Of a stretch of DNA of 64,000 bases, positions 1-64,000 are shown in pieces. This stretch comes from Spirochaetia bacterium (GTDB lineage Bacteria; Spirochaetota; Spirochaetia; Treponematales; Treponemataceae), in the NCBI GenBank assembly GCA_022768865.1, contig JALELH010000024.1, positions 1 to 64,000 on the forward strand, read 5' to 3'. Below the pieces are notes generated by a model. That model saw only the letters and a list, made by a program, of their open reading frames with translations, was not told where the DNA came from and did no database searches. Numbering within the stretch: position 1 is the first letter of the stretch; every line of letters begins with the position of its first letter. The position numbers and the translations under genes are program-made.

Positions 1-106
1 TGGTATCTTTTTATACCCCGTAAATAATTATGGCAACCGCTCATTGCCAGACGTTCAAAACTGGATGCAAAGTGGAGAACAAAACTTTTATTTGAAGGTA
101 AACTAA

Positions 107-535
107 ATGAAAACTATTTTTGCAAAGAATGCTGAAGTAAAGAATGACTGGTATGTCATTGATGCAGCAGGAAAGACACTTGGTCGTGTTGCAGCAGTAG
201 CAGCATCTGTTCTTCGTGGAAAGAACAAGCCATCATACACACCAAATACAGTTTGTGGTGATTTCGTTGTTATCATTAATGCAGACAAAATTCAGGTAAC
301 AGGCAACAAAGAAGACGGAATGCTTTACCGCCACCACACAGGCTTTGTTCGTGGTCTCCGCACATACTCATTTAAGGAACTTCTTGCAAAGCACCCTACA
401 GACCCTCTTAGAAGAACAATCTGGGGAATGCTTCCACATAATCGTCTTGGTCGTCAGATTATCGGCAATTTAAAGGTTTATGCAGGTGCAGAACATCCGC
501 ATGCAGCACAGAACCCACAGCCACTTGAAGTGTAA
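107..535 (+). CDS. rplM: 50S ribosomal protein L13
   Basis: Structural protein of the large ribosomal subunit. The 142-residue length is typical of bacterial L13, and the sequence has family features: the N-terminal W-Y-V-I-D-A-A-G-K-T-L-G-R-V-A segment, and the R-R-T-I-W-G-M-L-P-H-N-R-L-G segment near residues 105-118. The start follows GAAGGT at a suitable distance. rpsI begins 12 bases downstream, the usual rplM-rpsI pair, so the two are almost certainly co-transcribed. The first 106 bases of the window hold no gene I can support. Confidence 0.97.
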   Translation: MKTIFAKNAEVKNDWYVIDAAGKTLGRVAAVAASVLRGKNKPSYTPNTVCGDFVVIINADKIQVTGNKEDGMLYRHHTGFVRGLRTYSFKELLAKHPTDPLRRTIWGMLPHNRLGRQIIGNLKVYAGAEHPHAAQNPQPLEV

Positions 536-547
536 TAGGAGTCTATC

Positions 548-940
548 ATGGTAAAGAATCTTGCAATTGGAACAGGTAGAAGAAAGACAGCTGTTGCCCG
601 CGTTTTCTTGCGCGAAGGCTCAGGTAAAATCGTTGTTAACGGAAAAGATGTAAAGGACTATTTCAGCATCGGCGCACAGGTTAGCCTTGTAAGCCAGCCG
701 CTTCTTGTTACATCAAACGCAAATAAATATGATGTCCTCATCAATGTATTTGGTGGCGGACTTAACGGACAGGCTGCTGCTTGTCTTCATGGACTTGCAC
801 GTGCACTTACACAGGTTGATCCAAATGCACGCACAGCACTTAAGGCTAACGGTTACCTTACTCGCGATTCTCGTATGGTAGAACGCAAGAAGTACGGTCA
901 GCGTGGTGCTCGCCGCAGATTCCAGTTCTCAAAGCGCTAA
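548..940 (+). CDS. rpsI: 30S ribosomal protein S9
   Basis: Small-subunit ribosomal protein whose basic C-terminal tail reaches the P-site tRNA. The 130-residue length is standard. It opens with the [12 protein letters not shown] motif and ends in the diagnostic basic tail [17 protein letters not shown]. It is the second gene of the rplM-rpsI pair, with an AGGAG site just upstream of its start. Confidence 0.98.
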
Positions 941-963
941 ACTTATATTTTATACAGTTTCCA

Positions 964-1569
964 ATGCTTATTCGGGAAATGGTGCAGACTTTGCATGGTG
1001 TGTACGAAATTACACCGGTAGCAGGGTCTGCATTTTTTTTGCGCACGGAATATCTGTCTCTTGTTGATTCAGAACGCATCTGTGCAGGTGCTGAATTTAA
1101 CGATGAAGAGACGGCAGACATTTTAAACGCTGCCCTTGTTTACAGTGCAGAATATGCCGCAATGACATATCTGGCCCGTGCCGAACATTGCCGCTATGCC
1201 CTTACCCAGAAGCTGATTAAAAAACAAATTGATAAAAAAGCTATTGATGCGGCCTTAGACTATCTTGAAAGCGTCCATTACCTGGATGACCAGCGTTTTG
1301 CAGGAGCATGGCTCAGAACACGTTCCATTGACCATGCAGAAGGCAGAATACGCCTTGCAGCCGAACTTACCGGCCGGGGCGTTGAAAGAACAGCTGCAAA
1401 AAAAGCCCTGGATGAATTCTTTAGTGAACACAATGAACTTGACATTTGTGCACGTGCATACAGAAAAATCAGAAACCTGAAGAAAGACACAGAAAAAATC
1501 AAATCTTCCCTTGTTCAGAAAGGCTTTACCTTAAAAGAAATAGAAACCGTAATGAAAGAAGATTGTTAA
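964..1569 (+). CDS. recX: RecX family regulator of RecA
   Basis: RecX binds RecA filaments and modulates recombination and SOS activity. The 201-residue protein has an N-terminal extension followed by three-helix repeats: residues ~65-100 (Y-L-A-R-A-E-H-C-R-Y-A-L-T-Q-K-L), the Y-L-D-D-Q-R-F-A segment near 110, and the C-terminal L-V-Q-K-G-F repeat. It starts 23 bases after rpsI, so it may be read from the ribosomal operon. That is an unusual neighbour, since recX often sits beside recA. I see no clear ribosome site, so the exact start is uncertain. Confidence 0.85.
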   Translation: MLIREMVQTLHGVYEITPVAGSAFFLRTEYLSLVDSERICAGAEFNDEETADILNAALVYSAEYAAMTYLARAEHCRYALTQKLIKKQIDKKAIDAALDYLESVHYLDDQRFAGAWLRTRSIDHAEGRIRLAAELTGRGVERTAAKKALDEFFSEHNELDICARAYRKIRNLKKDTEKIKSSLVQKGFTLKEIETVMKEDC

Positions 1570-1621
1570 TTGTAAATTTTGAATTGGATTGTAACTTTTT
1601 CCGTTAATATTTATTTAAACT

Positions 1622-1649
1622 TTGCAAAAATAGTGTTATAGTATATACA
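1622..1649 (+). promoter_or_regulatory. Candidate sigma-70 promoter of the HTH-REC regulator
   Basis: TTGCAA at 1622-1627 and TATACA at 1644-1649 are separated by 16 bases, about 40 bases upstream of the response regulator start at 1691. An AAAGGA site follows just before that start. Predicted by eye. Confidence 0.45.
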
Positions 1650-1690
1650 CGCAAGGGGAAAGTTTTCTTTTTCACAAAGGATAAATCAAC

Positions 1691-2308
1691 ATGAGCAGGA
1701 AAATTGAAGAAAAATCCTTAGTTTATTCAGCCCTTGAAGTAGCCCGTGTTTGTGGTGTCGTAAATCAGACGGCAATCAACTGGATTAAAAGCGGACATTT
1801 AAAAGCATATAAAACTCCCGGCGGTCAGTTCCGTGTTTATCCTGATGACCTTGTTCAGTTTATGAAACTAAGGGAAATGAGGGTTCCTGAAGAACTTCTT
1901 TCCCAGTGCAAAAACGACTTCGAAGAAAAGCGTATCTATAAAATCCTTTTTGTTGATGACGATGAAAGCTTTAATAATGTAAGTGTTTCCCTTCTGAAAA
2001 AGAACCTTGAAGATGTAGAAATATACCAGGCCTTTGATGGCTTTGAAGCAGGATCCATGGCAGTAAAAAAGTTGCCGGATTGCCTTATTCTTGATTTAAG
2101 CCTGCCTGGCGTAGACGGAATTAAAATATGCCGCACAATAAATACAAGTGACGCTTTTGGAAAACCAAAGGTAATAATTGTAACCAGTCTTGAAGATGAA
2201 GAAGCAGAAAGAACCTGCCGCGACCTTGGCGTAAAATATTACTTCAAAAAGCCGGTGTTCATACCGGAACTTGTTACGGCAGTAAAAAACTTAATGGAAG
2301 CCGAATAA
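1691..2308 (+). CDS. Response regulator with N-terminal excisionase/MerR-like HTH and C-terminal receiver domain
   Basis: A 205-residue putative DNA-binding response regulator. Residues ~12-55 form a MerR/excisionase-type winged helix (S-A-L-E-V-A-R-V...I-N-W-I-K-S-G-H-L-K-A-Y-K-T-P-G-G). Residues ~82-203 form a receiver domain with acidic Asp89/Asp90, phospho-acceptor Asp135 in L-D-L-S-L-P-G, Thr165 and the K-K-P loop at Lys187. This order, DNA binding first and receiver second, is the reverse of the OmpR and NarL families. No histidine kinase is adjacent, so the partner is unknown. It is convergent with sppA, with only 34 bases between their stops. Confidence 0.85.
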   Translation: MSRKIEEKSLVYSALEVARVCGVVNQTAINWIKSGHLKAYKTPGGQFRVYPDDLVQFMKLREMRVPEELLSQCKNDFEEKRIYKILFVDDDESFNNVSVSLLKKNLEDVEIYQAFDGFEAGSMAVKKLPDCLILDLSLPGVDGIKICRTINTSDAFGKPKVIIVTSLEDEEAERTCRDLGVKYYFKKPVFIPELVTAVKNLMEAE

Positions 2309-2342
2309 ATAAAATCCGGCTTTAAGCATTTCTATTTATTTT

Positions 2343-3392
2343 TTAATTGAACAAATCACAATAGTAGGCAGGAAATTCAATTCTGCTGTTGAGTTTGTCT
2401 TCTACGGCTTTTGGAAGGATTGCACCGCCAATTGAACTTCTGCTTAAATTTCTTGCAGCACCCATAAACATGTTGTAAATGCTTTCCGGCTTTGTATAGC
2501 TGTAGTCAATTACTTCTATATCTGCAAAATCAAATTCCTTGCGCTTCATGGCATCTTCCAGGTCTTCCATGGAACCAATGCTGTCTATAAGCCTGTTTTC
2601 CATGCACTGCCTTGCAGTATAGATTCTGCCGTCTGCAAGTTCTATAACTTCTTCTTTTGTTAAGCCCCTGCCGTCAGAAACAATACCTACAAACTGATCA
2701 TAGCCTTCGTCACAAATCTGCTGCATTATTGCTTCCTGTTCTGCCGTCAAAGGTTCGCTTACAGAGCCCATGATTTTATTTCTGCCGGAATGGATTGTCT
2801 TCATCTTGATTCCGTATTTTTCCATAAGGGCAGTTAAGTCTACAAACTGACCGCAGATAACACCGATGGAACCAACTAAAGAATTCCTGTTTGCCATAAT
2901 GTAATCAGAAGAACATGCAATGTAATATCCGCCGCTTGCAGTTAAGCTTTTGCAGTAGGCATAAACAGGGCGCTTGGTTTCTTTTTTATAATCAAGGATG
3001 GCAAGGTAAGTTTCGTCTGCTTCGTAAATGCCACCGCCTGGGGAATTAATTGTCAGAATAATGCCCTTGTTGTTTTTGTCTTCCTTAAGTTCTTTCAGAG
3101 TATCTTCAATCCACTTCTGGCTGTAAGTGTCTCCAGCTTCCGTGATTACGCCTTTAATTTCTATGCGGGCAATGTATTCTCCTTTAGGAGTTTTAGAGCG
3201 TCCGTTTTTATTGCCGCTCAATGCCTTTATTAAAGTGTTCTGCTTTTTTTCCGTAGACTTGAATTCAGCCTTTGGCTTTGCGTCTGCCTTTGAAGCCGGT
3301 TTTGCAGTCTTTATAATAGAAGAAATGCCGCAGAAAACAGCAAGTGCAATTATAACGCCAAAAACAACCGATCCTTTATTTGCTTTTCTCAT
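2343..3392 (-). CDS. sppA: Signal peptide peptidase SppA (S49 family)
   Basis: Membrane-anchored serine protease thought to degrade cleaved signal peptides. A single N-terminal transmembrane helix lies at residues ~8-27. The S49 core is clear: I-N-S-P-G-G-G near residue 115, nucleophile Ser153 in T-A-S-G-G-Y-Y-I-A, the S-I-G-V-I loop at ~175, and candidate general-base Lys206 in S-G-R-N-K-I-M-G-S. The 349-residue length fits the short single-domain (Bacillus-type) form, not the duplicated E. coli form. The DUF975 protein lies just upstream on the same strand, so they may be co-transcribed. Confidence 0.92.
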   Translation of the reverse strand: MRKANKGSVVFGVIIALAVFCGISSIIKTAKPASKADAKPKAEFKSTEKKQNTLIKALSGNKNGRSKTPKGEYIARIEIKGVITEAGDTYSQKWIEDTLKELKEDKNNKGIILTINSPGGGIYEADETYLAILDYKKETKRPVYAYCKSLTASGGYYIACSSDYIMANRNSLVGSIGVICGQFVDLTALMEKYGIKMKTIHSGRNKIMGSVSEPLTAEQEAIMQQICDEGYDQFVGIVSDGRGLTKEEVIELADGRIYTARQCMENRLIDSIGSMEDLEDAMKRKEFDFADIEVIDYSYTKPESIYNMFMGAARNLSRSSIGGAILPKAVEDKLNSRIEFPAYYCDLFN

Positions 3393-3418
3393 TTTTAATT
3401 ATTCTCCTTTTTTATATA

Positions 3419-4054
3419 TCAGCTTTCAAAATCTGCCGGTGTAAGCTTGCCAGTCCTGATTGCTTCCTGCTTAAGGTAATAGTAGGCATTTGTAAATGTT
3501 GCCATTTCGTAAGGAATAATCCATACAAACAGAACGCCGCCTGTAATAATGCCAAGAAAATACCAGCCTATAAAAGAAAAGGCAAGGCAGAAAATGTCGG
3601 CCTTGTGTCCCTGGGTAATAACCTTGCTTATGTTCATTGCCTTGATTACGCCGATTTTAGGATTGTCAGAAAGAATAAAGAAAATCTGTGAATAGGCAAA
3701 AGCCTTTATAAAGCCAGGAATTACAAAAAGAAGGGACCAGAGGAAAATCCAAAGGCTCATCCACAGCATTCCAAGGAAACCCTTTAAAAAGTCAGAAAAG
3801 CCGTTTACAAAATCAGAAAAGGTAATCTTGTCATTAGAAAGATATAGCAGGATAAAAATATTTGTAAAGGCAATGGCAGAAGAACCATAAACAAATGTAG
3901 AAAGAATTCCGCCGATGGTTCCGTAAGTCAAGGCACTGCTGCCTTCAATAACGGCAAAAACCGCAATCAGAATCAATGTTGCAATGCACGGCACTTTCCA
4001 TCTGCCCTTTAGCTGGTTTAGTGCAGCGCTCTTAAAAGATCTTAAATCAAACAT
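3419..4054 (-). CDS. DUF975-type integral membrane protein
   Basis: A 211-residue multi-spanning membrane protein of unknown function. It begins with a short cytoplasmic stretch (S-F-K-S-A-A-L-N-Q-L-K-G-R-W) typical of DUF975. Four to five hydrophobic segments follow, at residues ~20-45, 50-75, 90-120, 145-175 and a shorter one to ~185. It lies in a minus-strand run with the CYTH protein upstream (10 bases away) and sppA downstream (26 bases away), suggesting a three-gene operon. The family assignment is from overall pattern only. Confidence 0.65.
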   Translation of the reverse strand: MFDLRSFKSAALNQLKGRWKVPCIATLILIAVFAVIEGSSALTYGTIGGILSTFVYGSSAIAFTNIFILLYLSNDKITFSDFVNGFSDFLKGFLGMLWMSLWIFLWSLLFVIPGFIKAFAYSQIFFILSDNPKIGVIKAMNISKVITQGHKADIFCLAFSFIGWYFLGIITGGVLFVWIIPYEMATFTNAYYYLKQEAIRTGKLTPADFES

Positions 4055-4064
4055 AGTTTTCTCC

Positions 4065-4619
4065 TTATTTATAGTATTCCTTAAGCAACTGGGAATAATA
4101 TTTTTCTTCTATATCATCTGCCGTAAGTCCGGCTTTTAAAAGAAGTTCCTTAAGTTTCTTTTGTGCAGCCTGAACTGCATCATCATCATTTTTTTCTGTA
4201 AGGATTTCAATTTCCAGAAACCAGCCCAGGGGTGGAACATTGCAAAGTTCAAGATTTGCACCTTCAAAAGTCCATCCAAGGATTTCCTTGTGCTTTGTTA
4301 AGTCAACCGTAAAGTCAGAATCCAGAAAATATGTGGCAATGGGCTTCGGATCTTCAATTTCTGTTTCAAGTTCTTCGTTTACTTCCGTTAAAGTTCCGTC
4401 TGAAGACTTTTTGTTTTCTTTCTTTTTGTAAGTTAAAAACCATCTTACTTTACCGTCTTCAGTTTCCTGCCTTATTCTTATTTTCTTAGCTTTCACGGAC
4501 GGGCTTTTAAAATAGGTATCGTCTCTTGTAACCGCGTGCTTAAAGGCTGCAAAGGAATTTAACTTTTTTTCCACTGCTGCCTTGTCCTTAACGCGGGCTT
4601 TAAGTTCAATTTCATTCAT
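4065..4619 (-). CDS. CYTH-domain protein (class IV adenylate cyclase / triphosphatase-like)
   Basis: A 184-residue CYTH protein. Family members form an eight-stranded tunnel that binds organic triphosphates or polyphosphate, acting as adenylate cyclase (CyaB) or thiamine triphosphatase. The N-terminal E-I-E-L-K-A-R signature (E-x-E-x-K), the D-D-T-Y-F-K segment near 34, K-I-R-I-R-Q near 47 and the K-K-K-E-N-K stretch supply the expected acidic and basic tunnel residues. The C-terminus has the family's E-E-K-Y-Y-S-Q-L-L tail. The actual substrate cannot be read from sequence. It is the first gene of the minus-strand group ending with sppA. Confidence 0.8.
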   Translation of the reverse strand: MNEIELKARVKDKAAVEKKLNSFAAFKHAVTRDDTYFKSPSVKAKKIRIRQETEDGKVRWFLTYKKKENKKSSDGTLTEVNEELETEIEDPKPIATYFLDSDFTVDLTKHKEILGWTFEGANLELCNVPPLGWFLEIEILTEKNDDDAVQAAQKKLKELLLKAGLTADDIEEKYYSQLLKEYYK

Positions 4620-4713
4620 AAAAAGATAATAGCATTTTTTGCAGCCTTAAGGAAACACAAGTCATTATTTAATTGAAAAAATCAGCGAATAAAATTATAC
4701 TTGTTTTAATTTT

Positions 4714-4753
4714 CAGGTTTCATCGGGCATGCTTTTTAGCCTGACAGAACCTG
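4714..4753 (+). promoter_or_regulatory. Possible stem-loop in the ilvD leader
   Basis: CAGGTT (4714-4719) can pair with AACCTG (4748-4753), enclosing a GGC/GCC inner pair, ~45 bases before the ilvD start. I recognise no T-box specifier or leader peptide. It may be a chance hairpin or part of a regulatory leader. Confidence 0.25.
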
Positions 4754-4799
4754 GAATTGTAAACTTACTTAACTTAAAACAAAGTATCGAGGTATTTCT

Positions 4800-6491
4800 A
4801 TGGCAAAAAAATCTGACAATGCATGCAAAGGCATAGCACGTGCACCCCATCGTTCCCTTTATTACGCATCAGGCTATACTGATGAAGAACTTGACCAGCC
4901 AATGGTCGGAATCATCTGTGCAAAGAATGAACTTATTCCTGGCCATATAGAACTTGACCGCATTGCAGAAGCCGTAAAGGCAGGCGTGCGCATGGCAGGC
5001 GGAACACCAATAGAATTCCCGGCCATCGGTGTATGCGACGGCATTGCCATGGGACATGAAGGAATGAAGTATTCCCTTGTAACACGCGAACTTATTGCAG
5101 ACTCTGTAGAATGCGTTGCAAAGGCACATCAGTTTGATGCTTTGGTAATGATTCCTAACTGCGACAAAATTGTTCCTGGCATGTTAATGGCTGCAGCACG
5201 CCTTGACCTGCCTACAGTCTTTGTTTCAGGCGGACCAATGATGCCGGGCCATCTTGCAGGCAATGATCCTTCAAATCCGTATTCGGGAAAGAACCTTTCC
5301 TTGACAGATATGTTTGAAGCCGTAGGCGGTCTTGCTGTAGGCAAGGTTACGGAAGAACAGCTTAAGGAAATGGAACACCGTGCATGTCCTGGATGCGGCG
5401 CATGTTCCGGAATGTTTACCGCCAACTCAATGAACTGTTTAACAGAAGTTTTAGGCCTTGGTCTTCCTGGCAACGGAACAATTCCTGCCGTAACAGGGGA
5501 ACGCATTGCCCTTGCAAAACACGCAGGCATGGCCGTAATGAACATGTATAAAAAAGGAATTACTGCACGCCAGATGATGACAAAAGAAAGCTTCCGCAAC
5601 GGACTTACAGCCGACATGGCATTGGGATGTTCTTCCAACACAATGCTTCACCTGCCGGCAATTGCCCACGAAGCAGGAATCGATATTGACCTACATGAAG
5701 TAAATGAAATTTCCAACAGGACACCAAACCTGTGCCACCTGGCACCTGCAGGCCACACCTTTATGTGCGAACTTGACGATGCAGGCGGAGTTCAGGCTGT
5801 CCTTGCAGAACTTGCAAAGAAAAACTTAATCAACACTTCTTTGATTACAGCCACTGGCAAGACCATTGCAGAAAACATTGCTGGCGTTAAAAACCGCAAT
5901 CCTGAAATCCTGCGCCCGATAGAAAACCCGTTCAGCGACAACGGCGGCATTGCAATCCTTTTCGGAAACCTTGCTCCAAACGGAACAGTCGTAAAGCGTT
6001 CTGCATGTGCAAAGGAATTAATGCACCACACAGGCCCTGCACGTGTTTTCAATGATGAATCAGAAGCAATGGAAGCCGTTCAGAAAGCACAGATAAAGCC
6101 GGGCGACGTTGTAGTCATCCGCTATGAAGGCCCTAAGGGCGGACCAGGCATGAGGGAAATGCTTGCCGTAACAGCAGCCCTTGCAGGCCAGGGACTTGAT
6201 AAGCAGGTTGCCCTGATTACAGACGGACGCTTCAGCGGTGCAACACGCGGTGCTTCCCTTGGACACTGTTCTCCGGAAGCTGCCGTTGGCGGACCAATTG
6301 CCTTAGTAGAAGAAGGAGACATGATTACCCTTGACATCAACAACTACAAGATTCACCTTGAAGTAAGCGACGAAGAACTTGCCGCACGCAAGGCAAAGTG
6401 GGTTGCTCCGGAACCAAAAGTAAAGACCGGCTACCTTGCCCGTTATGCAAAATTAGTAAGCTCTGCCGACAAGGGAGCTATATTACAGTAG
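4800..6491 (+). CDS. ilvD: Dihydroxy-acid dehydratase
   Basis: Catalyses dehydration of dihydroxy-acids in valine, leucine and isoleucine synthesis. The 563-residue length matches the IlvD/Edd family. Fe-S cluster ligands are visible in [11 protein letters not shown] (near residue 122) and [11 protein letters not shown] (near 196). The C-terminal [10 protein letters not shown] motif is present near residue 475. It stands alone: no ilvB, ilvC or leuA nearby. A strong terminator follows at 6539-6560. An in-frame ATG follows C-G-A-G-G-T at 4790, which supports the chosen start. Confidence 0.97.
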
Positions 6492-6538
6492 CGTAAACCA
6501 GACAAAGGTGCTATTTTACAATAGTTTATAAAAAAAAA

Positions 6539-6560
6539 GACCGTGGCATCTGCCACGGTC
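6539..6560 (+). terminator. Bidirectional rho-independent terminator between ilvD and the EAL/SpoIIE gene
   Basis: Perfect 10-bp stem GACCGTGGCA / TGCCACGGTC with a 2-base loop, preceded by eight A and followed by seven T. It can terminate ilvD on the plus strand and the convergent gene on the minus strand. Confidence 0.9.
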
Positions 6561-6565
6561 TTTTT

Positions 6566-8629
6566 TTATACCCCCACATAGTGCATTACAATCACCGTTA
6601 GGTCGTCCCTTAAAGGAACAGCTTCCGTATAGGCGTTAAAGGAATCAAGAACATAATCCAGTACTTCCTTTGCCTTGCCTTTCGGTGCCTTCTTAAAAAC
6701 CTTCTGCAATAAATCAATGCCCATTTCATCTCCGGCAAGATTGCGGCTTTCTATTAAGCAGTCAGTAAATAAAAGCAGGTAAGTATCTTTTTTTACATTT
6801 GCCTTAACTGTTTCAAACTTTTCACCGTCAAGGCCCGGTATGCCCAAAAAACGCCCGCGGAAAGAACCGTCCTTGTCTCCAAGAATTCCTGTTTTGCAGG
6901 TGTCTGCGCCATAGCTTTTTACAAGCACGTCGCAGTGGCCTGCACTAACATATTCTACAAGGCTGTCCTTTACGCGCAGGAATATTCCCGTAAGGTAGTT
7001 TTCTACCATTCCTTTTTCTGCCGTTAAAGTCTTATTAAATTCTTCTATAACCTTATTAAGTTTTTTATCAAGGCCACCCATAAAAATCTTTTCTGCAAGA
7101 TACTTGGACAAAATGCCAACCAGACCCGATGCAACGCCGTGGCCTGAAACATCAAAAAGACCAGTGCCGCAGAAACGGCCGTCCCTGTCATAGTAAAAGT
7201 CGTAAAGGTCGCCGGAAACACTGGACATGGGATTAAAATAAAAGGCACAGTCCCAGTTGTCCCGGCACGGAGCAGAAACGGGGTAAAAGCTTTTCTGCAC
7301 AAGTTCTGCCATGTGCATGTCCAGTTTCTGCACGCGCTGCTGTTCCTGTAGCAGGCGGTTCTTGCGGTTTATTTCGCGCGTTCGCTCGCTTACTTCTACT
7401 GTAACAATGCTGTCCAGAAGTTCCTTTACGGTTACGATGCCAAAGTAGGCATCTTCCTTGGAAATAATCATAGGATCGTAAATGTTTTTTTCCGGGCGGG
7501 AAGTTGCCTTGGCTGCTGCCGTTTCTACAAATTCGTTGTAGTCAAGGGTTATGAACTCCTGCAGCATTAAATCCTTTACAAGCTTTTTATAATTCAGTCC
7601 GTAGCCGTACTGGCCGCCCAGGGCATCCAGCAGGGTGTTCCGCGGAATGACGCCTAAAATCTTATGATTTAAATCAACGACGGTAACAATGGAACATTCT
7701 TCGTTGGAATGGAAAAAGTGCAGAAGTTCCGTAACAGGCATGTCAGGAAAAACCGTAACGCCGCGGGTGCAAAGTTCCCCGATAGGGCGGCCTGAAGTAA
7801 TGCCGTCAAAGGTAAGTGTGCTTTCCTTCTTTTTATCTTTCTGCTTTTTGTCCTTTGTTTCTTTTTTAGGGTTTTCAAGGGATGCCTGATTCTTCCTGAA
7901 GTTGATTATTCTTGAATAGGATTCTGCACTTACCTTTGGCAGCATAAGGGCAGGCCTGGAAAAATAAAAGCCCTGTGCAAAGGAAATGCCAAGCTTTAAA
8001 ATAACGTCCAGCTCCTGGGATGTTTCTATGCCCACGGCAATCAAAATAATGCCCGATTCCTTGCAGAAGGTAACAAGGCTTTTTATCATGGACTGCCTTA
8101 TTTCGTCATTCTGGATTTCATGGATTATCTTTTTGTCTATCTTTATAAAGTCCGGGTTTAAGGCGCAGATTCTGCCCAGGCCTGAATATGCAGAGCCTGT
8201 ATTGTCAAGGCAAATCCTAAAGTCCAGAGACTTATAGTGGTTTACAATGGATAAAAGTTCTTCTTCTGCGTTGCAGCATTTTTCGCTTACTTCAAGGATT
8301 ATGCTGTTTATGCTGTTCTGGTATTTTTCTATTTTGCGCTTGGTGTAGTCGCCGTTGAATTCTTCGTCGCTCAGCAAATCCGGGTTTATGTTTATGAAAA
8401 GCTTTTTATGGTTTCTTAGCATGGCATTGGTTTTAAGGATTGTCTTGCGGCATTGCTTTTCCAGCCGCTTTTTGCTGTCCATGTCCAGGGAATCAAAATA
8501 ATCCGATACTGATTTTTCTGCTATTTTGCACAATGCTTCGTAGCCTATAATGTCTCCGTTTTCCAGTGATACTATGGGCTGGAATTCTACGTTTAGTTCT
8601 TTTTCTGCCAGGATTTTATCTATTTCCAT
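6566..8629 (-). CDS. EAL - CBS pair - SpoIIE/PP2C-type phosphatase signalling protein
   Basis: A 687-residue cytoplasmic signalling fusion. Residues ~1-245 form an EAL domain (c-di-GMP phosphodiesterase family) with E-A-L near residue 30, N-I-N-P, L-E-V-S-E, K-I-D and Q-G-F motifs. The usual D-D-F-G metal motif reads D-N-T-G, so activity may be altered. Residues ~280-415 resemble a tandem CBS nucleotide-sensing pair. A coiled linker (~415-450) leads to a SpoIIE-type PP2C phosphatase (~455-685) with S-G-D-L-Y-D-F and D-V-S-G-H-G. It probably links c-di-GMP or nucleotide status to dephosphorylation of an anti-sigma-antagonist-type target, but no such partner is adjacent. Confidence 0.85.
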   Translation of the reverse strand: MEIDKILAEKELNVEFQPIVSLENGDIIGYEALCKIAEKSVSDYFDSLDMDSKKRLEKQCRKTILKTNAMLRNHKKLFININPDLLSDEEFNGDYTKRKIEKYQNSINSIILEVSEKCCNAEEELLSIVNHYKSLDFRICLDNTGSAYSGLGRICALNPDFIKIDKKIIHEIQNDEIRQSMIKSLVTFCKESGIILIAVGIETSQELDVILKLGISFAQGFYFSRPALMLPKVSAESYSRIINFRKNQASLENPKKETKDKKQKDKKKESTLTFDGITSGRPIGELCTRGVTVFPDMPVTELLHFFHSNEECSIVTVVDLNHKILGVIPRNTLLDALGGQYGYGLNYKKLVKDLMLQEFITLDYNEFVETAAAKATSRPEKNIYDPMIISKEDAYFGIVTVKELLDSIVTVEVSERTREINRKNRLLQEQQRVQKLDMHMAELVQKSFYPVSAPCRDNWDCAFYFNPMSSVSGDLYDFYYDRDGRFCGTGLFDVSGHGVASGLVGILSKYLAEKIFMGGLDKKLNKVIEEFNKTLTAEKGMVENYLTGIFLRVKDSLVEYVSAGHCDVLVKSYGADTCKTGILGDKDGSFRGRFLGIPGLDGEKFETVKANVKKDTYLLLFTDCLIESRNLAGDEMGIDLLQKVFKKAPKGKAKEVLDYVLDSFNAYTEAVPLRDDLTVIVMHYVGV

Positions 8630-8798
8630 GGCTTTTAGAATAAACCTGCGGTGTAAATTTTAAGTTATGCCTTTGTAAAGTCCATGAAAAAACGGTGATG
8701 AGAACAAGGTAAAGAATCAGTTCAAAAGATAATTTATAAACTTAATGGAAGATAAGTATTTTTATGGTATAATAGCCCTAAAAGAAAGGAGCCTTGAT

Positions 8799-8891
8799 AT
8801 GCCAATGCAAAAACTTGAACTTAACTGGTGCGGAAAAGACGAAGGATTTACATACAGCCCTGACAGTAAAGAAGAAGAAAGCCATGACTGA
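8799..8891 (+). pseudogene. 31-codon ORF resembling the N-terminus of a DNA methyltransferase (remnant)
   Basis: A short ORF behind a near-consensus TATAAT (8768-8773) and an AAAGGAG ribosome site. Its start, M-P-M-Q-K-L-E-L-N-W-C-G-K-D-E, resembles the L-E-L-x-W-x-G-K-D opening of type III-like site-specific DNA methyltransferases or their partners, but the frame stops after 30 residues. Its stop overlaps the start of the next gene (TGATG). It could be a stump whose body was replaced by the DUF3791/DUF3990 cassette, or a genuine small leader ORF. The resemblance is from memory of family openings. Confidence 0.35.
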
Positions 8892-9115
8892 TGCAGAAAA
8901 AAAACGTTACTGAATTTGAGATTTTTTGTATAGAAAACGTAGCCCAAAAACTTGGTATTGCAGGGAACGAAGCATATAACCTGTTATCAGAAAAGTCGCA
9001 TATTCTTGATGAATATATTATTCCAAATTATGAAGTTCTTCATACTCAAAGTAAAGACTATATTGTAAACGACATTATTGAATGTATGGTTCAACATGGC
9101 GTCTGGAGGAAATAA
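8891..9115 (+). CDS. DUF3791-type small protein (first of two)
   Basis: A 74-residue helical protein. The pattern F-E-I-F-C-I-E-N-V-A-Q-K-L-G-I-A-G-N-E-A-Y-N-L-L then D-E-Y-I-I-P-N-Y-E-V-L-H-T-Q matches DUF3791 proteins, which are usually encoded next to DUF3990 proteins. The start overlaps the stop of the preceding short ORF by one base, and the DUF3990 gene begins one base after its stop. Function is unknown. By context it may be an antitoxin or partner for the DUF3990 product. Confidence 0.7.
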   Translation: MQKKNVTEFEIFCIENVAQKLGIAGNEAYNLLSEKSHILDEYIIPNYEVLHTQSKDYIVNDIIECMVQHGVWRK

Positions 9116-9116
9116 A

Positions 9117-9591
9117 ATGACAGTTTATCACGGTTCCTCTATAGAAGTAAAAAATCCATATGTAATTCATTCAAGAAACAATGTTGATTTTGGCAAAGGA
9201 TTTTATATAACTCCAATAAAAAGTCAGGCAGAAAAATGGGCAGAACGATATAAATTAAAATCAGGCAAGGGTATTGTTTCTTTATACAACATAAATCTTG
9301 ATAAAATAAAAGCAGAATGCAAAGTCCTTGAATTTGAAGGTTACACGGAACAATGGCTTGACTTTATCGTAAAATGCAGGAACGGGGAAAACAGTCCTTA
9401 TGACGTAATAATCGGGGGGTGTTGCAAACGATAAAGTTTTTAACACAATCGAATTATTTTTTGACAACTTGATTGATAAATCAGAAGCAATAAAAAGACT
9501 TAAATACGAAAAACCTAATCTTCAAATATGCATTACAAGGCAGGAAGTTTTAGATAACTATTTAACGTTTGTAAAAAGTGAGGAAGTCTAA
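9117..9591 (+). pseudogene. DUF3990 protein, frameshifted at a G6 run
   Basis: The frame from 9117 encodes T-V-Y-H-G-S-S near its start and D-F-G-K-G-F-Y-I-T near residue 23. These are typical of DUF3990, whose fold resembles ADP-ribosyltransferase/toxin proteins. At G6 (9414-9419) the reading frame breaks and stops at 9434. With one G fewer, translation continues as I-I-G-G-V-A-N-D-K-V-F-N-T to a TAA at 9589-9591 that overlaps the next start. A normal-length protein of ~157 residues would result. The start at 9117, behind GGAGGA, is preferred over an in-frame ATG at 9078 that lies inside the previous gene. This may be decay, phase variation or a sequencing slip. Confidence 0.7.
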
Positions 9592-9797
9592 TGCAGGCAA
9601 ACCAGATTTTATTGCAAAAAAAATACGCAAGAGTTGTTGAAGAATATGCTGTTCTTAGCGGCAGGACGTTACGGGAGTCTTTATCTGTTTTTTATTCTTC
9701 GCCTTTGTATAAAGAAATAAGCAGCGGTATTTCTGACATGCACTGCAGAAGCGACAAATACCTTGCAGAAGAATTATTGCAAAATAGCAGCATGTAA
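9591..9797 (+). CDS. DUF3791-type small protein (second)
   Basis: A 68-residue protein with the pattern K-K-Y-A-R-V-V-E-E-Y-A...S-G-R-T-L-R-E-S-L-S-V-F-Y-x-S-x-L-Y-K-E-I-S-S-G-I-S-D-M-H-C-R-S-D-K-Y-L-A-E-E-L, a common form of DUF3791. Its ATG overlaps the stop of the restored DUF3990 frame (TAATG), which argues that the intact three-gene cassette was translationally coupled. Function unknown; possibly part of a toxin-antitoxin-like unit. Confidence 0.7.
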   Translation: MQANQILLQKKYARVVEEYAVLSGRTLRESLSVFYSSPLYKEISSGISDMHCRSDKYLAEELLQNSSM

Positions 9798-9892
9798 AGC
9801 TCAAGAAAAAAATGATAGTGCCAAAGAATGTTTGCAATTTCATTGAAAAATCTGCCTTATAAATTGTCTGTTATGCATAGAACTATGCGCAC

Positions 9893-10114
9893 GCTGCTGA
9901 CAGTACCTGCAGCATAATGCGGATAGCACCTACAGCATGTTGCGGATAGCACCTACGGCATAATGCGGATAGTACCTACAGCATGTTGCGGATAGTCCTA
10001 CAGTATAATGCTGACAGTACCTGCAGTATGATGCTGATAGTCCATCAGTATGATGTTGATAGTCCTAGAGCATTCTGAAAATAGTCTATAGAGATTCTGA
10101 TAATAGTCCATGCA
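9893..10114 (+). repeat. Degenerate tandem array of ten 22-23 bp units
   Basis: Ten consecutive units of 19 (first, partial), 23, 23, 23, 22, 23, 22, 22, 23 and 22 bases can be laid end to end. The core is approximately G-C-A-T-R-A-T-G-C-K-G-A-T-A-G-Y-A-C-C-T-A-C-A. Units 2-5 (9912-10002) are nearly identical and alternate GCATAATGC with GCATGTTGC; units 6-10 drift progressively. There are no unique spacers, so it is not a CRISPR. It carries no open frame I can support. It sits between the DUF3791 cassette and the HNH gene. The function is unknown; a two-helical-turn period suggests repeated protein binding or simple slippage growth. Confidence 0.8.
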
Positions 10115-10226
10115 GGTTCATTCCGTGGACGATGGGCATTACGCTGAAAGACGATGGCGGTTATGTACGTAGGCGGGAATTCTTTTTTTTGTTTCAAAAT
10201 TCAGCATAAAAGATTATAATAAGGCC

Positions 10227-11264
10227 ATGTCACAGACAAGATGGAATTCAGACAGCAATAGTGTACCCTTCCGCCCGATAGCAGAAGACGACGTCATAGC
10301 AATGGTAAACAAAGCTTTGTCTGGAAATTCCCATCATACAACAACGTATAAATATGCCTTTTTTAAGTCCCTGATAGACAATGTTTTTAATGTAGACCTT
10401 GATACGGACTTTCTTTCCTATGACAATATTGCGTCGCGGTTTACAGAAATTTACTGGAATCTTGTGTTGAATTATCACTTGCGCCAGGAAATCAAAACAT
10501 CCCGGCATGAATTTACAAGCGTTGAAAAGGAACTGTTTGCATTCTGTGATAAGTATGGATTCTGCTATAAAGAAAAAATGAGCATTTTTCCGTTTGAAAG
10601 CCTAAAGCCAGATTTGCAGCTTGAAATTATAAAAAATGTAAAGAAGCAGATGATGAAAAATGTTGTAGCAGCCTTTTGCGGAGATACTGACGATCAGTTC
10701 TATCATTTTAATAAAAAAGATAAATCCGACGGAATAACTTTAAACCATGATGTTTTTGTTGCGCTTGTAAAATACAAATCAGTTTTTGAAAAGCAGAATT
10801 ATTATGAATGGATAAAGTATCTGGAAAAGGCAAACCTTGAAGAAGATTCCTATGCCCTTGCAAATAAGCTGGATGCATCTACAGAAAGGCAGAACTTAAA
10901 CCCTTACAGAGTCATACTGAAGGACTTTAACCAGACCAGATGTTTTTATTGCGGTCGTATGCTTAAAGAAGACAATAAAAGTACTCCTGTAGACCATTTT
11001 ATTCCATGGTCTTTTGTAAAGGATGATAAGCTTTGGAACTTTGTTTTAGCGTGCCCTTATTGCAACAGTGCTAAATCCAACATTCTGCCTGCACGCAGTT
11101 ATTTTAGCGCGATTAAAGAACGGAATGCCAGATTGTGCAATGTGGATTTGCCTATGGTAAGGCAGGATTTTAAATCCTACTCATATTTTAAGCTGGAAGA
11201 AATGTGGCATTCTGCCGTGTTCAACGGTTTTGAAGAAGGCTGGTCCGCAAAAGTGATGTTGTAG
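10227..11264 (+). CDS. HNH endonuclease domain protein
   Basis: A 345-residue protein with a C-terminal HNH nuclease: zinc pair C-F-Y-C-G (~239-242), catalytic D-H-F-I-P-W-S (~256-262), and second pair C-P-Y-C-N (~275-279) followed by K-S-N-I-L-P. The N-terminal ~230 residues are mostly helical and unrecognised, and may sense a target. This HNH type is common in standalone phage-defence genes. It lies at the left border of the defence operon but is separated from it by the invertible segment. It could be an independent defence gene or the operon's effector. The start follows AAGGCC with weak ribosome-site match. Confidence 0.8.
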   Translation: MSQTRWNSDSNSVPFRPIAEDDVIAMVNKALSGNSHHTTTYKYAFFKSLIDNVFNVDLDTDFLSYDNIASRFTEIYWNLVLNYHLRQEIKTSRHEFTSVEKELFAFCDKYGFCYKEKMSIFPFESLKPDLQLEIIKNVKKQMMKNVVAAFCGDTDDQFYHFNKKDKSDGITLNHDVFVALVKYKSVFEKQNYYEWIKYLEKANLEEDSYALANKLDASTERQNLNPYRVILKDFNQTRCFYCGRMLKEDNKSTPVDHFIPWSFVKDDKLWNFVLACPYCNSAKSNILPARSYFSAIKERNARLCNVDLPMVRQDFKSYSYFKLEEMWHSAVFNGFEEGWSAKVML

Positions 11265-11290
11265 TCTGCAGCTGATACGGGAGTATATTT

Positions 11291-11593
11291 ATGGTTGATT
11301 CAGATACTTTAAAAGAATTACTTAATGACTATAAAAAATTATTCAAGGAAGATTATATTGTCTACGATGTGTTTAATTGTGATGAAGAACTTGTTGACTG
11401 CATAAAAAACAAAAAAAAACAGAAAAAACAGGATAGGCCATCTCATGAAGAAATTGAAGAATTAAGGAAAAGATACAAAGAAAAATTTGGGGTTGAATGT
11501 TATTATGGAGATTATTACAGAAGAGGTGCCTTTTACTGTAAATATTACATTCTTAACGAGTTGAGAAAAAGTGAAGCAACGTTAAGGATATAG
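11291..11593 (+). CDS. Small charged hypothetical protein
   Basis: A 100-residue protein I do not recognise. It has a lysine/glutamate-rich middle (K-N-K-K-K-Q-K-K-Q-D-R-P-S-H-E-E-I-E-E-L-R-K-R-Y) followed by an aromatic patch (C-Y-Y-G-D-Y-Y-R-R-G-A-F-Y-C-K-Y-Y). The start follows GGGAGT 26 bases after the HNH gene, so the two may be co-transcribed. If the invertible promoter at 11783-11811 fires in the sequenced orientation, its transcript would run antisense across this gene. Confidence 0.5.
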   Translation: MVDSDTLKELLNDYKKLFKEDYIVYDVFNCDEELVDCIKNKKKQKKQDRPSHEEIEELRKRYKEKFGVECYYGDYYRRGAFYCKYYILNELRKSEATLRI

Positions 11594-11603
11594 TTAACCA
11601 ACG

Positions 11604-11756
11604 TTAGGAAAGATGATTAGATAAACAAGAAAAGTGAAGGATGTTCTCACCAAAAGGCAAAAATATTAAATTAAATAAAAAATAGTGATACAAAAAAGGT
11701 TCGTTTTTAGTAGCACTTTGATTTGTATTTTCTTTATGATTTTCCTGCAAATTCAT
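11604..11756 (-). CDS. 50-codon ORF driven by the invertible promoter in the sequenced (OFF) orientation
   Basis: On the minus strand an ATG at 11754-11756, preceded by GGAAAGAG, opens a 50-codon frame. Its first 19 codons (M-N-L-Q-E-N-H-K...S-A-T-K-N-E) lie inside the invertible segment. After the left repeat it runs into unrelated sequence and stops at TAA 11604-11606. I read it as the detached start of the operon's first gene joined to a dead-end tail, not as a functional gene. Confidence 0.35.
   Translation of the reverse strand: MNLQENHKENTNQSATKNEPFLYHYFLFNLIFLPFGENILHFSCLSNHLS
11699..11715 (+). repeat. Left 17-bp inverted repeat of the inverton
   Basis: GTTCGTTTTTAGTAGCA, perfect over 17 bases to the reverse complement of 11873-11889. 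The match does not extend in either direction, which is typical of a site-specific recombination half-site. Confidence 0.85.
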
Positions 11757-11782
11757 ACTCTTTCCATTAAAATGATAGAATT

Positions 11783-11811
11783 ATTGTAGCACAAATAAGC
11801 ATTTTAAGCAA
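11783..11811 (-). promoter_or_regulatory. Promoter inside the invertible segment, pointing away from the operon
   Basis: On the minus strand, TTGCTT (11811-11806), a 17-base spacer and TACAAT (11788-11783) preceded by TG-C form an extended -10 promoter. About 27 bases after the -10 comes the ATG at 11756-11754 behind GGAAAGAG. As sequenced it reads leftward toward the HNH gene; after inversion it would read into the defence operon. Confidence 0.65.
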
Positions 11812-11872
11812 AAATAATCAGTTTTTGTTAATGATTTTTCCTAAACATATGGTTACTTAAAATATAAAAGCC

Positions 11873-11889
11873 TGCTACTAAAAACGAAC
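11873..11889 (-). repeat. Right 17-bp inverted repeat of the inverton
   Basis: TGCTACTAAAAACGAAC, the exact inverse of 11699-11715. It lies in the reading frame of the downstream gene (A-T-K-N-E), so inversion keeps the frame whichever repeat copy supplies it. Confidence 0.85.
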
Positions 11890-11939
11890 GTTTAAAGTGT
11901 CATACTTGTTATAAGGACTTTTCTGCTTCAGTTGTATTT

Positions 11940-13571
11940 TTGTGCCCAGACTGTAATGTTCCTGTAATTCAAGAAAAAAACGAAAACGGTAATTTCTGCC
12001 CGGAATGTAAAAGCAAGCTTACGTATCTGGCATCAGATTTGCGGCCTGTTTATCCTAAAGAAAGGCTGCTTTTTGAATTGATTAAAAAAGTCCCGTTGAA
12101 ATATATAGACGATTCTGTATGGTGTTCAAACAATAAATATTACATAAACGGTAAGGTTCAGAATTTATCAAATACAGAACTTGAAAAAGCTGACATAGAA
12201 GAAATTATTGACGGTTTGGAAAAATATAAAATTCAAAATGAAAAGAATAATTTTGATTTTTATATTAGAAAATTTTGCAAGGTAAACAAAAACAGGTTAG
12301 ATGAAATAACGGATGAAGCATTTTCTTTTGTAAAGGAAGTTGCAGATTCTGTAAATAACGAAAACCTTGTAATTTCATTCAGCGGTGGAAAAGATTCAAC
12401 TGTCACGGCGGATGTTGTTACAAAGGCGCTGAGCAATCCAAGTATAGTTCATATTTTCGGTAACACAACACTTGAATTTGAAACAACTTTAGAATATGCA
12501 GAACGTTACAAGAAAAATCATCCCTACGCAATTTTCATGACTGCAAAAAATGAAGACCAAACCTTTATGAAAGTTGCAGAAGATATTGGACCGCCTGCAA
12601 GAATGATGCGGTGGTGCTGTTCCATGTTTAAAACCGGTCCCATTTCAAGAATACAGAATAATTTATTTGGAACAGAACGAATAACGACTTTTTACGGAAT
12701 AAGAAAAGTAGAATCAGTTTCTCGAAGCAAATATAACAGAATCCAAAAAGGCGGAGAGGATGTAAAAATCCAAAAGCAGACAGTTGCTTCTCCAATTTTC
12801 TTTTGGAAAGACTGCGACATTTGGCTTTATTTGACTTCAAACGATGTTGATTTTAATGATGCTTATAAACTTGGTTATGACCGTGTAGGATGCTGGTGCT
12901 GCCCGAACAACAACAGCCGTGCTCAGTTTTTGGCTCAAATCTATATGAAAGATAAATATAAAGCCTGGAGAGAATTCCTGATTTCCTTTGCAAAAAAGGT
13001 TGGCAAGCCAGACCCTGAAGTTTACGTAGACAGCGGAAAATGGAAAGCACGGCAAGGCGGCAATGGATTAAAATCCAGCGAAGACGTAAAGATTAAATTT
13101 ACAAACTGCACAACAGAAGAACACGCTAAGATTTACAGGATAAATAAAAGATGTGATGAAAGCTTTACAAACCTTTTTGTACCGTTTGGAAAAGTTTCTA
13201 AAGAATTGGGACAGAAGATAATAAATGAAACATTGGTTTTAGATGTAAAAACAAACGTGCCGATTATTTCAATTCAGCCCTTTGCAAAAAATGATTTTGA
13301 TTTTGCTGTAAAAGTAAAAACAATGAATGCAAGTGACCACGAAGATTTACAGCGGCGGATTGGCTATCAGGTGCGAAAATTCAATTCATGCAGACAATGC
13401 TTAAAATGTGAAGCTCTTTGCACAAAAGGAGCAATTTCCATTATAGGAAATTCATATTTTATTGATGAAACAAAATGTATCCATTGCAAAATGTGTGTTT
13501 CTCAAAAGTATTTAACAGGCGGATGCATGATGGATAAATATTTAAAAACGAAGGCAGAAGAAAATGACTGA
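11940..13571 (+). CDS. DndC-like PAPS-reductase/ATP-pyrophosphatase enzyme with zinc-ribbon N-terminus and ferredoxin C-terminus
   Basis: Likely the sulfur-insertion enzyme of a DNA phosphorothioation-type system. Visible parts: zinc-ribbon cysteines (C-P-D-C, C-P-E-C), PP-loop S-G-G-K-D-S at residues ~148-153, R-W-C-C-S-M-F-K and G-C-W-C-C-P cysteine motifs, and a C-terminal 4Fe-4S region (C-R-Q-C-L-K-C-E-A-L-C; C-I-H-C-K-M-C). TTG at 11940 is only the first in-frame start-like codon and has no ribosome site. The open frame extends back to 11868 and encodes a further C-H-T-C pair, so the true start lies on the invertible segment (11699-11889) in its opposite orientation. It is the first of nine tightly packed genes, overlapping the DUF4007 gene by 8 bases. 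Confidence 0.85.
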   Translation: MCPDCNVPVIQEKNENGNFCPECKSKLTYLASDLRPVYPKERLLFELIKKVPLKYIDDSVWCSNNKYYINGKVQNLSNTELEKADIEEIIDGLEKYKIQNEKNNFDFYIRKFCKVNKNRLDEITDEAFSFVKEVADSVNNENLVISFSGGKDSTVTADVVTKALSNPSIVHIFGNTTLEFETTLEYAERYKKNHPYAIFMTAKNEDQTFMKVAEDIGPPARMMRWCCSMFKTGPISRIQNNLFGTERITTFYGIRKVESVSRSKYNRIQKGGEDVKIQKQTVASPIFFWKDCDIWLYLTSNDVDFNDAYKLGYDRVGCWCCPNNNSRAQFLAQIYMKDKYKAWREFLISFAKKVGKPDPEVYVDSGKWKARQGGNGLKSSEDVKIKFTNCTTEEHAKIYRINKRCDESFTNLFVPFGKVSKELGQKIINETLVLDVKTNVPIISIQPFAKNDFDFAVKVKTMNASDHEDLQRRIGYQVRKFNSCRQCLKCEALCTKGAISIIGNSYFIDETKCIHCKMCVSQKYLTGGCMMDKYLKTKAEEND

Positions 13572-14475
13572 AACAGAAAAAAATAAAGAATTAAAATTCC
13601 GCGCTCATGAAAGCTTTTACATCCGTAAAGGCTGGCTTTCTAAGGGAATGAAAAACGTTGCAAAGAAAAATGATTTATTCATTGATAAAAATGTTCCGGC
13701 TACAGTTTCTCTTGGACTTGGAACTAATATGGTTAAATCCTTAAAATATTGGCTTGGCGTTACAGGCTTAATAGAAAAAGATACAAAGAAAGGATGCGTA
13801 AAGCTTTCTGACTTTGGAAAAACACTTTTTGAAAATGACAAATATCTGGAAGAAATGGGAACAATACAGCTTTTGCAATATAAGCTGGCATCTAATTTTT
13901 GCGAAGCTACTTCCTGGTTTTACTTTTTCAATGAATTTAATTTTATTGAATTTACAAAAGAAGATTTTATTCTGGAAATCAGAAAATTCATTTCAGAAAA
14001 GTCTGCCAAAGAAATTCAGGATTCCTCTTTAGCAAGTGACTTTGAATGCATTATCAATACTTATCTTTCTAAACATAAAACTACGGAAGAAGAAATTGAT
14101 CCGGAAAATAATATTTCCTGCCCGTTGGCAGAACTGAATTTAATTTCTGTCGCCCATAAGAAAAACGGTATTACAACTTATAAAAAAACTTCATCGTCAT
14201 CTTTAAGTTTTAATAAATGGATAATTCTTGCAATTATCTGTGACAATGCAAAAGGAAAGCTTGAAATATCCATAGATGATTTGCTCAATGCCCAATGCAA
14301 TATAGGAAAATGCTTTAATTTGGATTCAATTTTGCTGCTTGATATTTTACAGAATATCGAAAAGTCCGGCGAATTAAAAATAATAAGGACAGCTGGTCTT
14401 GATGTAATTCAGCTAACGAAATTATTTTCTTTTGAAGACTGTGTTCAGAATTTCTACAAGGAATTGAATAAATGA
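13564..14475 (+). CDS. DUF4007 family protein
   Basis: A 303-residue protein with the DUF4007 opening F-R-A-H-E-S-F-Y-I-R-K-G-W-L-S-K-G-M (residues ~12-28), a winged-helix-like region with L-G-x-G-T-N-M-V-K-S-L-K-Y-W-L, and A-T-S-W-F-Y-F-F-N-E-F-N near 115. DUF4007 proteins are commonly encoded beside PAPS-reductase-like genes in defence islands. They probably bind DNA or act as adaptors, but the function is not established. It overlaps the preceding gene by 8 bases and the following ATPase gene by 4, so translation is coupled. A shorter relative with the same mid-domain pattern is encoded at 27787-28605. Confidence 0.85.
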   Translation: MTETEKNKELKFRAHESFYIRKGWLSKGMKNVAKKNDLFIDKNVPATVSLGLGTNMVKSLKYWLGVTGLIEKDTKKGCVKLSDFGKTLFENDKYLEEMGTIQLLQYKLASNFCEATSWFYFFNEFNFIEFTKEDFILEIRKFISEKSAKEIQDSSLASDFECIINTYLSKHKTTEEEIDPENNISCPLAELNLISVAHKKNGITTYKKTSSSSLSFNKWIILAIICDNAKGKLEISIDDLLNAQCNIGKCFNLDSILLLDILQNIEKSGELKIIRTAGLDVIQLTKLFSFEDCVQNFYKELNK

Positions 14476-17400
14476 ATGAAATGATAAAAATAGAAGATGG
14501 CTTTCAATACTCTGTAAACATTGCATACGATTTGCAAAACAAAAAGAAGTTGCAGTCGTTTATTCCCACACACGATGCACTTAAATTTATAGAAGAAATC
14601 CTGTTAAGCACAAAATCAGATTCAACGGAAAGGGCGCGTGTTTTAGTCGGTGCATACGGAAAGGGAAAATCTCATCTTGTCTTGACGGTTTTAAATTTAT
14701 TAAAGGACGAACCTTTGGAAAAGTTTCCTAAATTAAAAAAGGAAATTGAAAAAGACAATAAGTTAAAGGCTTTGATTCAAAATTATTCTGAAAGCAAATG
14801 TAAGCTGCTGCCTGTTTTAATAACAGGAACTTCTTCCAGTGTAAGCCAGAATTTTTTGAATGCATTGGAAAAAACTCTTTTACAAAACAAGTTAGACAAT
14901 CTGATGCCTGAAACTAATTTTAAGTCTGCAATTCAGACAATTCTACGCTGGCAGAAAAAATACCCTAAAACACTTTTACAGTTTGAAGAACAAATTGGAA
15001 AAAAGGCAGAAACCATAATTGAAAAACTTCAGGATTATAATAACAAGACTTATGAACAGTTTTTGAAGATTTATCCTGAACTGACTTCCGGTGGCAAGTT
15101 TAACCCTTTTGGTTCTTTTGATGTTGTAGAAATTTTTGAAAGTGTTATAAAAAGTCTTAAAGAAAAAACTGAATATACAGGCATTTATGTTGTTTATGAT
15201 GAGTTTTCAAAATATCTTGAAACAAATATTGCTGAAGCCACAATCAGCGATACAAAAATGCTTCAGGATTTTGCAGAAAAATGTAACCGTTCCGGAAAAG
15301 AGCAGCTTCATTTAATGCTTATTTGCCATAAAGAAATCAGCAATTACATTGATAAATTGCCAAAGCAGAAAATTGACGGCTGGCGTGGTATAAGCGAAAG
15401 ATTTTTGCATGTTCGATTGAATAATAATTTTTCACAAACTTATGAAGTCATTCAAAATGTAATCATTAAAGATGAAAAGTTATGGAATGAATTTGCCAAA
15501 AAAAACGAAGAAAAGTTTCAAGGTCTTATTTCAAAAGAAACGGTATCTTTGTTTAATGAATTTTCTAAGGAACAAATAAAACAATTGCTTGAAGGATGCT
15601 ATCCTCTTCATCCTGTTTCAATCTATATTCTTCCACGTCTTTCTGAAAAGATTGCACAAAACGAAAGAACTCTGTTTACCTTTTTGTCTTCAAAATCTGC
15701 AAATGGTCTTGAAAAGTTTTTACAGAAACATAATCAGGATAAATTTAATTTATTAACTCCGGATGTTTTGTATGACTATTTTGAACCTTTATTTCAAAAA
15801 GAAATTTATTCTGATGAATTATATAAAACCTATATTTTGACTTCAAAAATACTGGAAAAGATTTGTGATAACAGTCTTGGTTCAAAGATTATAAAGACAA
15901 TTTCTTTAATCTATATTCTTCAGATATTTGAAAAACTTACTCCATCAAAAAATACGATTATTGAATCTTTCCGCTTTGACTATTCAAGAGAAGAGGTTGA
16001 AAAGGCGTTAGATAGTCTTGTAAAAAATGAATGCCTTGTTTATTTAAAGCGCAGCAATAATTTTTATTCATTAAAGCAAAGTTCCGGTGTTGACATTACA
16101 GCAGAAATTCAAAAAAGAATTCAAAAGAATTCTCATAACTTTTCTTTAAAACAGACGCTGAATCAATGCAATTTTAACAAATTTCTTTATCCGCTACGCT
16201 ATAATGATGAAAACGAAATAACCCGTTATTTTTCATTCAGTTTTATTGCCCAGGATGAAATTAAAGAAGACACAAACTGGACTATAAAAAGTGAAAATAT
16301 AAAAGCCGACGGTGTTATTTATGCAGTTTTGTTAAAGACTAAAAATTCCAGAAAAGAAGTTTTAGATTCCTTGACTAAAAACAGTTATTCTTCAAAATGT
16401 GTTTTTATTCTACCCAAGAAATTTGCAGAAATAGAAAAAATAGCACAGGAATTGAATGCCGTTGCTGAGTTAAAATCTGAATGCCAGCAGGATTCTGTTT
16501 TACAGAATGAATATGAAATTATTTATGACGATTTAATGGAAGTTATTGATAATTTTGTTTCTATCTATACGCAAAGCCAGAATGCTAATGCAGATTACTT
16601 TTATAATGGCGAAATTAAAATCATAAAAAGAAAGTCTGATGTTTCAGAACTGCTTTCTGATATTTGTGATAAGTTTTATTCAAAAACACCAGTAATTGTA
16701 AACGAGGCATTGAATAAAAATATTATAACAAGCATGTCCCTTCGTTCCAGAAATAAAATTGTTGCAGAACTTTTAAAGACAAACCTTCAGAAGCAGCTGG
16801 GTATTACTTCAAGTCAGGAACTTTCTGTCATGCAAAGCGTTTTGTATAAAACTCAAATCCTTTGTGATGATGAAAAATCAGATTGTGCAAAAATAAATTT
16901 GATTCCAGCTGATAAAAAAGTATCTTTCTGTTTGGATTTAATTAAGAATTATTTTACTAGTATAAAACAAGGCAAGCAAAAAAGTTTTGAACTTCTTTAT
17001 AAAGATTTGACTTCTGATAAAAATGGCATCGGAATGCGTAAAGGAATCATTCCGTTGCTTATTGCATGTGTTATTCATGAATATAAAAAGCAGATTATTT
17101 TTTATCATCATGCAGAACAGGTTTTGCTTTCTGTTGAGCTGCTTAATAAAATAAATGAAACCCCTGAAGAATATTCTGCAGGCTTTATGGACTGGTCTAA
17201 AAATGAAGAAGATTTTGTAAATGATCTGGCTTTGATTTTTGAACAATACATAAATGACAGCGAAAAAAATAATTCCTATGACTTTGTATTTAATGCAATG
17301 CGCCGTTGGTATGTTTCTTTGCCTAAATTTACTAAAGAAACTCGGCTTTCATACTGTAATTCAGAAATACCACTAGTTTACAAAGCATTCTTAAAAGATT

Positions 17401-18077
17401 TAAGGCAGGCAGCAAGCAGTCAGGATTTTATTTTCGTAAAACTAAAGAAATCATTTGCTTCTGTCAATGAAATAAAAAATGCAAAAGTTTATTTTGATGA
17501 AGTTTTAGAAAAACTGATTTTATTTTTCAAGAACGAAGTTTATAAAGTTTTTGCAAGCCAAGATGAAAAAGAAAAGACACTTTGCAAGGTTTTATTTGAT
17601 TGGTCTGATTCATTAAATAAAGCGGTTTTTAATGTTGTCTTTAGTGATAATACTTCTAAATTCCTTCAAACTTGTAATGTGCAGAATGATTCTGATTTAT
17701 ACCTGATAAAACAAATCGGACTTATTGCAACAGATTTAAAGTTTGAAGACTGGAATGATAAAACTTTTGAAACCGCAATTAAAAACATAAAAGGCTTTAA
17801 GGCTAATGCTGAAAATTCTTCCTTTGAGGGTTCAGTCTTAGATAATCGGAACAATCAGGCAGTGGCCTTAAAGCCAGATTCTTATCAGCTTAATTTTGCA
17901 GATAAAGATGGAAAGTTGCAATCTAAGATTTTTGATAAAGCAGAACTTAGTCAAACTGCATTTCTTTTAGACCGTTCAATTAGGAATTCAATTAAAGGTA
18001 TGGCTCTTTCCATTAACGAAAGTGAAAAACGTCAGGTTTTAGTAAACATTCTTTTGGAATTATGCGGAGGTAAATGA
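14472..18077 (+). CDS. Large P-loop ATPase 1 (BrxC/PglY-like architecture)
   Basis: A 1201-residue ATPase. Walker A G-A-Y-G-K-G-K-S-H lies at residues 60-68 and Walker B V-V-Y-D-E-F-S-K-Y-L-E near 240. An arginine-rich G-W-R-G-I-S-E-R-F segment follows near 310, then Y-P-L-H-P-V-S-I-Y near 380; the rest is helical. The layout (early P-loop, D-E-F, Y-P-L-H-P, long helical tail) is like BREX BrxC/PglY ATPases. It shares these motifs in order with the 1411-aa protein at 28618, so the two are probably paralogues. In place of SMC-like DndD, it may power the modification complex with the DndC-like and DUF4007 proteins. This role is inferred from position. Confidence 0.75.
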   Translation: MNEMIKIEDGFQYSVNIAYDLQNKKKLQSFIPTHDALKFIEEILLSTKSDSTERARVLVGAYGKGKSHLVLTVLNLLKDEPLEKFPKLKKEIEKDNKLKALIQNYSESKCKLLPVLITGTSSSVSQNFLNALEKTLLQNKLDNLMPETNFKSAIQTILRWQKKYPKTLLQFEEQIGKKAETIIEKLQDYNNKTYEQFLKIYPELTSGGKFNPFGSFDVVEIFESVIKSLKEKTEYTGIYVVYDEFSKYLETNIAEATISDTKMLQDFAEKCNRSGKEQLHLMLICHKEISNYIDKLPKQKIDGWRGISERFLHVRLNNNFSQTYEVIQNVIIKDEKLWNEFAKKNEEKFQGLISKETVSLFNEFSKEQIKQLLEGCYPLHPVSIYILPRLSEKIAQNERTLFTFLSSKSANGLEKFLQKHNQDKFNLLTPDVLYDYFEPLFQKEIYSDELYKTYILTSKILEKICDNSLGSKIIKTISLIYILQIFEKLTPSKNTIIESFRFDYSREEVEKALDSLVKNECLVYLKRSNNFYSLKQSSGVDITAEIQKRIQKNSHNFSLKQTLNQCNFNKFLYPLRYNDENEITRYFSFSFIAQDEIKEDTNWTIKSENIKADGVIYAVLLKTKNSRKEVLDSLTKNSYSSKCVFILPKKFAEIEKIAQELNAVAELKSECQQDSVLQNEYEIIYDDLMEVIDNFVSIYTQSQNANADYFYNGEIKIIKRKSDVSELLSDICDKFYSKTPVIVNEALNKNIITSMSLRSRNKIVAELLKTNLQKQLGITSSQELSVMQSVLYKTQILCDDEKSDCAKINLIPADKKVSFCLDLIKNYFTSIKQGKQKSFELLYKDLTSDKNGIGMRKGIIPLLIACVIHEYKKQIIFYHHAEQVLLSVELLNKINETPEEYSAGFMDWSKNEEDFVNDLALIFEQYINDSEKNNSYDFVFNAMRRWYVSLPKFTKETRLSYCNSEIPLVYKAFLKDLRQAASSQDFIFVKLKKSFASVNEIKNAKVYFDEVLEKLILFFKNEVYKVFASQDEKEKTLCKVLFDWSDSLNKAVFNVVFSDNTSKFLQTCNVQNDSDLYLIKQIGLIATDLKFEDWNDKTFETAIKNIKGFKANAENSSFEGSVLDNRNNQAVALKPDSYQLNFADKDGKLQSKIFDKAELSQTAFLLDRSIRNSIKGMALSINESEKRQVLVNILLELCGGK

Positions 18078-19219
18078 TGGCGTATTTTGATAATGCAGCA
18101 ACAACTTTTCCAAAACCAGATTGTGTTTATGATTTTATGACGGAATTTTACAAAAGTTCTGGTGGAAATTATGGCCGTGGAAATTCATCGCAGGCAAAAA
18201 GTTCTGGCGTTATTATAAATGAAACACGGAATTTACTGCTGGAACTTTTTCATTGTCCTGCCAATCAGGTTATTTTTACTCCAAGTGCAACAATTGCGTT
18301 GAATATGATTATTCATGGGCTTGTCTTTAAAGGTGCAATAAATATTTATATTTCGCCATTTGAACATAATGCCGTAACACGGGTTTTGCATGCTATGGAA
18401 AAAACTCACGAAATAAAGGTTCATGTTTTAGATTGTGATGAGGACTTGAATTACGATTTTGAAAAAATCAAATATGCCTTTGAAGAAAATAAACCGGATT
18501 TAGTAATAGTCAGTCACGTAAGCAATGTTATCGGCTTGATTTCTCCTGTAGAAAAAATCTTTGAAATTGCTAAAAGTTTTAATGCCGTAACTGTTGCTGA
18601 TTGTTCTCAAAGTGCAGGTCTTGTGGATTTGAATTTAAGTCAGAATTTTGATTTTGCAGTCTTTGCCGGACACAAAACTCTTTACGGACCAACAGGAATC
18701 AGCGGTTTTATAATGAAAAAAGATTTTAATCTTCCGTCGGTTTTATTTGGTGGTACAGGCTTTGAAAGTTTGAATCAGGATATGCCTTCTTCTTTGCCTG
18801 AAAAGTTTGAAATGGGAACGCAGAATATTTTAGGAATTGCAGGCTTAAATGCCAGCTTAAAGTGGATAAAAGAAATTGGAGTTCAGAAACTTTTTGAAAA
18901 AGAAGTCCAAAACAGAAAATGTCTTTTAGAGATTTTTGAAAAATATGATTTTATAAAAGTTGTAGGCAATTCACAGAACCAAAATTTCACAGGCATTGTA
19001 AGCATTTTGTTAGACGGAATTTCAAGCGACAGTGCGTCAGCTGTATTTTCTGAACGCAATATTTCCGTAAGGACAGGTTTGCAATGTGCGCCGTTTGCAC
19101 ACAAGTTTTTAGGAACAAGCCCTGCTGGAACGATACGCTTCAGCACAGGGTGGTTTACCAATGATAAGGATTTTGAAGAATTAGAAAACGCTTTGAAAGA
19201 TATTGAAGATTTGATGTAA
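18074..19219 (+). CDS. Cysteine desulfurase family protein (DndA-like role)
   Basis: A 381-residue PLP-dependent class V aminotransferase that probably releases sulfur from cysteine for the DndC-like enzyme. Lys201 in A-G-H-K-T-L-Y-G is the PLP lysine. Cys338 in R-T-G-L-Q-C-A-P-F-A-H-K-F-L-G-T is the likely persulfide cysteine. H-x-x-x-V-T-R and S-H-V-S-N-V-I-G motifs are present. The R-T-G-x-x-C-A-P form is distinct from the IscS/NifS-type desulfurase at 45566-46744, so this copy is not the housekeeping one. Its start overlaps the ATPase stop by 4 bases, showing it belongs to the operon. Confidence 0.88.
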   Translation: MMAYFDNAATTFPKPDCVYDFMTEFYKSSGGNYGRGNSSQAKSSGVIINETRNLLLELFHCPANQVIFTPSATIALNMIIHGLVFKGAINIYISPFEHNAVTRVLHAMEKTHEIKVHVLDCDEDLNYDFEKIKYAFEENKPDLVIVSHVSNVIGLISPVEKIFEIAKSFNAVTVADCSQSAGLVDLNLSQNFDFAVFAGHKTLYGPTGISGFIMKKDFNLPSVLFGGTGFESLNQDMPSSLPEKFEMGTQNILGIAGLNASLKWIKEIGVQKLFEKEVQNRKCLLEIFEKYDFIKVVGNSQNQNFTGIVSILLDGISSDSASAVFSERNISVRTGLQCAPFAHKFLGTSPAGTIRFSTGWFTNDKDFEELENALKDIEDLM

Positions 19220-19234
19220 GAGGAAGGAAAAATT

Positions 19235-20950
19235 ATGAATGAACCGAATGCAAATTATATTGATTATTTAAATTCTCTTAACAGTTATAACGCAAAAAAC
19301 AAAAATGCTTATAGTGAAACAAATATTGAAAACAGTTTTTATAAACAGATGGCAGTTGAAGTTGGAATTTCCAAATACATTTCTTCAATAATAATGACTT
19401 CATCTCCGCAAGTTATAATTCTGTCAGGTCAGGCTGGAGATGGAAAAACAAGCATAATGTACCAGGTTGTAAATCAACTTGATTCGGAATATGAAATCAA
19501 GACAAAGGTAAATATTTTTGATATTACAGTTCAAGATAAAAAATGTACTTTTATAAAGGATTTCAGTGAATTGCCTGATGTAGAAAAAATTAAGAAATTA
19601 AAAGAAATTCTTTCATATCCTTCAAATAATAAATTTGCATTTATCGTTGCAAATACAGGACCTTTAATCAATACATTTGGTTCTCTTTTTGAAGAAGATA
19701 AAAGAGAAGATGCAAAAATGAAATTGATTGAGGCAATTAGAACAAGTGATGGCAAACAGAAGCCAATTTGTGGATATTCAATTTCTGTAATCAACATGGC
19801 TTCGATTGATAACAGCTATTTTTCTCCAAAATATCTTGAAAAGATTATTGATTCAAAGTTATGGAAAAAATGTAGTTCATGTGAAAAAAAAGATTTCTGT
19901 CCTATTTTTCGTAATCGGAATCTAATGGCACAGAATCCTGAATCGGTTCAGAATTTTCTGGAAAATCATTATATATGGTTGTCGGAACATGGCACAAGAT
20001 TGACTGTAAGAAGCATAATTGAACAGTTGTCATTCATGCTGACCGGCGGACTTTCATGTTCTTCCATTAAAAACGTGAACAATTCAAAATATTTATTTCC
20101 AAATTTATTTTTTGGTCTTTTAGGTTTTCAAAAAGATTCCAAAGCATTAAAAATGAATGCAGTAAAAGCCGCTTCGTCAAATGAATACTATTTAAAAAAG
20201 ATGCGTATTGATGAGCAGCTTATAGTAAAAGGTGATTATGAAAGTCTGTTTTCTGCCGAATGGGTGAACATAATTAAGAATATCGAAAAATCAGTTGATT
20301 TAAAATCAGATTTAGATAAAGAACGCAATTTGTTTTATTCTTTTTTGCGGAGAGTCTACATATTTCAAAACAATTCATCTGAAGAACAGAGAAAATGGGA
20401 TTTGGAAGACATTTTTTCAAGGAATTTTAAAACTTACCTTGATTACCGGAAAAACAATGCAAATATTCCAAGTAAAATCAAAAAACCGATTTTAGATGCA
20501 CTTTCCATGATTTATACAGGAATAAAAATAGGAAGCGGAAATAAAGTTCCCGTTACTCTCAATAAAAAATCAGGTGTTTTGCAAACAGTCCAGTTTGTTA
20601 CAGGTTATCTTGATACTGATGATTTTGATATAGAAAAAGTAAAATCAAATGATGGAAAAATCAACCAGACGAATGACATTTATTATTTTTATCCAACTGT
20701 AAAAGACGAACGTTTAAATATCAGATTGACACTGCCTTTGCTGGATTATTTTGATAATTTGCAGAAAGGAATTATTGAAACAGATATAGACCCGTTGCTT
20801 TCCAATGGCATTGAAAACTTAAAGGTACAAATTTCTGCAAAACTTGAAAGAAAAAAATCTTCAGGCCAATTTGAGTTGCTTATTGTAAAAAACAATGGAA
20901 ATAAAGCACTTAAATTGGAAATGTCTGACGATCAGATTTCCATACTATAG
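19235..20950 (+). CDS. dptF: DNA phosphorothioation-dependent restriction protein DptF
   Basis: A 571-residue ATPase matching DptF (DndF) in length and position, just before DptG- and DptH-like genes. The Walker A motif S-G-Q-A-G-D-G-K-T-S lies at residues 64-73. A zinc-like cluster C-S-S-C-E-K-K-D-F-C is near 211-221. In known Dnd systems, DptFGH restrict DNA that lacks phosphorothioate marks. It begins 16 bases after the desulfurase, behind AGAGGAAGG. Assignment rests on motif, length and gene order. Confidence 0.82.
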   Translation: MNEPNANYIDYLNSLNSYNAKNKNAYSETNIENSFYKQMAVEVGISKYISSIIMTSSPQVIILSGQAGDGKTSIMYQVVNQLDSEYEIKTKVNIFDITVQDKKCTFIKDFSELPDVEKIKKLKEILSYPSNNKFAFIVANTGPLINTFGSLFEEDKREDAKMKLIEAIRTSDGKQKPICGYSISVINMASIDNSYFSPKYLEKIIDSKLWKKCSSCEKKDFCPIFRNRNLMAQNPESVQNFLENHYIWLSEHGTRLTVRSIIEQLSFMLTGGLSCSSIKNVNNSKYLFPNLFFGLLGFQKDSKALKMNAVKAASSNEYYLKKMRIDEQLIVKGDYESLFSAEWVNIIKNIEKSVDLKSDLDKERNLFYSFLRRVYIFQNNSSEEQRKWDLEDIFSRNFKTYLDYRKNNANIPSKIKKPILDALSMIYTGIKIGSGNKVPVTLNKKSGVLQTVQFVTGYLDTDDFDIEKVKSNDGKINQTNDIYYFYPTVKDERLNIRLTLPLLDYFDNLQKGIIETDIDPLLSNGIENLKVQISAKLERKKSSGQFELLIVKNNGNKALKLEMSDDQISIL

Positions 20951-20959
20951 AGGTGAATT

Positions 20960-22492
20960 ATGAGTAATAAAGTTTTTCCTGCCGTACGAGATGAAAATGA
21001 AGAAAAATATCCTCCAGAAAAAAATAAATTGAGCAGACAAATTTTTGGCAACAGATTTTTGTCTGACCAAAATCTTTATGAATATCTGATTGAGTTTTTA
21101 CTTATTTTTGTTTCCGCAAAAGAAGAAAATGGAATTGAAGGTAAATTAAAATTTCATGATTCAAACGATTCTCTGTTTAGCTATTATGTTCAGCCAAGGT
21201 TAGGACTTAAAAGATTCATTTTTTACAACTATTCCAAAAAAGATAAATCGCTGCCTCAGGATAGGGATGCTTTAAAACTATTATGGACCGAACTTTCCAA
21301 AAAAATTGATAGTTCCGATGAAAAAGAAAAAAAAGAAATAATTGAATCTCTTCAGGATTTCTTTTACGGATATGCTGTAATCTTGAAAAAAAGGTCTTGG
21401 TGTGCTCAAGCCATTATGCCGTTATGTCCTGAACTAGTCTTTTGTGAAACTTCGCCCAATTTGAAGAAAAGAAAGAAGAATGTTGACTGGGAAAATGATA
21501 AAAAAACTATAGATACAAAGTTTGGGCATAAGCAGCGTAACTTTTTGGCAAGGGGCGGGGAGTTATATTATCTTCATCTTTTGCAGGGCTTGGAAAATCG
21601 ACCTGATGATAAAAAACAACTGGAGCTTTTGCTCAAAAATCTGATGACGGGCGATTCAAAAAAAATCTCAAACATAGCCAGTTTCATTCAGAATACTTGG
21701 GAAAAAGCCATTGGAGCGACTCCAGCAGATTTACAGGAAGAATTTTCATTGGATTTCATTCCTGTAAATGCATATAAGAATTGTGAAGACAATTCAATTT
21801 CTGAATTACTTAATTATTTGTCATGTCAGCTTCCTGTTGTCCGCAGACTGGATTTGCTTGCTAAGGGAATTATGTTTCAGGTTATGCGCATGATGTCTGT
21901 GGCAGTTGCTTCATATTTGGAAAGCAGCGAATTGCCATGGATAATTGATGTGTGTGGTTCAAAATCCTTTAAAAAATTCTGTCATAAAAGCTATAAATTA
22001 TTGGAAGAATCTTTTGACAGTGCATTAAATAAAGCGGGAACAAATTCTTCTGATAAAGAAAATACTCCTTCAAAGAAATATGAACATTTTAGAAAAGAAA
22101 AAACGGCATTTGCTTTTGGCATCTTTAAATCAAAAGGCAAGGAACTCCACTGCATTATTCCGACAAAAGGTCAGGATGAACGGTTCAGCATTTCAGAAGA
22201 TATTGTTTCATTTTTAGTTTTGTCAATTATTCCGCCAGAACAGCAAATGACATTTGATATGTTTTTAGAAAAAATATATGAACATTATAAAATTGTTGTT
22301 TCTGCAAAGGAATTTTCTAAATCCACAGCCTATACCTCGGAATTAGCAAACAGTTTGTCAAAAAGTTTTGAAGAAAATTCAGCTGCCTTTGAAAAACTTT
22401 TGAATAGTACGGGATATTTGATTGAATTATCAGACGCCACTTCTGTCGTGCAAAATCCATATAAGAGAATAGAAATCCAGGAGAATAAATAA
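20960..22492 (+). CDS. dptG: DNA phosphorothioation-dependent restriction protein DptG-like
   Basis: A 510-residue protein between DptF and DptH, which is the DptG position. I see no nucleotide-binding motif. It is helical and basic, with an aromatic N-terminal region (S-Y-Y-V-Q-P-R-L-G-L-K-R-F-I-F-Y) and a C-terminal winged-helix-like stretch. Its size is in the DptG range. The start lies behind GAGGTG, and its stop overlaps the DptH start by one base (TAATG), implying stoichiometric expression. Identity is inferred mainly from synteny. Confidence 0.72.
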   Translation: MSNKVFPAVRDENEEKYPPEKNKLSRQIFGNRFLSDQNLYEYLIEFLLIFVSAKEENGIEGKLKFHDSNDSLFSYYVQPRLGLKRFIFYNYSKKDKSLPQDRDALKLLWTELSKKIDSSDEKEKKEIIESLQDFFYGYAVILKKRSWCAQAIMPLCPELVFCETSPNLKKRKKNVDWENDKKTIDTKFGHKQRNFLARGGELYYLHLLQGLENRPDDKKQLELLLKNLMTGDSKKISNIASFIQNTWEKAIGATPADLQEEFSLDFIPVNAYKNCEDNSISELLNYLSCQLPVVRRLDLLAKGIMFQVMRMMSVAVASYLESSELPWIIDVCGSKSFKKFCHKSYKLLEESFDSALNKAGTNSSDKENTPSKKYEHFRKEKTAFAFGIFKSKGKELHCIIPTKGQDERFSISEDIVSFLVLSIIPPEQQMTFDMFLEKIYEHYKIVVSAKEFSKSTAYTSELANSLSKSFEENSAAFEKLLNSTGYLIELSDATSVVQNPYKRIEIQENK

Positions 22493-25400
22493 TGAAATTT
22501 TTAACAAAGACAATTATAGGGCAGATAAAAAATAATCTTCCTTCGTCAGAAGAAGAAATGATGGTAAAGATTAACGGATTTTCATATCCAAAAATCTATA
22601 AGGAGTTGGCAGACAGCATCAGCAAATTTTGTTCTGAAAATAACATTACATGTAACATAAAGCTGGCAAATAATAAATACAACGATTTTTATGAAAAGAA
22701 TATTGAATTGCCTTCGCTTGATTCAATGAAACAAAATGAATGGGTGGCATTGGAGCAAAGCATTACTTATTACCGGAACCTGCATGACAGTAAATTGCTT
22801 GTTCTTTTAGGTACTGAGGAAGAAGATGATAAAGACGGTTTGTTGAATTGTTCTGAAATTACACCTGAAAGCCTTGCAAGGAATTTGGATGGAAAATATT
22901 CAGAAATATTTAAAACTGCTTTAGGAGATATTTTTAATTCTGATGAAGAAAATGTGATAAATAAATTGTACAAAGATTTGTTTGAATATGTTCCTGCTGA
23001 TATTTGCAAATTAAGTAAAATTGCAGATGACTGGACTGATGTTTCCAATATTGATGAATTTATAGAACGTTTTTATTTGTCTTTGCCAGAATGGAAGCTT
23101 CCTTTCAGAAAAGACAATTTAAGGACACAAAGAGAAATTCTTAGAAACAATAAAAATATATTGCAAATTGAATATTCCATCATTAGCCACAGTCTTTTTA
23201 ATGATTTATCAAAATCGAAATTTGATGAATATCTGAAAAAGTTTTCTGAATACGAATGTTCTACAGATTCAGAAAATCCAGGAGAAACAGGAAGATATGC
23301 AGATTCTTCATTTGACTGGAGTAATCAATCTGTTGACTCCTATGGCGAATATGTTTCACTTTTAACGGATTTTATCAGCAGTAACGATATAGAAAGAAAT
23401 CGAGAAAAATTATTAGGCTGTGATATTTCAATCGCCGAAGATATTTTTAACTTGAAGCTTGAAAAAGAAAAGAAGCAATCAAAAAAATCTGAAATTGCCC
23501 TTGGCGGCAGTCCGATTAAAGTTTTTACACAAATATTATTGAATTCTTTGGTAAACGCAAAAAATGAACAGCTGGATTTTTCAAAATTTAAAATAGAAAT
23601 AAAAAAAGTCTCCCTTGTAACAGGATATTCTGAAAACGAAACAAGCGACAGCGACGACGCTTTAGTTCAGGCATGGAAAAATGTCTGTGTTCATACGAAT
23701 GGCATTACAGATTACATTCAGCATAACCGTCAATGGAAATGCAACGACAATGATATATCTATAGATATTTCACCGGCTGACATATTCAATCCTCAAATTT
23801 GCGATAAGAATATTGTTGAAGCGACAAGTTCTTCTAAAAAAAATAGTTCTATAGAAATGGAAATTACATGTTTTGATTCAAATGGAAGCAGCATTAAAGA
23901 TTTGAAGCAAAAATATAAATGGAATTTTACAAATAATGAAGCATGGATAAATGAATTTTCAGAAATGGCAGCTTCAGAAATCCTTGAAAATGAAGAATAT
24001 TATATTCCATTGAGTGAATTGAAAAATATTAAAGATCTAATTTGTTCAAGCAGTGAAGAAGAATTTTTTGACTTGATTTCAAATAGTGATTTATCTTTAA
24101 AAAAAGAATTTGACATCTGTAACTATGTTTGCGACAAATTAAAGTCTTCTTCTGATTCTGACATTAAAATAAATGCAGCATTTATAGAATTAGGTTCAGC
24201 ATTCATAAAATTCGGAAAAGATATACGTGATAAAGGTTACTATAATTTACTGATTTCAAATGATTCTTCAATGTTCAAGTTTGTTCAGAATTATAAGGAA
24301 CTTGGTAAACTTATAGTAAAAGAAATTTTGCCTGATAATCGTAAATGGGTTTATGATGCCTTTATTCATTCATTTTGTATTGAAGAAAATGAAAATTCCG
24401 TGAGGGCAGAAAGCGAAACCGACTGTTGTATTGTTCCACCGTGGAATCCTGTAACATTGGAAAAATTAAATGATCAAAAGACATTCTTTCTTGACGGATG
24501 CAATGAATGGTGGGAGAACATTTCTGACAAATCAAGTTCATCTAAAAAGATTGAACCATTGATGGAAACTCTGTTGGAAATGAGTGTCGTAAAAAATTCT
24601 GTCGTAGTATTTCCTGCATCGGGACAAAAACTTTTTGGTTCAATCAATTCGTTTGGCTCGTATTCTTTGTATGCTTCAGATACGTTTGAAAATGAAAGCC
24701 GGGTACGTGATTTAATACAAAAAGATTTGATTTTTGATGACACTTTCACAAATGATGAATTGATCGGCATTTCAGAAAATTCAAAAATGATTTTAAATTT
24801 GATAAATTCATATACCCGCTCATTTGTTCATGCAAAAACAAATTTAAAGTTAGTTTTTATCAATCCCGGAGAACTTCAGCCTGTCGTTTCTGCCGTATAC
24901 AACTATGTAAAATGCTTTAGAAAAAATGATAAAGATTCTCAAATCAGCATTGAACTGCACATTCTGATTAAGCCTGAAAATCGTGGCGGAAAGAATTATT
25001 TATCATATTGGATGAATGAATTTTTCTCGGAAGACGAACACACATCTGTGAAAACATATCTTAATGAATGGTCAAATATGTCAGAATTAATTTCTCTGAT
25101 AGAACCAAATAATGACATTTTATTTTTCATGGATTTCTTGAAGTCAAATGATTTTAAATTCTATAGTTCAAAAGAATCAGCAAGGGAAATAAGTTCATGT
25201 AAATTTCCTGTTGTTTATAAACCTCGGCTTGTTTCAAATACATCAGGTTCAAAGCGCTCTGTAGAATTGTCACAACCACAATTTAAGGCTGAACAAATTC
25301 ATACTCAGGCCGTTTATTATAGAAAGGAAAATATAAAGGTTTTTGATAATGAATTTATTGCGGCTCAGGAAATGAAATTTGATGACGAGTCATATGATAC

Positions 25401-27783
25401 TGTTTATAAATTGCACAGCAAAGGAAATTGGATAATCTGCATTGACAGCGGTTTGGATGGAGCCTTGCTAAAAAAAGAAAATGGAAGCCATTCAAAAGAT
25501 TATTCAATTATCGGTTTTAGTACTGGCAACGGTAATTACGGAAAGTACAATATTACCATAACAGCCAGAAAAGAAATGCTTAAAATAATTGAAGATAGTT
25601 TTAAAACAAGACTGTCACGTTTATTTCATTGGGAATCAAAATTAATTGATTCTGTAGTTTCAAGATGTATGGCGGAAGCTGCGGGGCTGGATGGAATAAG
25701 TTTATTGTCGGCAATCAATTTAAAAGACAACAACATAAATGAATTCATGGCGTATGTGTTGACTTCTTTCAGGGAAAAATCCCTTGCAAAAAACAGTCCT
25801 TTAAAAGTTTTGATACATCTTGATTCTTACAAACATTGGTTTACGGATGAAATTATTGATGAATTAGACAATTCCGCATCAAGAACAGATTTCTTGGTAT
25901 TGGAAATTTCTGATTTTAAAAATGATACACTTGTTATAGATGCAAATGTTGTTGAATGTAAAATTTCTACCATAAAAAATGCAGATGGGCACAAGGAAAA
26001 AGCCGTTAAGCAAGTAAATCATAGTTTAAAACGTTTGCAGCAGATATTTGATCCAAATTCAACTTCAGTTTTACGAAGATACTGGTATGCTCAATTATAC
26101 AGGGCATTGACTTTTGCACAGGTAACATTTGCCAATACTTCCGGTGATTATGAAGAAATTGCAGAAAAGCTCAGATTGGTGCTTAATGGATGTTTTAAAA
26201 TTACATGGAAAGGAGAGGTCCTTGGATATTGGGTCGATTCAGATGGTGATAACGAGATAATCGAAAATTCAATGTCTGACGAAGGAAATATTCCGATTGC
26301 AATTCATAACATCCCGCAAAAAATGATGCAGGAAATTTTAGTGGATGACAGTTTATATTCAGCAAATTTTGTCAGCGGCGTAGATGAAAATTTGCTGATG
26401 ACAAAGGAAGAAAAAGAAGAATTTAATAAAGAAAATGGACAGACGGATGAGTTTACAGATGATTCTACTGATAAATCCAGTGAATCATCTGATTCTTCGG
26501 AACAAAAAGAACTGAAATCATTTGAGACTTCAGCATTAGTTAAATCTTCTAAAGAAAATGAATCAAATCAGAATACGGAACCTGTTTCTTCAACAAATAC
26601 ATCAGATGCAAATCAAAAAAATGAAGCTGAAACAGCATGCAATACGGAAAATTCCGTTCAGTCAGCTCAAAATGCTTTGTCAGATGTAAGAGTCTTGGTT
26701 GGAAATGATAAACAAAGCCAGAAGGTTTATTGGGAATTTGGAAATCCAAAATTAACAAACAGGCATTTACTGATTACGGGAACTTCAGGACAGGGAAAAA
26801 CATATTGTATTCAGGCTTTGCTTTATGAACTCACAAAATCAAATATTTCTTCAGTTATATTTGATTATACTGAGGGATTCAGACTTGATCAGGTAGATGA
26901 AGAATTTAAGGAAAAGATTGGTGTCAAATTAAAACAAAGAATTGTAAAAGTTGAAAAGGTTCCTGTTAATCCGTTTAAGATTTTTGAACAGGATATTGCC
27001 GGAACAATATTACCAGAAACGAGTGTTGACGTCGCAAATCGTTTGAAGAGCATTTTTTCTCATGTATATAATTTTGGCCCACAGCAGGAGTCTGCTGTAT
27101 ATGAAGCTGTTAAGAATGGCATTGATAAATACGGTGAGCAAATGAATATGGATTTGTTCATACAAGAATTAAGCAGTGTAAAGAATAAGTCAGTGGATAC
27201 AGTTATATCAAAAGTAAAGCCTTTTACCGATGCCGTGGAATTTGATGTCAGCAGCAATTTTGATTGGGAAAGTATTGTTTATCCAAAAGATTCTCAGTGC
27301 TTTGTATTTCAGCTGACAGCTTATGACCGTGACACTCAGGTAATTATTACTGAATTGTTGCTCTGGAATTTGTGGTATTACTCAAATAAAAATGGAAACA
27401 AAGACAAGCCGTTTGTTGTTGTATTGGACGAAGCACAGAATCTGTCACATAAAAAAGGTTCTCCAAGCGAAAAGATTCTTACTGAAGGTCGAAAATTTGG
27501 TTGGTCGGCATGGTTTGCAACGCAATCGTTGCAAGTTTTAAATGATGATGAAGTAACTCGTTTGCTTCAATCGGCATTTAAGCTTTATTTTAAGCCAACA
27601 GACGCAGAAATGATAAAGATGGCAAAGCAATTGGATCCTCAGGATTCATCTAGATTTTTAGGAACTTTAAAAAGTTTGAACAAAGGACAATGCATTGTAG
27701 TGGGAGATCGCTGCAACGCATCAGGTAATTTTACAGTTACACGTCCAACTGTAACAAATGTTACTTCTTTAATTAAAAGGTAG
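22492..27783 (+). CDS. dptH: DNA phosphorothioation-dependent restriction protein DptH (HerA/FtsK-like ATPase)
   Basis: A 1763-residue protein, the size expected of DptH. The N-terminal ~1300 residues lack familiar motifs. A low-complexity Ser/Thr/Glu/Asn linker (~1310-1400) precedes a C-terminal HerA/FtsK-type ATPase with Walker A G-T-S-G-Q-G-K-T at ~1429-1436 and Walker B V-V-V-L-D-E-A-Q-N-L near 1640. These are followed by G-R-K-F-G-W-S-A-W-F-A-T-Q-S, the HerA-like sensor region. DptH is believed to translocate DNA during restriction. The nuclease centre is not obvious by eye. The next gene starts 3 bases after the stop. Confidence 0.85.
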   Translation: MKFLTKTIIGQIKNNLPSSEEEMMVKINGFSYPKIYKELADSISKFCSENNITCNIKLANNKYNDFYEKNIELPSLDSMKQNEWVALEQSITYYRNLHDSKLLVLLGTEEEDDKDGLLNCSEITPESLARNLDGKYSEIFKTALGDIFNSDEENVINKLYKDLFEYVPADICKLSKIADDWTDVSNIDEFIERFYLSLPEWKLPFRKDNLRTQREILRNNKNILQIEYSIISHSLFNDLSKSKFDEYLKKFSEYECSTDSENPGETGRYADSSFDWSNQSVDSYGEYVSLLTDFISSNDIERNREKLLGCDISIAEDIFNLKLEKEKKQSKKSEIALGGSPIKVFTQILLNSLVNAKNEQLDFSKFKIEIKKVSLVTGYSENETSDSDDALVQAWKNVCVHTNGITDYIQHNRQWKCNDNDISIDISPADIFNPQICDKNIVEATSSSKKNSSIEMEITCFDSNGSSIKDLKQKYKWNFTNNEAWINEFSEMAASEILENEEYYIPLSELKNIKDLICSSSEEEFFDLISNSDLSLKKEFDICNYVCDKLKSSSDSDIKINAAFIELGSAFIKFGKDIRDKGYYNLLISNDSSMFKFVQNYKELGKLIVKEILPDNRKWVYDAFIHSFCIEENENSVRAESETDCCIVPPWNPVTLEKLNDQKTFFLDGCNEWWENISDKSSSSKKIEPLMETLLEMSVVKNSVVVFPASGQKLFGSINSFGSYSLYASDTFENESRVRDLIQKDLIFDDTFTNDELIGISENSKMILNLINSYTRSFVHAKTNLKLVFINPGELQPVVSAVYNYVKCFRKNDKDSQISIELHILIKPENRGGKNYLSYWMNEFFSEDEHTSVKTYLNEWSNMSELISLIEPNNDILFFMDFLKSNDFKFYSSKESAREISSCKFPVVYKPRLVSNTSGSKRSVELSQPQFKAEQIHTQAVYYRKENIKVFDNEFIAAQEMKFDDESYDTVYKLHSKGNWIICIDSGLDGALLKKENGSHSKDYSIIGFSTGNGNYGKYNITITARKEMLKIIEDSFKTRLSRLFHWESKLIDSVVSRCMAEAAGLDGISLLSAINLKDNNINEFMAYVLTSFREKSLAKNSPLKVLIHLDSYKHWFTDEIIDELDNSASRTDFLVLEISDFKNDTLVIDANVVECKISTIKNADGHKEKAVKQVNHSLKRLQQIFDPNSTSVLRRYWYAQLYRALTFAQVTFANTSGDYEEIAEKLRLVLNGCFKITWKGEVLGYWVDSDGDNEIIENSMSDEGNIPIAIHNIPQKMMQEILVDDSLYSANFVSGVDENLLMTKEEKEEFNKENGQTDEFTDDSTDKSSESSDSSEQKELKSFETSALVKSSKENESNQNTEPVSSTNTSDANQKNEAETACNTENSVQSAQNALSDVRVLVGNDKQSQKVYWEFGNPKLTNRHLLITGTSGQGKTYCIQALLYELTKSNISSVIFDYTEGFRLDQVDEEFKEKIGVKLKQRIVKVEKVPVNPFKIFEQDIAGTILPETSVDVANRLKSIFSHVYNFGPQQESAVYEAVKNGIDKYGEQMNMDLFIQELSSVKNKSVDTVISKVKPFTDAVEFDVSSNFDWESIVYPKDSQCFVFQLTAYDRDTQVIITELLLWNLWYYSNKNGNKDKPFVVVLDEAQNLSHKKGSPSEKILTEGRKFGWSAWFATQSLQVLNDDEVTRLLQSAFKLYFKPTDAEMIKMAKQLDPQDSSRFLGTLKSLNKGQCIVVGDRCNASGNFTVTRPTVTNVTSLIKR

Positions 27784-27786
27784 AAA

Positions 27787-28605
27787 ATGAAAAATATAAA
27801 TTTTGCCCAGACTTTTAAGCCTGAAAAACAATATATCAGCAGTTTACTTAAAATTACATTAATAAATGAAGTAATGACAGCAAAAGAAGTTTCTTTGGCA
27901 ACTGGAATTCCTATGGGAGAACGAAGTGGAAAAGTTATACCACATATTGAGTATTCTAAATATATGGGACTTTTAGATTATGAAAAAATTGATGGGAATA
28001 CCTTTAAACTGAGCCTGACTTCTTTGGGAAATATTGTTCTTGAAGAGGATCCAGGGTTAAAAGAAGAACTCACGCTTGTTTTACTGCATTCAATGTTGAC
28101 AAGAAATGGTGCAGGTGCTCCCTTGTGGGGTGTCATGTTTCAAACTGTTTTTCCTAAATATCACGGAAGCATAATAGTTGAAGATGCAATAAAAGAACTT
28201 AATTTGATCTATGATAATAAAGTGACAAGGAAGAATTTTTCACCTTTCTTAAATTCTTATGAAGATTTGTTCGCACCTCTTGATTTTATCAATTTTAAAG
28301 ATGAACAAATAAAACTGTCTTATTCGCAAAAAATAGATAAAGATTTCCTTTATTTATATGCCTTCATTTTATTTTCATATTGGGATGAATTGTATCCGAA
28401 TCGCATTGAAATAACTGCCGAAGAATTTGCCAGTCTGAAATATGGAATCAGATTGAATATGGATTCTCAAACGGAATATGCGGTTTTAGATTTTTTAAAT
28501 GAAAAAGGGTTGATTAGATTAAACAGACAATTAAACCCTTACACCATTTTAAAATCTTCTGCAAAAGACGAGTTAATAAAAAAGTTATACAGCGAATTGT
28601 TTTAG
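27787..28605 (+). CDS. DUF4007-like protein, paralogue of the 13564-14475 product
   Basis: A 272-residue protein that looks like a divergent DUF4007 relative. It has a winged-helix region (G-E-R-S-G-K-V-I-P-H-I-E-Y-S-K-Y-M-G-L-L). The pattern E-E-D-P-G-L-K-E-E-L-T-L-V-L-L-H-S-M-L then N-G-A-G-A-P-L-W-G-V-M-F follows. The latter aligns with N-D-K-Y-L-E-E-M-G-T-I-Q-L-L-Q-Y-K-L then N-F-C-E-A-T-S-W-F-Y-F-F in the first DUF4007 protein. The H-E-S-F-x-x-R-x-G-W-L opening is missing. Like the first copy it directly precedes a giant ATPase gene. It may adapt that ATPase to DNA or to DptFGH; this is inference. Confidence 0.65.
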   Translation: MKNINFAQTFKPEKQYISSLLKITLINEVMTAKEVSLATGIPMGERSGKVIPHIEYSKYMGLLDYEKIDGNTFKLSLTSLGNIVLEEDPGLKEELTLVLLHSMLTRNGAGAPLWGVMFQTVFPKYHGSIIVEDAIKELNLIYDNKVTRKNFSPFLNSYEDLFAPLDFINFKDEQIKLSYSQKIDKDFLYLYAFILFSYWDELYPNRIEITAEEFASLKYGIRLNMDSQTEYAVLDFLNEKGLIRLNRQLNPYTILKSSAKDELIKKLYSELF

Positions 28606-28617
28606 GGAGATGAGATT

Positions 28618-31600
28618 ATGAAATTTTCAGATGTAATTGAATTCAGAAAAGACGTATATTTTGAAGGTGCTGTTCAAGCCGACTGGTTTTATAATACGGA
28701 GCAGTCTGCAAAAGTCGCAGTGAATTATGTTTTCCATGGAAATCAGTATTTCGACGGCGTTGTTGAGCAATTATCCTCCAATAGAGTTGATTCAGTTACG
28801 CTTGTAAAAAAAATTGCAGAAAAATTCTTTACGCCTGACTCTAATCCCCTGACTTTAGCCATTGCTGATTATGGAACTGGAAAATCTCACCTTGCTGTTA
28901 CAATGGGACATTTGTTTTCAGGTCCAAAATATTTTCCTTCTGTTTTTGAAAAAGTTATTTCCAATATTAGCAAAATCAGTTCTGAAGAAGCTGATGAAGT
29001 TCAAAAATTATGCAATTCCAATAATCTTGTTTTGATGATTAACGGAATGAAAGATTTTAATCTTAATTCAGAATTGCTGAAAGTAACTCAAAAAAGCTTA
29101 AAGCTATATGGAATTGATGATTCGTTTCTGTCAAAAATCAGTAAAACTCAAGAAACGGCTGTCAATTTTTTAACAAAAACTGAAAATACTTCAATAGATT
29201 TGTATGAAAAGTATGCGGCTGAAAAGGGGTGGAGTGAAAAAGAAACTGAATTGGTAAATAGGTTACGTGAAAATCTTTTAACAGATGATGATGCGTTCTC
29301 TATTGTTGATTCAGTTTATAATGACATAACAGGTCAGAATATTTCCTGGACAAATGGAATTTCTGCCAGAGAAATCCTCGATTTATTGGTTTCAGAGCTT
29401 TGTGAAAAAGAAAAAATCTTTGGCCATGTTGTAATTTTATTTGATGAATTCGGTCGTTTCCTTGAATATGCAGCAGGAATCAACAATTCTGGAAAAACTG
29501 GAGATTCTGCTCTTCAACAGATGTTTGAATCGGCACAGAATGCTAAAGGTAAGATTCAGATTGTAAACTTCATTCAGTCAGATATAAAAACATATCTTCA
29601 GCGTGTAGATCAGACAACAAATATCAGCAGATATATTGGTCGATACGATGCAAGTGATAAATATCATATTTCATCAAATCTTGAAACTGTGTTTGCAAAT
29701 TTAATTTATCGTAAGAACAGAAAGGCATTTGAAGATATAATCATAATGTGGCAATGTGATGAAACACAACAATGGCAGTCTGCAAATCATGATATGAACC
29801 GCTGGCTTTCGACTAAAGGTATTTGGCGTGAATACAGGACTTTTAGGGATGTAATAGTTGAAGGAATTTATCCTTTGCATCCTTTGTCAACCTATATGTT
29901 GACTCAACTTTCTGATTACCTGCAAAAAAGATCTTCTTTAGCCTTGATTGCTTTTTATATAGAAAACTTAAAAGAAGTTGATATTGAAAAAGAGCATCCT
30001 CTTATTATGCCGGAAGAACTTATGCGTGGCGAATTGTTCAATGAAATGCTTTCTGCAGAAGAATCTGGAAGGCAAGCATCTCAATTTTGTATATCGTATA
30101 ATTCAATCATTTCAAAAATAGGTGATAAACTTACTGAAGATGCTTTAAAAGTATTGCGTTCAAATTTAATACTAAGGATACTCCGTTTTAAGACAAGAAG
30201 TTATGATGATGTAAAATCAGCCGTTAGGTTCTGTTCCGGATTGTCAGATGATGAAGTAAACAAGGCCCTTCAATTGCTTGAACATGAATATGCGGTTTTA
30301 GGATTCGACAACTTTGCCAATTGCTTTGACTTTATGGCGGAGGCAAACGGCTTCCATGACTATAAAATCATAAAAAATAGAAATCTTGTAAAAGTTACTG
30401 TGAATGCTTCAGATTTTGATGATGTTCAGATTAGGAAGCTTTTTGAAATAGAAAATCCTGTTGATACTGATTTTGGTTTGAATCACAATATTCAAACTTC
30501 AGAATGGATGTTTAAGCAATACCTGTATACAGCTGAAAAATTTACAAGTTCTACAATTCAGTCTATCATTAAAGAGTGGAAAAATTCAAAATCATATAAT
30601 TTACCTAAAGGACAATTAGTATGGGTTTATCTTAATAAAGACACAAAAGAAGAAACTGTCACTGCCATTAAAGAATATTTTAAATTAGCGGAAGGAACTC
30701 CTGTTCTGATTATGTTGATAAATGATTCAGGTAATACATTGTGGAAACTCATTCAGGAATATAAATGCCTTTCTTCTTTTGATGAAATAAATAGAAAGAA
30801 ATTTTCAAAATATTATGACGAAGATTTTGATAAAGTGCGGCTTAATATTTCAGAGCAATTTAAGTCATTGAAAAAGCAACGAAAATATATATCTTCTGCC
30901 GGAGTTTCAGAATTTGAAGGAAAGTTATCAAAAGAATTAACAAAAATATTTGAAAAAATATACACGGAAGCAATTCCTTTTAATTTTGATGGATTTACAG
31001 GTTCTCAAGGTATTTCGACATATTTTACAATATTCAATTTGTTGCTTTCGGAATCAATAAGTTATGACAGCATTCACAATTTTCCTGTCAACGTCAGAAA
31101 TAGAATTGAATCAGTTTTATCTTATGATGCAGCAAATTCTTGGAAATGTTTGAGCAGGGAAGGGGCTGTAATTCCTCCTGAAAATGACAAGGTAAAGAAA
31201 ATTTATGATGAATTAAAAAATGAATACATAAGTAAAAAATCGCTTTCGCTTGCTGCTGCATTTATTATTTTCACACAAAAGCCTTATGGTTTATGTGAAG
31301 AAATCATAATGCTTTTGATTGCAGTTCTTGTATCTAGCATGAACTTTGGAACTAAGGTTTCTTATAGAAATAACCTTTATTCAATTAGTGATTGGAAAGG
31401 ATTACTTACATCGGAACGAAAATCAATATCAGAATATGAACGCAAACGAATTATAACAATAGTAAAGGATTCTGCGTTAATACAAGTTGATACAGGTGCT
31501 GTTGAAGAAAAATTCTTAAAATTGTTGAATGAAATTGATGCAAATAAAAATTTAAAGAAATTTCCTGTTTTAGAAAAGGATTTAAATGAATTACTGACTG

Positions 31601-32853
31601 AAGAAAATACTCCTGAAGTTTTGAGAAGTAGATTCGCAATTGCAGAAAAATCAATAAAAGACGGTTTGAATGCATATCGGATTTGGAATAATGAAATATC
31701 AAGATTGCAGGAGAATTTGATTGTCAACAGTATTTCTGACAAAGTTATAAAAGCATTGGATGTTATGACTTCGGTAATATTATTACCAGAAAAATACTCG
31801 GATATTTTTTCAAGATATTCGCAAACAGAATTGGAAGAAGATATAAAAAAAATAAAATTATCAGCTGAGTCTGTTATTACAATAAATTTTGAAGAGTGGC
31901 TATCAACCTTAAAATGTATTAATGAAGATTCAATGTATGAATTGAAATATATTGAAAAAACTTATTGTGAAAAACTAAGAGATATAAATTTTGATGAATT
32001 TGCAAATAAACTCTCTAATCACATTAACACTCAAATTAAAGATATTAATGCAATAAAAGAAAGAATTCTGTTAAAGAAAGAATTAGAATCTTTTAACAAT
32101 GGAACAAGTATTTCTGAATTTACTCCTGTTCAGACAATTGATGATATTCTTGAAACAGCAGAAGAATTGTATTTAAAAATATCAAAAACAGAATCATCAT
32201 TTGATGAAGAGTTAAAACATCTTTCTTGTAAATTTAAATCTAAAATGATTCTGATTCAGGATTGTAGAAAAGAAATTGATAAAGAAATTAATTCAATTAA
32301 ATCTGATATAAAAAAACTCTGTTATGTTGAAAAAATACCAGAAATTCAAAAACGAATAAACAAGTTATATGGTCGTGGAATTTCAAAAATTGATAATCCT
32401 GAGTTTGAAAAATTTACAACTCTTTCAGCAAAATTTAATAAAGATTTAGATGAGTTGGAAAGCTGTAATAATTCTTTGGTTAGATTCAATGAATTGAAAA
32501 AAGAATTGCTTTCAAAATATAGTAAAGTAGAATTCGATTTCAATCAGTTAAAATTTATTAGATCTAAAATCGATAGTATGAGTTCTGATTTTAGTTATCA
32601 GGATGTTAAGTGGGCCAGGGAAAATCTTGACATTGAAGGAAAAGACAGAAAATATTTGATTCTCTGGAAAGACAAAATTCAATCATTGCCTGATTATTTG
32701 TCGGAAAAGACTTTAAAAGAAATAGAAAATAAAAAAATTTTGGTTGAAGAAATCCTAAGCAGGCAGAATATTCAAACTGTTATAGAGTATTTTGAGAAAT
32801 TATCCGGTGAAGAAAAAATTAAATGCCTCGAAGAATTAAGAATCAGAGTGTGA
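28618..32853 (+). CDS. Large P-loop ATPase 2, paralogue of ATPase 1, with coiled-coil C-terminus
   Basis: A 1411-residue ATPase. Walker A D-Y-G-T-G-K-S-H lies at residues 84-91 and Walker B V-I-L-F-D-E-F-G-R-F-L-E near 275. Y-P-L-H-P-L-S-T-Y near 420 matches ATPase 1's Y-P-L-H-P-V-S-I-Y in kind and order. The last ~350 residues are rich in Lys/Glu heptads and probably form long coiled coils, which ATPase 1 has to a lesser degree. It ends the operon. The long coiled coil recalls SMC-like DndD in a loose sense, but the fold is different as far as I can tell. A strong AGGGAGATG site precedes the start. Confidence 0.75.
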   Translation: MKFSDVIEFRKDVYFEGAVQADWFYNTEQSAKVAVNYVFHGNQYFDGVVEQLSSNRVDSVTLVKKIAEKFFTPDSNPLTLAIADYGTGKSHLAVTMGHLFSGPKYFPSVFEKVISNISKISSEEADEVQKLCNSNNLVLMINGMKDFNLNSELLKVTQKSLKLYGIDDSFLSKISKTQETAVNFLTKTENTSIDLYEKYAAEKGWSEKETELVNRLRENLLTDDDAFSIVDSVYNDITGQNISWTNGISAREILDLLVSELCEKEKIFGHVVILFDEFGRFLEYAAGINNSGKTGDSALQQMFESAQNAKGKIQIVNFIQSDIKTYLQRVDQTTNISRYIGRYDASDKYHISSNLETVFANLIYRKNRKAFEDIIIMWQCDETQQWQSANHDMNRWLSTKGIWREYRTFRDVIVEGIYPLHPLSTYMLTQLSDYLQKRSSLALIAFYIENLKEVDIEKEHPLIMPEELMRGELFNEMLSAEESGRQASQFCISYNSIISKIGDKLTEDALKVLRSNLILRILRFKTRSYDDVKSAVRFCSGLSDDEVNKALQLLEHEYAVLGFDNFANCFDFMAEANGFHDYKIIKNRNLVKVTVNASDFDDVQIRKLFEIENPVDTDFGLNHNIQTSEWMFKQYLYTAEKFTSSTIQSIIKEWKNSKSYNLPKGQLVWVYLNKDTKEETVTAIKEYFKLAEGTPVLIMLINDSGNTLWKLIQEYKCLSSFDEINRKKFSKYYDEDFDKVRLNISEQFKSLKKQRKYISSAGVSEFEGKLSKELTKIFEKIYTEAIPFNFDGFTGSQGISTYFTIFNLLLSESISYDSIHNFPVNVRNRIESVLSYDAANSWKCLSREGAVIPPENDKVKKIYDELKNEYISKKSLSLAAAFIIFTQKPYGLCEEIIMLLIAVLVSSMNFGTKVSYRNNLYSISDWKGLLTSERKSISEYERKRIITIVKDSALIQVDTGAVEEKFLKLLNEIDANKNLKKFPVLEKDLNELLTEENTPEVLRSRFAIAEKSIKDGLNAYRIWNNEISRLQENLIVNSISDKVIKALDVMTSVILLPEKYSDIFSRYSQTELEEDIKKIKLSAESVITINFEEWLSTLKCINEDSMYELKYIEKTYCEKLRDINFDEFANKLSNHINTQIKDINAIKERILLKKELESFNNGTSISEFTPVQTIDDILETAEELYLKISKTESSFDEELKHLSCKFKSKMILIQDCRKEIDKEINSIKSDIKKLCYVEKIPEIQKRINKLYGRGISKIDNPEFEKFTTLSAKFNKDLDELESCNNSLVRFNELKKELLSKYSKVEFDFNQLKFIRSKIDSMSSDFSYQDVKWARENLDIEGKDRKYLILWKDKIQSLPDYLSEKTLKEIENKKILVEEILSRQNIQTVIEYFEKLSGEEKIKCLEELRIRV

Positions 32854-33116
32854 GTTAAATCCTATCTGTTATAGAGTGGCAAAAAATTTTAAATTGATGC
32901 TTTTTTACTGTTTGCTAGTCGCGGTTTACATGTCTACTTGTTCAGTAGAATGGCAGTATAGCAAATCAGTTAATTTTTATTACTATATTAGAAAAGTTCA
33001 TTTGTTGATACTAGGATTATGTATAACGTCAAGATTTGATATTTCCGCATAAGAAATGAAGCGTAAAGTAAAAGTAGTTATAAAAACTTATAACAAACAC
33101 AAGGAGGAGTTTTAAA
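32854..33116. other. Intergenic gap after the defence operon
   Basis: I see no gene, strong hairpin terminator or repeat in these 263 bases. They end in an excellent ribosome site (AAGGAGGAG, 33101-33109) for the interrupted ORF that follows. Confidence 0.5.
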
Positions 33117-33293
33117 ATGAATGGCTGGTTTGATGATTTTGATTCACTTTACGAAATGTATGACAATGAAGAACCTACGATAGTGTCAATATTTGTTCGC
33201 AATTTCATTGAAAAAAGTCATGCAAATCAGGCTGTTTGCTGCTCCTTATCCCACTCTGTTTTTTGTTCGCGAAGTATTTCCGGACTGATGTAG
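33117..33293 (+). pseudogene. Start of an unknown gene interrupted by the IS256-family element
   Basis: ATG at 33117, with a near-perfect ribosome site, encodes M-N-G-W-F-D-D-F-D-S-L-Y-E-M-Y-D-N-E-E-P-T. It then enters the insertion sequence at 33179 and stops inside it at 33293. The first 21 residues are therefore the only native part. The acidic, aromatic start is not one I recognise, and I could not find its continuation beyond the element at 34533. Confidence 0.5.
33179..33205 (+). repeat. Left terminal inverted repeat of the IS256-family element
   Basis: Starts GATAGTGTCAA and ends GTTCGCAATTT; imperfect inverse of 34506-34532. Confidence 0.75.
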
Positions 33294-34425
33294 CTGGCAC
33301 CGGTCAGATGATCTTCGCTGTATTCAAGCAGGCTTGCAGTCATAAGCCTCAAGTAAGACTCTTTGCTTGGAAAAATTCCGACCACCCGGCTGCGTCTCCT
33401 TACTTCCTTGTTCAGCCGTTCCAGCGTATTCGTACTGGAAATCTTTCTGGAATCGATTTTTGAAAATCCATAATACTGAATAGAATCTTCAAATCCCTCT
33501 TCCAGGCATTCGACTGCCTTTTCGTACTTTTCTGCATATTTTTCAACAAAGGCATTTTTCAGCTTTATTGCTTCTTCCCTTGTTTCTGCTGCCATATTTT
33601 TTTCAGCTCAGCTCCAAAACTTTCCTTCTGTGTTTTCGGAACTGTAGCCATAATGTTCCTCATGAAATGAACCTTGCACCGCTGCCATACAGAACCCGTC
33701 CAGCATTTCCTGATTGCTGCCTGCAGGCCAGTATGTGCATCTGAAACACAAAGCCATACTTTTTCAAGGCCTCGGGCCTTCAGCTTATTGAAGAATTCCG
33801 TGTATGTTGCTTCCGATTCGTTTTCCATTGCCTCTATGGCTATTATTTCAGGCTTTCCTTCAAGGTTTATGGCCTTTACTATCATTACAGTCATGCTTTT
33901 TACGTGACTGCCGCTCCGGATCTTTTCATAGACTGCGTCTACCCATATGACAGGCAGTTCCTTTTCCAGGGGTGCCGTCTGGAAAGCGTTTACCATTTCG
34001 TCAAGGCTTTTGTTCATATCGCTTATTTCGCCTGCACTTATGCTGTCAATTCCAAGGCTTTCTGCCAGGTGCTTTATTTTTCTTGTTGACACTCCATTGG
34101 TATAGGCCTGAACGACCATACTGACCAGGGCTTCTTCACTGCGCTGCCTGTTCTGCATGAAATACGGCACATAACCTGAATTCCTGAATTTTGGTACCTT
34201 CAGGTTGAATGTTCCGAGCCTGGTGTCAAAACGCCGGTTTCTGGTTCCGCTCCTGTAATCTGTCCTGTCGCTGTTGTGTTCTTCCTTTTCACTTCCTGTA
34301 ATTCTTGCAGCTTCCATTTCCATAAGCATGTTCATCATGGTGTAGAGCATCTGGTAAAGCGGATTCTGTTCGCTGCCTGCCTCTAGCAAATTTTCGCAAT
34401 TTTTAATAATCTGTTCCTGAGTCAT
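33227..34425 (-). pseudogene. IS256-family (mutator-type) transposase, -1 frameshift at A7
   Basis: The first frame (34425 to 33565) encodes the N-terminal and catalytic part of a DDE transposase, with V-K-A-I-N-L-E-G-K-P-E-I-I-A-I-E-A-M-E-N and W-L-C-V-S-D-A-H-T-G-L-Q-A-A. It ends in Q-G-K-K-Q. The second frame (33595 to 33227) continues the family sequence with the catalytic-Glu region S-S-T-N-T-L-E-R-L-N-K-E-V-R-R-R. The break is at a run of seven A in the coding strand (near 33607-33613). One extra A would give E-L-K-K-N-M-A-A-E and join the frames into a ~398-residue protein, the usual length. It could be a dead copy or one made by slippage. Confidence 0.82.
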
Positions 34426-34505
34426 TGGATTCCTTCCTTTTACGTTTTTGTTGCAGAAAACATTCTGAAGTATTCAATGACTTTTTTCAATTTAAATCAA
34501 ACTCC

Positions 34506-34532
34506 AAATTGCGAACTTTATTTTACACTATC
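34506..34532 (-). repeat. Right terminal inverted repeat of the IS256-family element
   Basis: Read on the minus strand it starts GATAGTGTAAA and includes GTTCGCAATTT, matching the left end. Confidence 0.75.
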
Positions 34533-34735
34533 AAAATGAATGCAGTTTTATGGTACATTTTGTTCTGGAAATGTGTATAAACTGTTCAGAATGGATGTTA
34601 ACCTGAACTGGTTTCAGGGGTGATATTCAGTTAAGCAACTGGTCTGGAACATATTTCTGGTTCTGGAGTAGTTTTGATAGCTTCTTATGAATGGAACAAA
34701 AACGGAGGTGATGCCTATGGGCGTAAAACAAAAAA

Positions 34736-34846
34736 GGATCTGAGAAACTGAAAGCATATTTCAGAACCGCTTTATCAGGCACTCAGATCCATGGATAGAC
34801 AAGAAATGCTTATCCTTATACCGCAATTTAAAGATAACATTTCTTG
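34736..34846 (+). ncRNA. Two tandem hairpins upstream of the HU-like gene (candidate structured leader)
   Basis: Hairpin 1 pairs GGATCTGAG (34736-34744) with CTCAGATCC (34782-34790) and has an inner CTGAAA/TTCAG pairing. Hairpin 2 pairs CAAGAAATGCTTATC (34800-34814) with GATAACATTTCTTG (34833-34846), 14 pairs with one bulged C. They lie in the otherwise empty 34533-34909 stretch, between the IS end and the gene at 34910. Neither has a T-run, so they are not simple terminators. I do not recognise a known riboswitch. Confidence 0.4.
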
Positions 34847-34909
34847 CCTTTCCTTATCAAGACCCGCGCCTGATGAAACACAAATTTATATTCAGGAGGA
34901 TACGTAGCT

Positions 34910-35696
34910 ATGGAAAAGGCATATGTATTCGAGGCCCAGGATTTAACGGGCCTGGTTTCTGTAAAACTTAAGAAAAATCAGTTTGCAGAAAATAGTAATT
35001 TTTATGGGATTGTTTCAAGCAGAACGGCTTCACCTGACAACCTTTACAAACAGGTGCTGAATGCTTTACCGGAAGTAAACAGAGGCACAATCTATACTGT
35101 TTCTGATGCCCTGGTAAGCCAGACTCTGGACTTGCTTTCTAAAGGCTATGCCGTAAACTTCTTTGGCTTAGGAACCTTCAGGATTGCTTCATGCGGAACA
35201 ACGGATTCCAAGACAGGCAAAATTCCGCTTACGGTAAAGTTCAGTCCGTCTGAACAGACAAAGCTTACCGTGCAGAATGTCCAGGTAACGGAATCCGTTT
35301 ATGAAGAACAGTCAGGAATTATTTCTTCCATTACAGACGTTAAGTACAGACGTTAAGACTGGTAATACGGATTTAACCCTGACTGCAGGCGGATCAATCC
35401 TGATACAGGGTGCAAGGATTAAAATCGGCGGTGAAGATTCCGGTGTATGGCTTGCAACTCTTACCGATGCAGAAAAGCTTACGGAAGACGAAAGCCAGTG
35501 GATAAAGATTGACTCTGCCTTTGTCTACAATACGCTGGGCAAATTAATGTTTACCCTGCCGGATTCCCTTGTAAATGGAACAAAGTATAAGTTTGTCCTT
35601 AGAAGCCACTGCTTAAACTGGCACAGCACAAAGCGCCTGGTAGAAACAGTCAGTGAAACCGTAACAATCGGCGGCGGCAGCGGCTCTAGTGACTAG
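34910..35696 (+). pseudogene. HU-like DNA-binding protein with DUF4469-type C-terminus, frameshifted by a 13-bp tandem duplication
   Basis: The first part (34910-35356) resembles the HU/IHF-like domain seen in Treponema and Bacteroidetes: G-I-V-S-S-R-T-A-S near residue 33, and G-Y-A-V-N-F-F-G-L-G-T-F-R-I near 78. The second part (to 35696) matches a DUF4469-type beta domain (L-T-A-G-G-S-I-L-I-Q-G-A-R-I-K-I...G-V-W-L). The break is a direct duplication of TACAGACGTTAAG (35332-35344 and 35345-35357). With one copy, the reading would be I-T-D-V-K-T-G-N-T-D-L-T-L in a single ~258-residue frame. A strong GGAGGATACG ribosome site precedes the start. It may be a recent, reversible lesion. Confidence 0.75.
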
Positions 35697-35804
35697 GCAT
35701 TCTGCTGTCTGTAATAAAAATCTTTTGCACCAGTTGCTTTGCAATTGGTGTGGCAAAGGTTAAGTATGTTGCATATAGTTAGATAGCAAATGCTTTTTTG
35801 CTGC

Positions 35805-35840
35805 AGGCAGGGGTAATATGGTTTTGCTCCTGCCTTTTTT
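35805..35840 (+). terminator. Rho-independent terminator after the HU-like gene
   Basis: AGGCAGG (35805-35811) pairs with CCTGCCT (35829-35835), followed by a run of T. The loop is long, but the T-run and position support termination. Confidence 0.65.
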
Positions 35841-35882
35841 TATAATATACTAATTTACTGATAAATCCAAAAAAGCAAAAAA

Positions 35883-35908
35883 AAAGCACAAGTTTTATCT
35901 TGTGCTTT
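35883..35908 (-). terminator. Terminator of the tRNA-Lys gene
   Basis: AAAGCACAAG (35883-35892) pairs perfectly with CTTGTGCTTT (35899-35908) across a 6-base loop. On the minus strand it is followed by a long T-rich run. Confidence 0.85.
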
Positions 35909-35911
35909 ATG

Positions 35912-35984
35912 TGAGCTATTGCAGACTCGAACTGCAGACAGCCGCCTTAAAAGGGCGGTGCTCTACCACCTGAGCTAATAGCCC
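35912..35984 (-). tRNA. tRNA-Lys (anticodon UUU)
   Basis: On the minus strand the cloverleaf is clear. The acceptor stem is GGGCTAT / ATAGCTC (one G-U) and the D-arm contains AGCTCAGGTGGTAGAGC. The anticodon stem CCGCC / GGCGG holds the 7-base loop CTTTTAA, with anticodon TTT. The T-arm is TGCAGTTCGAGTCTGCA. The discriminator is A, and the CCA tail is not encoded. A terminator follows at once, so it is a single-gene unit. Confidence 0.95.
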
Positions 35985-36072
35985 ATCGCATTATTGCTAA
36001 CGTGATAATGACTATATAGGTTTTTCTGCTTTATGTCAAGCAAAAATACAACATATATAAAAAATAAATAAA

Positions 36073-36256
36073 CCGAATGTCGAATTAAAAAAACTTGTTC
36101 ATATGCAAATATACGCCTCCCGGCAGAACCAGTCCTGAAAAAAAAGGCTTCCGCACTACGTTTGTGCAGATTTTTTTTCATGCCTGAACCTGCCTACGGC
36201 GTATATTTACAATAAAAATTGTTTTGTTACATTTATTTGAAACCCAACATTCGACC
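36073..36256 (-). repeat. Nested-hairpin intergenic repeat, copy 1
   Basis: It contains, inverted relative to copies 2 and 3, the conserved core: GCCGTAGGCAGGTTCAGGCA, then AAAAAAAATCTGCACAAACG, then GTGCGGAAGCC. The ends form GAATGT/ACATTC-type arms. It lies between tRNA-Lys and the fruK-like gene. The core can fold into a large hairpin with a nested inner hairpin. It looks like a miniature non-coding mobile or REP-type element. Confidence 0.7.
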
Positions 36257-36319
36257 TGGTAACTTGATTTTTATATTCATTTTGCTTAATGTAGCATCAC
36301 ACTTTTCAGGAGGGTAAAA

Positions 36320-37222
36320 ATGATCTGGACTTTAACGGTAAATCCTTCTTTAGATTATAATGTTCAGCTTGAAAACTTTGCAGAAGGAAAAGTAAACCGC
36401 AGCAGCAGGGAAACCATTACGGCAGGCGGCAAGGGCATAAATGTTTCCTTTGTATTAAAGAATCTTGGCATTGCTTCTACGGCACTTGGTTTTGCAGGGG
36501 GCTGGACGGGCGTTAAAATAGAAGCGCTCCTTTCTAAAAGCGGTATTGATACGGATTTTGTCTATCTTTCTTCCGGTGATTCCAGAATCAATGTTAAGAT
36601 TAAAAGTGCAAAAGAAACGGAAATAAATGCAGGCGGTCCTTTTATAGACAATGCCCATGTTGAACTTCTTTTCATGAAGCTTAATTCCCTGAACGACGGA
36701 GACACTCTTGTGCTTGCAGGCAGCATTCCCTCATGCCTTGGCAGTGATTTTTACAACCGCATAATGAAATTCCTTGCTGATAAAAAAATCAATTTTGTAG
36801 TAGACGCTACAGGTGGCCTTCTGCTTGAAACATTAAAATACAGGCCTTTTTTGATTAAGCCTAACAATCATGAACTAGGGCAGATTTTTAACGTTGAAAT
36901 TGCGTCTAAAGAAGATGCACTTTTCTATGCTAAAAAGCTTGCAGAAACGGGAGCCCGCAATGTTCTTGTTTCCCTTGCAGGTGATGGTGCTGTCCTTTTT
37001 GCAGAAGACGGCTCTTCCTATGAATGTGCAGCACCAAAGGGAACTGTGGTAAATTCCGTTGGAGCAGGTGATTCCATGGTAGCAGGCTTTATTGCAGGCT
37101 GGAACAAAAAACATGATTATGAATATGCCTTAAAAACAGGTATTGCCTGCGGCAGTGCAAGTGCCTTTTCAGAAGGTTTGGCAACCGCAGATAAAATAGA
37201 AGAATTGTTTAACACACTGTAA
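36320..37222 (+). CDS. fruK: 1-phosphofructokinase / PfkB-family hexose-phosphate kinase
   Basis: A 300-residue PfkB-family sugar kinase. The opening T-L-T-V-N-P-S-L-D-Y and A-G-G-K-G-I-N-V-S near residue 36 are typical of 1-phosphofructokinase and tagatose-6-phosphate kinase. The C-terminal V-N-S-V-G-A-G-D-S-M-V-A-G motif near 242 carries the catalytic Asp. The FruK call rests on the N-terminal motif; no PTS fructose transporter gene is adjacent, so substrate is uncertain. It begins behind CAGGAGGG and is monocistronic, flanked by copies of the intergenic repeat. Confidence 0.85.
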   Translation: MIWTLTVNPSLDYNVQLENFAEGKVNRSSRETITAGGKGINVSFVLKNLGIASTALGFAGGWTGVKIEALLSKSGIDTDFVYLSSGDSRINVKIKSAKETEINAGGPFIDNAHVELLFMKLNSLNDGDTLVLAGSIPSCLGSDFYNRIMKFLADKKINFVVDATGGLLLETLKYRPFLIKPNNHELGQIFNVEIASKEDALFYAKKLAETGARNVLVSLAGDGAVLFAEDGSSYECAAPKGTVVNSVGAGDSMVAGFIAGWNKKHDYEYALKTGIACGSASAFSEGLATADKIEELFNTL

Positions 37223-37251
37223 TTTTGAGTTTTGATGAATTATAAAATTGG

Positions 37252-37529
37252 GCAAATGTCGAGTTTTAAATAGTTTTAGCTACAATAGTATTTGCTAAAA
37301 TAAACGCCGTAGGCAGGTTCGGCAATGAAAAAAAATCTGCACAAACGAAGTGCGGAAGCCTTTTGAATACAAAACAACCTTTACAAGAATTGCGGATGCA
37401 ATTCTTGAGGCGAAAGTAACTTCCGGTTCCGGCTCCTAAGGAGCATTTACTTTCGCCGAGGTTCTGCCGAGAGGCGTTTATTTTATAAAAAAATTATTAT
37501 CTTAAAATGTTCTGAAACTCGACATTTGC
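37252..37529 (+). repeat. Nested-hairpin intergenic repeat, copy 2 (enlarged)
   Basis: The outer arms are a 15-bp perfect inverted repeat, GCAAATGTCGAGTTT (37252-37266) and AAACTCGACATTTGC (37515-37529). Inside is the same core as copies 1 and 3 (AAACGCCGTAGGCAGGTTC...GAGGCGTTTA). Compared with copy 3 it carries ~100 extra bases in the middle, which themselves fold (CAAGAATTG / CAATTCTTG and GGCGAAAGTAA / TTACTTTCGCC). It lies between the fruK-like gene and rpe. Confidence 0.75.
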
Positions 37530-37555
37530 ACTGAATTTAAATAAAATAGGTCATC

Positions 37556-38188
37556 ATGAAAACTCAAAAGTATCTTTCGCCATCCCTTCTGTCTGCCGAC
37601 TTTGGAGACCTTAAGGGTGCACTTAAACTAGTAGAAGAAAAAGGAAGTTCTTACGTTCATGTAGACGTAATGGACGGTCACTTTGTTCCCCAGGTAACAT
37701 ACGGTCAGCCTGTAATTTCTTCAATAAGAAAATACAGCAGCCTGCCTTTTGATGTTCACCTTATGATAGAAAAACCGGAAACTTCCATTGTATCTTACAT
37801 AGAAGCAGGAGCAGACCTGGTAACATTCCACATAGAAGCAACTGCCCATGCAGACCGCTGCATTCAGCTTATCCACGAAAAAGGAAAAAAAGCGGGCGTT
37901 GCAATATGCCCTGCCACACCTGTTTCTGCAATTAAGGAACTTCTGCCTTTTGTAGATTTAGTTTTGGTAATGACCGTAAACCCTGGCTGGGGTGGACAAA
38001 AACTTATTCCATATACACTAAAAAAAGTTAAGGAACTTGCCGATATACAGAAAGAGATGGACTATAATTTCCTGATTTCTGTAGACGGTGGTGTAAACCA
38101 GGACACCCTGAAAGATGTTGTCGAAGCAGGAACTGATATTGTAGTTTCCGGCTCGTCATTTTTCAGGGGGAATTTGGAATGGAAGTAA
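37556..38188 (+). CDS. rpe: Ribulose-phosphate 3-epimerase
   Basis: Interconverts ribulose-5-phosphate and xylulose-5-phosphate in the pentose phosphate pathway. The 210-residue TIM barrel has all the expected signatures: L-S-P-S-L-L-S-A-D-F near the start, H-V-D-V-M-D-G-H-F-V-P near residue 36, F-D-V-H-L-M-I near 63, M-T-V-N-P-G-W-G-G-Q near 141 and V-D-G-G-V near 176. The next gene overlaps its end by 10 bases. Confidence 0.97.
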   Translation: MKTQKYLSPSLLSADFGDLKGALKLVEEKGSSYVHVDVMDGHFVPQVTYGQPVISSIRKYSSLPFDVHLMIEKPETSIVSYIEAGADLVTFHIEATAHADRCIQLIHEKGKKAGVAICPATPVSAIKELLPFVDLVLVMTVNPGWGGQKLIPYTLKKVKELADIQKEMDYNFLISVDGGVNQDTLKDVVEAGTDIVVSGSSFFRGNLEWK

Positions 38189-39129
38189 ACCGCTCTCTTA
38201 TTAAAAATATAGTTAAAAAAATTGTATTGCTTTGCCTGCCTTTGATTGCCGTTTCCAATGGATACAGCCTTACGAATATGGAAACGGAATCTTTTGTGCA
38301 GGGCTTGATTTCCTATAAAAAAGGTGAGTGGGCAGATGCCTGCGTATATTTAAGGCAGAGCGTAAACAACACTGAATATGCAACTGATTCCAACTGGTAT
38401 ATGATTATCATGAGCGAAGTTTATTCCGGAAGTTATGATGCCGTAATCAGCGACTGTGATTATTTTATTGATAACTTTTCAGAAAGCCCTCTTCTTTCTT
38501 TTGTTGAATACCAGCGTGGCAGGGCTTACCACAGCGTAGGCTTAAACGATAACGCCGTTATGGCTTTAAGCAGTTTCTGCAATGAATACCCGGACAGCGA
38601 CATGTATTCTTCTGCCCTGTTCTGGATTGCAGAATGTTTTTATGACGACTACGATTTTGAAACTGCAAGGGCCCTTTACGAAAGAATTGTTGCAGAATAT
38701 CCTGAAAGTTCCAAAAGGGAAGATGCAGAGTTTAAGCTTTACCTTATAACCCAGCACGACAGGGAACAGAAACTTCTCTATATCCTAAAAATGACAGGTG
38801 AAGAATACTTAAATTCCCGCGAAAATTATGAAAAGCAGCTCAGGATGATGCAGACTGATGACACTGCAGAATTAAGGAAGCAGCTTAAGCAGGCCAATGC
38901 ACGCATCCTTGAACTTGAAACTACTGGTGCTGCCTATAATTCAAATTATGTTCCTTCAGACGTAAGCCCGGATGATTATGCAGAAAACATTGTCAATGAA
39001 GAAACTGGTAAGACAGAAGAAGTAAAGGTGCCTTCTGCAGTCCAGACAGATGAAGAACTCCTTTCTTTAAAATCAAAGGCTGCACTTATACAAAGGTTAT
39101 TAAATGAAAAAAACGGGGAGGGTAAATAA
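38179..39129 (+). CDS. Secreted or membrane-anchored tetratricopeptide repeat protein
   Basis: A 316-residue protein with an N-terminal signal or anchor (V-L-L-C-L-P-L-I-A-V-S-N-G-Y-S, residues ~15-31). Several TPR units follow from ~40 to 200 (e.g. A-L-F-W-I-A-E-C-F-Y-D-D-Y-D-F-E-T-A-R-A-L-Y-E-R-I). The arrangement resembles YbgF/BamD-like outer-membrane assembly scaffolds. The C-terminal third is charged and probably coiled. It overlaps rpe by 10 bases and is followed with no gap by the next gene, so it is translated from an operon with the two proteins downstream. Confidence 0.7.
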   Translation: MEVNRSLIKNIVKKIVLLCLPLIAVSNGYSLTNMETESFVQGLISYKKGEWADACVYLRQSVNNTEYATDSNWYMIIMSEVYSGSYDAVISDCDYFIDNFSESPLLSFVEYQRGRAYHSVGLNDNAVMALSSFCNEYPDSDMYSSALFWIAECFYDDYDFETARALYERIVAEYPESSKREDAEFKLYLITQHDREQKLLYILKMTGEEYLNSRENYEKQLRMMQTDDTAELRKQLKQANARILELETTGAAYNSNYVPSDVSPDDYAENIVNEETGKTEEVKVPSAVQTDEELLSLKSKAALIQRLLNEKNGEGK

Positions 39130-40491
39130 ATGAAAAAGACTTCTATCGTAAAAGCAGTTTTTATTCCTCTTTTATTTTTTGCATATTCTGCTTTTGCCCA
39201 GGACGGAAGCAAAGTTGATTTTTTTAACGGCAAGACTATTGACGTAAATGCAGAAGAAGACGGCGAAATCTATGCCAAGGACAGTGAAGGAAATTACGCC
39301 ATAGATTCCAGCGGAAACAGAGTCCGTGTGGGCATGCATAAAAAGAATTCTAAGAATGTTTCTGCATCAGCTAAAACCCCTGTAAGCAGAAACATTATAG
39401 AAATAGAAAAAGATGATATTCAGCTTATTTTAAACGGTAATGACGGAACTTTTGCCATTTATGGTGTTGCAGAAAAAGGAGAACATATTCCCCTTCTTTC
39501 TACTTACGATGCAAATTCCGGTTCTTATTTTGCCGTAAAGGTTGGCCGCCAGGAATACAAGCTGCAGTCTAAGCTGGGCATTAAGACGGAAGCAAGAAAT
39601 ACTCCCCTTGGCGCACAGATGGCATACCTTGTTTCCAACGAAGTGCAGGTTGTTGTGGACTTCAGCTTTATGCCGTCCATTGCAACTTCTACAAGAATTG
39701 ACATGCTGCGCCTTTCTGTCTTTGTCATTAACATCGGACGTTCCATTCAGTCTTTTGCCGTAAAGGGAGTTTTTGATACTGTTCTTGGAGAAAATACGCA
39801 GACACACTTTTCTACTGCAGGCAGAAAGTATATAAATTCAGAAATTCAGTTTCAGACTATGAATGATGATTTGTGGGTTCGTTCTGCAAATAAGGACGCT
39901 GCAATTCAGTTTATATTCGGTTCAAAGCAGATCAGCAAAACGGATTATGTAACTTTAGGTGCAAGGGATAAGATGGATTCTGCAAGCTGGGTTCCGTCTG
40001 TTCAGACTTCAAGAAGCTTTAATTCCGTAACTTCGTTTAATAATTCTGCTGTATGCGTTAACTGGCCGTCAACCTACATAGATACTTTCAGGACAGCATC
40101 CTTTGGTTTTTATATTTCTGTTTCAACAGGCGGAAACAACCCTGCAGGCAAGCAGTTTCTTGTTGACTTAGACAACGGAAGAACTGCCCTTGGTATGGCA
40201 GCAAAAAATACAGGTGCCAAACTGGCAGGAACTCCAAAGCCTATTCCTATGACAAAGCAGGAAGTAGACAGCGTTACTCCTAATATCTTGAATTCAATTC
40301 CGTCTTCTTCTAAGGAGGCTTTTGTTAAGACACATGAAATTACTGAAGCACAGCTGGATACGGAATACATTCAGGATCTGCTTGATCGCATTGCTGCCTT
40401 AAGCGAAGAAGAGTCCCTGGATAAAACAGAACTTAAGAAACTTAACGAAGAACTTGATTTGATTTTGAATAAGCTTGGAGTGAGCAGATAA
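39130..40491 (+). CDS. Exported hypothetical protein
   Basis: A 453-residue protein I do not recognise. It has a clear signal peptide (A-V-F-I-P-L-L-F-F-A-Y-S-A-F-A then Q-D, cleavage near residue 23). The mature part is rich in beta-strand patterns between ~90 and 340, and a helical Lys/Glu-rich tail (~395-450) may form a coiled coil. It starts directly after the upstream TPR gene and lies 2 bases before the next TPR gene. It is probably a periplasmic or outer-membrane component of a cell-envelope assembly shared with its neighbours. Confidence 0.6.
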   Translation: MKKTSIVKAVFIPLLFFAYSAFAQDGSKVDFFNGKTIDVNAEEDGEIYAKDSEGNYAIDSSGNRVRVGMHKKNSKNVSASAKTPVSRNIIEIEKDDIQLILNGNDGTFAIYGVAEKGEHIPLLSTYDANSGSYFAVKVGRQEYKLQSKLGIKTEARNTPLGAQMAYLVSNEVQVVVDFSFMPSIATSTRIDMLRLSVFVINIGRSIQSFAVKGVFDTVLGENTQTHFSTAGRKYINSEIQFQTMNDDLWVRSANKDAAIQFIFGSKQISKTDYVTLGARDKMDSASWVPSVQTSRSFNSVTSFNNSAVCVNWPSTYIDTFRTASFGFYISVSTGGNNPAGKQFLVDLDNGRTALGMAAKNTGAKLAGTPKPIPMTKQEVDSVTPNILNSIPSSSKEAFVKTHEITEAQLDTEYIQDLLDRIAALSEEESLDKTELKKLNEELDLILNKLGVSR

Positions 40492-40493
40492 AA

Positions 40494-41615
40494 ATGGCAC
40501 GTTCATCCCTGGATACTGCAAAATACCTTATTAAAAGACGCAAATTTCAGATGGCAATGAGGTTCCTTGAAAACTGTGAGGAAGACTACGAACAGGTTGC
40601 GGAATTTTACATTACCTATGGAATTGCATATCTTTATTCAGGCATTTACGGCAAGGCATCTGAAATGTTCAGAAAGGCTAGGGAAATTTCTGTTTCCAAT
40701 CCTAATCTTCTTCTTGGACAGGCTGTTGTTTTTTTAATCCGCGGGGAAAAAAATAAGGCCCTTCAGTATTACATTGAAGTTTTAGACAATGATCCCGGTA
40801 ATTCTACGGCAAAGAGGGCACTGGAATTTATCCGTGTAGACGGTGAATTTGAATCTGTCGTTAAGATGAAGGAAACGGGAGAAATAAAAAAGTTTTTCCC
40901 GCCTTTAGGATTTAATCCCAATGTAATAAGAAACATAATTGTTTCCGGTTTGTGCCTGGGCCTTATTTGTTCTGCCGTTGTATTTTTTAAGCCTGCACCC
41001 AGAAGGGTTCCTGTTGCAGTAAATTCCATTGAACAGAAATTTTCTCTTTCTGAAGATGAGCTTTTAAATGCTGTTCAGCTTAATGATAAGCCCGGTGAAT
41101 TTCCTGTTGCCCTGACTACTAAAGAAATCAAGGCTTCATTTAGCGATGCAAAAAAATATTTTGCTTCTTCCCGTGATAATGCCTGCCAGCTTGAACTGAA
41201 CAGGATTATAAACAGCAATGCTTCTGACCATATAAAGCAGAAGGCAAAGGAAGTTATGGATTTATTGCAGGAGCCGACCTTTGATTCTTTAAAGGATAAT
41301 TATTCCTATTCTCAGGTTGCCGCAGATCCTATTAACTATGCCGGCTGTTATGCTATCTGGGACGGCATGATAACTAATTCTGTTTTTTATGAAGACGGTT
41401 CATGGAAGTGCGATTTACTTGTTGACTATATTCCTAGTGAAAATAAAACTTTCCAGGTTGGTCTTTGCCATGTTGTTTTTGATAAAGCACCGGAGCCTTC
41501 CGTAGACCAGACCAAGCCTGTGCGCTTCCTTGGTAAAATTACCATTAAGGGTAATGACATTGTTTTTTCCGGCCGCGGTGTTTACCAGCAGCTTAAAGGA
41601 ACTTCACTTAAATAG
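40494..41615 (+). CDS. TPR protein with internal transmembrane helix
   Basis: A 373-residue protein. TPR-like helices (~5-115: A-M-R-F-L-E-N-C, Y-G-I-A-Y-L-Y-S-G-I-Y-G-K-A) precede a transmembrane helix at ~143-163 (I-I-V-S-G-L-C-L-G-L-I-C-S-A-V-V-F-F). A C-terminal extracytoplasmic domain (~260-370) looks beta-rich. The topology is probably cytoplasmic TPR, membrane, periplasmic domain. It starts 2 bases after the upstream gene, continuing the same operon. No named family recognised. Confidence 0.65.
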   Translation: MARSSLDTAKYLIKRRKFQMAMRFLENCEEDYEQVAEFYITYGIAYLYSGIYGKASEMFRKAREISVSNPNLLLGQAVVFLIRGEKNKALQYYIEVLDNDPGNSTAKRALEFIRVDGEFESVVKMKETGEIKKFFPPLGFNPNVIRNIIVSGLCLGLICSAVVFFKPAPRRVPVAVNSIEQKFSLSEDELLNAVQLNDKPGEFPVALTTKEIKASFSDAKKYFASSRDNACQLELNRIINSNASDHIKQKAKEVMDLLQEPTFDSLKDNYSYSQVAADPINYAGCYAIWDGMITNSVFYEDGSWKCDLLVDYIPSENKTFQVGLCHVVFDKAPEPSVDQTKPVRFLGKITIKGNDIVFSGRGVYQQLKGTSLK

Positions 41616-41690
41616 AAATGTTCAATTAAATATTATAGAATAAATTATTGCTGCATAAAGGTTGCAGCTATTTTTTGTCTGGAGAAAACT

Positions 41691-42296
41691 ATGAAAGAAT
41701 TCCTTCCTTTTGACACTGTTCGTATTGATGCTTTAAAACTTGCCCATAAAATTTATCAGGAAGACCACTTTGTTCCTGATGTTCTTTATACATCGCTGCG
41801 TGGTGGTGCATATATGGCAAACGTTATCAGCGAATATTATAAAATTGCCCTTAAAAACCAGAAGCCTGTCCTGTATGCTGCTGTTGTTGCAAGAAGTTAT
41901 TCTGATGTTGCACAGCATTCGCAGATTCACATAGACGGCTGGACATATTCCCCTGAATATTTAAGGCCTGGAGACAAAATACTTCTTGTTGATGATATTT
42001 ATGATTCCGGTCATACATTGAATTTTCTTGTAAATGTTTTTTTAGAAAAAGGCGTACCGCGGGAAAACATTAAGATTGCCGTACATGATTATAAAATCTA
42101 CAACTATAAGGAACAGCCTTTAGTAAAGCCTGACTACTGGTGCAGGAAATTTGTAATTGATAATCCTGCAGACAATAACTGGATAAATTACAACAGCCAT
42201 GAGATGGTAGGCCTTACAAAAGAAGAAAGGGAAGAATACTTTTATAAGCCATATCCGGAACTCCGTGAAATTATGGAACCTATCTTTAAGGATTAA
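41691..42296 (+). CDS. Phosphoribosyltransferase (purine type)
   Basis: A 201-residue type I phosphoribosyltransferase with the PRPP-binding motif L-L-V-D-D-I-Y-D-S-G-H-T-L near residue 97. The hood includes L-R-G-G-A-Y near 36. It resembles hypoxanthine/xanthine phosphoribosyltransferases that salvage purine bases with PRPP, but the base specificity is not readable. Its start lies 75 bases after the upstream TPR gene behind GGAGAA. The 688-aa secreted protein starts 6 bases after it, so they share a transcript. Confidence 0.8.
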   Translation: MKEFLPFDTVRIDALKLAHKIYQEDHFVPDVLYTSLRGGAYMANVISEYYKIALKNQKPVLYAAVVARSYSDVAQHSQIHIDGWTYSPEYLRPGDKILLVDDIYDSGHTLNFLVNVFLEKGVPRENIKIAVHDYKIYNYKEQPLVKPDYWCRKFVIDNPADNNWINYNSHEMVGLTKEEREEYFYKPYPELREIMEPIFKD

Positions 42297-42302
42297 AAAA
42301 GA

Positions 42303-44369
42303 ATGAAGAAACTTTCTTTGTCTTTATTTATTTTTTCTTTTGCTTTATTTTCTGCCTCTGCTTTTTCTGAAAAGGATATTATCAGCCCCTCTGCAGGCAC
42401 ATGGTGCAATCAGCAGGCACTGGTTCTGGCTCCTTCTGATGCAAGCGAAGTTTATTATTCATTTACGGGCTGTGATCCTTTTGAATCCGGTTTTGCCTAT
42501 GATGGTCCTGTTCTTCTTGAAGAAAAAGGCGATGTATGCGTGCGTATCGGCGTTGTTGAAACTGACGGCACAAAAAAGGAATTTGAAGTTAAATATACGG
42601 TTATGGCAGCAGCTCTTTCCAGCCTGGAAACCGATGCCAGAACCTTTGCTGAAAATAATCTTATAAAGTCGCCCCTGATTACCTATAAAAGCGGCACTGA
42701 ATTTTCTTTTCCTAACGGTTTCAGGTATTCCTTTCATAAAGACAGAAATCCCTTTATAAGTCAGAAGTTAAAACTTGATGATGAAAATTCCATAGAAAGA
42801 TTTACCGGTATTTTTATTACTGACGGAATTAACAATTATCATTCTGTAATAAGGATTCTTCCTGCTGAAGTTTCTTCTGATGAATCTGTTTTAAGAAAAA
42901 AGGAACTTCCTTTTATTATCCGCGACTGGAACAATTTTGTTTTTACAGACAAGAAGTATATTTATCAGATTGATTATGAAATGTGGAATTCTGATTACAA
43001 TGAAAGAATAATCGACAGGTCTGTTGCGCATACTGTTCAGTGGCAGTCTGTTGATTTTTCTGCAAACAATAAGGTCTGTGAATACACCCTGCCGCCTGTG
43101 CCTGAAACAGCTTTTGCTTCTTTGGGTGAAGGTAAAGTTGTATTAGAAATTATAGGAAAAAATGAATTTACCTTTGCCAATGGATTAAAGACATTAAATG
43201 CAGCGTCTTTTTATGGAGAAGAAGCAGAATGTGTCTATGATGCACCTGTTTATATGGATGGCATCCTTTGCGGCAAGATTAAAATTCCTTTTGTAATTGA
43301 CTATTTGCCGCCTGATGAACCTGTTTTTACGGCATCAGGAAATTCTAACTTTTCAAGAAACACAGTTGCCTTAAAAATTGCAAGAGAGGTAGGTGCTGAA
43401 GTTTTTTATGCCGTAAGCAAGCCTGTTTATTATGAAGAAGGCCGCAACGTTCCGTCAGATACGGAATTTGCAGTGCCGGAAGAATTTTCTGAATATAAAG
43501 GCGGAGACATTGTAATTAAAAGTGCAAGGGGAAAATCTTCTGCATATAAGGTTTTTGCCTATGCAATGGATAAATACGGAAACAAAAGTTCCGTTGCGGA
43601 ACAAAAATATATTATTGATGAATTCAATTTTTATCTTGGTTCAGGTTCTGGCAGGGCAAAGGGTGACGGTTCTTTTATGAAGCCCTTTACTTCTTTTGAA
43701 CAGGCAGTTAAGGAAATTAATTCTTCAGACGGTGAAACACGACTTCATTTGTTAAGTGATGTGGAAGTTAGTGACGGAAATTATACTATTACAAAAGACT
43801 GTATTATTTATGGCAATGGTTTTAAACTTATTTTTAAGGGTGATTCTTCTTTGTCAATAGAAAATGCTGTTGTTCAGATAAAAGACTGTTCTTTAGAAAA
43901 ACGCAGCAGCCTAAGTTCCCTTTGCTTAATGGAAGTAAAAGACGGAAATTTATTGCTTAATAATTGTGAAGTTTCTGCTTTTTATAATGAAGACGGAAAA
44001 CTTATGGAAGCAATTAATTCTGACATTACGGCTGTAGACTGCGGTTTTACAATGCAGGTAAACAGGATTTCCATGTGTGCAGAATTTTCCGGAAGCACGG
44101 TTAATGTAAAAGGCTGCCGTTTTACTTCCATAGGACAGACTGTTTCTGCAGTAAAGGTCAGAAACTGTTCCAGCGTTTTTGAAGGAAATACATTTACCTT
44201 AATAGGCAGCATCTGCAAAGGCGTTGATATTGCTGGTGGAAATGCTTCCTTTAATGCTGATGTCTTTAAAGGCGAATCTGACGGCAAGTATAAGAATTCC
44301 GGCACTGTTTTCAGAAACGGCAGCTGTAAGGTTACCGGCCTTGAAACAATTTTTGCCACAGGGTTTTAA
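42303..44369 (+). CDS. Secreted protein with chitobiase-C-like repeats and a beta-helix-like tail
   Basis: A 688-residue exported protein with signal peptide (residues 1-~22, L-F-I-F-S-F-A-L-F-S-A-S-A-F-S). The region after it (I-S-P-S-A-G-T-W-C-N-Q-Q-A-L...V-Y-Y-S-F-T-G) matches the CHB_HEX_C-like beta domain often seen in spirochaete surface proteins. A similar segment recurs at ~345-440 (V-F-Y-A-V-S). From ~450 the sequence looks like a right-handed beta-helix (G-D-G-S-F-M-K-P-F-T-S-F, then repeated short Ile/Val rungs). Probably surface or periplasmic; function unknown. It is 2 bases upstream of rnhB. Confidence 0.7.
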   Translation: MKKLSLSLFIFSFALFSASAFSEKDIISPSAGTWCNQQALVLAPSDASEVYYSFTGCDPFESGFAYDGPVLLEEKGDVCVRIGVVETDGTKKEFEVKYTVMAAALSSLETDARTFAENNLIKSPLITYKSGTEFSFPNGFRYSFHKDRNPFISQKLKLDDENSIERFTGIFITDGINNYHSVIRILPAEVSSDESVLRKKELPFIIRDWNNFVFTDKKYIYQIDYEMWNSDYNERIIDRSVAHTVQWQSVDFSANNKVCEYTLPPVPETAFASLGEGKVVLEIIGKNEFTFANGLKTLNAASFYGEEAECVYDAPVYMDGILCGKIKIPFVIDYLPPDEPVFTASGNSNFSRNTVALKIAREVGAEVFYAVSKPVYYEEGRNVPSDTEFAVPEEFSEYKGGDIVIKSARGKSSAYKVFAYAMDKYGNKSSVAEQKYIIDEFNFYLGSGSGRAKGDGSFMKPFTSFEQAVKEINSSDGETRLHLLSDVEVSDGNYTITKDCIIYGNGFKLIFKGDSSLSIENAVVQIKDCSLEKRSSLSSLCLMEVKDGNLLLNNCEVSAFYNEDGKLMEAINSDITAVDCGFTMQVNRISMCAEFSGSTVNVKGCRFTSIGQTVSAVKVRNCSSVFEGNTFTLIGSICKGVDIAGGNASFNADVFKGESDGKYKNSGTVFRNGSCKVTGLETIFATGF

Positions 44370-44371
44370 TA

Positions 44372-44980
44372 ATGGAATTTGATTTTTTTGCAGGCCTTGA
44401 TGAAGCAGGACGAGGTCCACTGGCAGGGCCTGTAAGTGCCGGATGCGTAATTCTTTCTCCGGACTTCCCCGTTGAACTTTTAAATGACAGCAAAAAACTT
44501 ACAGAAAAAAAACGTGAAAAAATACTTCCTTTAATAGAAGAAAAATGCTGCTACGGTCTTGCCTTTGTGGATCATGCTGAAATTGACAGGGAAAACATCC
44601 TGCAGGCATCCTTAAAGGCAATGAAGCTGGCTTACGAAGAAATGGTAAAGAAACTTCCGGAATGGTGTGCCAGAAATGGAATTGAAATGATTTCTGATGT
44701 TAGAAACATTGCTGCCATGGCAGACGGAACGTTTATACCTGATATAGACTGTAATGTTAAATGTGAACCTAAAGCCGACGGTAAATATGCTGCCGTAATG
44801 GCTGCAAGCATTGTTGCTAAAGTTGAGCGTGACAGGCTCATGGTTGAATATGACAGACAGTATCCGGGTTACGGATATGCTAAGCACAAGGGATATCCTA
44901 CAAAAGCCCACATTGATGCTATTCTGGAACTTGGACCTTCACCAATCCAAAGGTTAAGCTTTACATATAAGAAAAGATAA
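44372..44980 (+). CDS. rnhB: Ribonuclease HII
   Basis: Cleaves RNA in RNA-DNA hybrids, including single ribonucleotides in DNA. The 202-residue length is typical. G-L-D-E-A-G-R-G-P-L-A-G-P near residue 9 holds the first two catalytic acids. N-D-S-K-K-L near 39, A-D-G near 118, A-A-S-I-V-A-K-V near 145 and G-Y-G-Y-A-K-H-K-G-Y-P-T near 166 complete the family pattern. It ends a plus-strand gene group, with a strong terminator 7 bases after its stop. Confidence 0.95.
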   Translation: MEFDFFAGLDEAGRGPLAGPVSAGCVILSPDFPVELLNDSKKLTEKKREKILPLIEEKCCYGLAFVDHAEIDRENILQASLKAMKLAYEEMVKKLPEWCARNGIEMISDVRNIAAMADGTFIPDIDCNVKCEPKADGKYAAVMAASIVAKVERDRLMVEYDRQYPGYGYAKHKGYPTKAHIDAILELGPSPIQRLSFTYKKR

Positions 44981-44986
44981 AAAAAA

Positions 44987-45009
44987 GGCTGATGAAGTTT
45001 TCATCAGCC
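44987..45009 (+). terminator. Terminator shared by rnhB and the PUR-domain gene
   Basis: GGCTGATGAA (44987-44996) pairs perfectly with TTCATCAGCC (45000-45009), flanked by A-run and T-run. It serves both convergent genes. Confidence 0.9.
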
Positions 45010-45019
45010 TTTTTATCAA

Positions 45020-45451
45020 TTAGTATTCAGTTAAATCAGATGTCTTGCGTTTTGAAACTACGTGAATTCTTGTGTCCTTTTTTGCTGCGCGCTTTTCTGC
45101 AACTAAACGGCTTTCTCCTTTGCGGCGGTAAATCTTTTTTGCAGGGGCTGAATCGCCATCTGCCTGTGCACCGAATTTAGCTTCTTTTGCAGCTTTCTTT
45201 TCTGCACGTGCTTTTGCCCTTTCTTTTTCTTCTTTTTCAATGAACTTCAATGATTCATCCATGCCGGCAAAGAACTTTTTCATGTCTTCTGAAAAAACTA
45301 CAATAGCACGGCGGTCATCTTCTCCGTCTTTAATTTTGCTTTCTACAATCTGCAAAAATACATCGCCGTTGCGGTTTTCCTTTACATTGAAAAAATAGTT
45401 TCTCTTGTCTAAAGTAACCTGTGTTGTAAAGAGTTCCCCACGAATTGCCAT
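45020..45451 (-). CDS. PUR-domain (DUF3276/BpuR-like) nucleic acid-binding protein
   Basis: A 143-residue protein with an N-terminal PUR domain (~1-75): R-G-E-L-F-T-T-Q-V...K-R-N-Y-F-F-N-V-K-E-N-R-N-G-D-V-F-L-Q-I-V-E-S-K. The Borrelia relative BpuR binds DNA and RNA as a regulator. The tail (~80-143) is a Lys/Ala/Glu-rich extension (K-E-E-K-E-R-A-K-A-R-A-E-K-K-A-A-K) that may add non-specific nucleic acid binding. Such proteins are typical of spirochaetes and Bacteroidetes. It is monocistronic. Confidence 0.85.
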   Translation of the reverse strand: MAIRGELFTTQVTLDKRNYFFNVKENRNGDVFLQIVESKIKDGEDDRRAIVVFSEDMKKFFAGMDESLKFIEKEEKERAKARAEKKAAKEAKFGAQADGDSAPAKKIYRRKGESRLVAEKRAAKKDTRIHVVSKRKTSDLTEY

Positions 45452-45565
45452 AAGCTTCCTTCCTTAAAAATGTATGGATTAAAAAAATAAGATAACCGTA
45501 ACTGCGGTTCCAAATGAGTAGAAAATAGCACTATTAAAAATAAAATTCAAGTGGGTAAGATTTAA

Positions 45566-46744
45566 TCAGTGGAAGAATGCAACACAGACTTCTTTAACGG
45601 CTTCAATCAATTCATTCATTGCCTGCTGTGTTGTATCATGTCCAAAACTAAAGCGGACAGCACTTTCCTTTTCTTTAGGCGGAATCTGCATTGTGTCAAG
45701 AATAGGCCTTGAATGATGACCTGCACTGCAGGCACTTCCTGTTGAAATATAAAATCCCTTTGAACTTAAGGCACGTTCCATAACCTGTCCTGGAATTCCA
45801 GGGAATGCTGCCTGCACAACCCATGGGGAAAATTCATCATCCTTTTCTTTTCCGCGGCAATGGGGAATCATTACACAGCCATTTATCTGCATAAGCTGAC
45901 TGATGAAATCTTCCGTCCATTTTTTCTGGTCTTCAAAACGTTCCATAGATGCAGGATTCTTTTTTGAAATAGCATATTTTTCAAGACAGTGGGAAAAGGC
46001 TTCTGCACCAAAAAGGTTTTCTGTTCCGCTGCGGATATTTTTTTCCTGGCCGCCGCCTTTTAAAAATGAATCAATGTTTTTTGCCAGATATAGGATTCCT
46101 ATTCCCCTAGGTCCTCCTATTTTGTGGGCACTGAATGCTGCACTGTCTATGGCAGGGTTCTTTAAAAAAACTAAAGGAATTTTCCCTGCTGCCTGAACAC
46201 AGTCCACATGGAAAAATGCTTTTCTTTTTCCGCCTGCCTTTTTTACAAGGGCGTCTGCAATCTGGCTTACGGGCTGGATAGCTCCCGTTTCGTTATTGAC
46301 TGCCATTACGGTTACAAATGCCGTGTCTGCATCCATTGCTTCCGTTACGGCTTCCGGTGTTATTATTCCGTCTTTATCCGGATTTACGGTTATTACCTTC
46401 CAGCCGCATGAAGCAACCATTTTTGCCATTTCCCTTAGGGCAGGGTGTTCAATGGCACTTATAACGATGCTTCCCTTTTGTGGCCTTGAAAGAACACTTG
46501 TAAGTGCAAGGTGATCGCTTTCTGTTCCGCCTGAAGTAAAGAAAATTGTTTCCGGTTTTACGTCAAGTGCTGCTGCTGCCCTTTGTCTTGCGTTTTCAAA
46601 AACTTTTCTTGCATCAGTTCCTGCTTCATGAATGCTGGAAGGGTTTCCCCAGTGTTCAATGGAAACTTTAAAAGCTTCTTTTAGAATTTCTTCATCAGCA
46701 GGAGAAGTTGCTGCGTAATCAAAATAGTGTTCTCTTAAAATCAT
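45566..46744 (-). CDS. Cysteine desulfurase, IscS/NifS type
   Basis: A 392-residue PLP enzyme giving sulfur from cysteine for Fe-S clusters and thiolation. It has the group I hallmarks: Y-F-D-Y-A-A-T near the start, H-P-A-L near residue 99, PLP Lys in F-S-A-H-K-I-G-G-P-R-G-I-G near 208, and catalytic Cys in S-T-G-S-A-C-S-A-G near 338. It is probably the housekeeping desulfurase, distinct in motif from the defence-operon copy at 18074. The aroB gene lies 12 bases upstream on the same strand, so they are likely co-transcribed. Confidence 0.9.
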   Translation of the reverse strand: MILREHYFDYAATSPADEEILKEAFKVSIEHWGNPSSIHEAGTDARKVFENARQRAAAALDVKPETIFFTSGGTESDHLALTSVLSRPQKGSIVISAIEHPALREMAKMVASCGWKVITVNPDKDGIITPEAVTEAMDADTAFVTVMAVNNETGAIQPVSQIADALVKKAGGKRKAFFHVDCVQAAGKIPLVFLKNPAIDSAAFSAHKIGGPRGIGILYLAKNIDSFLKGGGQEKNIRSGTENLFGAEAFSHCLEKYAISKKNPASMERFEDQKKWTEDFISQLMQINGCVMIPHCRGKEKDDEFSPWVVQAAFPGIPGQVMERALSSKGFYISTGSACSAGHHSRPILDTMQIPPKEKESAVRFSFGHDTTQQAMNELIEAVKEVCVAFFH

Positions 46745-46756
46745 TTTTACTGCCTG

Positions 46757-47899
46757 TTAGTTTAATACTTCAAGTATTTTTTCGTCTGCTGCTTCAATTA
46801 TCTTTGTGCTCTGTGGACCGGACGGGACAATAAGTTTAATTGCCTTAGACATATTTTTTTTGTCCTTTCTCATTGCTTCAAGAATCTTTTCTGGTGCAGC
46901 CTTTGCCTTGCCCGTGCTGTAGCCGTAAGAGGCAAGAAGTTTAATTCCGTCTTCTGCATATTCCTTTTGGCAGATACCGTTTTTTATTCCGTATTCAAAA
47001 GCCTTTGCCATTCCCCATGCAACGCCTTCTCCGTGGGTAATTTCTCCAAGTCCGCTTACAGATTCCAGTGCGTGGCCAAAGGTGTGCCCAAGATTCAGGA
47101 AAGCCCTGTTGCCTTTTTCTTTTGGGTCTTCATAAACAATTTTAGCCTTTGCTTTTGAACAGCCTGAAATAAGGCGGTTTAAAACTTCATCGTCCCGGCT
47201 CATTACTTTGTCTTTCTGTGTGCGGAAAAGTTCAAGCATTTCCCTGTCAAATAAGAATGCAGTCTTTATTGCTTCTGCAAGGCCTGAAATATATTCCTTT
47301 TCTGGAAGTGTTTTTACAAACTGACTGAATACATGAAGTTTTTTTGCAGGATAAAATGCACCGATCATGTTTTTGTAGCTGTCAAAGTCGCATCCGGTTT
47401 TTCCACCTACAGCTGCATCTACATCAGCAAGTAAAGTTGTAGATACAAATTCTACATCAACGCCACGCTTAAACATGGAAGCGGCAAAGCCTGTCATGTC
47501 GCAGATGACTCCGCCGCCAATAGCTACAAAAAGGCAGTTGCGGTTAAAGTTGCTGTCTAGTGCCGCCTTTACAATTTCTAAAACGCTTTCTATTGTTTTA
47601 TATTTTTCTCCAGAACCTATAATGCAAAGTGTATCTTTGCCTGCTTTGTAAACTTTTGATTCATTAAGCTGAATGTTTTCTATCTGATTAAGTTCAACAT
47701 TAAAATGATTTATAAAGTCTTTATTGCATTCAAGGGCTGCAATTGTATTGTCTGTAACAAAAAGCCTGTTCTGTTCATTTTGTTCTGAAAAATAAATTCC
47801 CATAATATCCGGAGTGCCGCTGTAAAAATAAATCTCTGTGTCAGTAAAACCAGAATCCTTTGGAAATTGAAGTATGAATTTGTCGTCTGCTTTTTTCAT
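46757..47899 (-). CDS. aroB: 3-dehydroquinate synthase
   Basis: Second step of the shikimate pathway, a NAD- and metal-dependent cyclase. The 380-residue protein carries the AroB motifs: A-I-G-G-G-V-I-C-D-M-T-G-F near residue 125, T-T-L-L-A-D-V-D-A-A-V-G-G-K-T-G near 153, A-E-A-I-K near 210, and metal ligands in G-H-T-F-G-H-A-L-E and T-H-G-E-G-V-A-W-G near 272-293. The N-terminus is a little long for the family. It is the upstream gene of a pair with the desulfurase. The 154 bases to the divergent galT hold both promoters, but no clear box pair stands out. Confidence 0.92.
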   Translation of the reverse strand: MKKADDKFILQFPKDSGFTDTEIYFYSGTPDIMGIYFSEQNEQNRLFVTDNTIAALECNKDFINHFNVELNQIENIQLNESKVYKAGKDTLCIIGSGEKYKTIESVLEIVKAALDSNFNRNCLFVAIGGGVICDMTGFAASMFKRGVDVEFVSTTLLADVDAAVGGKTGCDFDSYKNMIGAFYPAKKLHVFSQFVKTLPEKEYISGLAEAIKTAFLFDREMLELFRTQKDKVMSRDDEVLNRLISGCSKAKAKIVYEDPKEKGNRAFLNLGHTFGHALESVSGLGEITHGEGVAWGMAKAFEYGIKNGICQKEYAEDGIKLLASYGYSTGKAKAAPEKILEAMRKDKKNMSKAIKLIVPSGPQSTKIIEAADEKILEVLN

Positions 47900-48053
47900 A
47901 GGGTCATTGTAATATTATTGAAGATTTTTTTCAATTTTGCACAAAGGTAACAATTATTGCGTTGTATTAGGCCTGATAATTATAGGGCAAACAGTTGCGC
48001 TGATTTATTTTGCCTTGTTTGAATTTTCAATATAGTCGTGTTAAATTCAAAGT

Positions 48054-49562
48054 ATGAGTATTTACGAAAGCATTAATTCACTTATTGGTTACGGACTTAC
48101 AACAGGACTTATTTCTAAAGACGATGTAAACTATACACAGAACCGTCTTCTTGAAGTTCTGAACCTTGAAGGTTTTGAAGATGGATTTGATTTTAATTCC
48201 ATTCCTGAAGTTAAGGTAGAAGAACTTGAATCAATTTTAAAATCAATTCTTGACTATGCCTGTGAAAAAGGAATTTGTGAAAATTCAGTTGTCTACCGTG
48301 ATTTGTTCGATACAAAAATCATGAGCTGTCTTGTAGACCGCCCAAGTGCAATCAGAAATAAATTCAAATCCCTTTATGAAAAGTCTCCTAAAGAGGCAAC
48401 CGACTGGTATTATAAATTCAGCCAGGATACAGACTATATCCGCCGTTACAGGGTATGCAAGGATGTAAAATGGCAGTCAAAAACTGAATACGGCAATATG
48501 GACATTACAATCAACCTTTCCAAGCCGGAAAAAGATCCTAAGGCAATTGCCGCAGCCCTTAACGCAAAAAAATCCGGTTATCCTGCATGCCTTTTGTGCA
48601 AGGAAAATGAAGGCTATGCGGGCCGTGTAAATCATCCTGCACGCCAGACCCACAGAATCATTCCTTTTGAACTTCAGGGCGAAAAGTTCGGGCTGCAGTA
48701 TTCACCATATGTTTACTACAACGAGCACTGCATTGTTTTTGCCATGGATCATGTGCCTATGGCAATTACAAATAAAAGCTGGCGTTACCTTCTGGACTTT
48801 GTAAAAATCTTCCCGCACTATTGTATCGGTTCCAATGCAGATTTGCCTATTGTGGGCGGTTCAATCCTTACCCACAATCACTTTCAGGGCGGCAATTATG
48901 AATTTGCCATGGCAAAGGCTCCTGTAGAAAAAGAATTTAAGATAAAGGGGTTTGAAGATGTCGAATGCGGCATTGTAAAGTGGCCTATGAGCGTTTTGCG
49001 ATTAAAGTCAAAAGAAAGCGAACGCATTGCCCTGCTTGCCGACAGAATCCATGAAAGGTGGCGGTCTTACACAGACAAGGATGCCTTTATTTTTGCAGAA
49101 ACTGACGGCGTAAAGCATAACACTTTAAATCCCATTGTCCGCCGCCGTGGCGAATATTTTGAACTTGATTTAGTTTTACGCAATAACATTACAACGGAAG
49201 AACATCCTCTTGGCGTTTATCACCCTCATGCAGAACTTCACCACATCAAAAAGGAAAATATCGGCCTTATTGAAGTTATGGGTCTTGCAATTTTACCAGG
49301 CCGCTTAAAGACAGAACTTGCAGATTTAGGAAAAGCAATTGTTGAAGGCAGGGATATTTCTAAAGACGAAGTTCTTTCAAGGCATGGACAGTGGGTAAAA
49401 GAATTTATGCCTAAATACAAGAAGATTGATTCTTCAAACGTAGAAAAAATCCTTCAGGATGAAGTAGGCCTTGTTTTCTCTAAGGTTCTTGAAGATGCAG
49501 GCGTTTACAAAAGAACACCTGAAGGCATGGCAGCCTTTGAAAAATTTATAAAAGCAATATAA
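48054..49562 (+). CDS. galT: UDP-glucose--hexose-1-phosphate uridylyltransferase, class II
   Basis: Leloir pathway enzyme that exchanges UMP between UDP-glucose and galactose-1-phosphate. At 502 residues it is the long class II GalT typical of Firmicutes and spirochaetes, not the 350-residue class I. G-G-S-I-L-T-H-N-H-F-Q-G-G near residue 265 is the active-site histidine region. N-E-H-C-I-V-F near 223 and H-P-H-A-E-L-H-H near 393 also fit. No galK or galE is adjacent. Confidence 0.92.
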   Translation: MSIYESINSLIGYGLTTGLISKDDVNYTQNRLLEVLNLEGFEDGFDFNSIPEVKVEELESILKSILDYACEKGICENSVVYRDLFDTKIMSCLVDRPSAIRNKFKSLYEKSPKEATDWYYKFSQDTDYIRRYRVCKDVKWQSKTEYGNMDITINLSKPEKDPKAIAAALNAKKSGYPACLLCKENEGYAGRVNHPARQTHRIIPFELQGEKFGLQYSPYVYYNEHCIVFAMDHVPMAITNKSWRYLLDFVKIFPHYCIGSNADLPIVGGSILTHNHFQGGNYEFAMAKAPVEKEFKIKGFEDVECGIVKWPMSVLRLKSKESERIALLADRIHERWRSYTDKDAFIFAETDGVKHNTLNPIVRRRGEYFELDLVLRNNITTEEHPLGVYHPHAELHHIKKENIGLIEVMGLAILPGRLKTELADLGKAIVEGRDISKDEVLSRHGQWVKEFMPKYKKIDSSNVEKILQDEVGLVFSKVLEDAGVYKRTPEGMAAFEKFIKAI

Positions 49563-49586
49563 GTTCTTCTGTTATTCTTTTTTTTA

Positions 49587-49750
49587 TGGAAAATGCCGGG
49601 TCTCATAATGATCGTTACTAAAATAAACGCCGTAGGCAGGTTCAGGCATGAAAAAAAATCTGCACAAACGAAGTGCGGAAGCCTTTTTTTCAGGCCTGGT
49701 TCTGCCGAGAGGCGTTTATTTTTTTTATTTTTATAACCCGGCATTTTCCA
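49587..49750 (+). repeat. Nested-hairpin intergenic repeat, copy 3 (compact form)
   Basis: The outer arms TGGAAAATGCCGGGT (49587-49601) and ACCCGGCATTTTCCA (49736-49750) are perfect inverse copies. The middle arms are AAATAAACGCC / GGCGTTTATTT, and the inner core is CAGGCATG...AAGCC...CAGGCCTG. It lies between galT and asnA and is the best example of the family. Confidence 0.78.
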
Positions 49751-49754
49751 TTTT

Positions 49755-49809
49755 ACTTTGTAAAATTCAGAATTAATATAATTCTGTTCTTTTACAAAGT
49801 ATTTTTTTT
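49755..49809 (+). terminator. Hairpin with T-run before asnA
   Basis: ACTTTGTAAAA (49755-49765) pairs with TTTTACAAAGT (49790-49800), with an inner CAGAATT/AATTCTG stem, followed by eight T after one A. It could terminate galT transcription. It overlaps the candidate asnA -35, so it may act as an attenuator. Confidence 0.6.
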
Positions 49810-49819
49810 ATGATAATAT
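49791..49819 (+). promoter_or_regulatory. Candidate asnA promoter
   Basis: TTTACA (49791-49796), a 17-base spacer and TAATAT (49814-49819), 31 bases before the asnA start. It overlaps the hairpin at 49755-49809. Confidence 0.4.
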
Positions 49820-49849
49820 CTTCTATCTATTATCCTTGGGGTTACACTT

Positions 49850-50887
49850 ATGTCTAAATTATTTGTTCCAGAAAACTATAAGCCTTTACTCAGCGTAAAG
49901 GAAACTGAAAAAGCCATTGTTTTATTAAAAGATTTTTTCCAGCTTGCACTTTCTACTGAATTAAGCCTTACACGCGTTACGGCTCCTCTTTTTGTTAAAA
50001 GCGGAACTGGCCTTAATGATGACCTTAACGGCGTTGAACGTCCTGTAAAGTTTCCTGTAAAGGATATGAATGAAACTCAGGTAGAAATTGTTCATTCCCT
50101 TGCCAAGTGGAAGCGTTTAAAGGTTACGGAACTTGGCCTTGAAAGCGGTTTTGGAATTTACACAGACATGAATGCAATCCGTGCAGACGAAGAACTTGAT
50201 AACCTTCATTCCCTTTATGTTGACCAGTGGGACTGGTGCATGCGCATAGAAGAAAAAGACCGCAGTGTAGAATACTTGAAGGAAATCGTAAAGAAAATAT
50301 ACCGCGTCCTTAAGCAGACAGAGTTCTTTGTCTATGACCGCTACGAAAACATTAAGCCTTGCCTTCCTGCAGAAATTACATTTGTTCATGCTGATGATTT
50401 AGTTAAAATGTATCCTGGCATGTCTCCAAAAGAAAGGGAAACTGCATTCTGTAAGGAACACGGTGCAATTTTTATCATTGGTATTGGCGGCAAGCTTTCA
50501 GACGGAACAATCCACGATGGCCGTGCACCAGACTACGACGACTGGATTACTTTGGGCAGCGATGGCAAGCCGGGACTTAACGGTGACCTTATGGTATGGA
50601 ATCCTGTGCTTAACTGTGCAATGGAACTTTCTTCTATGGGTATCCGCGTAAACAAGGAAAGCCTTGTTGCTCAGCTAAAAGAACGCGGCTGCCCTGAACG
50701 TGCTGAACTTTCTTTCCATAAGAAACTTTTAAACGGAGAACTTGTTCAGACTCTTGGCGGTGGAATAGGTCAGTCTCGTCTTTGCATGTACTTCCTTAGA
50801 AAGGCACACATCGGAGAAACGCAGGTAAGCCTGTGGTCCGATGAAATGCTTAAGGAATGCGAAGCAAATAATATTGCAATTCTTTAA
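49850..50887 (+). CDS. asnA: Aspartate--ammonia ligase (asparagine synthetase A)
   Basis: Makes asparagine from aspartate, ammonia and ATP. The 345-residue length matches AsnA, a relative of class II tRNA synthetases. Signatures include L-T-R-V-T-A-P-L-F near residue 42, L-A-K-W-K-R near 83, Y-V-D-Q-W-D-W near 123, and G-G-G-I-G-Q-S-R-L-C-M near 303. It starts behind TTGGGG with a candidate promoter upstream, and the next gene follows within 10 bases. Confidence 0.96.
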   Translation: MSKLFVPENYKPLLSVKETEKAIVLLKDFFQLALSTELSLTRVTAPLFVKSGTGLNDDLNGVERPVKFPVKDMNETQVEIVHSLAKWKRLKVTELGLESGFGIYTDMNAIRADEELDNLHSLYVDQWDWCMRIEEKDRSVEYLKEIVKKIYRVLKQTEFFVYDRYENIKPCLPAEITFVHADDLVKMYPGMSPKERETAFCKEHGAIFIIGIGGKLSDGTIHDGRAPDYDDWITLGSDGKPGLNGDLMVWNPVLNCAMELSSMGIRVNKESLVAQLKERGCPERAELSFHKKLLNGELVQTLGGGIGQSRLCMYFLRKAHIGETQVSLWSDEMLKECEANNIAIL

Positions 50888-50896
50888 TTGAAGTTT

Positions 50897-51886
50897 ATGG
50901 AAAGCAAAGAATACAGTTTTTCTATTGATGCAATTTTCAAAAACCTTCCCACATTCAAGGAAAAAGGCATTACTGTCCTTACGATAGATGATGTAAAGTT
51001 TTCTTCTGATAAGGAAGGTATTTTAAAGCTTATTGACGCAATAAAAAAATATTGTCCGGATCTTTTCCTTTCCATTTTAATTAATCCGAAGATAATTGAT
51101 AAAAGTCTTGTTGCTGCCCTTTCTGAAATCTATTGTTCCATAGAAATTGAACTTGAAGGTACGGAAAAAAACGGCACACTTCTGTTTGATAAAAAGTTTT
51201 ATTCTGCCAAGGCAAATGTTTTAAACGATGCAGGTCTGGTTTTTGGATTCAATATGGCGTGGGGAATGCAGGACGGTGACACATTTAAACTTTTTCGGGA
51301 TCGCCTTGATTTTGCTGTAACTCTTTATCCTAACCACATTGATTTTGATCAGCTTGAAAAGGTTCCCTATGAGGATCCTGTTCCTTCGGGCGTGTATTCT
51401 TCCAAGGATATGGATTTTTCAAGGGGAATGGCTTTTGCCTGCAAGGTTTTTTACAGCCAGGGCAGGGCAGTAACCTGGTTTAATTCTGTGCTTAAGGCAT
51501 TAAAGATAAATGCTACAAGTTTTTTTGCAGACTTTGAAGAATTCCAGCAGTGCAACAACTGTTCTTTTGAAGTTGATTTCGACGTAGAAAAGGCAGGGCA
51601 TAAGGCAATAGAAAAACTTCAGCTGCTGTTCCTTGAACAGAAGTTTGAAGAAAAAAACAAGAGCCACCTTTTTGCAGCCGTAAATGATATTGTCAGAATT
51701 AACGGTGCTTTCAGCAGATGTTCTTTTGAAGGCACGGAAGAAGAACTGGAACTTTCCTATAATCCTGAAGATTTGCTTTCTCCGTACAGCCTGAACATTG
51801 CAGACTTTGTAGAAAATGTTGCCATGGAAAGCAGTGCAATCAGGATCTTCGATACGGATGAAGGTCCTGATTTTAAATTCATTTAA
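50897..51886 (+). CDS. Hypothetical protein, possibly a cysteine-less radical-SAM-like barrel
   Basis: A 329-residue protein. I choose ATG at 50897 over the TTG at 50888 that directly abuts the asnA stop. The alternating strand/helix pattern (I-T-V-L-T-I-D-D-V-K-F-S...L-F-L-S-I-L-I-N-P...S-I-E-I-E-L-E-G...L-V-F-G-F-N-M-A-W-G-M) resembles the second half of B12/radical-SAM barrels. No C-x-x-x-C-x-x-C cluster motif is present, so it would not bind the usual cluster. It is probably co-transcribed with asnA. The family call is weak. Confidence 0.55.
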   Translation: MESKEYSFSIDAIFKNLPTFKEKGITVLTIDDVKFSSDKEGILKLIDAIKKYCPDLFLSILINPKIIDKSLVAALSEIYCSIEIELEGTEKNGTLLFDKKFYSAKANVLNDAGLVFGFNMAWGMQDGDTFKLFRDRLDFAVTLYPNHIDFDQLEKVPYEDPVPSGVYSSKDMDFSRGMAFACKVFYSQGRAVTWFNSVLKALKINATSFFADFEEFQQCNNCSFEVDFDVEKAGHKAIEKLQLLFLEQKFEEKNKSHLFAAVNDIVRINGAFSRCSFEGTEEELELSYNPEDLLSPYSLNIADFVENVAMESSAIRIFDTDEGPDFKFI

Positions 51887-51908
51887 TTTAATCTGATTTA
51901 ATTAAACT

Positions 51909-52856
51909 TTATTCTGCTTCTTTTTCAACCCAGCGGTTGTAAATGTTTGCAAGGATGGCGCCTGAAATATTGTGCCATACGCTGAATATGGCTCCAGGAA
52001 CTGTTGCCATTGATAAAGCCTTGAATGCTGTTCCTGCAAGGGATGTGGCAAGGCCTGAATTCTGCATGCCGATTTCTACAGACAAAGCCTTTGTTTTTGC
52101 AGCATTAAGTCTAAGCACTTTTCCAAGACCGAATCCGCAGGCATATCCCAAAAGATTGTGAAGGATAACTACTGCAAAGATAATTGCACCTGTAGAAAGA
52201 ATTTTTTCGCTGTTGTGGGAAACTACACATGCAACGATTAAACAGATGGCAATTACGGAAATACAAGGTAAAAGAGAAACCATTTTCTGTGTAAACTTTC
52301 CAAAGAATTTGTTGATGATGAATCCAAGAGAAATAGGAATAATTACAACTTTTACAATGGAAATGAACATTGCCATGACGTTTACTTCAACTGTAGTTTT
52401 TAAAAGTAAATATGTAATTGCCGGTGTAAGAAGTGGAGCCAGAAGTGTGTTTACGCTTGTCATTCCAACAGAAAGGGGAACGTCACCTTTTGAAAGATAT
52501 GTAATTACGTTGCTTGAAGTTCCGCCCGGACATGTTCCTACAAGAACAACACCAGCAAGAAGGCCTGCATCAAGATTAAAAATCTTTCCTAAAGCAAAGG
52601 CAAGAAGAGGCATGATTGTAAACTGAGCAACGCAGCCGATAATTACATCACGAGGACGCGTAAAGACAACTGCAAAATCAGAAAGCTTAAGTGTAAGTCC
52701 CATGCCAAACATAACGATCATCAGAAGCCAGTTAATCCATGTTGTCTTAATCCATGTGCCTGAAACAGGAACAAAAAGCGCAAGAACAGTTACTGCAAGG
52801 ACAATAAGAGCCATGAATTTGCCAAAAAAGTTACTGATTTTTTCAATAATGTTCAT
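51909..52856 (-). CDS. Bile acid:sodium symporter (BASS) family transporter
   Basis: A 315-residue integral membrane protein with about nine hydrophobic segments spread through the length. G-M-G-L-T-L-K-L-S-D-F near residue 50, G-T-C-P-G-G-T-S-S-N-V-I near 106 and E-I-G-M-Q-N-S-G-L-A near 260 are typical of BASS symporters, which use Na+ to move organic acids (bile acids, pyruvate or pantothenate in relatives). The substrate cannot be read. It is monocistronic and upstream of a terminator-bounded ABC operon. Confidence 0.88.
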   Translation of the reverse strand: MNIIEKISNFFGKFMALIVLAVTVLALFVPVSGTWIKTTWINWLLMIVMFGMGLTLKLSDFAVVFTRPRDVIIGCVAQFTIMPLLAFALGKIFNLDAGLLAGVVLVGTCPGGTSSNVITYLSKGDVPLSVGMTSVNTLLAPLLTPAITYLLLKTTVEVNVMAMFISIVKVVIIPISLGFIINKFFGKFTQKMVSLLPCISVIAICLIVACVVSHNSEKILSTGAIIFAVVILHNLLGYACGFGLGKVLRLNAAKTKALSVEIGMQNSGLATSLAGTAFKALSMATVPGAIFSVWHNISGAILANIYNRWVEKEAE

Positions 52857-52952
52857 AAAATAACCCCCAAATGAACAAAATAAGTATCTTTAGTCATACT
52901 AAAGTTTATTAAGTATTTATTCAATATATAAACAGGGGTAAACGCAAAAAAA

Positions 52953-52974
52953 ACTCCCGAAACCTATCGGGAGT
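52953..52974 (-). terminator. Terminator of the ABC-transporter/MBL operon
   Basis: ACTCCCGA (52953-52960) pairs with TCGGGAGT (52967-52974). On the minus strand it is followed by eight T. The operon ending at 53107 would stop here. Confidence 0.75.
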
Positions 52975-53106
52975 AAAAAAGGAGATTATGAAGAGAAGAC
53001 CGCTTGTGCATTATCAATCTTCACTAATATAACCACCCAGGTTAAAAGTAGTTACAAAAGTTTTTAACTTTTTTTGCAATTTATTAAGATTCCTGCATAA
53101 CTGCGT

Positions 53107-54207
53107 TTAAAAAGAGAAGTTGCGTTCCTGGCAGTCGTCATCTGGCGTGTGGAACTTAATTACCTGGTCAAATTCATTCTTTGCACACAGTTTTTCATAG
53201 CCCTTGTTAGTCTGATGAACCGGGTAAATAATCTGCCTTGCATTCTGAGTATTTACAAGTTTTTGTGCCAGAGTATCTTTTTCTACTGTGCCTGTAAAAA
53301 TTATTTTTCCGTTCTGGATTAAAATTCTTTTACTAAGAAGAATTGCCTTTCCGTCTTTTAACTGCGGATTACTTACAAAAATTACGGCATTTGTAAAAAC
53401 TTCATTTGATGGAATAAGCTTAAGATTCTTTTTGATTTTGTCCAGTGTCTTTGAAAACCATTTAGCCTGTGTTTTTGAACTGATGCTCGAAATATGATTC
53501 ATTAAAAAATCATCCGCATAAAACTGAACTTTTTTGCTGCCAAGTTTTTCAGTTAAAAAATAAAGAAGTTCAATGCCTCTGCCGTTTTTTGGAACAGGCA
53601 AAAGAACCGGCTTGCAGTTTTTTAAGGCTTTCTTTATATGAAAAATAATTTCATGACACTGCTTTTTATAGGTAAAAGTATTTTCGCCGTATGCACAGTC
53701 AACTATGGCAAAATCACTTTTCTGTTTCCTGATTTTGTCGCAGTTAAAAATCTGAGTGTGTTCAGTGTAGTCACCTGTATAAAAGACAGTGCGTTTCTGG
53801 TCTGTAAACTTTAACTTTATGGAAACACCTCCAAGACAGTGGCCGCTTCTTCCGTATTCAATCTTTATGCCAAAACGGTTTTCATTCTGCAGTTTGTTCC
53901 ATTGCTCAAGGTATATTTTATTGGGAATCTGAAAGGAAATATTTTCGAAGGTTTCTTTTGTTGCAACAACGGCTCCGTTAAAACCCTGTGCGTAAATCCA
54001 TTCCAGTGCGCCGCAATGATCTGCATGGGAATGAGAAATAAAAATAACTTTAAGGCGCTCAATTTCATCCTTGGATAAGCGCGGGTTTGGATTTTCCCTG
54101 TCTTCTGCAATAATTCCGCAGTCAAGCAAAAATGTATTCTGCCCGTCGTCTATGCAAAAACAATTGCGTCCGTGTTCACCTTTACCGCCTGCTGCATGTA
54201 TTTTCAT
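53107..54207 (-). CDS. Metallo-beta-lactamase-fold hydrolase
   Basis: A 366-residue protein with the metal motif H-S-H-A-D-H-C-G at residues 59-66 and further ligands in S-G-H-C-L-G-G and Y-T-G-D-Y-T. The layout, including a helical insert after the core and a late F-T-G-T-V-E-K, is like RNase J/CPSF-type beta-CASP hydrolases or PhnP-like enzymes, but I cannot assign a substrate. It starts 3 bases after the permease stop, so it is the last gene of the transporter operon. That suggests it acts on the imported compound or its product, but this is inference. Confidence 0.75.
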   Translation of the reverse strand: MKIHAAGGKGEHGRNCFCIDDGQNTFLLDCGIIAEDRENPNPRLSKDEIERLKVIFISHSHADHCGALEWIYAQGFNGAVVATKETFENISFQIPNKIYLEQWNKLQNENRFGIKIEYGRSGHCLGGVSIKLKFTDQKRTVFYTGDYTEHTQIFNCDKIRKQKSDFAIVDCAYGENTFTYKKQCHEIIFHIKKALKNCKPVLLPVPKNGRGIELLYFLTEKLGSKKVQFYADDFLMNHISSISSKTQAKWFSKTLDKIKKNLKLIPSNEVFTNAVIFVSNPQLKDGKAILLSKRILIQNGKIIFTGTVEKDTLAQKLVNTQNARQIIYPVHQTNKGYEKLCAKNEFDQVIKFHTPDDDCQERNFSF

Positions 54208-54210
54208 TTT

Positions 54211-55851
54211 CTATTTCTTCCTCTTTGTAAAATAATTCAAAACCAGCAATGCCGTTGTAGTAAAAAGCACGCAGATTACTGCCATTGCCATTCCGCTTGA
54301 AACGCTGCCCTGTTCAAATTCCCTTGTAATAAAAGTAGAAACAACAAGAACGTTAGGAGGCGCAATTAAACTTGCCGTAACAAGTTCACGGAATGAAATT
54401 ATAAAAGTCATCATCCAGCCCACTGCAATGCCGCTCATAATCAATGGCAGCGTAATCTTTCTGAATAAAAAACTATTGCTTGCGCCAAAAACTTTACCTG
54501 CACTTATTAAATTACCGGAAATCTGGCTTAAAGATGAATTTACATATTGAATAGTGTAGGGCAAAAATAAAACCACGTAAGCAAGAACCATAATTCCCAT
54601 AGTGTTGTAAAGTGGAACCACTTTATAAAGCCTGTTCCAGAAAATCATTATTCCTAAAACCAGAACAATGCCCGGAAGCATTTCAGGCAAAAGGCTTATT
54701 CCTTCAGTAACTTTTTTTAATTTAGATTTTGAGTTGAATATTGTAATGCAAATCAGCGTTCCTAAAACTGCACATATTGTTGCAGAAACAACCGCAAGAA
54801 AAAGACTGTTTAGCAGGGCTTTTATTGCTTTCTGGTTTTCTGTAAAAAGCATAACATAGTTCATAAAACTGAAGTTGCCTGCTTTTAAGCCAAAGCCCTG
54901 CAATTTAATCAGCGAAGTAGAAATTATAGAAAAATAGGGAATAATAATTGCAAAGAAAATTACAACAACGATATAGATTTTACAAATTAAGGACGGCAGG
55001 AATTTCAGCTTTTTATACCCTGTCCTTGCCGTGCGTGTTCCAACCAGGTTCCATCTGGACTTTTCTGTAATAAGGTTTTGCATTGCCCACATAAAAATAC
55101 AAATCAATGTAAGGACTGCCGACAAAGCCGACGCCTTGTCAAAATTAACCGGAGCTACTGTTGCATACCTGTGGATCTGAATTGTAAAAACATCAAAACC
55201 GATGCGCCTTCCTAAAGTAGCAGGCGTGCCGTATTCAGACAAAGTTTTTACAAGGACGAGGAGGGCTGCTATGGCATAGTTTCCAAGCAAAAGGGGAATA
55301 TTCACTTTCCGTAAACGCCTGAAAAACTTAGCACCAAAAACTGATGCTGCTTCATCTAAACTCTGGGGAATGTTCAGCATGGCATTTTTTAGCATTGTAT
55401 ACATGAAAGGAAAAACGTGCAGGCTCATTACAAGCACAAGGCCTTTAAAAGAAAAAAAGCAGTTTTCCCATCCTTTTGTAAAAGGCAAGAGCTGCTGCAA
55501 AAGTCCCCGCTTCTGCATGAATAAAATCCATCCCATAGACGCAATGTAAGGCGGCGTCATAAAGGGAATCATAAATACAACGTCTGCAAATTTATATTTT
55601 GCAAATGTTGTTTTTGAAAAAATAAAAGCCAGAGGAAATGCTATCAAAGTAGAAACAATCACAACGCTTATTCCTAAATAAAGGGAATTAAGAATCATCT
55701 GGAAGTTTTCTTTTTCTGCCAGCACGCTCCAGCTTTTATTACCGATGAAAAGCATTGCTACAGGACAAAGAATTAAAACAGCAAGTGCCACCGTTAAAAT
55801 AGTGAGGATAATTTGATTTTTAATTGTACCGGCAGTTTCTGCGTTTTTCAT
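54211..55851 (-). CDS. ABC transporter permease, FbpB-like double domain
   Basis: A 546-residue inner-membrane permease with two homologous six-helix halves (~15-265 and ~290-540). Each half has an E-A-A-like cytoplasmic loop (L-D-E-A-A-S-V-F-G-A near residue 160; I-S-A-G-K-V-F-G-A near 458). The fused form is typical of ferric iron (Fbp/Afu/Sfu) importers and of some 2-aminoethylphosphonate importers. It is the third gene after the ATPase and the binding protein. Confidence 0.88.
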   Translation of the reverse strand: MKNAETAGTIKNQIILTILTVALAVLILCPVAMLFIGNKSWSVLAEKENFQMILNSLYLGISVVIVSTLIAFPLAFIFSKTTFAKYKFADVVFMIPFMTPPYIASMGWILFMQKRGLLQQLLPFTKGWENCFFSFKGLVLVMSLHVFPFMYTMLKNAMLNIPQSLDEAASVFGAKFFRRLRKVNIPLLLGNYAIAALLVLVKTLSEYGTPATLGRRIGFDVFTIQIHRYATVAPVNFDKASALSAVLTLICIFMWAMQNLITEKSRWNLVGTRTARTGYKKLKFLPSLICKIYIVVVIFFAIIIPYFSIISTSLIKLQGFGLKAGNFSFMNYVMLFTENQKAIKALLNSLFLAVVSATICAVLGTLICITIFNSKSKLKKVTEGISLLPEMLPGIVLVLGIMIFWNRLYKVVPLYNTMGIMVLAYVVLFLPYTIQYVNSSLSQISGNLISAGKVFGASNSFLFRKITLPLIMSGIAVGWMMTFIISFRELVTASLIAPPNVLVVSTFITREFEQGSVSSGMAMAVICVLFTTTALLVLNYFTKRKK

Positions 55852-55865
55852 TCTATGTCCTTGTT

Positions 55866-56879
55866 TTACTTACAAAGATTGTTAATTTTAGCTGCACTTT
55901 CTGATGCAATAGACATCATTTTGTTCCAGTCGCATTCAATCTGCGGAACGTCTTCTAGGTTTGTGCGTCCGTCGCATTTAACGTCATTGCGGCCTGGAAG
56001 AAGATATGCTTTTGCAACAAGCTGCTGTGCTTCATCGGTGAAAAGGTAGTCAATAAAAGCCTTTGCATTTTCTGAGTTTGGTGCAGTTTTCAAAATCATG
56101 GCCGGACGAGGGTTTACAACTGTTCCGCCGGCAGGATAATAAATCTTGAGCGGTTCACCTTTTTTCATTGATGAATATGCGTTGTAATCAACACCGGCAA
56201 CCAGAATTCCTACTTCTCCAGTAGTAACGGCAGAAAGGGCAGCCTTGTTGGCTCCAGGAATCGTCATTCCGTTTTTTGCCATTCCTTCAAAAACATCCCA
56301 GCCGTATTTGTTCACAAAGCCCGCAACAAAGTCCTTGCATGCACCTGATTTTTCAGGGTCTGGAATTGCAAGCTGACCCTTGTATTCTTCTTTTGTTAAT
56401 CCGTTCCAGTCTTCGTTTAATTCCGGAATTACAGTTGTGTTGTAAATTACGCCTACGGCAGAAGCACTGTAGCCAAACAAAGTATTGTCGCCGTCAATCC
56501 AGTTTTTGTTGATGCGGCCAGATTCCTGTGGCTTGTAAGACATTAACTTTCCGCTGTTTTTCATGGAAAGACCGTCAGACCATGATGCAAGGATTACAAC
56601 ATCAGCAATTGGATTTGAACTTTCTGCTTCAAGGCGGGCTAAGATTTCTCCTGTTGTTCCCTGAAACTGTTCTACCTGAACGCCTGTTTTTGCAGTAAAA
56701 CCTGCAGCAATTTTGTCTGCAAGGCCTGCCGGACTTGGCATGTAAACAGTAACTTTGCCGGAAAGCTTTTTTTCTTCTGCATCAGAAACTTTTGCTGCAG
56801 TTTCATTTTTCCTTGCACATGATGTACAAGCCAGAACCATTGCCATTGCACCGGCAATAACAGATACTCTTCTTTTCAT
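55866..56879 (-). CDS. ABC transporter substrate-binding lipoprotein, FutA/FbpA-like
   Basis: A 337-residue extracellular solute-binding lipoprotein. The signal ends in V-L-A-C (Cys18), a lipobox for membrane anchoring. The mature protein (G-K-V-T-V-Y...A-K-T-G-V-Q-V-E near residue 63, P-I-A-D-V-V near 96) fits the family 1/6 binding proteins for ferric iron or phosphonate. The paired tyrosines of typical ferric-binding proteins are not obvious, so the ligand is uncertain. It is the second gene of the operon, 25 bases after the ATPase. Confidence 0.87.
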   Translation of the reverse strand: MKRRVSVIAGAMAMVLACTSCARKNETAAKVSDAEEKKLSGKVTVYMPSPAGLADKIAAGFTAKTGVQVEQFQGTTGEILARLEAESSNPIADVVILASWSDGLSMKNSGKLMSYKPQESGRINKNWIDGDNTLFGYSASAVGVIYNTTVIPELNEDWNGLTKEEYKGQLAIPDPEKSGACKDFVAGFVNKYGWDVFEGMAKNGMTIPGANKAALSAVTTGEVGILVAGVDYNAYSSMKKGEPLKIYYPAGGTVVNPRPAMILKTAPNSENAKAFIDYLFTDEAQQLVAKAYLLPGRNDVKCDGRTNLEDVPQIECDWNKMMSIASESAAKINNLCK

Positions 56880-56904
56880 TTTTATCTCCTATAAAAAGTT
56901 TCAT

Positions 56905-57861
56905 TTACTTTACGCAGATAATTTCATTTGCGGGAACAAAAATATTCACCCTGGAACCGTAACGCAGATTCTTTTTAGAAAAGCAAGTCCAGTTAAAGCC
57001 TTTATATTTTGTCTTCAGCTTATATTTGTCTCCAAGAAACTGGCTTCCTTCTACGGCAACTTCAAAGCCTTTTGTATTTCCGCATTCTTCAAGGGTAATG
57101 CTTTCCGGGCGGAACATGTGTTCTTCGTCAATCCAGTTGGACTTGCCTATAAAACTTGCCACAAACTTAGAAGACGGTGCATTGTAAATATTTTCCGGAC
57201 TGTCGTATTGCAGAACATGACCGCCGTTCATAACTGCAATTTTGCTGGACATGCTCATTGCTTCTTCCTGATCATGGGTTACAAAAACAGAAGTAATGCC
57301 AAGGTCAGAAACAATGCCTGTAATTTCATTCCGCATTTCTTCACGCAGGATTGCATCCAGAGCAGAAAGTGGTTCATCAAACAAAATGCACTTCGGCTCG
57401 TTTACAATGGCACGGGCAAAAGCCACACGCTGCTGCTGTCCGCCGGAAAGCTGATTAGGGTAAGTTTTTTTATAGTCTTCAAGATGAACTGCCTTTAAAG
57501 CATCCGTAACTTTTGCTTCAAGTCCCTGTGTTTTATGCTTTGCCTTTAAGCCAAAAGCTACGTTTTCAAAAACCGTCATGTGCGGCCACAATGCAAAGTC
57601 CTGAAATACAAAACTTAAATTTCGCTTTTCGCTTGGAACATTTATTTTATCCCTGCTGCTGAAAATACATTTATCATCAAAATATATTTCTCCGCTATCT
57701 GGTGTTTCAAGGCCTGCAATCATTCTTAGCAGGGTAGTTTTACCGCAGCCGGAAGAGCCTAAAAGAGTTGTAAAGGATTTGTCTTCAATTTCAAGACTGA
57801 TATTGTCCAGAACTTTCTTTTGATTAAAGGATTTGGAAATATTATTCAGAAGAATTTTCAT
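56905..57861 (-). CDS. ABC transporter ATP-binding protein, FbpC-like
   Basis: A 318-residue ATPase. Walker A G-S-S-G-C-G-K-T-T lies at residues 35-43, signature L-S-G-G-Q-Q-Q-R-V-A near 138, Walker B C-I-L-F-D-E-P-L near 158 and the H-loop V-T-H-D-Q-E-E-A near 193. The C-terminal ~80 residues form a small regulatory beta-domain, as in FbpC/PotA relatives. It is the first gene of the operon. Confidence 0.92.
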   Translation of the reverse strand: MKILLNNISKSFNQKKVLDNISLEIEDKSFTTLLGSSGCGKTTLLRMIAGLETPDSGEIYFDDKCIFSSRDKINVPSEKRNLSFVFQDFALWPHMTVFENVAFGLKAKHKTQGLEAKVTDALKAVHLEDYKKTYPNQLSGGQQQRVAFARAIVNEPKCILFDEPLSALDAILREEMRNEITGIVSDLGITSVFVTHDQEEAMSMSSKIAVMNGGHVLQYDSPENIYNAPSSKFVASFIGKSNWIDEEHMFRPESITLEECGNTKGFEVAVEGSQFLGDKYKLKTKYKGFNWTCFSKKNLRYGSRVNIFVPANEIICVK

Positions 57862-57985
57862 AACAGCAAGGCTACAGGAAAGCCATTATGTTATGATTAA
57901 GTTTATGTAAAATTTGTGTAAAGGAGCTGGCAAAGATAATTATTTTTTTGTTACTTATTGTTGATGTAACTTTACAGTTCTAAAA

Positions 57986-58870
57986 TTAAAAGGGCAAGTC
58001 AGCACCAAAATAATCTGAATCTTCATGTAATTCAAGCGTATTAATTAAAGAACTTTGTAATTCTGGATTTTTGATGCATCTGTTTCTATAGTCATTTTTT
58101 ATTGCAACGTTTTCAAGTTCCTCACGCCGTAATTTAGAAATGCCTAGAAAATCAGTTTCTCTTTCAATTCCTAAAAAACGACGTCCTAATAAACTTGCTG
58201 CAATCCCTGTAGTGGAACTTCCGGTAAAGGGATCTAATACCCATGCATTTGTTTGAGTAGAGGCTAAAATAATTCTTGATAAAAGTGGCAGAGGTTTTTG
58301 CGTTGGGTGCTTGCCGCAGGATTTTTCCCATCTTGAAATGGCTGGCAGCTCCCAAACATCACGCATTTGCTTACCGCCGTTGATTTGTTTCATCAGTTCA
58401 TAATTATAATAATGGGGAATTGATTTACTTTTCCTTGCCCACAAAATAAATTCCGTTGAATGAGTAAAATATCTGCAAGAAAGATTTGGCGGTGGGTTTG
58501 TCTTTACCCAAGTAACGCAGTTTAAGATTTTAAAATCCAGCTGGTTTAACATTTGTGCTACAGAAAAAATGTTGTGATAGGTTCCGCTAACCCAGATTGT
58601 GCCGTTATCTTTTAATTTATCCCTGCAAAGATAAATCCATTTGTAATTGAATTCGTTGTCTTTTTCAAACCCCTGAGATTTATCCCAGTCGCCTTTGTTT
58701 ACAGAAACCTGCTTGCCGCTTTGAACGGAAATTCCACCGTTAGAAAGAAAATATGGCGGGTCTGCAAAAATCATATCAAACTTAAATTCAAACTGTGGCA
58801 ATAATTGCGTGCAGTCGCCTTGTAGAAGAGTAAAATCGCGGTTTTTAGATTTGTAGAAAGACTGTAGCAT
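57986..58870 (-). CDS. DNA methyltransferase, beta class (DpnA/M2-like)
   Basis: A 294-residue amino-methyltransferase. Motif IV A-D-P-P-Y-F-L near residue 37 comes before motif I L-D-P-F-T-G-S-S-T-T-G near 205, the beta-class order. The surroundings (G-D-W-D-K-S, W-V-S-G-T-Y-H-N) resemble M.DpnIIB/DpnA, which methylates GATC adenine, including on single-stranded DNA. It overlaps the restriction enzyme gene by one base. Specificity inferred from the family. Confidence 0.85.
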   Translation of the reverse strand: MLQSFYKSKNRDFTLLQGDCTQLLPQFEFKFDMIFADPPYFLSNGGISVQSGKQVSVNKGDWDKSQGFEKDNEFNYKWIYLCRDKLKDNGTIWVSGTYHNIFSVAQMLNQLDFKILNCVTWVKTNPPPNLSCRYFTHSTEFILWARKSKSIPHYYNYELMKQINGGKQMRDVWELPAISRWEKSCGKHPTQKPLPLLSRIILASTQTNAWVLDPFTGSSTTGIAASLLGRRFLGIERETDFLGISKLRREELENVAIKNDYRNRCIKNPELQSSLINTLELHEDSDYFGADLPF

Positions 58871-59406
58871 CAGGCAGGATTTCCTGTTTCAGGTACTGGT
58901 AAACCTAATTTTTCTAATGGAATGTATTCAAAATAGTAAAAGCAATTCATGCTGATTATATAGTCTAAAGTATCCTTATATTTTGAATTTCTGAACCAGT
59001 CTGAAAGTAAATACATATACTCAACGTCAATGTTTAAAGGTGCCAATAATTTTCTGTATTGTTTACGTTTAAAATCGCAGGTTTGAAGTTTTTCATCTAC
59101 AGAACCTGGGCTTTGCTGGTATTTGCATTCTATAATATATAAAGTATTTTTTATAATTACAAAGATGCTGTCATCTGGAAGAAGCTGTTTTGAAAGTATC
59201 TTTTCCCAGTCCACACCTTTTCCTTTTAAGAATCTATAAAGATTATGCTTCTTGAATATACGGGCAACCTCTTCTTCTTTGTAATAAACAATATCATCAA
59301 TGACTTTATAATCTTTTTGTCTATTTAAAAAGGTTGCTAAATCTGTTTTGCCTTCAAAAACTAATCCTGTTTTTGTATTACCACCGCCTTTACCGTTTTT
59401 GATCAT
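58870..59406 (-). CDS. Type II restriction endonuclease, PD-(D/E)XK type
   Basis: A 178-residue small protein with a PD-(D/E)XK core: Asp78/Asp79, then E-C-K at residues 93-95 after a strand-rich I-I-K-N-T-L-Y-I-I. The N-terminal G-G-G-N-T-K-T-G-L-V-F-E pattern is shared by several short type II enzymes. It is sandwiched between two DNA adenine methyltransferase genes, so it is probably the cutting part of a GATC-type system. It is shorter than DpnII itself. Overlaps the downstream methyltransferase by one base. Confidence 0.7.
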   Translation of the reverse strand: MIKNGKGGGNTKTGLVFEGKTDLATFLNRQKDYKVIDDIVYYKEEEVARIFKKHNLYRFLKGKGVDWEKILSKQLLPDDSIFVIIKNTLYIIECKYQQSPGSVDEKLQTCDFKRKQYRKLLAPLNIDVEYMYLLSDWFRNSKYKDTLDYIISMNCFYYFEYIPLEKLGLPVPETGNPA

Positions 59407-59429
59407 TTTAACACTATCTCCATTATTAC

Positions 59430-60311
59430 TTAAATTGCAATGTTTGTAATCAGAAGTTCGTTTACTGCTCCACGCTTTTGTGCATCTGAATTTATCATCC
59501 TGTTTGCATGAATGCGATTTATCATAAATGGTGAATAAATTTCTTCAAAAAAATCATCACTTGCGTTTGTGTTTTTAGGGTCGGAATTGCTTGCCAGAAC
59601 CTTTGCTCCTTTTAATGTAATTTCATTTATAAACTGTCCTAATTCAATCTGATTTTGATCGGTGAATCCATTGGAGCTGTAAGATGTGAAAGCGGATGAT
59701 TGTGACAAAGGTCTGTAAGGTGGATCAAAATATACAAAGGTTTTTTTATCGATGAAATTCCTGCAAGAAGAATAGTCGCCAACAGTCATCTTTACTTTCT
59801 GTAAAACTTTAGAGCATGCTTTTATGTTTTCTTCATCGCAGATTAGAGGATTCTTTGCATTGTTAAACGGAACATTGAATTCACCTTTTAAATTTACACG
59901 GTAAAGTCCGTTGAAGCAGGTTTTATTTAGAAAAATAAGGAGGGCAGCTTTTTCTGTTTTAGAATCAGCTGATAATTTTAATTCATTGAACCGGCTTCTG
60001 TTTGCATAAAAGAATTCTTTGCGTTCTTCTTCAGAAAGTGATTTGTATTTATCCTGCATTGAATAGAGTTTTTTAATTAAACCTGCACAATTCAATTTAA
60101 TCTCTTCGTAGACATTGATTAAATCTGCATTTATATCGTTGATTAAAACTTCTTTTACGTCATGATGATTTAATATGTCAAAAAGTACGGCACCACCGCC
60201 GACAAAGGGTTCGCAATATTTTTCTATTTGAGAAGGATAATATTTTCTTATCTGTTCAAGCAGCTGAGTTTTGCCACCTGCCCATTTTACAAAAGGTTTT
60301 GCCGGATTCAT
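59430..60311 (-). CDS. Dam-type DNA adenine methyltransferase (DpnM/M1-like)
   Basis: A 293-residue alpha-class (D12) methyltransferase. Motif I F-V-K-W-A-G-G-K-T-Q near residue 6 binds AdoMet, and motif IV F-D-P-P-Y-R-P near 195 is catalytic. P-F-V-G-G-G-A-V-L-F near 36 completes the Dam/DpnM pattern, which usually targets GATC. It is the first gene of the three-gene restriction-modification unit, 24 bases upstream of the endonuclease gene. Confidence 0.9.
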   Translation of the reverse strand: MNPAKPFVKWAGGKTQLLEQIRKYYPSQIEKYCEPFVGGGAVLFDILNHHDVKEVLINDINADLINVYEEIKLNCAGLIKKLYSMQDKYKSLSEEERKEFFYANRSRFNELKLSADSKTEKAALLIFLNKTCFNGLYRVNLKGEFNVPFNNAKNPLICDEENIKACSKVLQKVKMTVGDYSSCRNFIDKKTFVYFDPPYRPLSQSSAFTSYSSNGFTDQNQIELGQFINEITLKGAKVLASNSDPKNTNASDDFFEEIYSPFMINRIHANRMINSDAQKRGAVNELLITNIAI

Positions 60312-60375
60312 TTTTACATTCTATCCTAATTTAAGTTTATTTTCTATTAATCTCTGTTTTTGAATTGTTTTGACC

Positions 60376-61989
60376 TTATATTTCTTTTACAATCCATTCT
60401 TTTATTACCGGAATTTCTTTTTCAAATCCTACACCGATTTTAATTAGTTTTTTGCCATCTGCTTTTTCGGCGGAATATGGAATTGCATAATCTTTGCTTT
60501 CAATCTGTTCCAGGGCTTCCTGTGCTGTTCCCTTAAGCTTGAATTCAAAAACATAAACTGCATTTTTTGTTTTTACGACGCAGTCAGCCCTGCCTTTTGC
60601 ACTTTGAATTTCAACCTGAACAAATTGCCCCATAAGCTGAAAGATAAGGAAAATTCCGGTCTGGAAAGTCTGCTCAGTTACCGTCTGCTTTTCTCCGTAG
60701 ACATTATAGGGAACGGCACTTAAAAGAGACTTGATTCTTGTCATAAAGTCATCAACGCTGCATGAGTTCAAATCTTCTATGAACTTCTTTACATAAAAGG
60801 CACCTGTTACACCTTTTTCAAAATTAAGCGAAAGCGGCATCAGGAAATTCAAAAAGCCGTATTTTACTTCATGATTAGGAAACGTCAGCGTGTATGTTCC
60901 AAAACTGCTGTCATAATCTTTTATGGTCAGATAGCCCGACTGATACAAAAGCGGAATTATTGACTGATAGTTAAAGCGGTATTCAGAAAATTCTTCGTTA
61001 AGGACTGAAACTCCCTCTTCCATTTCTTTGACGTCAAAATCTGCCTTCTGCATTGCCTTTACCAGAAAAGAGGGTGTACCTGTCTTAAACCAGAATGATT
61101 CAAAAGTCTGTGAATCAAAAGCATTTAAAAGGCTGAAGGGATTATAGACACCTTCAGAATTCTGTGAAAAATGGTAGCCGTCATACATGGATTTTAATTT
61201 TCCAATGCATTCATCTTTAGTAAGGTTTTTTGATTCTGCAAGCCGTTCAATTTCCGGAGTAAAAATATCTGTCAGTTCAGATTCAGAAATACCGCAGAGT
61301 GTAGAAAATCTTTTATCCATTGAAATGTCTTTTAAATTATTCAAATCGCTGAAAACTGAAACCTGAGAAAACTTTGTAACGCCTGTTAAAAATGAAAACC
61401 TGATATGTGCATCTTCTGATTTTAAAACCCCGAAAAATGATTTTAACGTCTGCCTGTTATCTTCAAAAACTGCTTCATCATCCAGAACTTCAAGGAGAGG
61501 CTTGTCATATTCGTCAACTAAAATTACTGACTGAAATCCGGTCTTTTCATGAATTGCTTTTAAAAGACGTTCAAAACGCTGGGAAAGGCTTTTTGCTTTT
61601 TCTGTAATGCCGTAAAGGTCTTCATATTCACAAAGCTTGCTGTCAAGAATTACAGAAAGTGCATTGGGTTCCGAATATTTTGCTGAATTCAAATCAAACT
61701 GGATTATAGGATAAACCTGCCATGGCTTGCGGTTTTTTAAGGCTGCATGTTCTTCTTCAATTTTTTCAATCGCAAGGTCTTTAAAAAGTTCTTTCTTGCC
61801 TAAAAAGTATGCCTTGATTGTAGAAAGCAAAAGACTCTTGCCAAACCTGCGCGGGCGGCTTAAAAAATAAGGCGTGCCTGTCTTAACCATATCCCAGATA
61901 AGGCGGGTCTTGTCTACATAGACGTTGTCAAAGTTGCGGAGCTTTTCAAAATCCTGAATGCCGATAGGCAAATTGCGTTCTTCAATCAT
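60376..61989 (-). CDS. AAA-ATPase-like / PD-(D/E)XK nuclease domain protein
   Basis: A 537-residue protein of the AAA-ATPase_like plus C-terminal nuclease family common in host-associated bacteria. The P-loop is R-P-R-R-F-G-K-S-L-L near residue 46. L-V-D-E-Y-D-K-P near 160 is Walker B. The C-terminal V-Y-V-F-E-F-K-L-K-G region near 485 carries the PD-(D/E)XK-like core (D-C-V-V then E-F-K). I chose Met at 61989 because the family begins near I-G-I-Q-D-F-E-K-L-R; a 13-codon longer frame exists. Its role is unknown, with defence or mobile-element links suspected. Confidence 0.8.
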   Translation of the reverse strand: MIEERNLPIGIQDFEKLRNFDNVYVDKTRLIWDMVKTGTPYFLSRPRRFGKSLLLSTIKAYFLGKKELFKDLAIEKIEEEHAALKNRKPWQVYPIIQFDLNSAKYSEPNALSVILDSKLCEYEDLYGITEKAKSLSQRFERLLKAIHEKTGFQSVILVDEYDKPLLEVLDDEAVFEDNRQTLKSFFGVLKSEDAHIRFSFLTGVTKFSQVSVFSDLNNLKDISMDKRFSTLCGISESELTDIFTPEIERLAESKNLTKDECIGKLKSMYDGYHFSQNSEGVYNPFSLLNAFDSQTFESFWFKTGTPSFLVKAMQKADFDVKEMEEGVSVLNEEFSEYRFNYQSIIPLLYQSGYLTIKDYDSSFGTYTLTFPNHEVKYGFLNFLMPLSLNFEKGVTGAFYVKKFIEDLNSCSVDDFMTRIKSLLSAVPYNVYGEKQTVTEQTFQTGIFLIFQLMGQFVQVEIQSAKGRADCVVKTKNAVYVFEFKLKGTAQEALEQIESKDYAIPYSAEKADGKKLIKIGVGFEKEIPVIKEWIVKEI

Positions 61990-62041
61990 GGTTTTATTAT
62001 AGCATGGAATTTTATTTCGTTTCCACAAAGTCTATAAACCC

Positions 62042-62071
62042 TTGACAGCATTTCTAAAACCACTGTATACT
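62042..62071 (+). promoter_or_regulatory. Promoter of the riboswitch-controlled OadB-like gene
   Basis: TTGACA (62042-62047), an 18-base spacer and TATACT (62066-62071), predicting a transcript start near 62078, just before the aptamer. Confidence 0.75.
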
Positions 62072-62080
62072 TAAATCAAT

Positions 62081-62174
62081 CCAAAAGGGGAGTAGTTACC
62101 CTCACGCATGTCAACAATCGGCCTTTATCAGCCTGGCAGCGTGGCTTCAGAAACTGAAGAAACAAGACCTTTTG
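62081..62174 (+). ncRNA. yybP-ykoY-like (Mn2+) riboswitch aptamer
   Basis: The segment begins CAAAAGGGGAGTAG and ends AACAAGACCTTTTG, so CAAAAGG and CCTTTTG can form P1. GGGGAGTAG just inside P1 and TGTCAACAA in the middle are the conserved blocks of the yybP-ykoY class, which binds Mn2+. P1 shares its 3' strand with the following terminator (62164-62220). Aptamer folding would prevent termination and turn the gene on, as in other members of the class. Confidence 0.72.
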
Positions 62175-62220
62175 TCAAACTAAACACATTGTGCTTAGTC
62201 TGGCAAAAGGTCTTTTTTTT
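62164..62220 (+). terminator. Expression-platform terminator of the riboswitch
   Basis: AAGACCTTTTG (62164-62174) pairs with CAAAAGGTCTT (62204-62214), with an inner ACTAA/TTAGT pairing, followed by eight T. The 5' strand is the P1 3' strand of the aptamer, so the two structures are exclusive. Confidence 0.85.
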
Positions 62221-62318
62221 AATGTCATCCTGAGGACGCTCAGGATCTGCATGCAATTAAGCACGCTGGCTGCTAAGTTAAGCACGGCGGATGTTATGTT
62301 CAATTCACAGGAGGAAAC

Positions 62319-63446
62319 ATGAACACATTAGCTTACTTTACACAGGGAATCATGGCTTTAACATGGCAGAGCCTTGTCATGTATTTAACCGGCGGCCTGC
62401 TGATTTTCCTTGCCGTCAAAAAGAACTACGAACCCATGCTGCTTTTGCCCATAGGCTTTGGCGCAATTCTTGTAAACCTGCCGCTGCAGTTTGTATGGCA
62501 GAACGAAGGTGTGGCAGGTCCGCTAAAAGTTCTTTTTGAAAGCGGAATAATGACGGAACTGTTCCCGCTCTTAATCTTTGTAGGCGTAGGTGCCATGATA
62601 GACTTCCGCCCGCTTTTAACGCGCCCGTGGATGCTTGCATTCGGCATAGTGGCTCACACGGGCATTTTTGCAGCAGCATTTGTGGCACATAAGTTTTTCG
62701 GCTTCAGCTTTAAGGAAGCCTTGAGCATTGGTTCCATAGGAGCAGCAGACGGACCTACGGCAATCTTTGTAGCATCCCGCTTTGCACCAAACCTGCTGGG
62801 TGCCATAACGGTGGTGTCCTATTCCTATATGTCCCTTGTGCCCGTAATAATGCCGCCTGTAATCAGAATGCTTACAACAAAAAAGGAACGCTGCATCAGA
62901 ACAACCGGCAGAGAAAAAGAAATCCCGCGCTGGCTTGCCATTGCCTTCCCGGTTTTAGTAACAATAGCAGTTAGCATTCTTGTGCCTGTTGCTTCCCCCT
63001 TAATCGGCTTTCTGATGTTCGGCAACTTAATAAGGGAATGCGGCGTTTTAGCTAAACTTTCCGCCTGCGCCCAGAACGAACTTTCTTCTATTATTACCTT
63101 GCTTTTGGGAATCACTGTCGGTGCAACCATGGGCGCAGAAACATTCCTCCGCCCTCAGACTTTAACCATTCTTTTGCTAGGGCTATTTGCCTTTGTGGCC
63201 GACATTGCCGCCGGCCTTCTTTTTGCAAAGTTCCTTAACCTGTTCCTGAAGAATAAAATAAACCCCATGCTTGGTGCCTGCGGAATTTCTGCATTCCCCA
63301 TGGCAAGCCGCGTTGTGCAGAAAATTGCCCTTGAAGACGACGACCAGAACTTTATCCTGATGCACGCCGTCAGTGCCAATGTTTCTGGCCAGATAGGTTC
63401 CATAATAATCGGCGGAATATTGCTTTCTTTGGGAATGGCGGCGTAG
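62319..63446 (+). CDS. Sodium ion-translocating decarboxylase beta subunit (OadB/GcdB-like)
   Basis: A 375-residue membrane protein with about nine to ten hydrophobic helices. It resembles the beta subunit of Na+-pumping decarboxylases: G-I-M-A-L-T-W-Q near the start, G-V-G-A-M-I-D-F-R-P-L near residue 87, and I-G-A-A-D-G-P-T-A-I near 142, whose Asp carries Na+ transport in the family. The alpha and gamma/delta subunits are not encoded nearby, so the complex must be built from genes elsewhere or the protein works alone. It follows AGGAGG. The riboswitch upstream suggests divalent-metal or ion control. Confidence 0.88.
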   Translation: MNTLAYFTQGIMALTWQSLVMYLTGGLLIFLAVKKNYEPMLLLPIGFGAILVNLPLQFVWQNEGVAGPLKVLFESGIMTELFPLLIFVGVGAMIDFRPLLTRPWMLAFGIVAHTGIFAAAFVAHKFFGFSFKEALSIGSIGAADGPTAIFVASRFAPNLLGAITVVSYSYMSLVPVIMPPVIRMLTTKKERCIRTTGREKEIPRWLAIAFPVLVTIAVSILVPVASPLIGFLMFGNLIRECGVLAKLSACAQNELSSIITLLLGITVGATMGAETFLRPQTLTILLLGLFAFVADIAAGLLFAKFLNLFLKNKINPMLGACGISAFPMASRVVQKIALEDDDQNFILMHAVSANVSGQIGSIIIGGILLSLGMAA

Positions 63447-63458
63447 GGGATTTTAAGA

Positions 63459-63482
63459 AAAACTTTCTCCAAAGTTTTTTAT
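63459..63482 (+). terminator. Weak terminator after the OadB-like gene
   Basis: AAAACTTT (63459-63466) pairs with AAAGTTTT (63471-63478) across a 4-base loop, followed by T-rich sequence. The stem is AT-rich, so it may be inefficient. Confidence 0.5.
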
Positions 63483-63583
63483 CTTCGTGTTCTTAAGATG
63501 AATATTTCATTTTGCCTTAACTCTACGATAAATAGGTACACAAGAACAATTTTTGCGGGTAGTCTGTAATCAAGAGGTATAAA

Positions 63584-64000
63584 ATGAATCAATATATTAC
63601 AGGTTCCATGATAAAGGCGTTACGGGAAAAACAGGGACTGACGCAAAATCAGCTGTCAGAAAAACTGTGTGTTTCTGACAAGACGATTAGTAAATGGGAA
63701 ACGGGGAAAGGCTATCCTGATATTGTGTTTTTAGAACCGCTTGCTAAAGTTCTTGGTATTTCCATGACGGAATTGTTTATGGGCGAACAAATTACAAATG
63801 CAAATGTCAGTGCCAATATGCAAAAAGTGAAGTTTTACGTTTGTCCTGTTTGCGGCAATGTAATTTATTCAACTGGTCAGGCGGTGATAAACTGTCACGG
63901 TTTACTTTTGCAGCCGCAGGAAGCCGAACCTTGCGATGACTGTCATGCCGTTCTAATAGAAAAAAGTGAAGATGAATATTTTGTTCAGATTGAACATGAA
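63584..64000 (+). CDS. XRE-family transcriptional regulator with zinc-ribbon C-terminus (partial, cut by window edge)
   Basis: 139 codons are visible with no stop before the window ends. Residues ~8-62 form an XRE helix-turn-helix (I-K-A-L-R-E-K-Q-G-L-T-Q-N-Q-L-S-E-K-L-C-V-S-D-K-T-I-S-K-W-E-T-G). A C-P-V-C-G at ~94-98 and C-D-D-C-H near 120 form a zinc-ribbon- or desulfoferrodoxin-like module. GAGG and ATG at 63584 fit as a start. The target genes are unknown. Confidence 0.8.
   Translation, partial: MNQYITGSMIKALREKQGLTQNQLSEKLCVSDKTISKWETGKGYPDIVFLEPLAKVLGISMTELFMGEQITNANVSANMQKVKFYVCPVCGNVIYSTGQAVINCHGLLLQPQEAEPCDDCHAVLIEKSEDEYFVQIEHE

Follow-up and report, generated by a model that had tools for sequence, protein, structure and literature searches.

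Several described systems bear on the locus reported here. The recombinases of the Hin/Gin/Cin/Pin group, whose work includes flagellar phase variation in Salmonella, act on inverted sites with a 2-bp core, and invertons, known mainly from Bacteroidales and gut commensals, toggle a downstream operon by flipping a short segment; many known invertible promoters are flipped by tyrosine recombinases. Inversion within hsdS underlies phase-variable restriction-modification. Among phosphorothioation (PT) systems, SspABCD-SspFGH pairs modification with a restriction module, SspFGH, that damages and is toxic to cells without PT (PMC8092258). Type IV nucleases of the SBD-HNH kind (ScoMcrA, SprMcrA, and Hga) carry a sulfur-binding domain (SBD) that is winged-helix-related (PMC10853773), and SBD nucleases restrict the transfer of a PT gene cluster into E. 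coli (PMC6224610). A search of the open-access literature, with subscription papers outside its scope, returned no paper tying PT systems to phase variation by inversion, and no such system for invertible promoters with BREX, for inversion in Treponema, or for inversion in type IV restriction.

We analyzed a 64,000-nucleotide stretch of DNA (the window) from a spirochaete of the family Treponemataceae. It contains a 191-bp segment that is, very probably, a site-specific inversion switch with 26-bp sites, worked in trans by a serine invertase of the Hin/Gin type and carrying the start of sspD, 19 codons and probably a promoter.

The predicted invertible segment and the operon beside it

The features to which the text refers are as follows; the limits of the invertible segment are based on its arms and on natural flips of the equivalent segments in relatives.

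10227 to 11264, plus strand: HNH nuclease gene with a predicted sulfur-binding-domain-like N-terminus, with its own ATG, outside the switch
11291 to 11593: 100-aa open reading frame separating the HNH gene from the switch; neither Pfam nor PADLOC gave a match, and the collected loci contain no relative
11688 to 11713: left site, hix-like, 26 bp, ACAAAAAAGG-TT-CGTTTTTAGT, core TT at 11700-11701
11699 to 11889: predicted invertible segment, 191 bp, drawn in the orientation OFF for sspD
11699 to 11715: left 17-bp arm, GTTCGTTTTTAGTAGCA, a perfect inverted match to the right arm
11754 to 11756, minus strand: start codon ATG carried by the segment; the first 19 codons read MNLQENHKENTNQSATKNE
11765 to 11758, minus strand: Shine-Dalgarno-like GGAAAGAG, upstream of the ATG
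11783 to 11811, minus strand: possible promoter TTGCTT-17-TGcTACAAT (TGCTACAAT), which would point into sspD after inversion
11873 to 11889: right 17-bp arm, TGCTACTAAAAACGAAC
11875 to 11900: right site, ACTAAAAACG-AA-CGTTTAAAGT, core AA at 11887-11888, the reverse complement of the left core
11868 to 13571, plus strand: sspD, PAPS-reductase family, an open frame whose start codon is missing in the present orientation
13564 to 14475, plus strand: sspB (DUF4007)
14472 to 18077, plus strand: sspC ATPase
18074 to 19219, plus strand: sspA/dndA cysteine desulfurase
19235 to 20950, plus strand: sspF
20960 to 22492, plus strand: sspG
22492 to 27783, plus strand: sspH/dndH-like translocase
27787 to 28605, plus strand: second SspB-like protein (DUF4007), diverged, after sspFGH
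28618 to 32853, plus strand: second SspC-like protein, diverged, ending the operon

A preliminary description of this DNA had reported perfect 17-bp inverted repeats bounding 191 bp, and we confirm them; one such pair was observed, whereas second-order Markov simulations of the window (pairs within 1 kb) led us to expect 0.025 per 64 kb. Its account of the two half-genes also holds. The frame that begins at the minus-strand ATG (11756-11754) is open through the repeat, and the plus-strand frame to the right is open from 11868 without a start, the first start codon being TTG at 11940. When the segment is flipped in silico, the ATG is fused in frame to sspD, giving MNLQENHKENTNQSATKNERLKCHTC... 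(MNLQENHKENTNQSATKNERLKCHTCYKDF...). Judged from the reading frames, the orientation as assembled leaves the operon OFF, with sspD lacking a start.

The promoter fared less well. The extended -10 element described earlier does exist, but it does not rise above expectation: two promoter-like sites were found in the segment against 2.6 ± 1.6 in shuffled sequence, and the opposite strand of the segment scores equally well. A promoter for sspD within the segment is plausible, though not significant by itself; a strong TTAACA-17-TGnTATAAT directed toward sspD is present in the cassettes of two relatives (G198 and G170).

To the right of the segment lies a nine-gene operon (11868-32853, plus strand) in which every gene is an open frame and neighboring genes overlap by at most 8 bases or are at most 15 bases apart. 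PADLOC E-values run from 4e-11 for SspD to 3e-127 for SspC, and the SspA, B, C, and D modification genes and sspFGH, the gene set of SspABCD-SspFGH, are all present; the gene in the SspH position matches both DndH and SspH, with the higher score for DndH. The system is Ssp (SspD-B-C-A-F-G-H followed by a second B/C-like pair) and not Dnd; the preliminary description had called the leading protein DndC-like. BREX with BrxP was also considered, as the best PADLOC match of sspD is BrxP, yet SspC outscores BrxC, and we rejected it because neither PglZ nor BrxL is among the nine genes.

We also abandoned the idea that inversion restores a zinc ribbon in SspD. The CHTC motif lies outside the inverted segment, and switch-bearing relatives have no Cys pair at its position; most SspD proteins without the switch begin MWCKNCNIET...CPICG. 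The first Cys of CHTC is a by-product, because the site sequence translates as RLKC.

Two further observations concern the DNA to the left. Just 5' of the HNH gene is a tandem array (9905-10109) of six copies of a 22- to 23-bp unit, ACCTACAGCATAATGCGGATAGC, and at 8891-9797 a DUF3990-like gene lies amid DUF3791-like genes, a set that matches the PADLOC candidate defence system PDC-M13.

Relatives in both orientations, recombination sites and a candidate invertase

We compared 80 SspD relatives from GTDB genomes and further relatives from 200 genomes of the genus. Most SspD proteins in this collection have no repeat upstream of their start. The switch was found at eight Treponema loci, namely, the window, T. 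saccharophilum DSM 2985 (G019), and genomes G015, G167, G030, G139, G198, and G170, and at all eight an inverted pair of sites marks the ends of a segment that is 136 to 968 bp long. The orientation is ON, with an in-frame ATG for SspD, in G015, G030, and G198 and OFF, without one, in the window, G167, G019, G139, and G170; a ninth contig (L064), which ends 139 bp upstream of the match, is likewise OFF. As each orientation gives or removes the sspD start at these eight loci, the earlier reading of an ON/OFF start-codon switch for a PT-type defence operon, caught OFF, is supported.

The flipped form, which the preliminary description suggested seeking in related genomes, was found, with opposite orientations in two genome pairs. 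Between G030 and G139, the 895-bp segment between the sites is inverted (94% identity, minus strand) while the flanks are collinear; G198 and G170 have the same segment in opposite orientations, again with collinear flanks. In addition, the N-terminus computed for a flipped T. saccharophilum segment, MQKEDSTKNVPFSAH, agrees with MQQEDSTKNVRFSAH, the ON form that occurs naturally in G030. The paired genomes are different species, so what they show is inversion in evolution, between species. On the SspD tree, the switch label changes at least three times on well-supported branches, and none of 500 label shuffles was equally clustered; switch-type SspD is spread over at least three separate lineages. 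Viral contigs yielded one SspD relative, without a switch.

The larger cassettes (L136:1731-2506 in G030, L137 in G139, and L134/L135 in G198/G170) contain small toxin-antitoxin-like modules, which pair a GNAT-like protein with one of 67 aa or consist of BrnT/BrnA-like genes (named by eye from sequence), and the same GNAT-like type is also found in the cassettes of G137, G031, and G165. The promoter of these modules could drive whichever target is joined to the cassette.

The 17-bp arms are parts of hix-like serine-invertase sites (AAACG-NN-CGTTT). In alignment, the sites share a 26-bp quasi-palindrome, (GCT)ACAAAAAACG-NN-CGTTTAAAGT, and at the eight Ssp loci and other paired loci the two cores of a pair are always reverse complements and never palindromic (AA/TT, AC/GT, AG/CT, and GA/TC overall, with AA/TT or AC/GT at the Ssp loci). 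On contig C48 of the window's own genome, a pair with direct arms has cores GT and AC, and the core alone must therefore set polarity; orientation set by a 2-bp core is the rule for Hin, Gin, and other small serine invertases. The site is also translated: ACAAAAAACGNNCGTTTAAAG is read as T-K-N-x-R-L-K, the right site of the window gives ATKN-E-RLK at the start of SspD, and in switch targets generally, a cassette-encoded peptide of variable sequence that ends in TKN comes first, after which the outer half-site contributes xRLK or xRF. The cassette thus provides the N-terminus of the target protein and not a promoter alone.

The same genome has two more site pairs, on contigs C12 and C48. At C12:8999-9119 (L141 about 8000-8115), AC/GT cores lie 109 bp apart between divergent genes for a NeuB-like sialate synthase and a Stealth capsule phosphotransferase; to judge by these neighbors, the pair is likely an invertible promoter for surface polysaccharide, possibly under the same invertase as the window switch. 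At C48:17392-17548 (L142 about 9390-9550), GT/AC cores 145 bp apart separate a DUF3990 operon from a PD-(D/E)XK (PF12784) gene, and the pair is flanked by a DUF3990/DUF3791-like set akin to that at 8891-9797 of the window. Site-like matches without a partner were taken as chance (G012/G013, in an adhE-like gene with the palindromic core CG; G115/G122; G146 C18; and C72 and C99 of the window's genome). Some contigs end no more than 15 bases from a site (G071 C72 and G144 C65), which is what a mixture of orientations would produce.

In G030, G139, and G167, the switch has a serine recombinase gene as its neighbor; no invertase gene adjoins the window locus. Its genome does encode homologues on other contigs, a full-length one on C24 (71% identical) and another on C73 (64% identical), plus fragments. 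The C24 protein runs for about 212 aa from an internal ATG with the family-wide invariant residues intact, and the best PDB matches of the invertase homologue are DNA invertase Gin (4m6f and 3uj3). The full-length C24 gene is the best candidate for an invertase acting in trans on the window segment. Across 196 genomes of the genus, a close invertase (at least 70% identity) is present in 17 of the 24 that bear sites versus 34 overall (nominal hypergeometric P of 3e-10 from counts that we drew from lists, kinship ignored). No recombination site turned up in the DNA examined near the candidate invertase genes. The region C73:3600-9500 (L145) has three serine invertase copies related to one another, two of them truncated and one full-length; among them lie fragments of restriction-type methylases and a gene resembling an ATP-binding transcription regulator.

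The HNH gene and other modification-nuclease pairs

An HNH-protein gene adjoins the switch at seven of the eight Ssp loci, divergent from sspD at six of these; at ssp loci lacking the switch, it was absent from the stretches examined. In G139, where Ssp is OFF, the HNH gene is joined in frame to the cassette ATG (MQQEDSTKNVRLNEQIITINQSSGWDTKENLIPF...), and in G030, where Ssp is ON, this HNH frame lacks a start; in G015 and G167, the end of a leader frame and the HNH start overlap as ATGA. The arrangement of these frames indicates that in the relatives one start-codon cassette serves either Ssp or HNH, and in the G139/G030 pair expression would accordingly be either/or. For the window, we rejected the HNH gene as the present alternative output of the switch: it is encoded on the plus strand and has an ATG of its own, the leftward frame extends only ~30 codons beyond the site, and the protein belongs to a 74 to 80% identical subgroup whose stand-alone copies are found elsewhere without sites. 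With its HNH gene outside the switch, only ON/OFF applies to the window, not either/or.

The window HNH protein matches PF13395 (E value of 2e-11) and has invariant DH and N and near-invariant Cys residues. The top structural neighbors of its AlphaFold model are the SBDs of Hga (8h0l, Z of 8.7) and SprMcrA (7ccd, Z of 7.2), and the C-terminus of the model has a Cas9-like HNH fold. When the N-terminal domain of the T. saccharophilum protein (pLDDT of 86.8) was used alone, the first three matches were SBDs (Z of 7.9, 6.9, and 6.4) and the next, at 4.0, was unrelated. These are moderate VIA-align scores (Z of 6.4 to 8.7), and with Foldseek alone the SBD match was not ranked significant by E value; helical folds often give middling Z, and we therefore present the SBD assignment as a prediction. 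Residues Y41-K42 are invariant in the HNH alignment and Y76 is near-invariant; they could correspond to the sulfur-pocket pairs of ScoMcrA, H116/R117 and Y164/P165 (PMC6224610). From the models, the N-terminal domain is predicted to bind PT-DNA and the HNH protein to be a PT-dependent nuclease.

Further loci were chosen by site sequence alone. In G081, G111, and G199, a C5 cytosine methyltransferase and a type IV methyl-directed restriction enzyme (ResIII/DUF3427/PLD) stand across the sites from each other; the three copies of the type IV enzyme that were scanned gave PADLOC E-values of 1e-158 or better, and those in G016 and G018 were assigned by sequence similarity. In G137, a McrB-like protein faces a methyltransferase; altogether, the same sites part a C5 methyltransferase from a type IV nuclease in six genomes. 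In G081 it is the nuclease that is ON, with the tag joined to it, and the methyltransferase lacks a start; G111 and G199 have the methyltransferase ON. It was from this pattern that the HNH partner of Ssp was predicted to be PT dependent, a prediction written down before the structure test.

On balance, we favor a reading in which a family of Treponema serine-invertase switches with a translated tag (...TKNxRLK...) makes a modification enzyme (Ssp or C5 methyltransferase) and a nuclease attacking that modification (SBD-like HNH, type IV enzyme, or McrB) mutually exclusive, with one cassette serving both and the window keeping the writer arm only. Sharing one start-codon cassette, writer and reader-nuclease would not be made together from the switch, and because SBD nucleases restrict the transfer of a PT cluster, such exclusivity would avoid self-restriction.

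Proposed mechanism, alternatives and known systems

In the mechanism that we propose, a trans-acting serine invertase would flip the segment at random. In the ON orientation, the SspD start would be supplied and the nine-gene operon transcribed, with PT modification and SspFGH made together; because the site itself is translated, recombination would join the cassette peptide (...TKN) to SspD in frame. In the OFF orientation, sspD would have neither start nor promoter, and cells would make neither PT modification nor SspFGH; the loss of both matters, since SspFGH without PT damages the host. In relatives, OFF cells would instead make the predicted PT-reading HNH nuclease; a writer and a modification-dependent nuclease that were both on would destroy their own host, and the switch would keep them apart. 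The sites, the frames, the natural flips, the site-invertase association and the recurrent pairing of modification genes with nucleases are seen in the sequences; we infer action of the invertase on the sites, flipping within populations, promoter activity, transcription that follows orientation and PT dependence of the HNH protein.

If this is true, PT defence would be heritably heterogeneous within a clone, and inversion that chooses writer or nuclease would let a lineage retain both of two incompatible options. An HNH family that is uncharacterised would also gain a predicted function, and the translated recombination site offers a search key for more switched defence loci; T. saccharophilum DSM 2985 is cultured, so the switch is directly testable.

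The purpose of the switch might be different, namely, to vary modification-dependent gene expression (a phase-variable epigenome) rather than to avoid self-restriction or control phage defence. Rewiring of transcription by phase-variable methyltransferases is well known, and a C5 methyltransferase is the target of several sister switches. We nevertheless consider this unlikely, as the genes opposite the modification genes are, repeatedly, nucleases, and SspFGH is a restriction module toxic without PT (PMC8092258).

It is improbable that the segment is a frozen relic, inverted once and no longer acted on by an invertase, with the Ssp operon permanently silent. A relic would be in keeping with the lack of an invertase beside the window site, the location of the candidates on other contigs (two of the C73 copies being truncated) and the single orientation known for the window species; however, the full-length C24 invertase is intact at family-conserved residues, the arms are perfect over 17 bp, the ATG and its frame are kept, all nine genes are open, and two other site pairs persist in the genome. 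Flipping by a tyrosine recombinase (Mpi- or FimB/E-like or XerC/D) instead of a serine invertase is a decidedly poor prospect: two PF00589 genes are present on C54, but we set such enzymes aside because the sites are 26-bp quasi-palindromes in which a nonpalindromic 2-bp core alone sets orientation (as on C48) and because serine invertases are associated with the sites at both genome and locus levels. Mechanical ORF calling chooses TTG 11940, yet a chance repeat with sspD translated from that codon or another upstream start is scarcely credible given 0.025 such pairs expected per window and the same architecture, with complementary cores, at eight loci including two natural flips.

Read as a serine-invertase switch, the locus is closest to Hin/Gin/Cin/Pin, with which the Treponema switches share inverted, quasi-palindromic sites of ~26 bp with a 2-bp core, a Gin-like recombinase and a single cassette that alternately serves two outputs; unlike those systems, they target defence operons, carry a start codon in the cassette and have a site translated into the target, and at the window locus the putative invertase would act in trans. 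As in invertons, the state of a downstream operon would depend on a short segment flanked by inverted repeats, but the window host is a spirochaete, the recombinase is probably of the serine rather than the tyrosine type, the target is PT defence, and the window cassette includes the ATG and the first codons of its target. SspA, B, C, D, F, and G and an SspH/DndH-like gene share one operon, as in SspABCD-SspFGH (PMC8092258), whereas the window has the order D-B-C-A-F-G-H, an extra SspB-like/SspC-like pair and the SspD start under a switch. Like ScoMcrA, SprMcrA, and Hga, the Treponema HNH protein has a predicted sulfur-binding-like domain followed by a C-terminal HNH; it differs in being short (about 345 aa), with no SRA domain found, and in that its expression in Treponema relatives would be inversely coupled to the PT writer. 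Finally, as in hsdS inversion, recombination alters the state of a DNA-modification defence, but here it is the whole operon that would be switched and not specificity, and in relatives modification would alternate with a modification-dependent nuclease.

Follow-up and report, generated by a model that had tools for sequence, protein, structure and literature searches.

Nine open reading frames lie on the plus strand at nt 11940-32853 of the window (the whole 64,000-nt stretch of DNA analysed), with neighbouring genes overlapping by 1-8 bases or separated by no more than 15, much as a first-pass annotation had described for nine co-directional, tightly packed genes. PADLOC and Pfam profiles give the order SspD/BrxP-like, SspB (DUF4007), SspC, SspA, SspF, SspG, SspH/DndH, a second DUF4007 protein (DUF4007') and an SspC-like ATPase (ATPase'), the last two on weak matches to DUF4007/SspB and SspC-like ATPase; NCBIfam has no name for genes 2, 6, 8 and 9. 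The first gene, sspD (nt 11868-13571), specifies a PAPS-reductase/ATP-pyrophosphatase of the BrxP-like SspD subtype, with an N-terminal zinc ribbon and a C-terminal ferredoxin-like Cys cluster. It is followed by sspB (nt 13564-14475), a DUF4007 protein and predicted DNA recognition/nicking subunit of the modification side (match to PDB 6JUF/6LB9, E 4e-16), by sspC (nt 14472-18077), a giant AAA+ ATPase placed in the modification module by PADLOC (E 3e-127) and by the ATPase tree described below, and by sspA (nt 18074-19219), a cysteine desulfurase according to its profile matches. SspB, SspC, SspD and the desulfurase together complete the SspABCD set.

An SspFGH cassette comes next, consisting of sspF (nt 19235-20950; a P-loop/STAND-like NTPase, PADLOC SspF E 6e-32), sspG (nt 20960-22492; PADLOC SspG E 5e-30) and sspH (nt 22492-27783). 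SspF and SspG match classical SspF/SspG with 46-48 bits and show no DptF or DptG match. SspH is chimeric, with a weak match to classical SspH in the middle of the protein and a DptH-like C-terminal stretch of ~630 residues that carries PD-(D/E)XK and HerA ATPase domains, the region from about profile position 1119 onward scoring 452 bits against Priestia DptH and 13-26 bits against classical SspH. The PD-(D/E)XK-like residues D1133, E1155 and K1157 and the HerA motifs GTSGQGKT and LDEAQN are invariant in ten sequences. The earlier naming of these three genes as DptFGH holds for the C-terminal half of SspH; F and G are of the Ssp type. The operon ends with DUF4007' (nt 27787-28605; Pfam DUF4007 E 8e-7), a second, divergent SspB-fold protein assigned below to the restriction module, and ATPase' (nt 28618-32853; 1411 aa), a second giant ATPase of the BrxC/SspC superfamily with zero Pfam matches, DUF6079 included. 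The two DUF4007/giant-ATPase pairs seen at first pass are upheld by Pfam, PADLOC and structure matches, and there are five co-directional restriction genes rather than three.

Profile searches with models for DndB, DndD, DndE, PglZ, BrxL and adenine methylases identified none of the nine proteins, in agreement with the absences listed at first pass; a type II methyltransferase model matched gene 1 weakly, over the PAPS-reductase domain. PglZ was not found genome-wide either (the genome is 90% complete), and a whole-genome search for DndE gave no match, as did its control queries. The operon has the BrxC-type ATPase with DUF4007 that marks BREX type 4 and lacks PglZ and, among its nine proteins, any BrxL model match, so it was correctly judged not to be standard BREX. 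The PglZ, DUF6079 and HerA set of BRC systems is likewise incomplete, as PglZ was not found and DUF6079 was unmatched. The view of the locus as a mosaic phosphorothioation-type modification-restriction operon agrees with the profile identities. It had also been described as a Dnd operon with parts missing and large ATPases filling the gap; a degenerate Dnd operon was rejected on the profile searches. In Ssp systems SspB and SspC stand in the DndD/DndE position (PMC10853773), so the absence of DndD and DndE is expected and genes 1-4 are a known module.

A probable inversion switch upstream of sspD

The reading frame of sspD is open from nt 11868 without any ATG, GTG or TTG before the TTG at nt 11940, and a conserved zinc-ribbon motif (CHTC) is encoded upstream of that codon. 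The start at nt 11940 given at first pass is accordingly not retained; that TTG is not the true start, and the start codon likely lies inside an inverted segment. Inverted repeats of 21 nt (nt 11695-11715 and 11873-11893; 20/21 match) with a 157-nt spacer bound a probable invertible segment at nt 11695-11893. As assembled, sspD has no start codon until the TTG within its conserved N-terminus (OFF). When the segment is inverted in silico, sspD gains an in-frame ATG behind GGAAAG and, by eye, a promoter-like TTGCTT-17-TACAAT; the computed promoter count for this stretch is at background level. Such repeats occur in seven Treponema loci including the window (taking the T. saccharophilum plasmid and G379 as one), five of them OFF and two ON as assembled; the repeats take in the initial codons of sspD and enclose segments of 106-934 nt (window; L093, L115, L008, L111, L116, L117, L120). 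L117 (ON) and L008 (OFF) are relatives: for the OFF locus, inversion predicts a leader, SIQRTCKMTRPVPKND, that comes close to the ON leader of its partner, SIQRTCKMTEPVTKND. Judging from these sequences, the segment is probably a switch that inverts start codon and promoter together. In nine Clostridia-type loci, a search ahead of sspD found no inverted repeats.

As to a recombinase for the segment, contig C54 carries two tyrosine recombinases, without an apparent link to it. One further Treponema contig (L114, G090:C8) stops 139 bases upstream of an sspD with no in-frame start codon, an end that might reflect an assembly break at an inverting segment. An HNH endonuclease gene (nt 10227-11264, plus strand) precedes the operon, and relatives with 34-57% identity adjoin Ssp operons in several other Treponema (L093:17035-18072, L008, L111), divergent from the operon there and on the same strand in the window; this is an association only. 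Upstream of the HNH gene are tandem-like 23-bp repeats without a long ORF (nt 9869-10073) and, at nt 9078-9434, a short DUF3990 (ADP-ribosyltransferase-like) ORF, a candidate toxin-type gene. A Mutator-family transposase in two overlapping frames (nt 33227-34425) lies directly downstream of the operon.

Conservation and affiliation of the second DUF4007-ATPase pair

Relatives of ATPase' were sought with a profile built from three sequences, which found 51 loci; a scan of genome contigs with the single sequence gave no match, and none was found in viral contigs. Twelve of the relatives, with about 40% identity, come from eleven Clostridia loci and one labelled as a Chloroflexi MAG; ATPase' is present in these by construction, having been used to retrieve them. 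The protein is full-length in all but L023, where the contig end cuts the gene. The order SspA-SspF-SspG-SspH-DUF4007'-ATPase' is found in every locus long enough, SspD-B-C lie ahead of sspA in 9/9 assembled cases, and the order D-B-C-A-F-G-H-DUF4007'-ATPase' is identical in all nine fully assembled Clostridia-type loci, which are from rumen or gut. Because these loci had come via ATPase', a search with SspG only was run on 394 genomes of one order; it added two loci, both in the full nine-gene order and with restriction-gene identities of ~24-37%. As this order recurs elsewhere, it is no accident, and the nine-gene operon is real and conserved. Damaged copies also occur: in one SspG-found locus ATPase' lies in three frames (G1081, L127:10254-14249), and in Eisenbergiella tayi SspG is split in two (L020:2390-3936), from either decay or sequencing errors.

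Ssp modules also occur without the pair. On three proteobacterial plasmids (Sinorhizobium, Rhizobium, Methylibium) classical SspF, SspG and SspH (PADLOC E-values down to 0) form a three-gene set convergent to sspBCD, and the DUF4007' and ATPase' profiles found no match beside it. A tblastn search of plasmids with SspG gave no match, and several plasmid SspH matches were dismissed as conjugation or DUF87 proteins. Ten Treponema loci with SspDBCA of the window type (among which L119 is damaged, and the look-alike T. saccharophilum plasmid and G379 loci count once) have neither FGH (0/10) nor the second pair (0/10); as effectors, some carry a Pbe-type helicase with an ABC ATPase and others a helicase, an ATPase and a phospholipase D together.

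The ten complete loci were used to ask which arm the pair belongs to. Pairwise identities correlate at 0.94-0.98 within the D, B, C and A block and at 0.79-0.97 within the block made up of F, G, H, DUF4007' and ATPase', but only at 0.37-0.60 between the two; DUF4007' and ATPase' themselves correlate weakly with D, B, C and A (r 0.37-0.48) and strongly with F, G and H (r 0.79-0.97). For example, L014 and L015 share 59% identity in ATPase' and merely 27% in SspC. The modification cassettes are of two types, and in quick LG+G4 trees of ten rows a grouping by modification type was rejected by the FGH data (AU p 3e-49) and by the DUF4007'-ATPase' data (AU p 1e-6), the FGH and DUF4007'-ATPase' trees being nearly identical. 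Since both datasets reject that grouping, it follows that the modification cassette was swapped as a whole, the pair remaining with FGH. These sequence comparisons support the second pair as a member of the restriction arm, not the modification arm, and the two pairs are thus not equivalent, SspB-SspC being part of modification and DUF4007'-ATPase' of restriction. They also make it improbable that the pair is a second SspB/SspC set that shares SspD and SspA and confers a different phosphorothioation motif. Such a second specificity would fit the SspB fold of DUF4007' and the proposal that DUF4007 proteins are target readers (PMC12839542), but the pair follows FGH rather than D and A when the modification cassette is exchanged, it is missing from the related Treponema SspDBCA operons with other effectors, and DUF4007' has other residues at most of the SspB signature positions (HE-F-R-GW-KG, GxNMV-RYW).

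In a quick, unrooted tree of 49 ATPases, ATPase' makes up one clade and groups with second ATPases from loci of cyanobacteria, Chloroflexi and Thermomicrobium in which DUF4007 and BrxC-like genes lie ahead of PglZ and BrxL. Every SspC falls across a 100-support branch from ATPase', and a tree constrained to join ATPase' with SspC from its own systems was rejected (p 5e-6). By this separation from all SspC, ATPase' is an old second lineage. A recent duplication of the operon's SspB-SspC as the source of the pair is rejected by the same tree. The AlphaFold model of DUF4007' (pLDDT 90.7) has the SspB crystal structures 6LB9/6JUF as its top three PDB matches (TM ~0.71), and a model of ATPase' residues 1-516 (pLDDT 77.7) gave BrxC for all of the top six; DUF4007' thus models as SspB and the ATPase' N-terminus as BrxC. 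Walker A (YGTGKS) and Walker B (FDEFGR) of ATPase' are conserved in 14 relatives. That the closest kin of the pair outside its own family adjoin PglZ-BrxL could mean that it is left over from BREX-4, or is an independent defence system lying downstream by accident. This is very unlikely, given that the FGH loci showed no PglZ or BrxL homolog and that the pair keeps a constant order, lies within a few bases of its neighbours and has diverged in step with FGH. Among the BREX-4-like loci, those of cyanobacteria, Chloroflexi and Bacteroidota (L005, L006, L027-L064) carry SspB-SspC-SspD and, ahead of PglZ-BrxL, another pair of the form DUF4007-(small gene)-BrxC; in some cyanobacteria the second pair accompanies PglZ-BrxL without SspBCD nearby.

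Relation to known systems and proposed mechanism

The SspABCD-SspFGH combination was published in 2021 by Wang et al. (PMC8092258), and the present operon resembles that system (Vibrio anguillarum FF-93 type) in its SspA-D module, its detectable SspF and SspG homologs and its operon logic. The classical SspFGH module has three genes convergent with sspBCD on the three proteobacterial plasmids, whereas here there are five and they are co-directional, the three-gene count being as published and perhaps not defining for SspABCD-SspFGH; the SspH C-terminus is DptH-like, unlike that of classical SspH. The operon shares PAPS reductase, DUF4007, BrxC-like ATPase and cysteine desulfurase with BREX type 4 and with the BREX-4-like loci of cyanobacteria and Chloroflexi that have two ATPases (PMC12839542). 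Many of those loci combine, as here, an SspB-SspC pair with an additional DUF4007-BrxC pair, but their effector is PglZ-BrxL and not SspFGH. DndABCDE-DptFGH is similar in the nuclease-HerA half of SspH and, by analogy, in a presumed restriction of unmodified DNA, and differs in having DndB, DndD and DndE, while F and G here are Ssp-type. BRC systems likewise bring together a BrxC-type ATPase, DUF4007, a STAND-type NTPase and HerA, but they have PglZ and DUF6079, and their seven listed components do not include a phosphorothioation module (PMC12839542). The operon is a variant of Ssp restriction-modification and not a separate kind of system; only its last pair (DUF4007' and ATPase'), which is the new element, and the DptH-like C-terminal half of SspH distinguish it from the known one. 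The first-pass description of an under-described variant stands for the arrangement, of which no description was found in the openly available main texts searched, but not for genes 1-4 or the SspABCD-SspFGH combination.

Sulfur mobilisation by SspA, activation by SspD, target opening by SspB-SspC and single-strand phosphorothioation are established for other Ssp systems. By analogy, SspA of the modification arm would take sulfur from cysteine and SspD would activate it, while SspB-SspC would locate the target and open it for phosphorothioation of a single DNA strand. Given the restriction-arm membership, predicted folds, conservation and BREX-4-like ATPase kinship found here for the second pair, the operon is probably, though well short of certainly, a two-arm phosphorothioate restriction-modification system in which the pair is the dedicated recognition and loading complex of the restriction half. 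DUF4007', as an SspB-fold DNA-binder, and ATPase', as a BrxC-like AAA+ motor, would inspect target sites and, where sulfur is missing, load or activate SspFGH, with ATPase' acting as a motor or loader as BrxC is thought to do for PglZ. The HerA motor of SspH would then translocate and its PD-(D/E)XK domain cut; sulfur inspection, loading and cutting are envisaged here from what is known of these families. The probable inversion before sspD would turn all nine genes on or off together, and no nuclease would then be made without the protective mark.

Against a dedicated complex stands the published SspFGH, which is functional in E. coli as a three-gene set (PMC8092258), as well as the classical loci without the pair; the FGH effector thus does not always need it. 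Because classical SspFGH manages alone, on the plasmids too, the pair could be a brake or a specificity factor, and the operon an ordinary SspABCD-SspFGH in which the pair modulates FGH, for example by inhibition on self DNA, instead of directing it. This seems unlikely, as the invariant Walker motifs and the effector-side BrxC kinship favour, if indirectly, an active role.

Beyond this locus, a broader possibility, offered tentatively and at slightly less than even confidence, is that phosphorothioate restriction-modification systems can employ two distinct reader-motor complexes of the SspB/BrxC type, the one marking and the other attacking DNA, that the attack complex is an interchangeable adaptor for two unrelated effectors (SspFGH and PglZ-BrxL), and that the Treponema system is inversion-switched via promoter and start codon. 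With separate marking and attack pairs in one natural locus, either function could be deleted without the other, and a shared adaptor would tie BREX-4 to SspFGH. Control by inversion of a start codon would suit a defence system that would be self-toxic if half-expressed.
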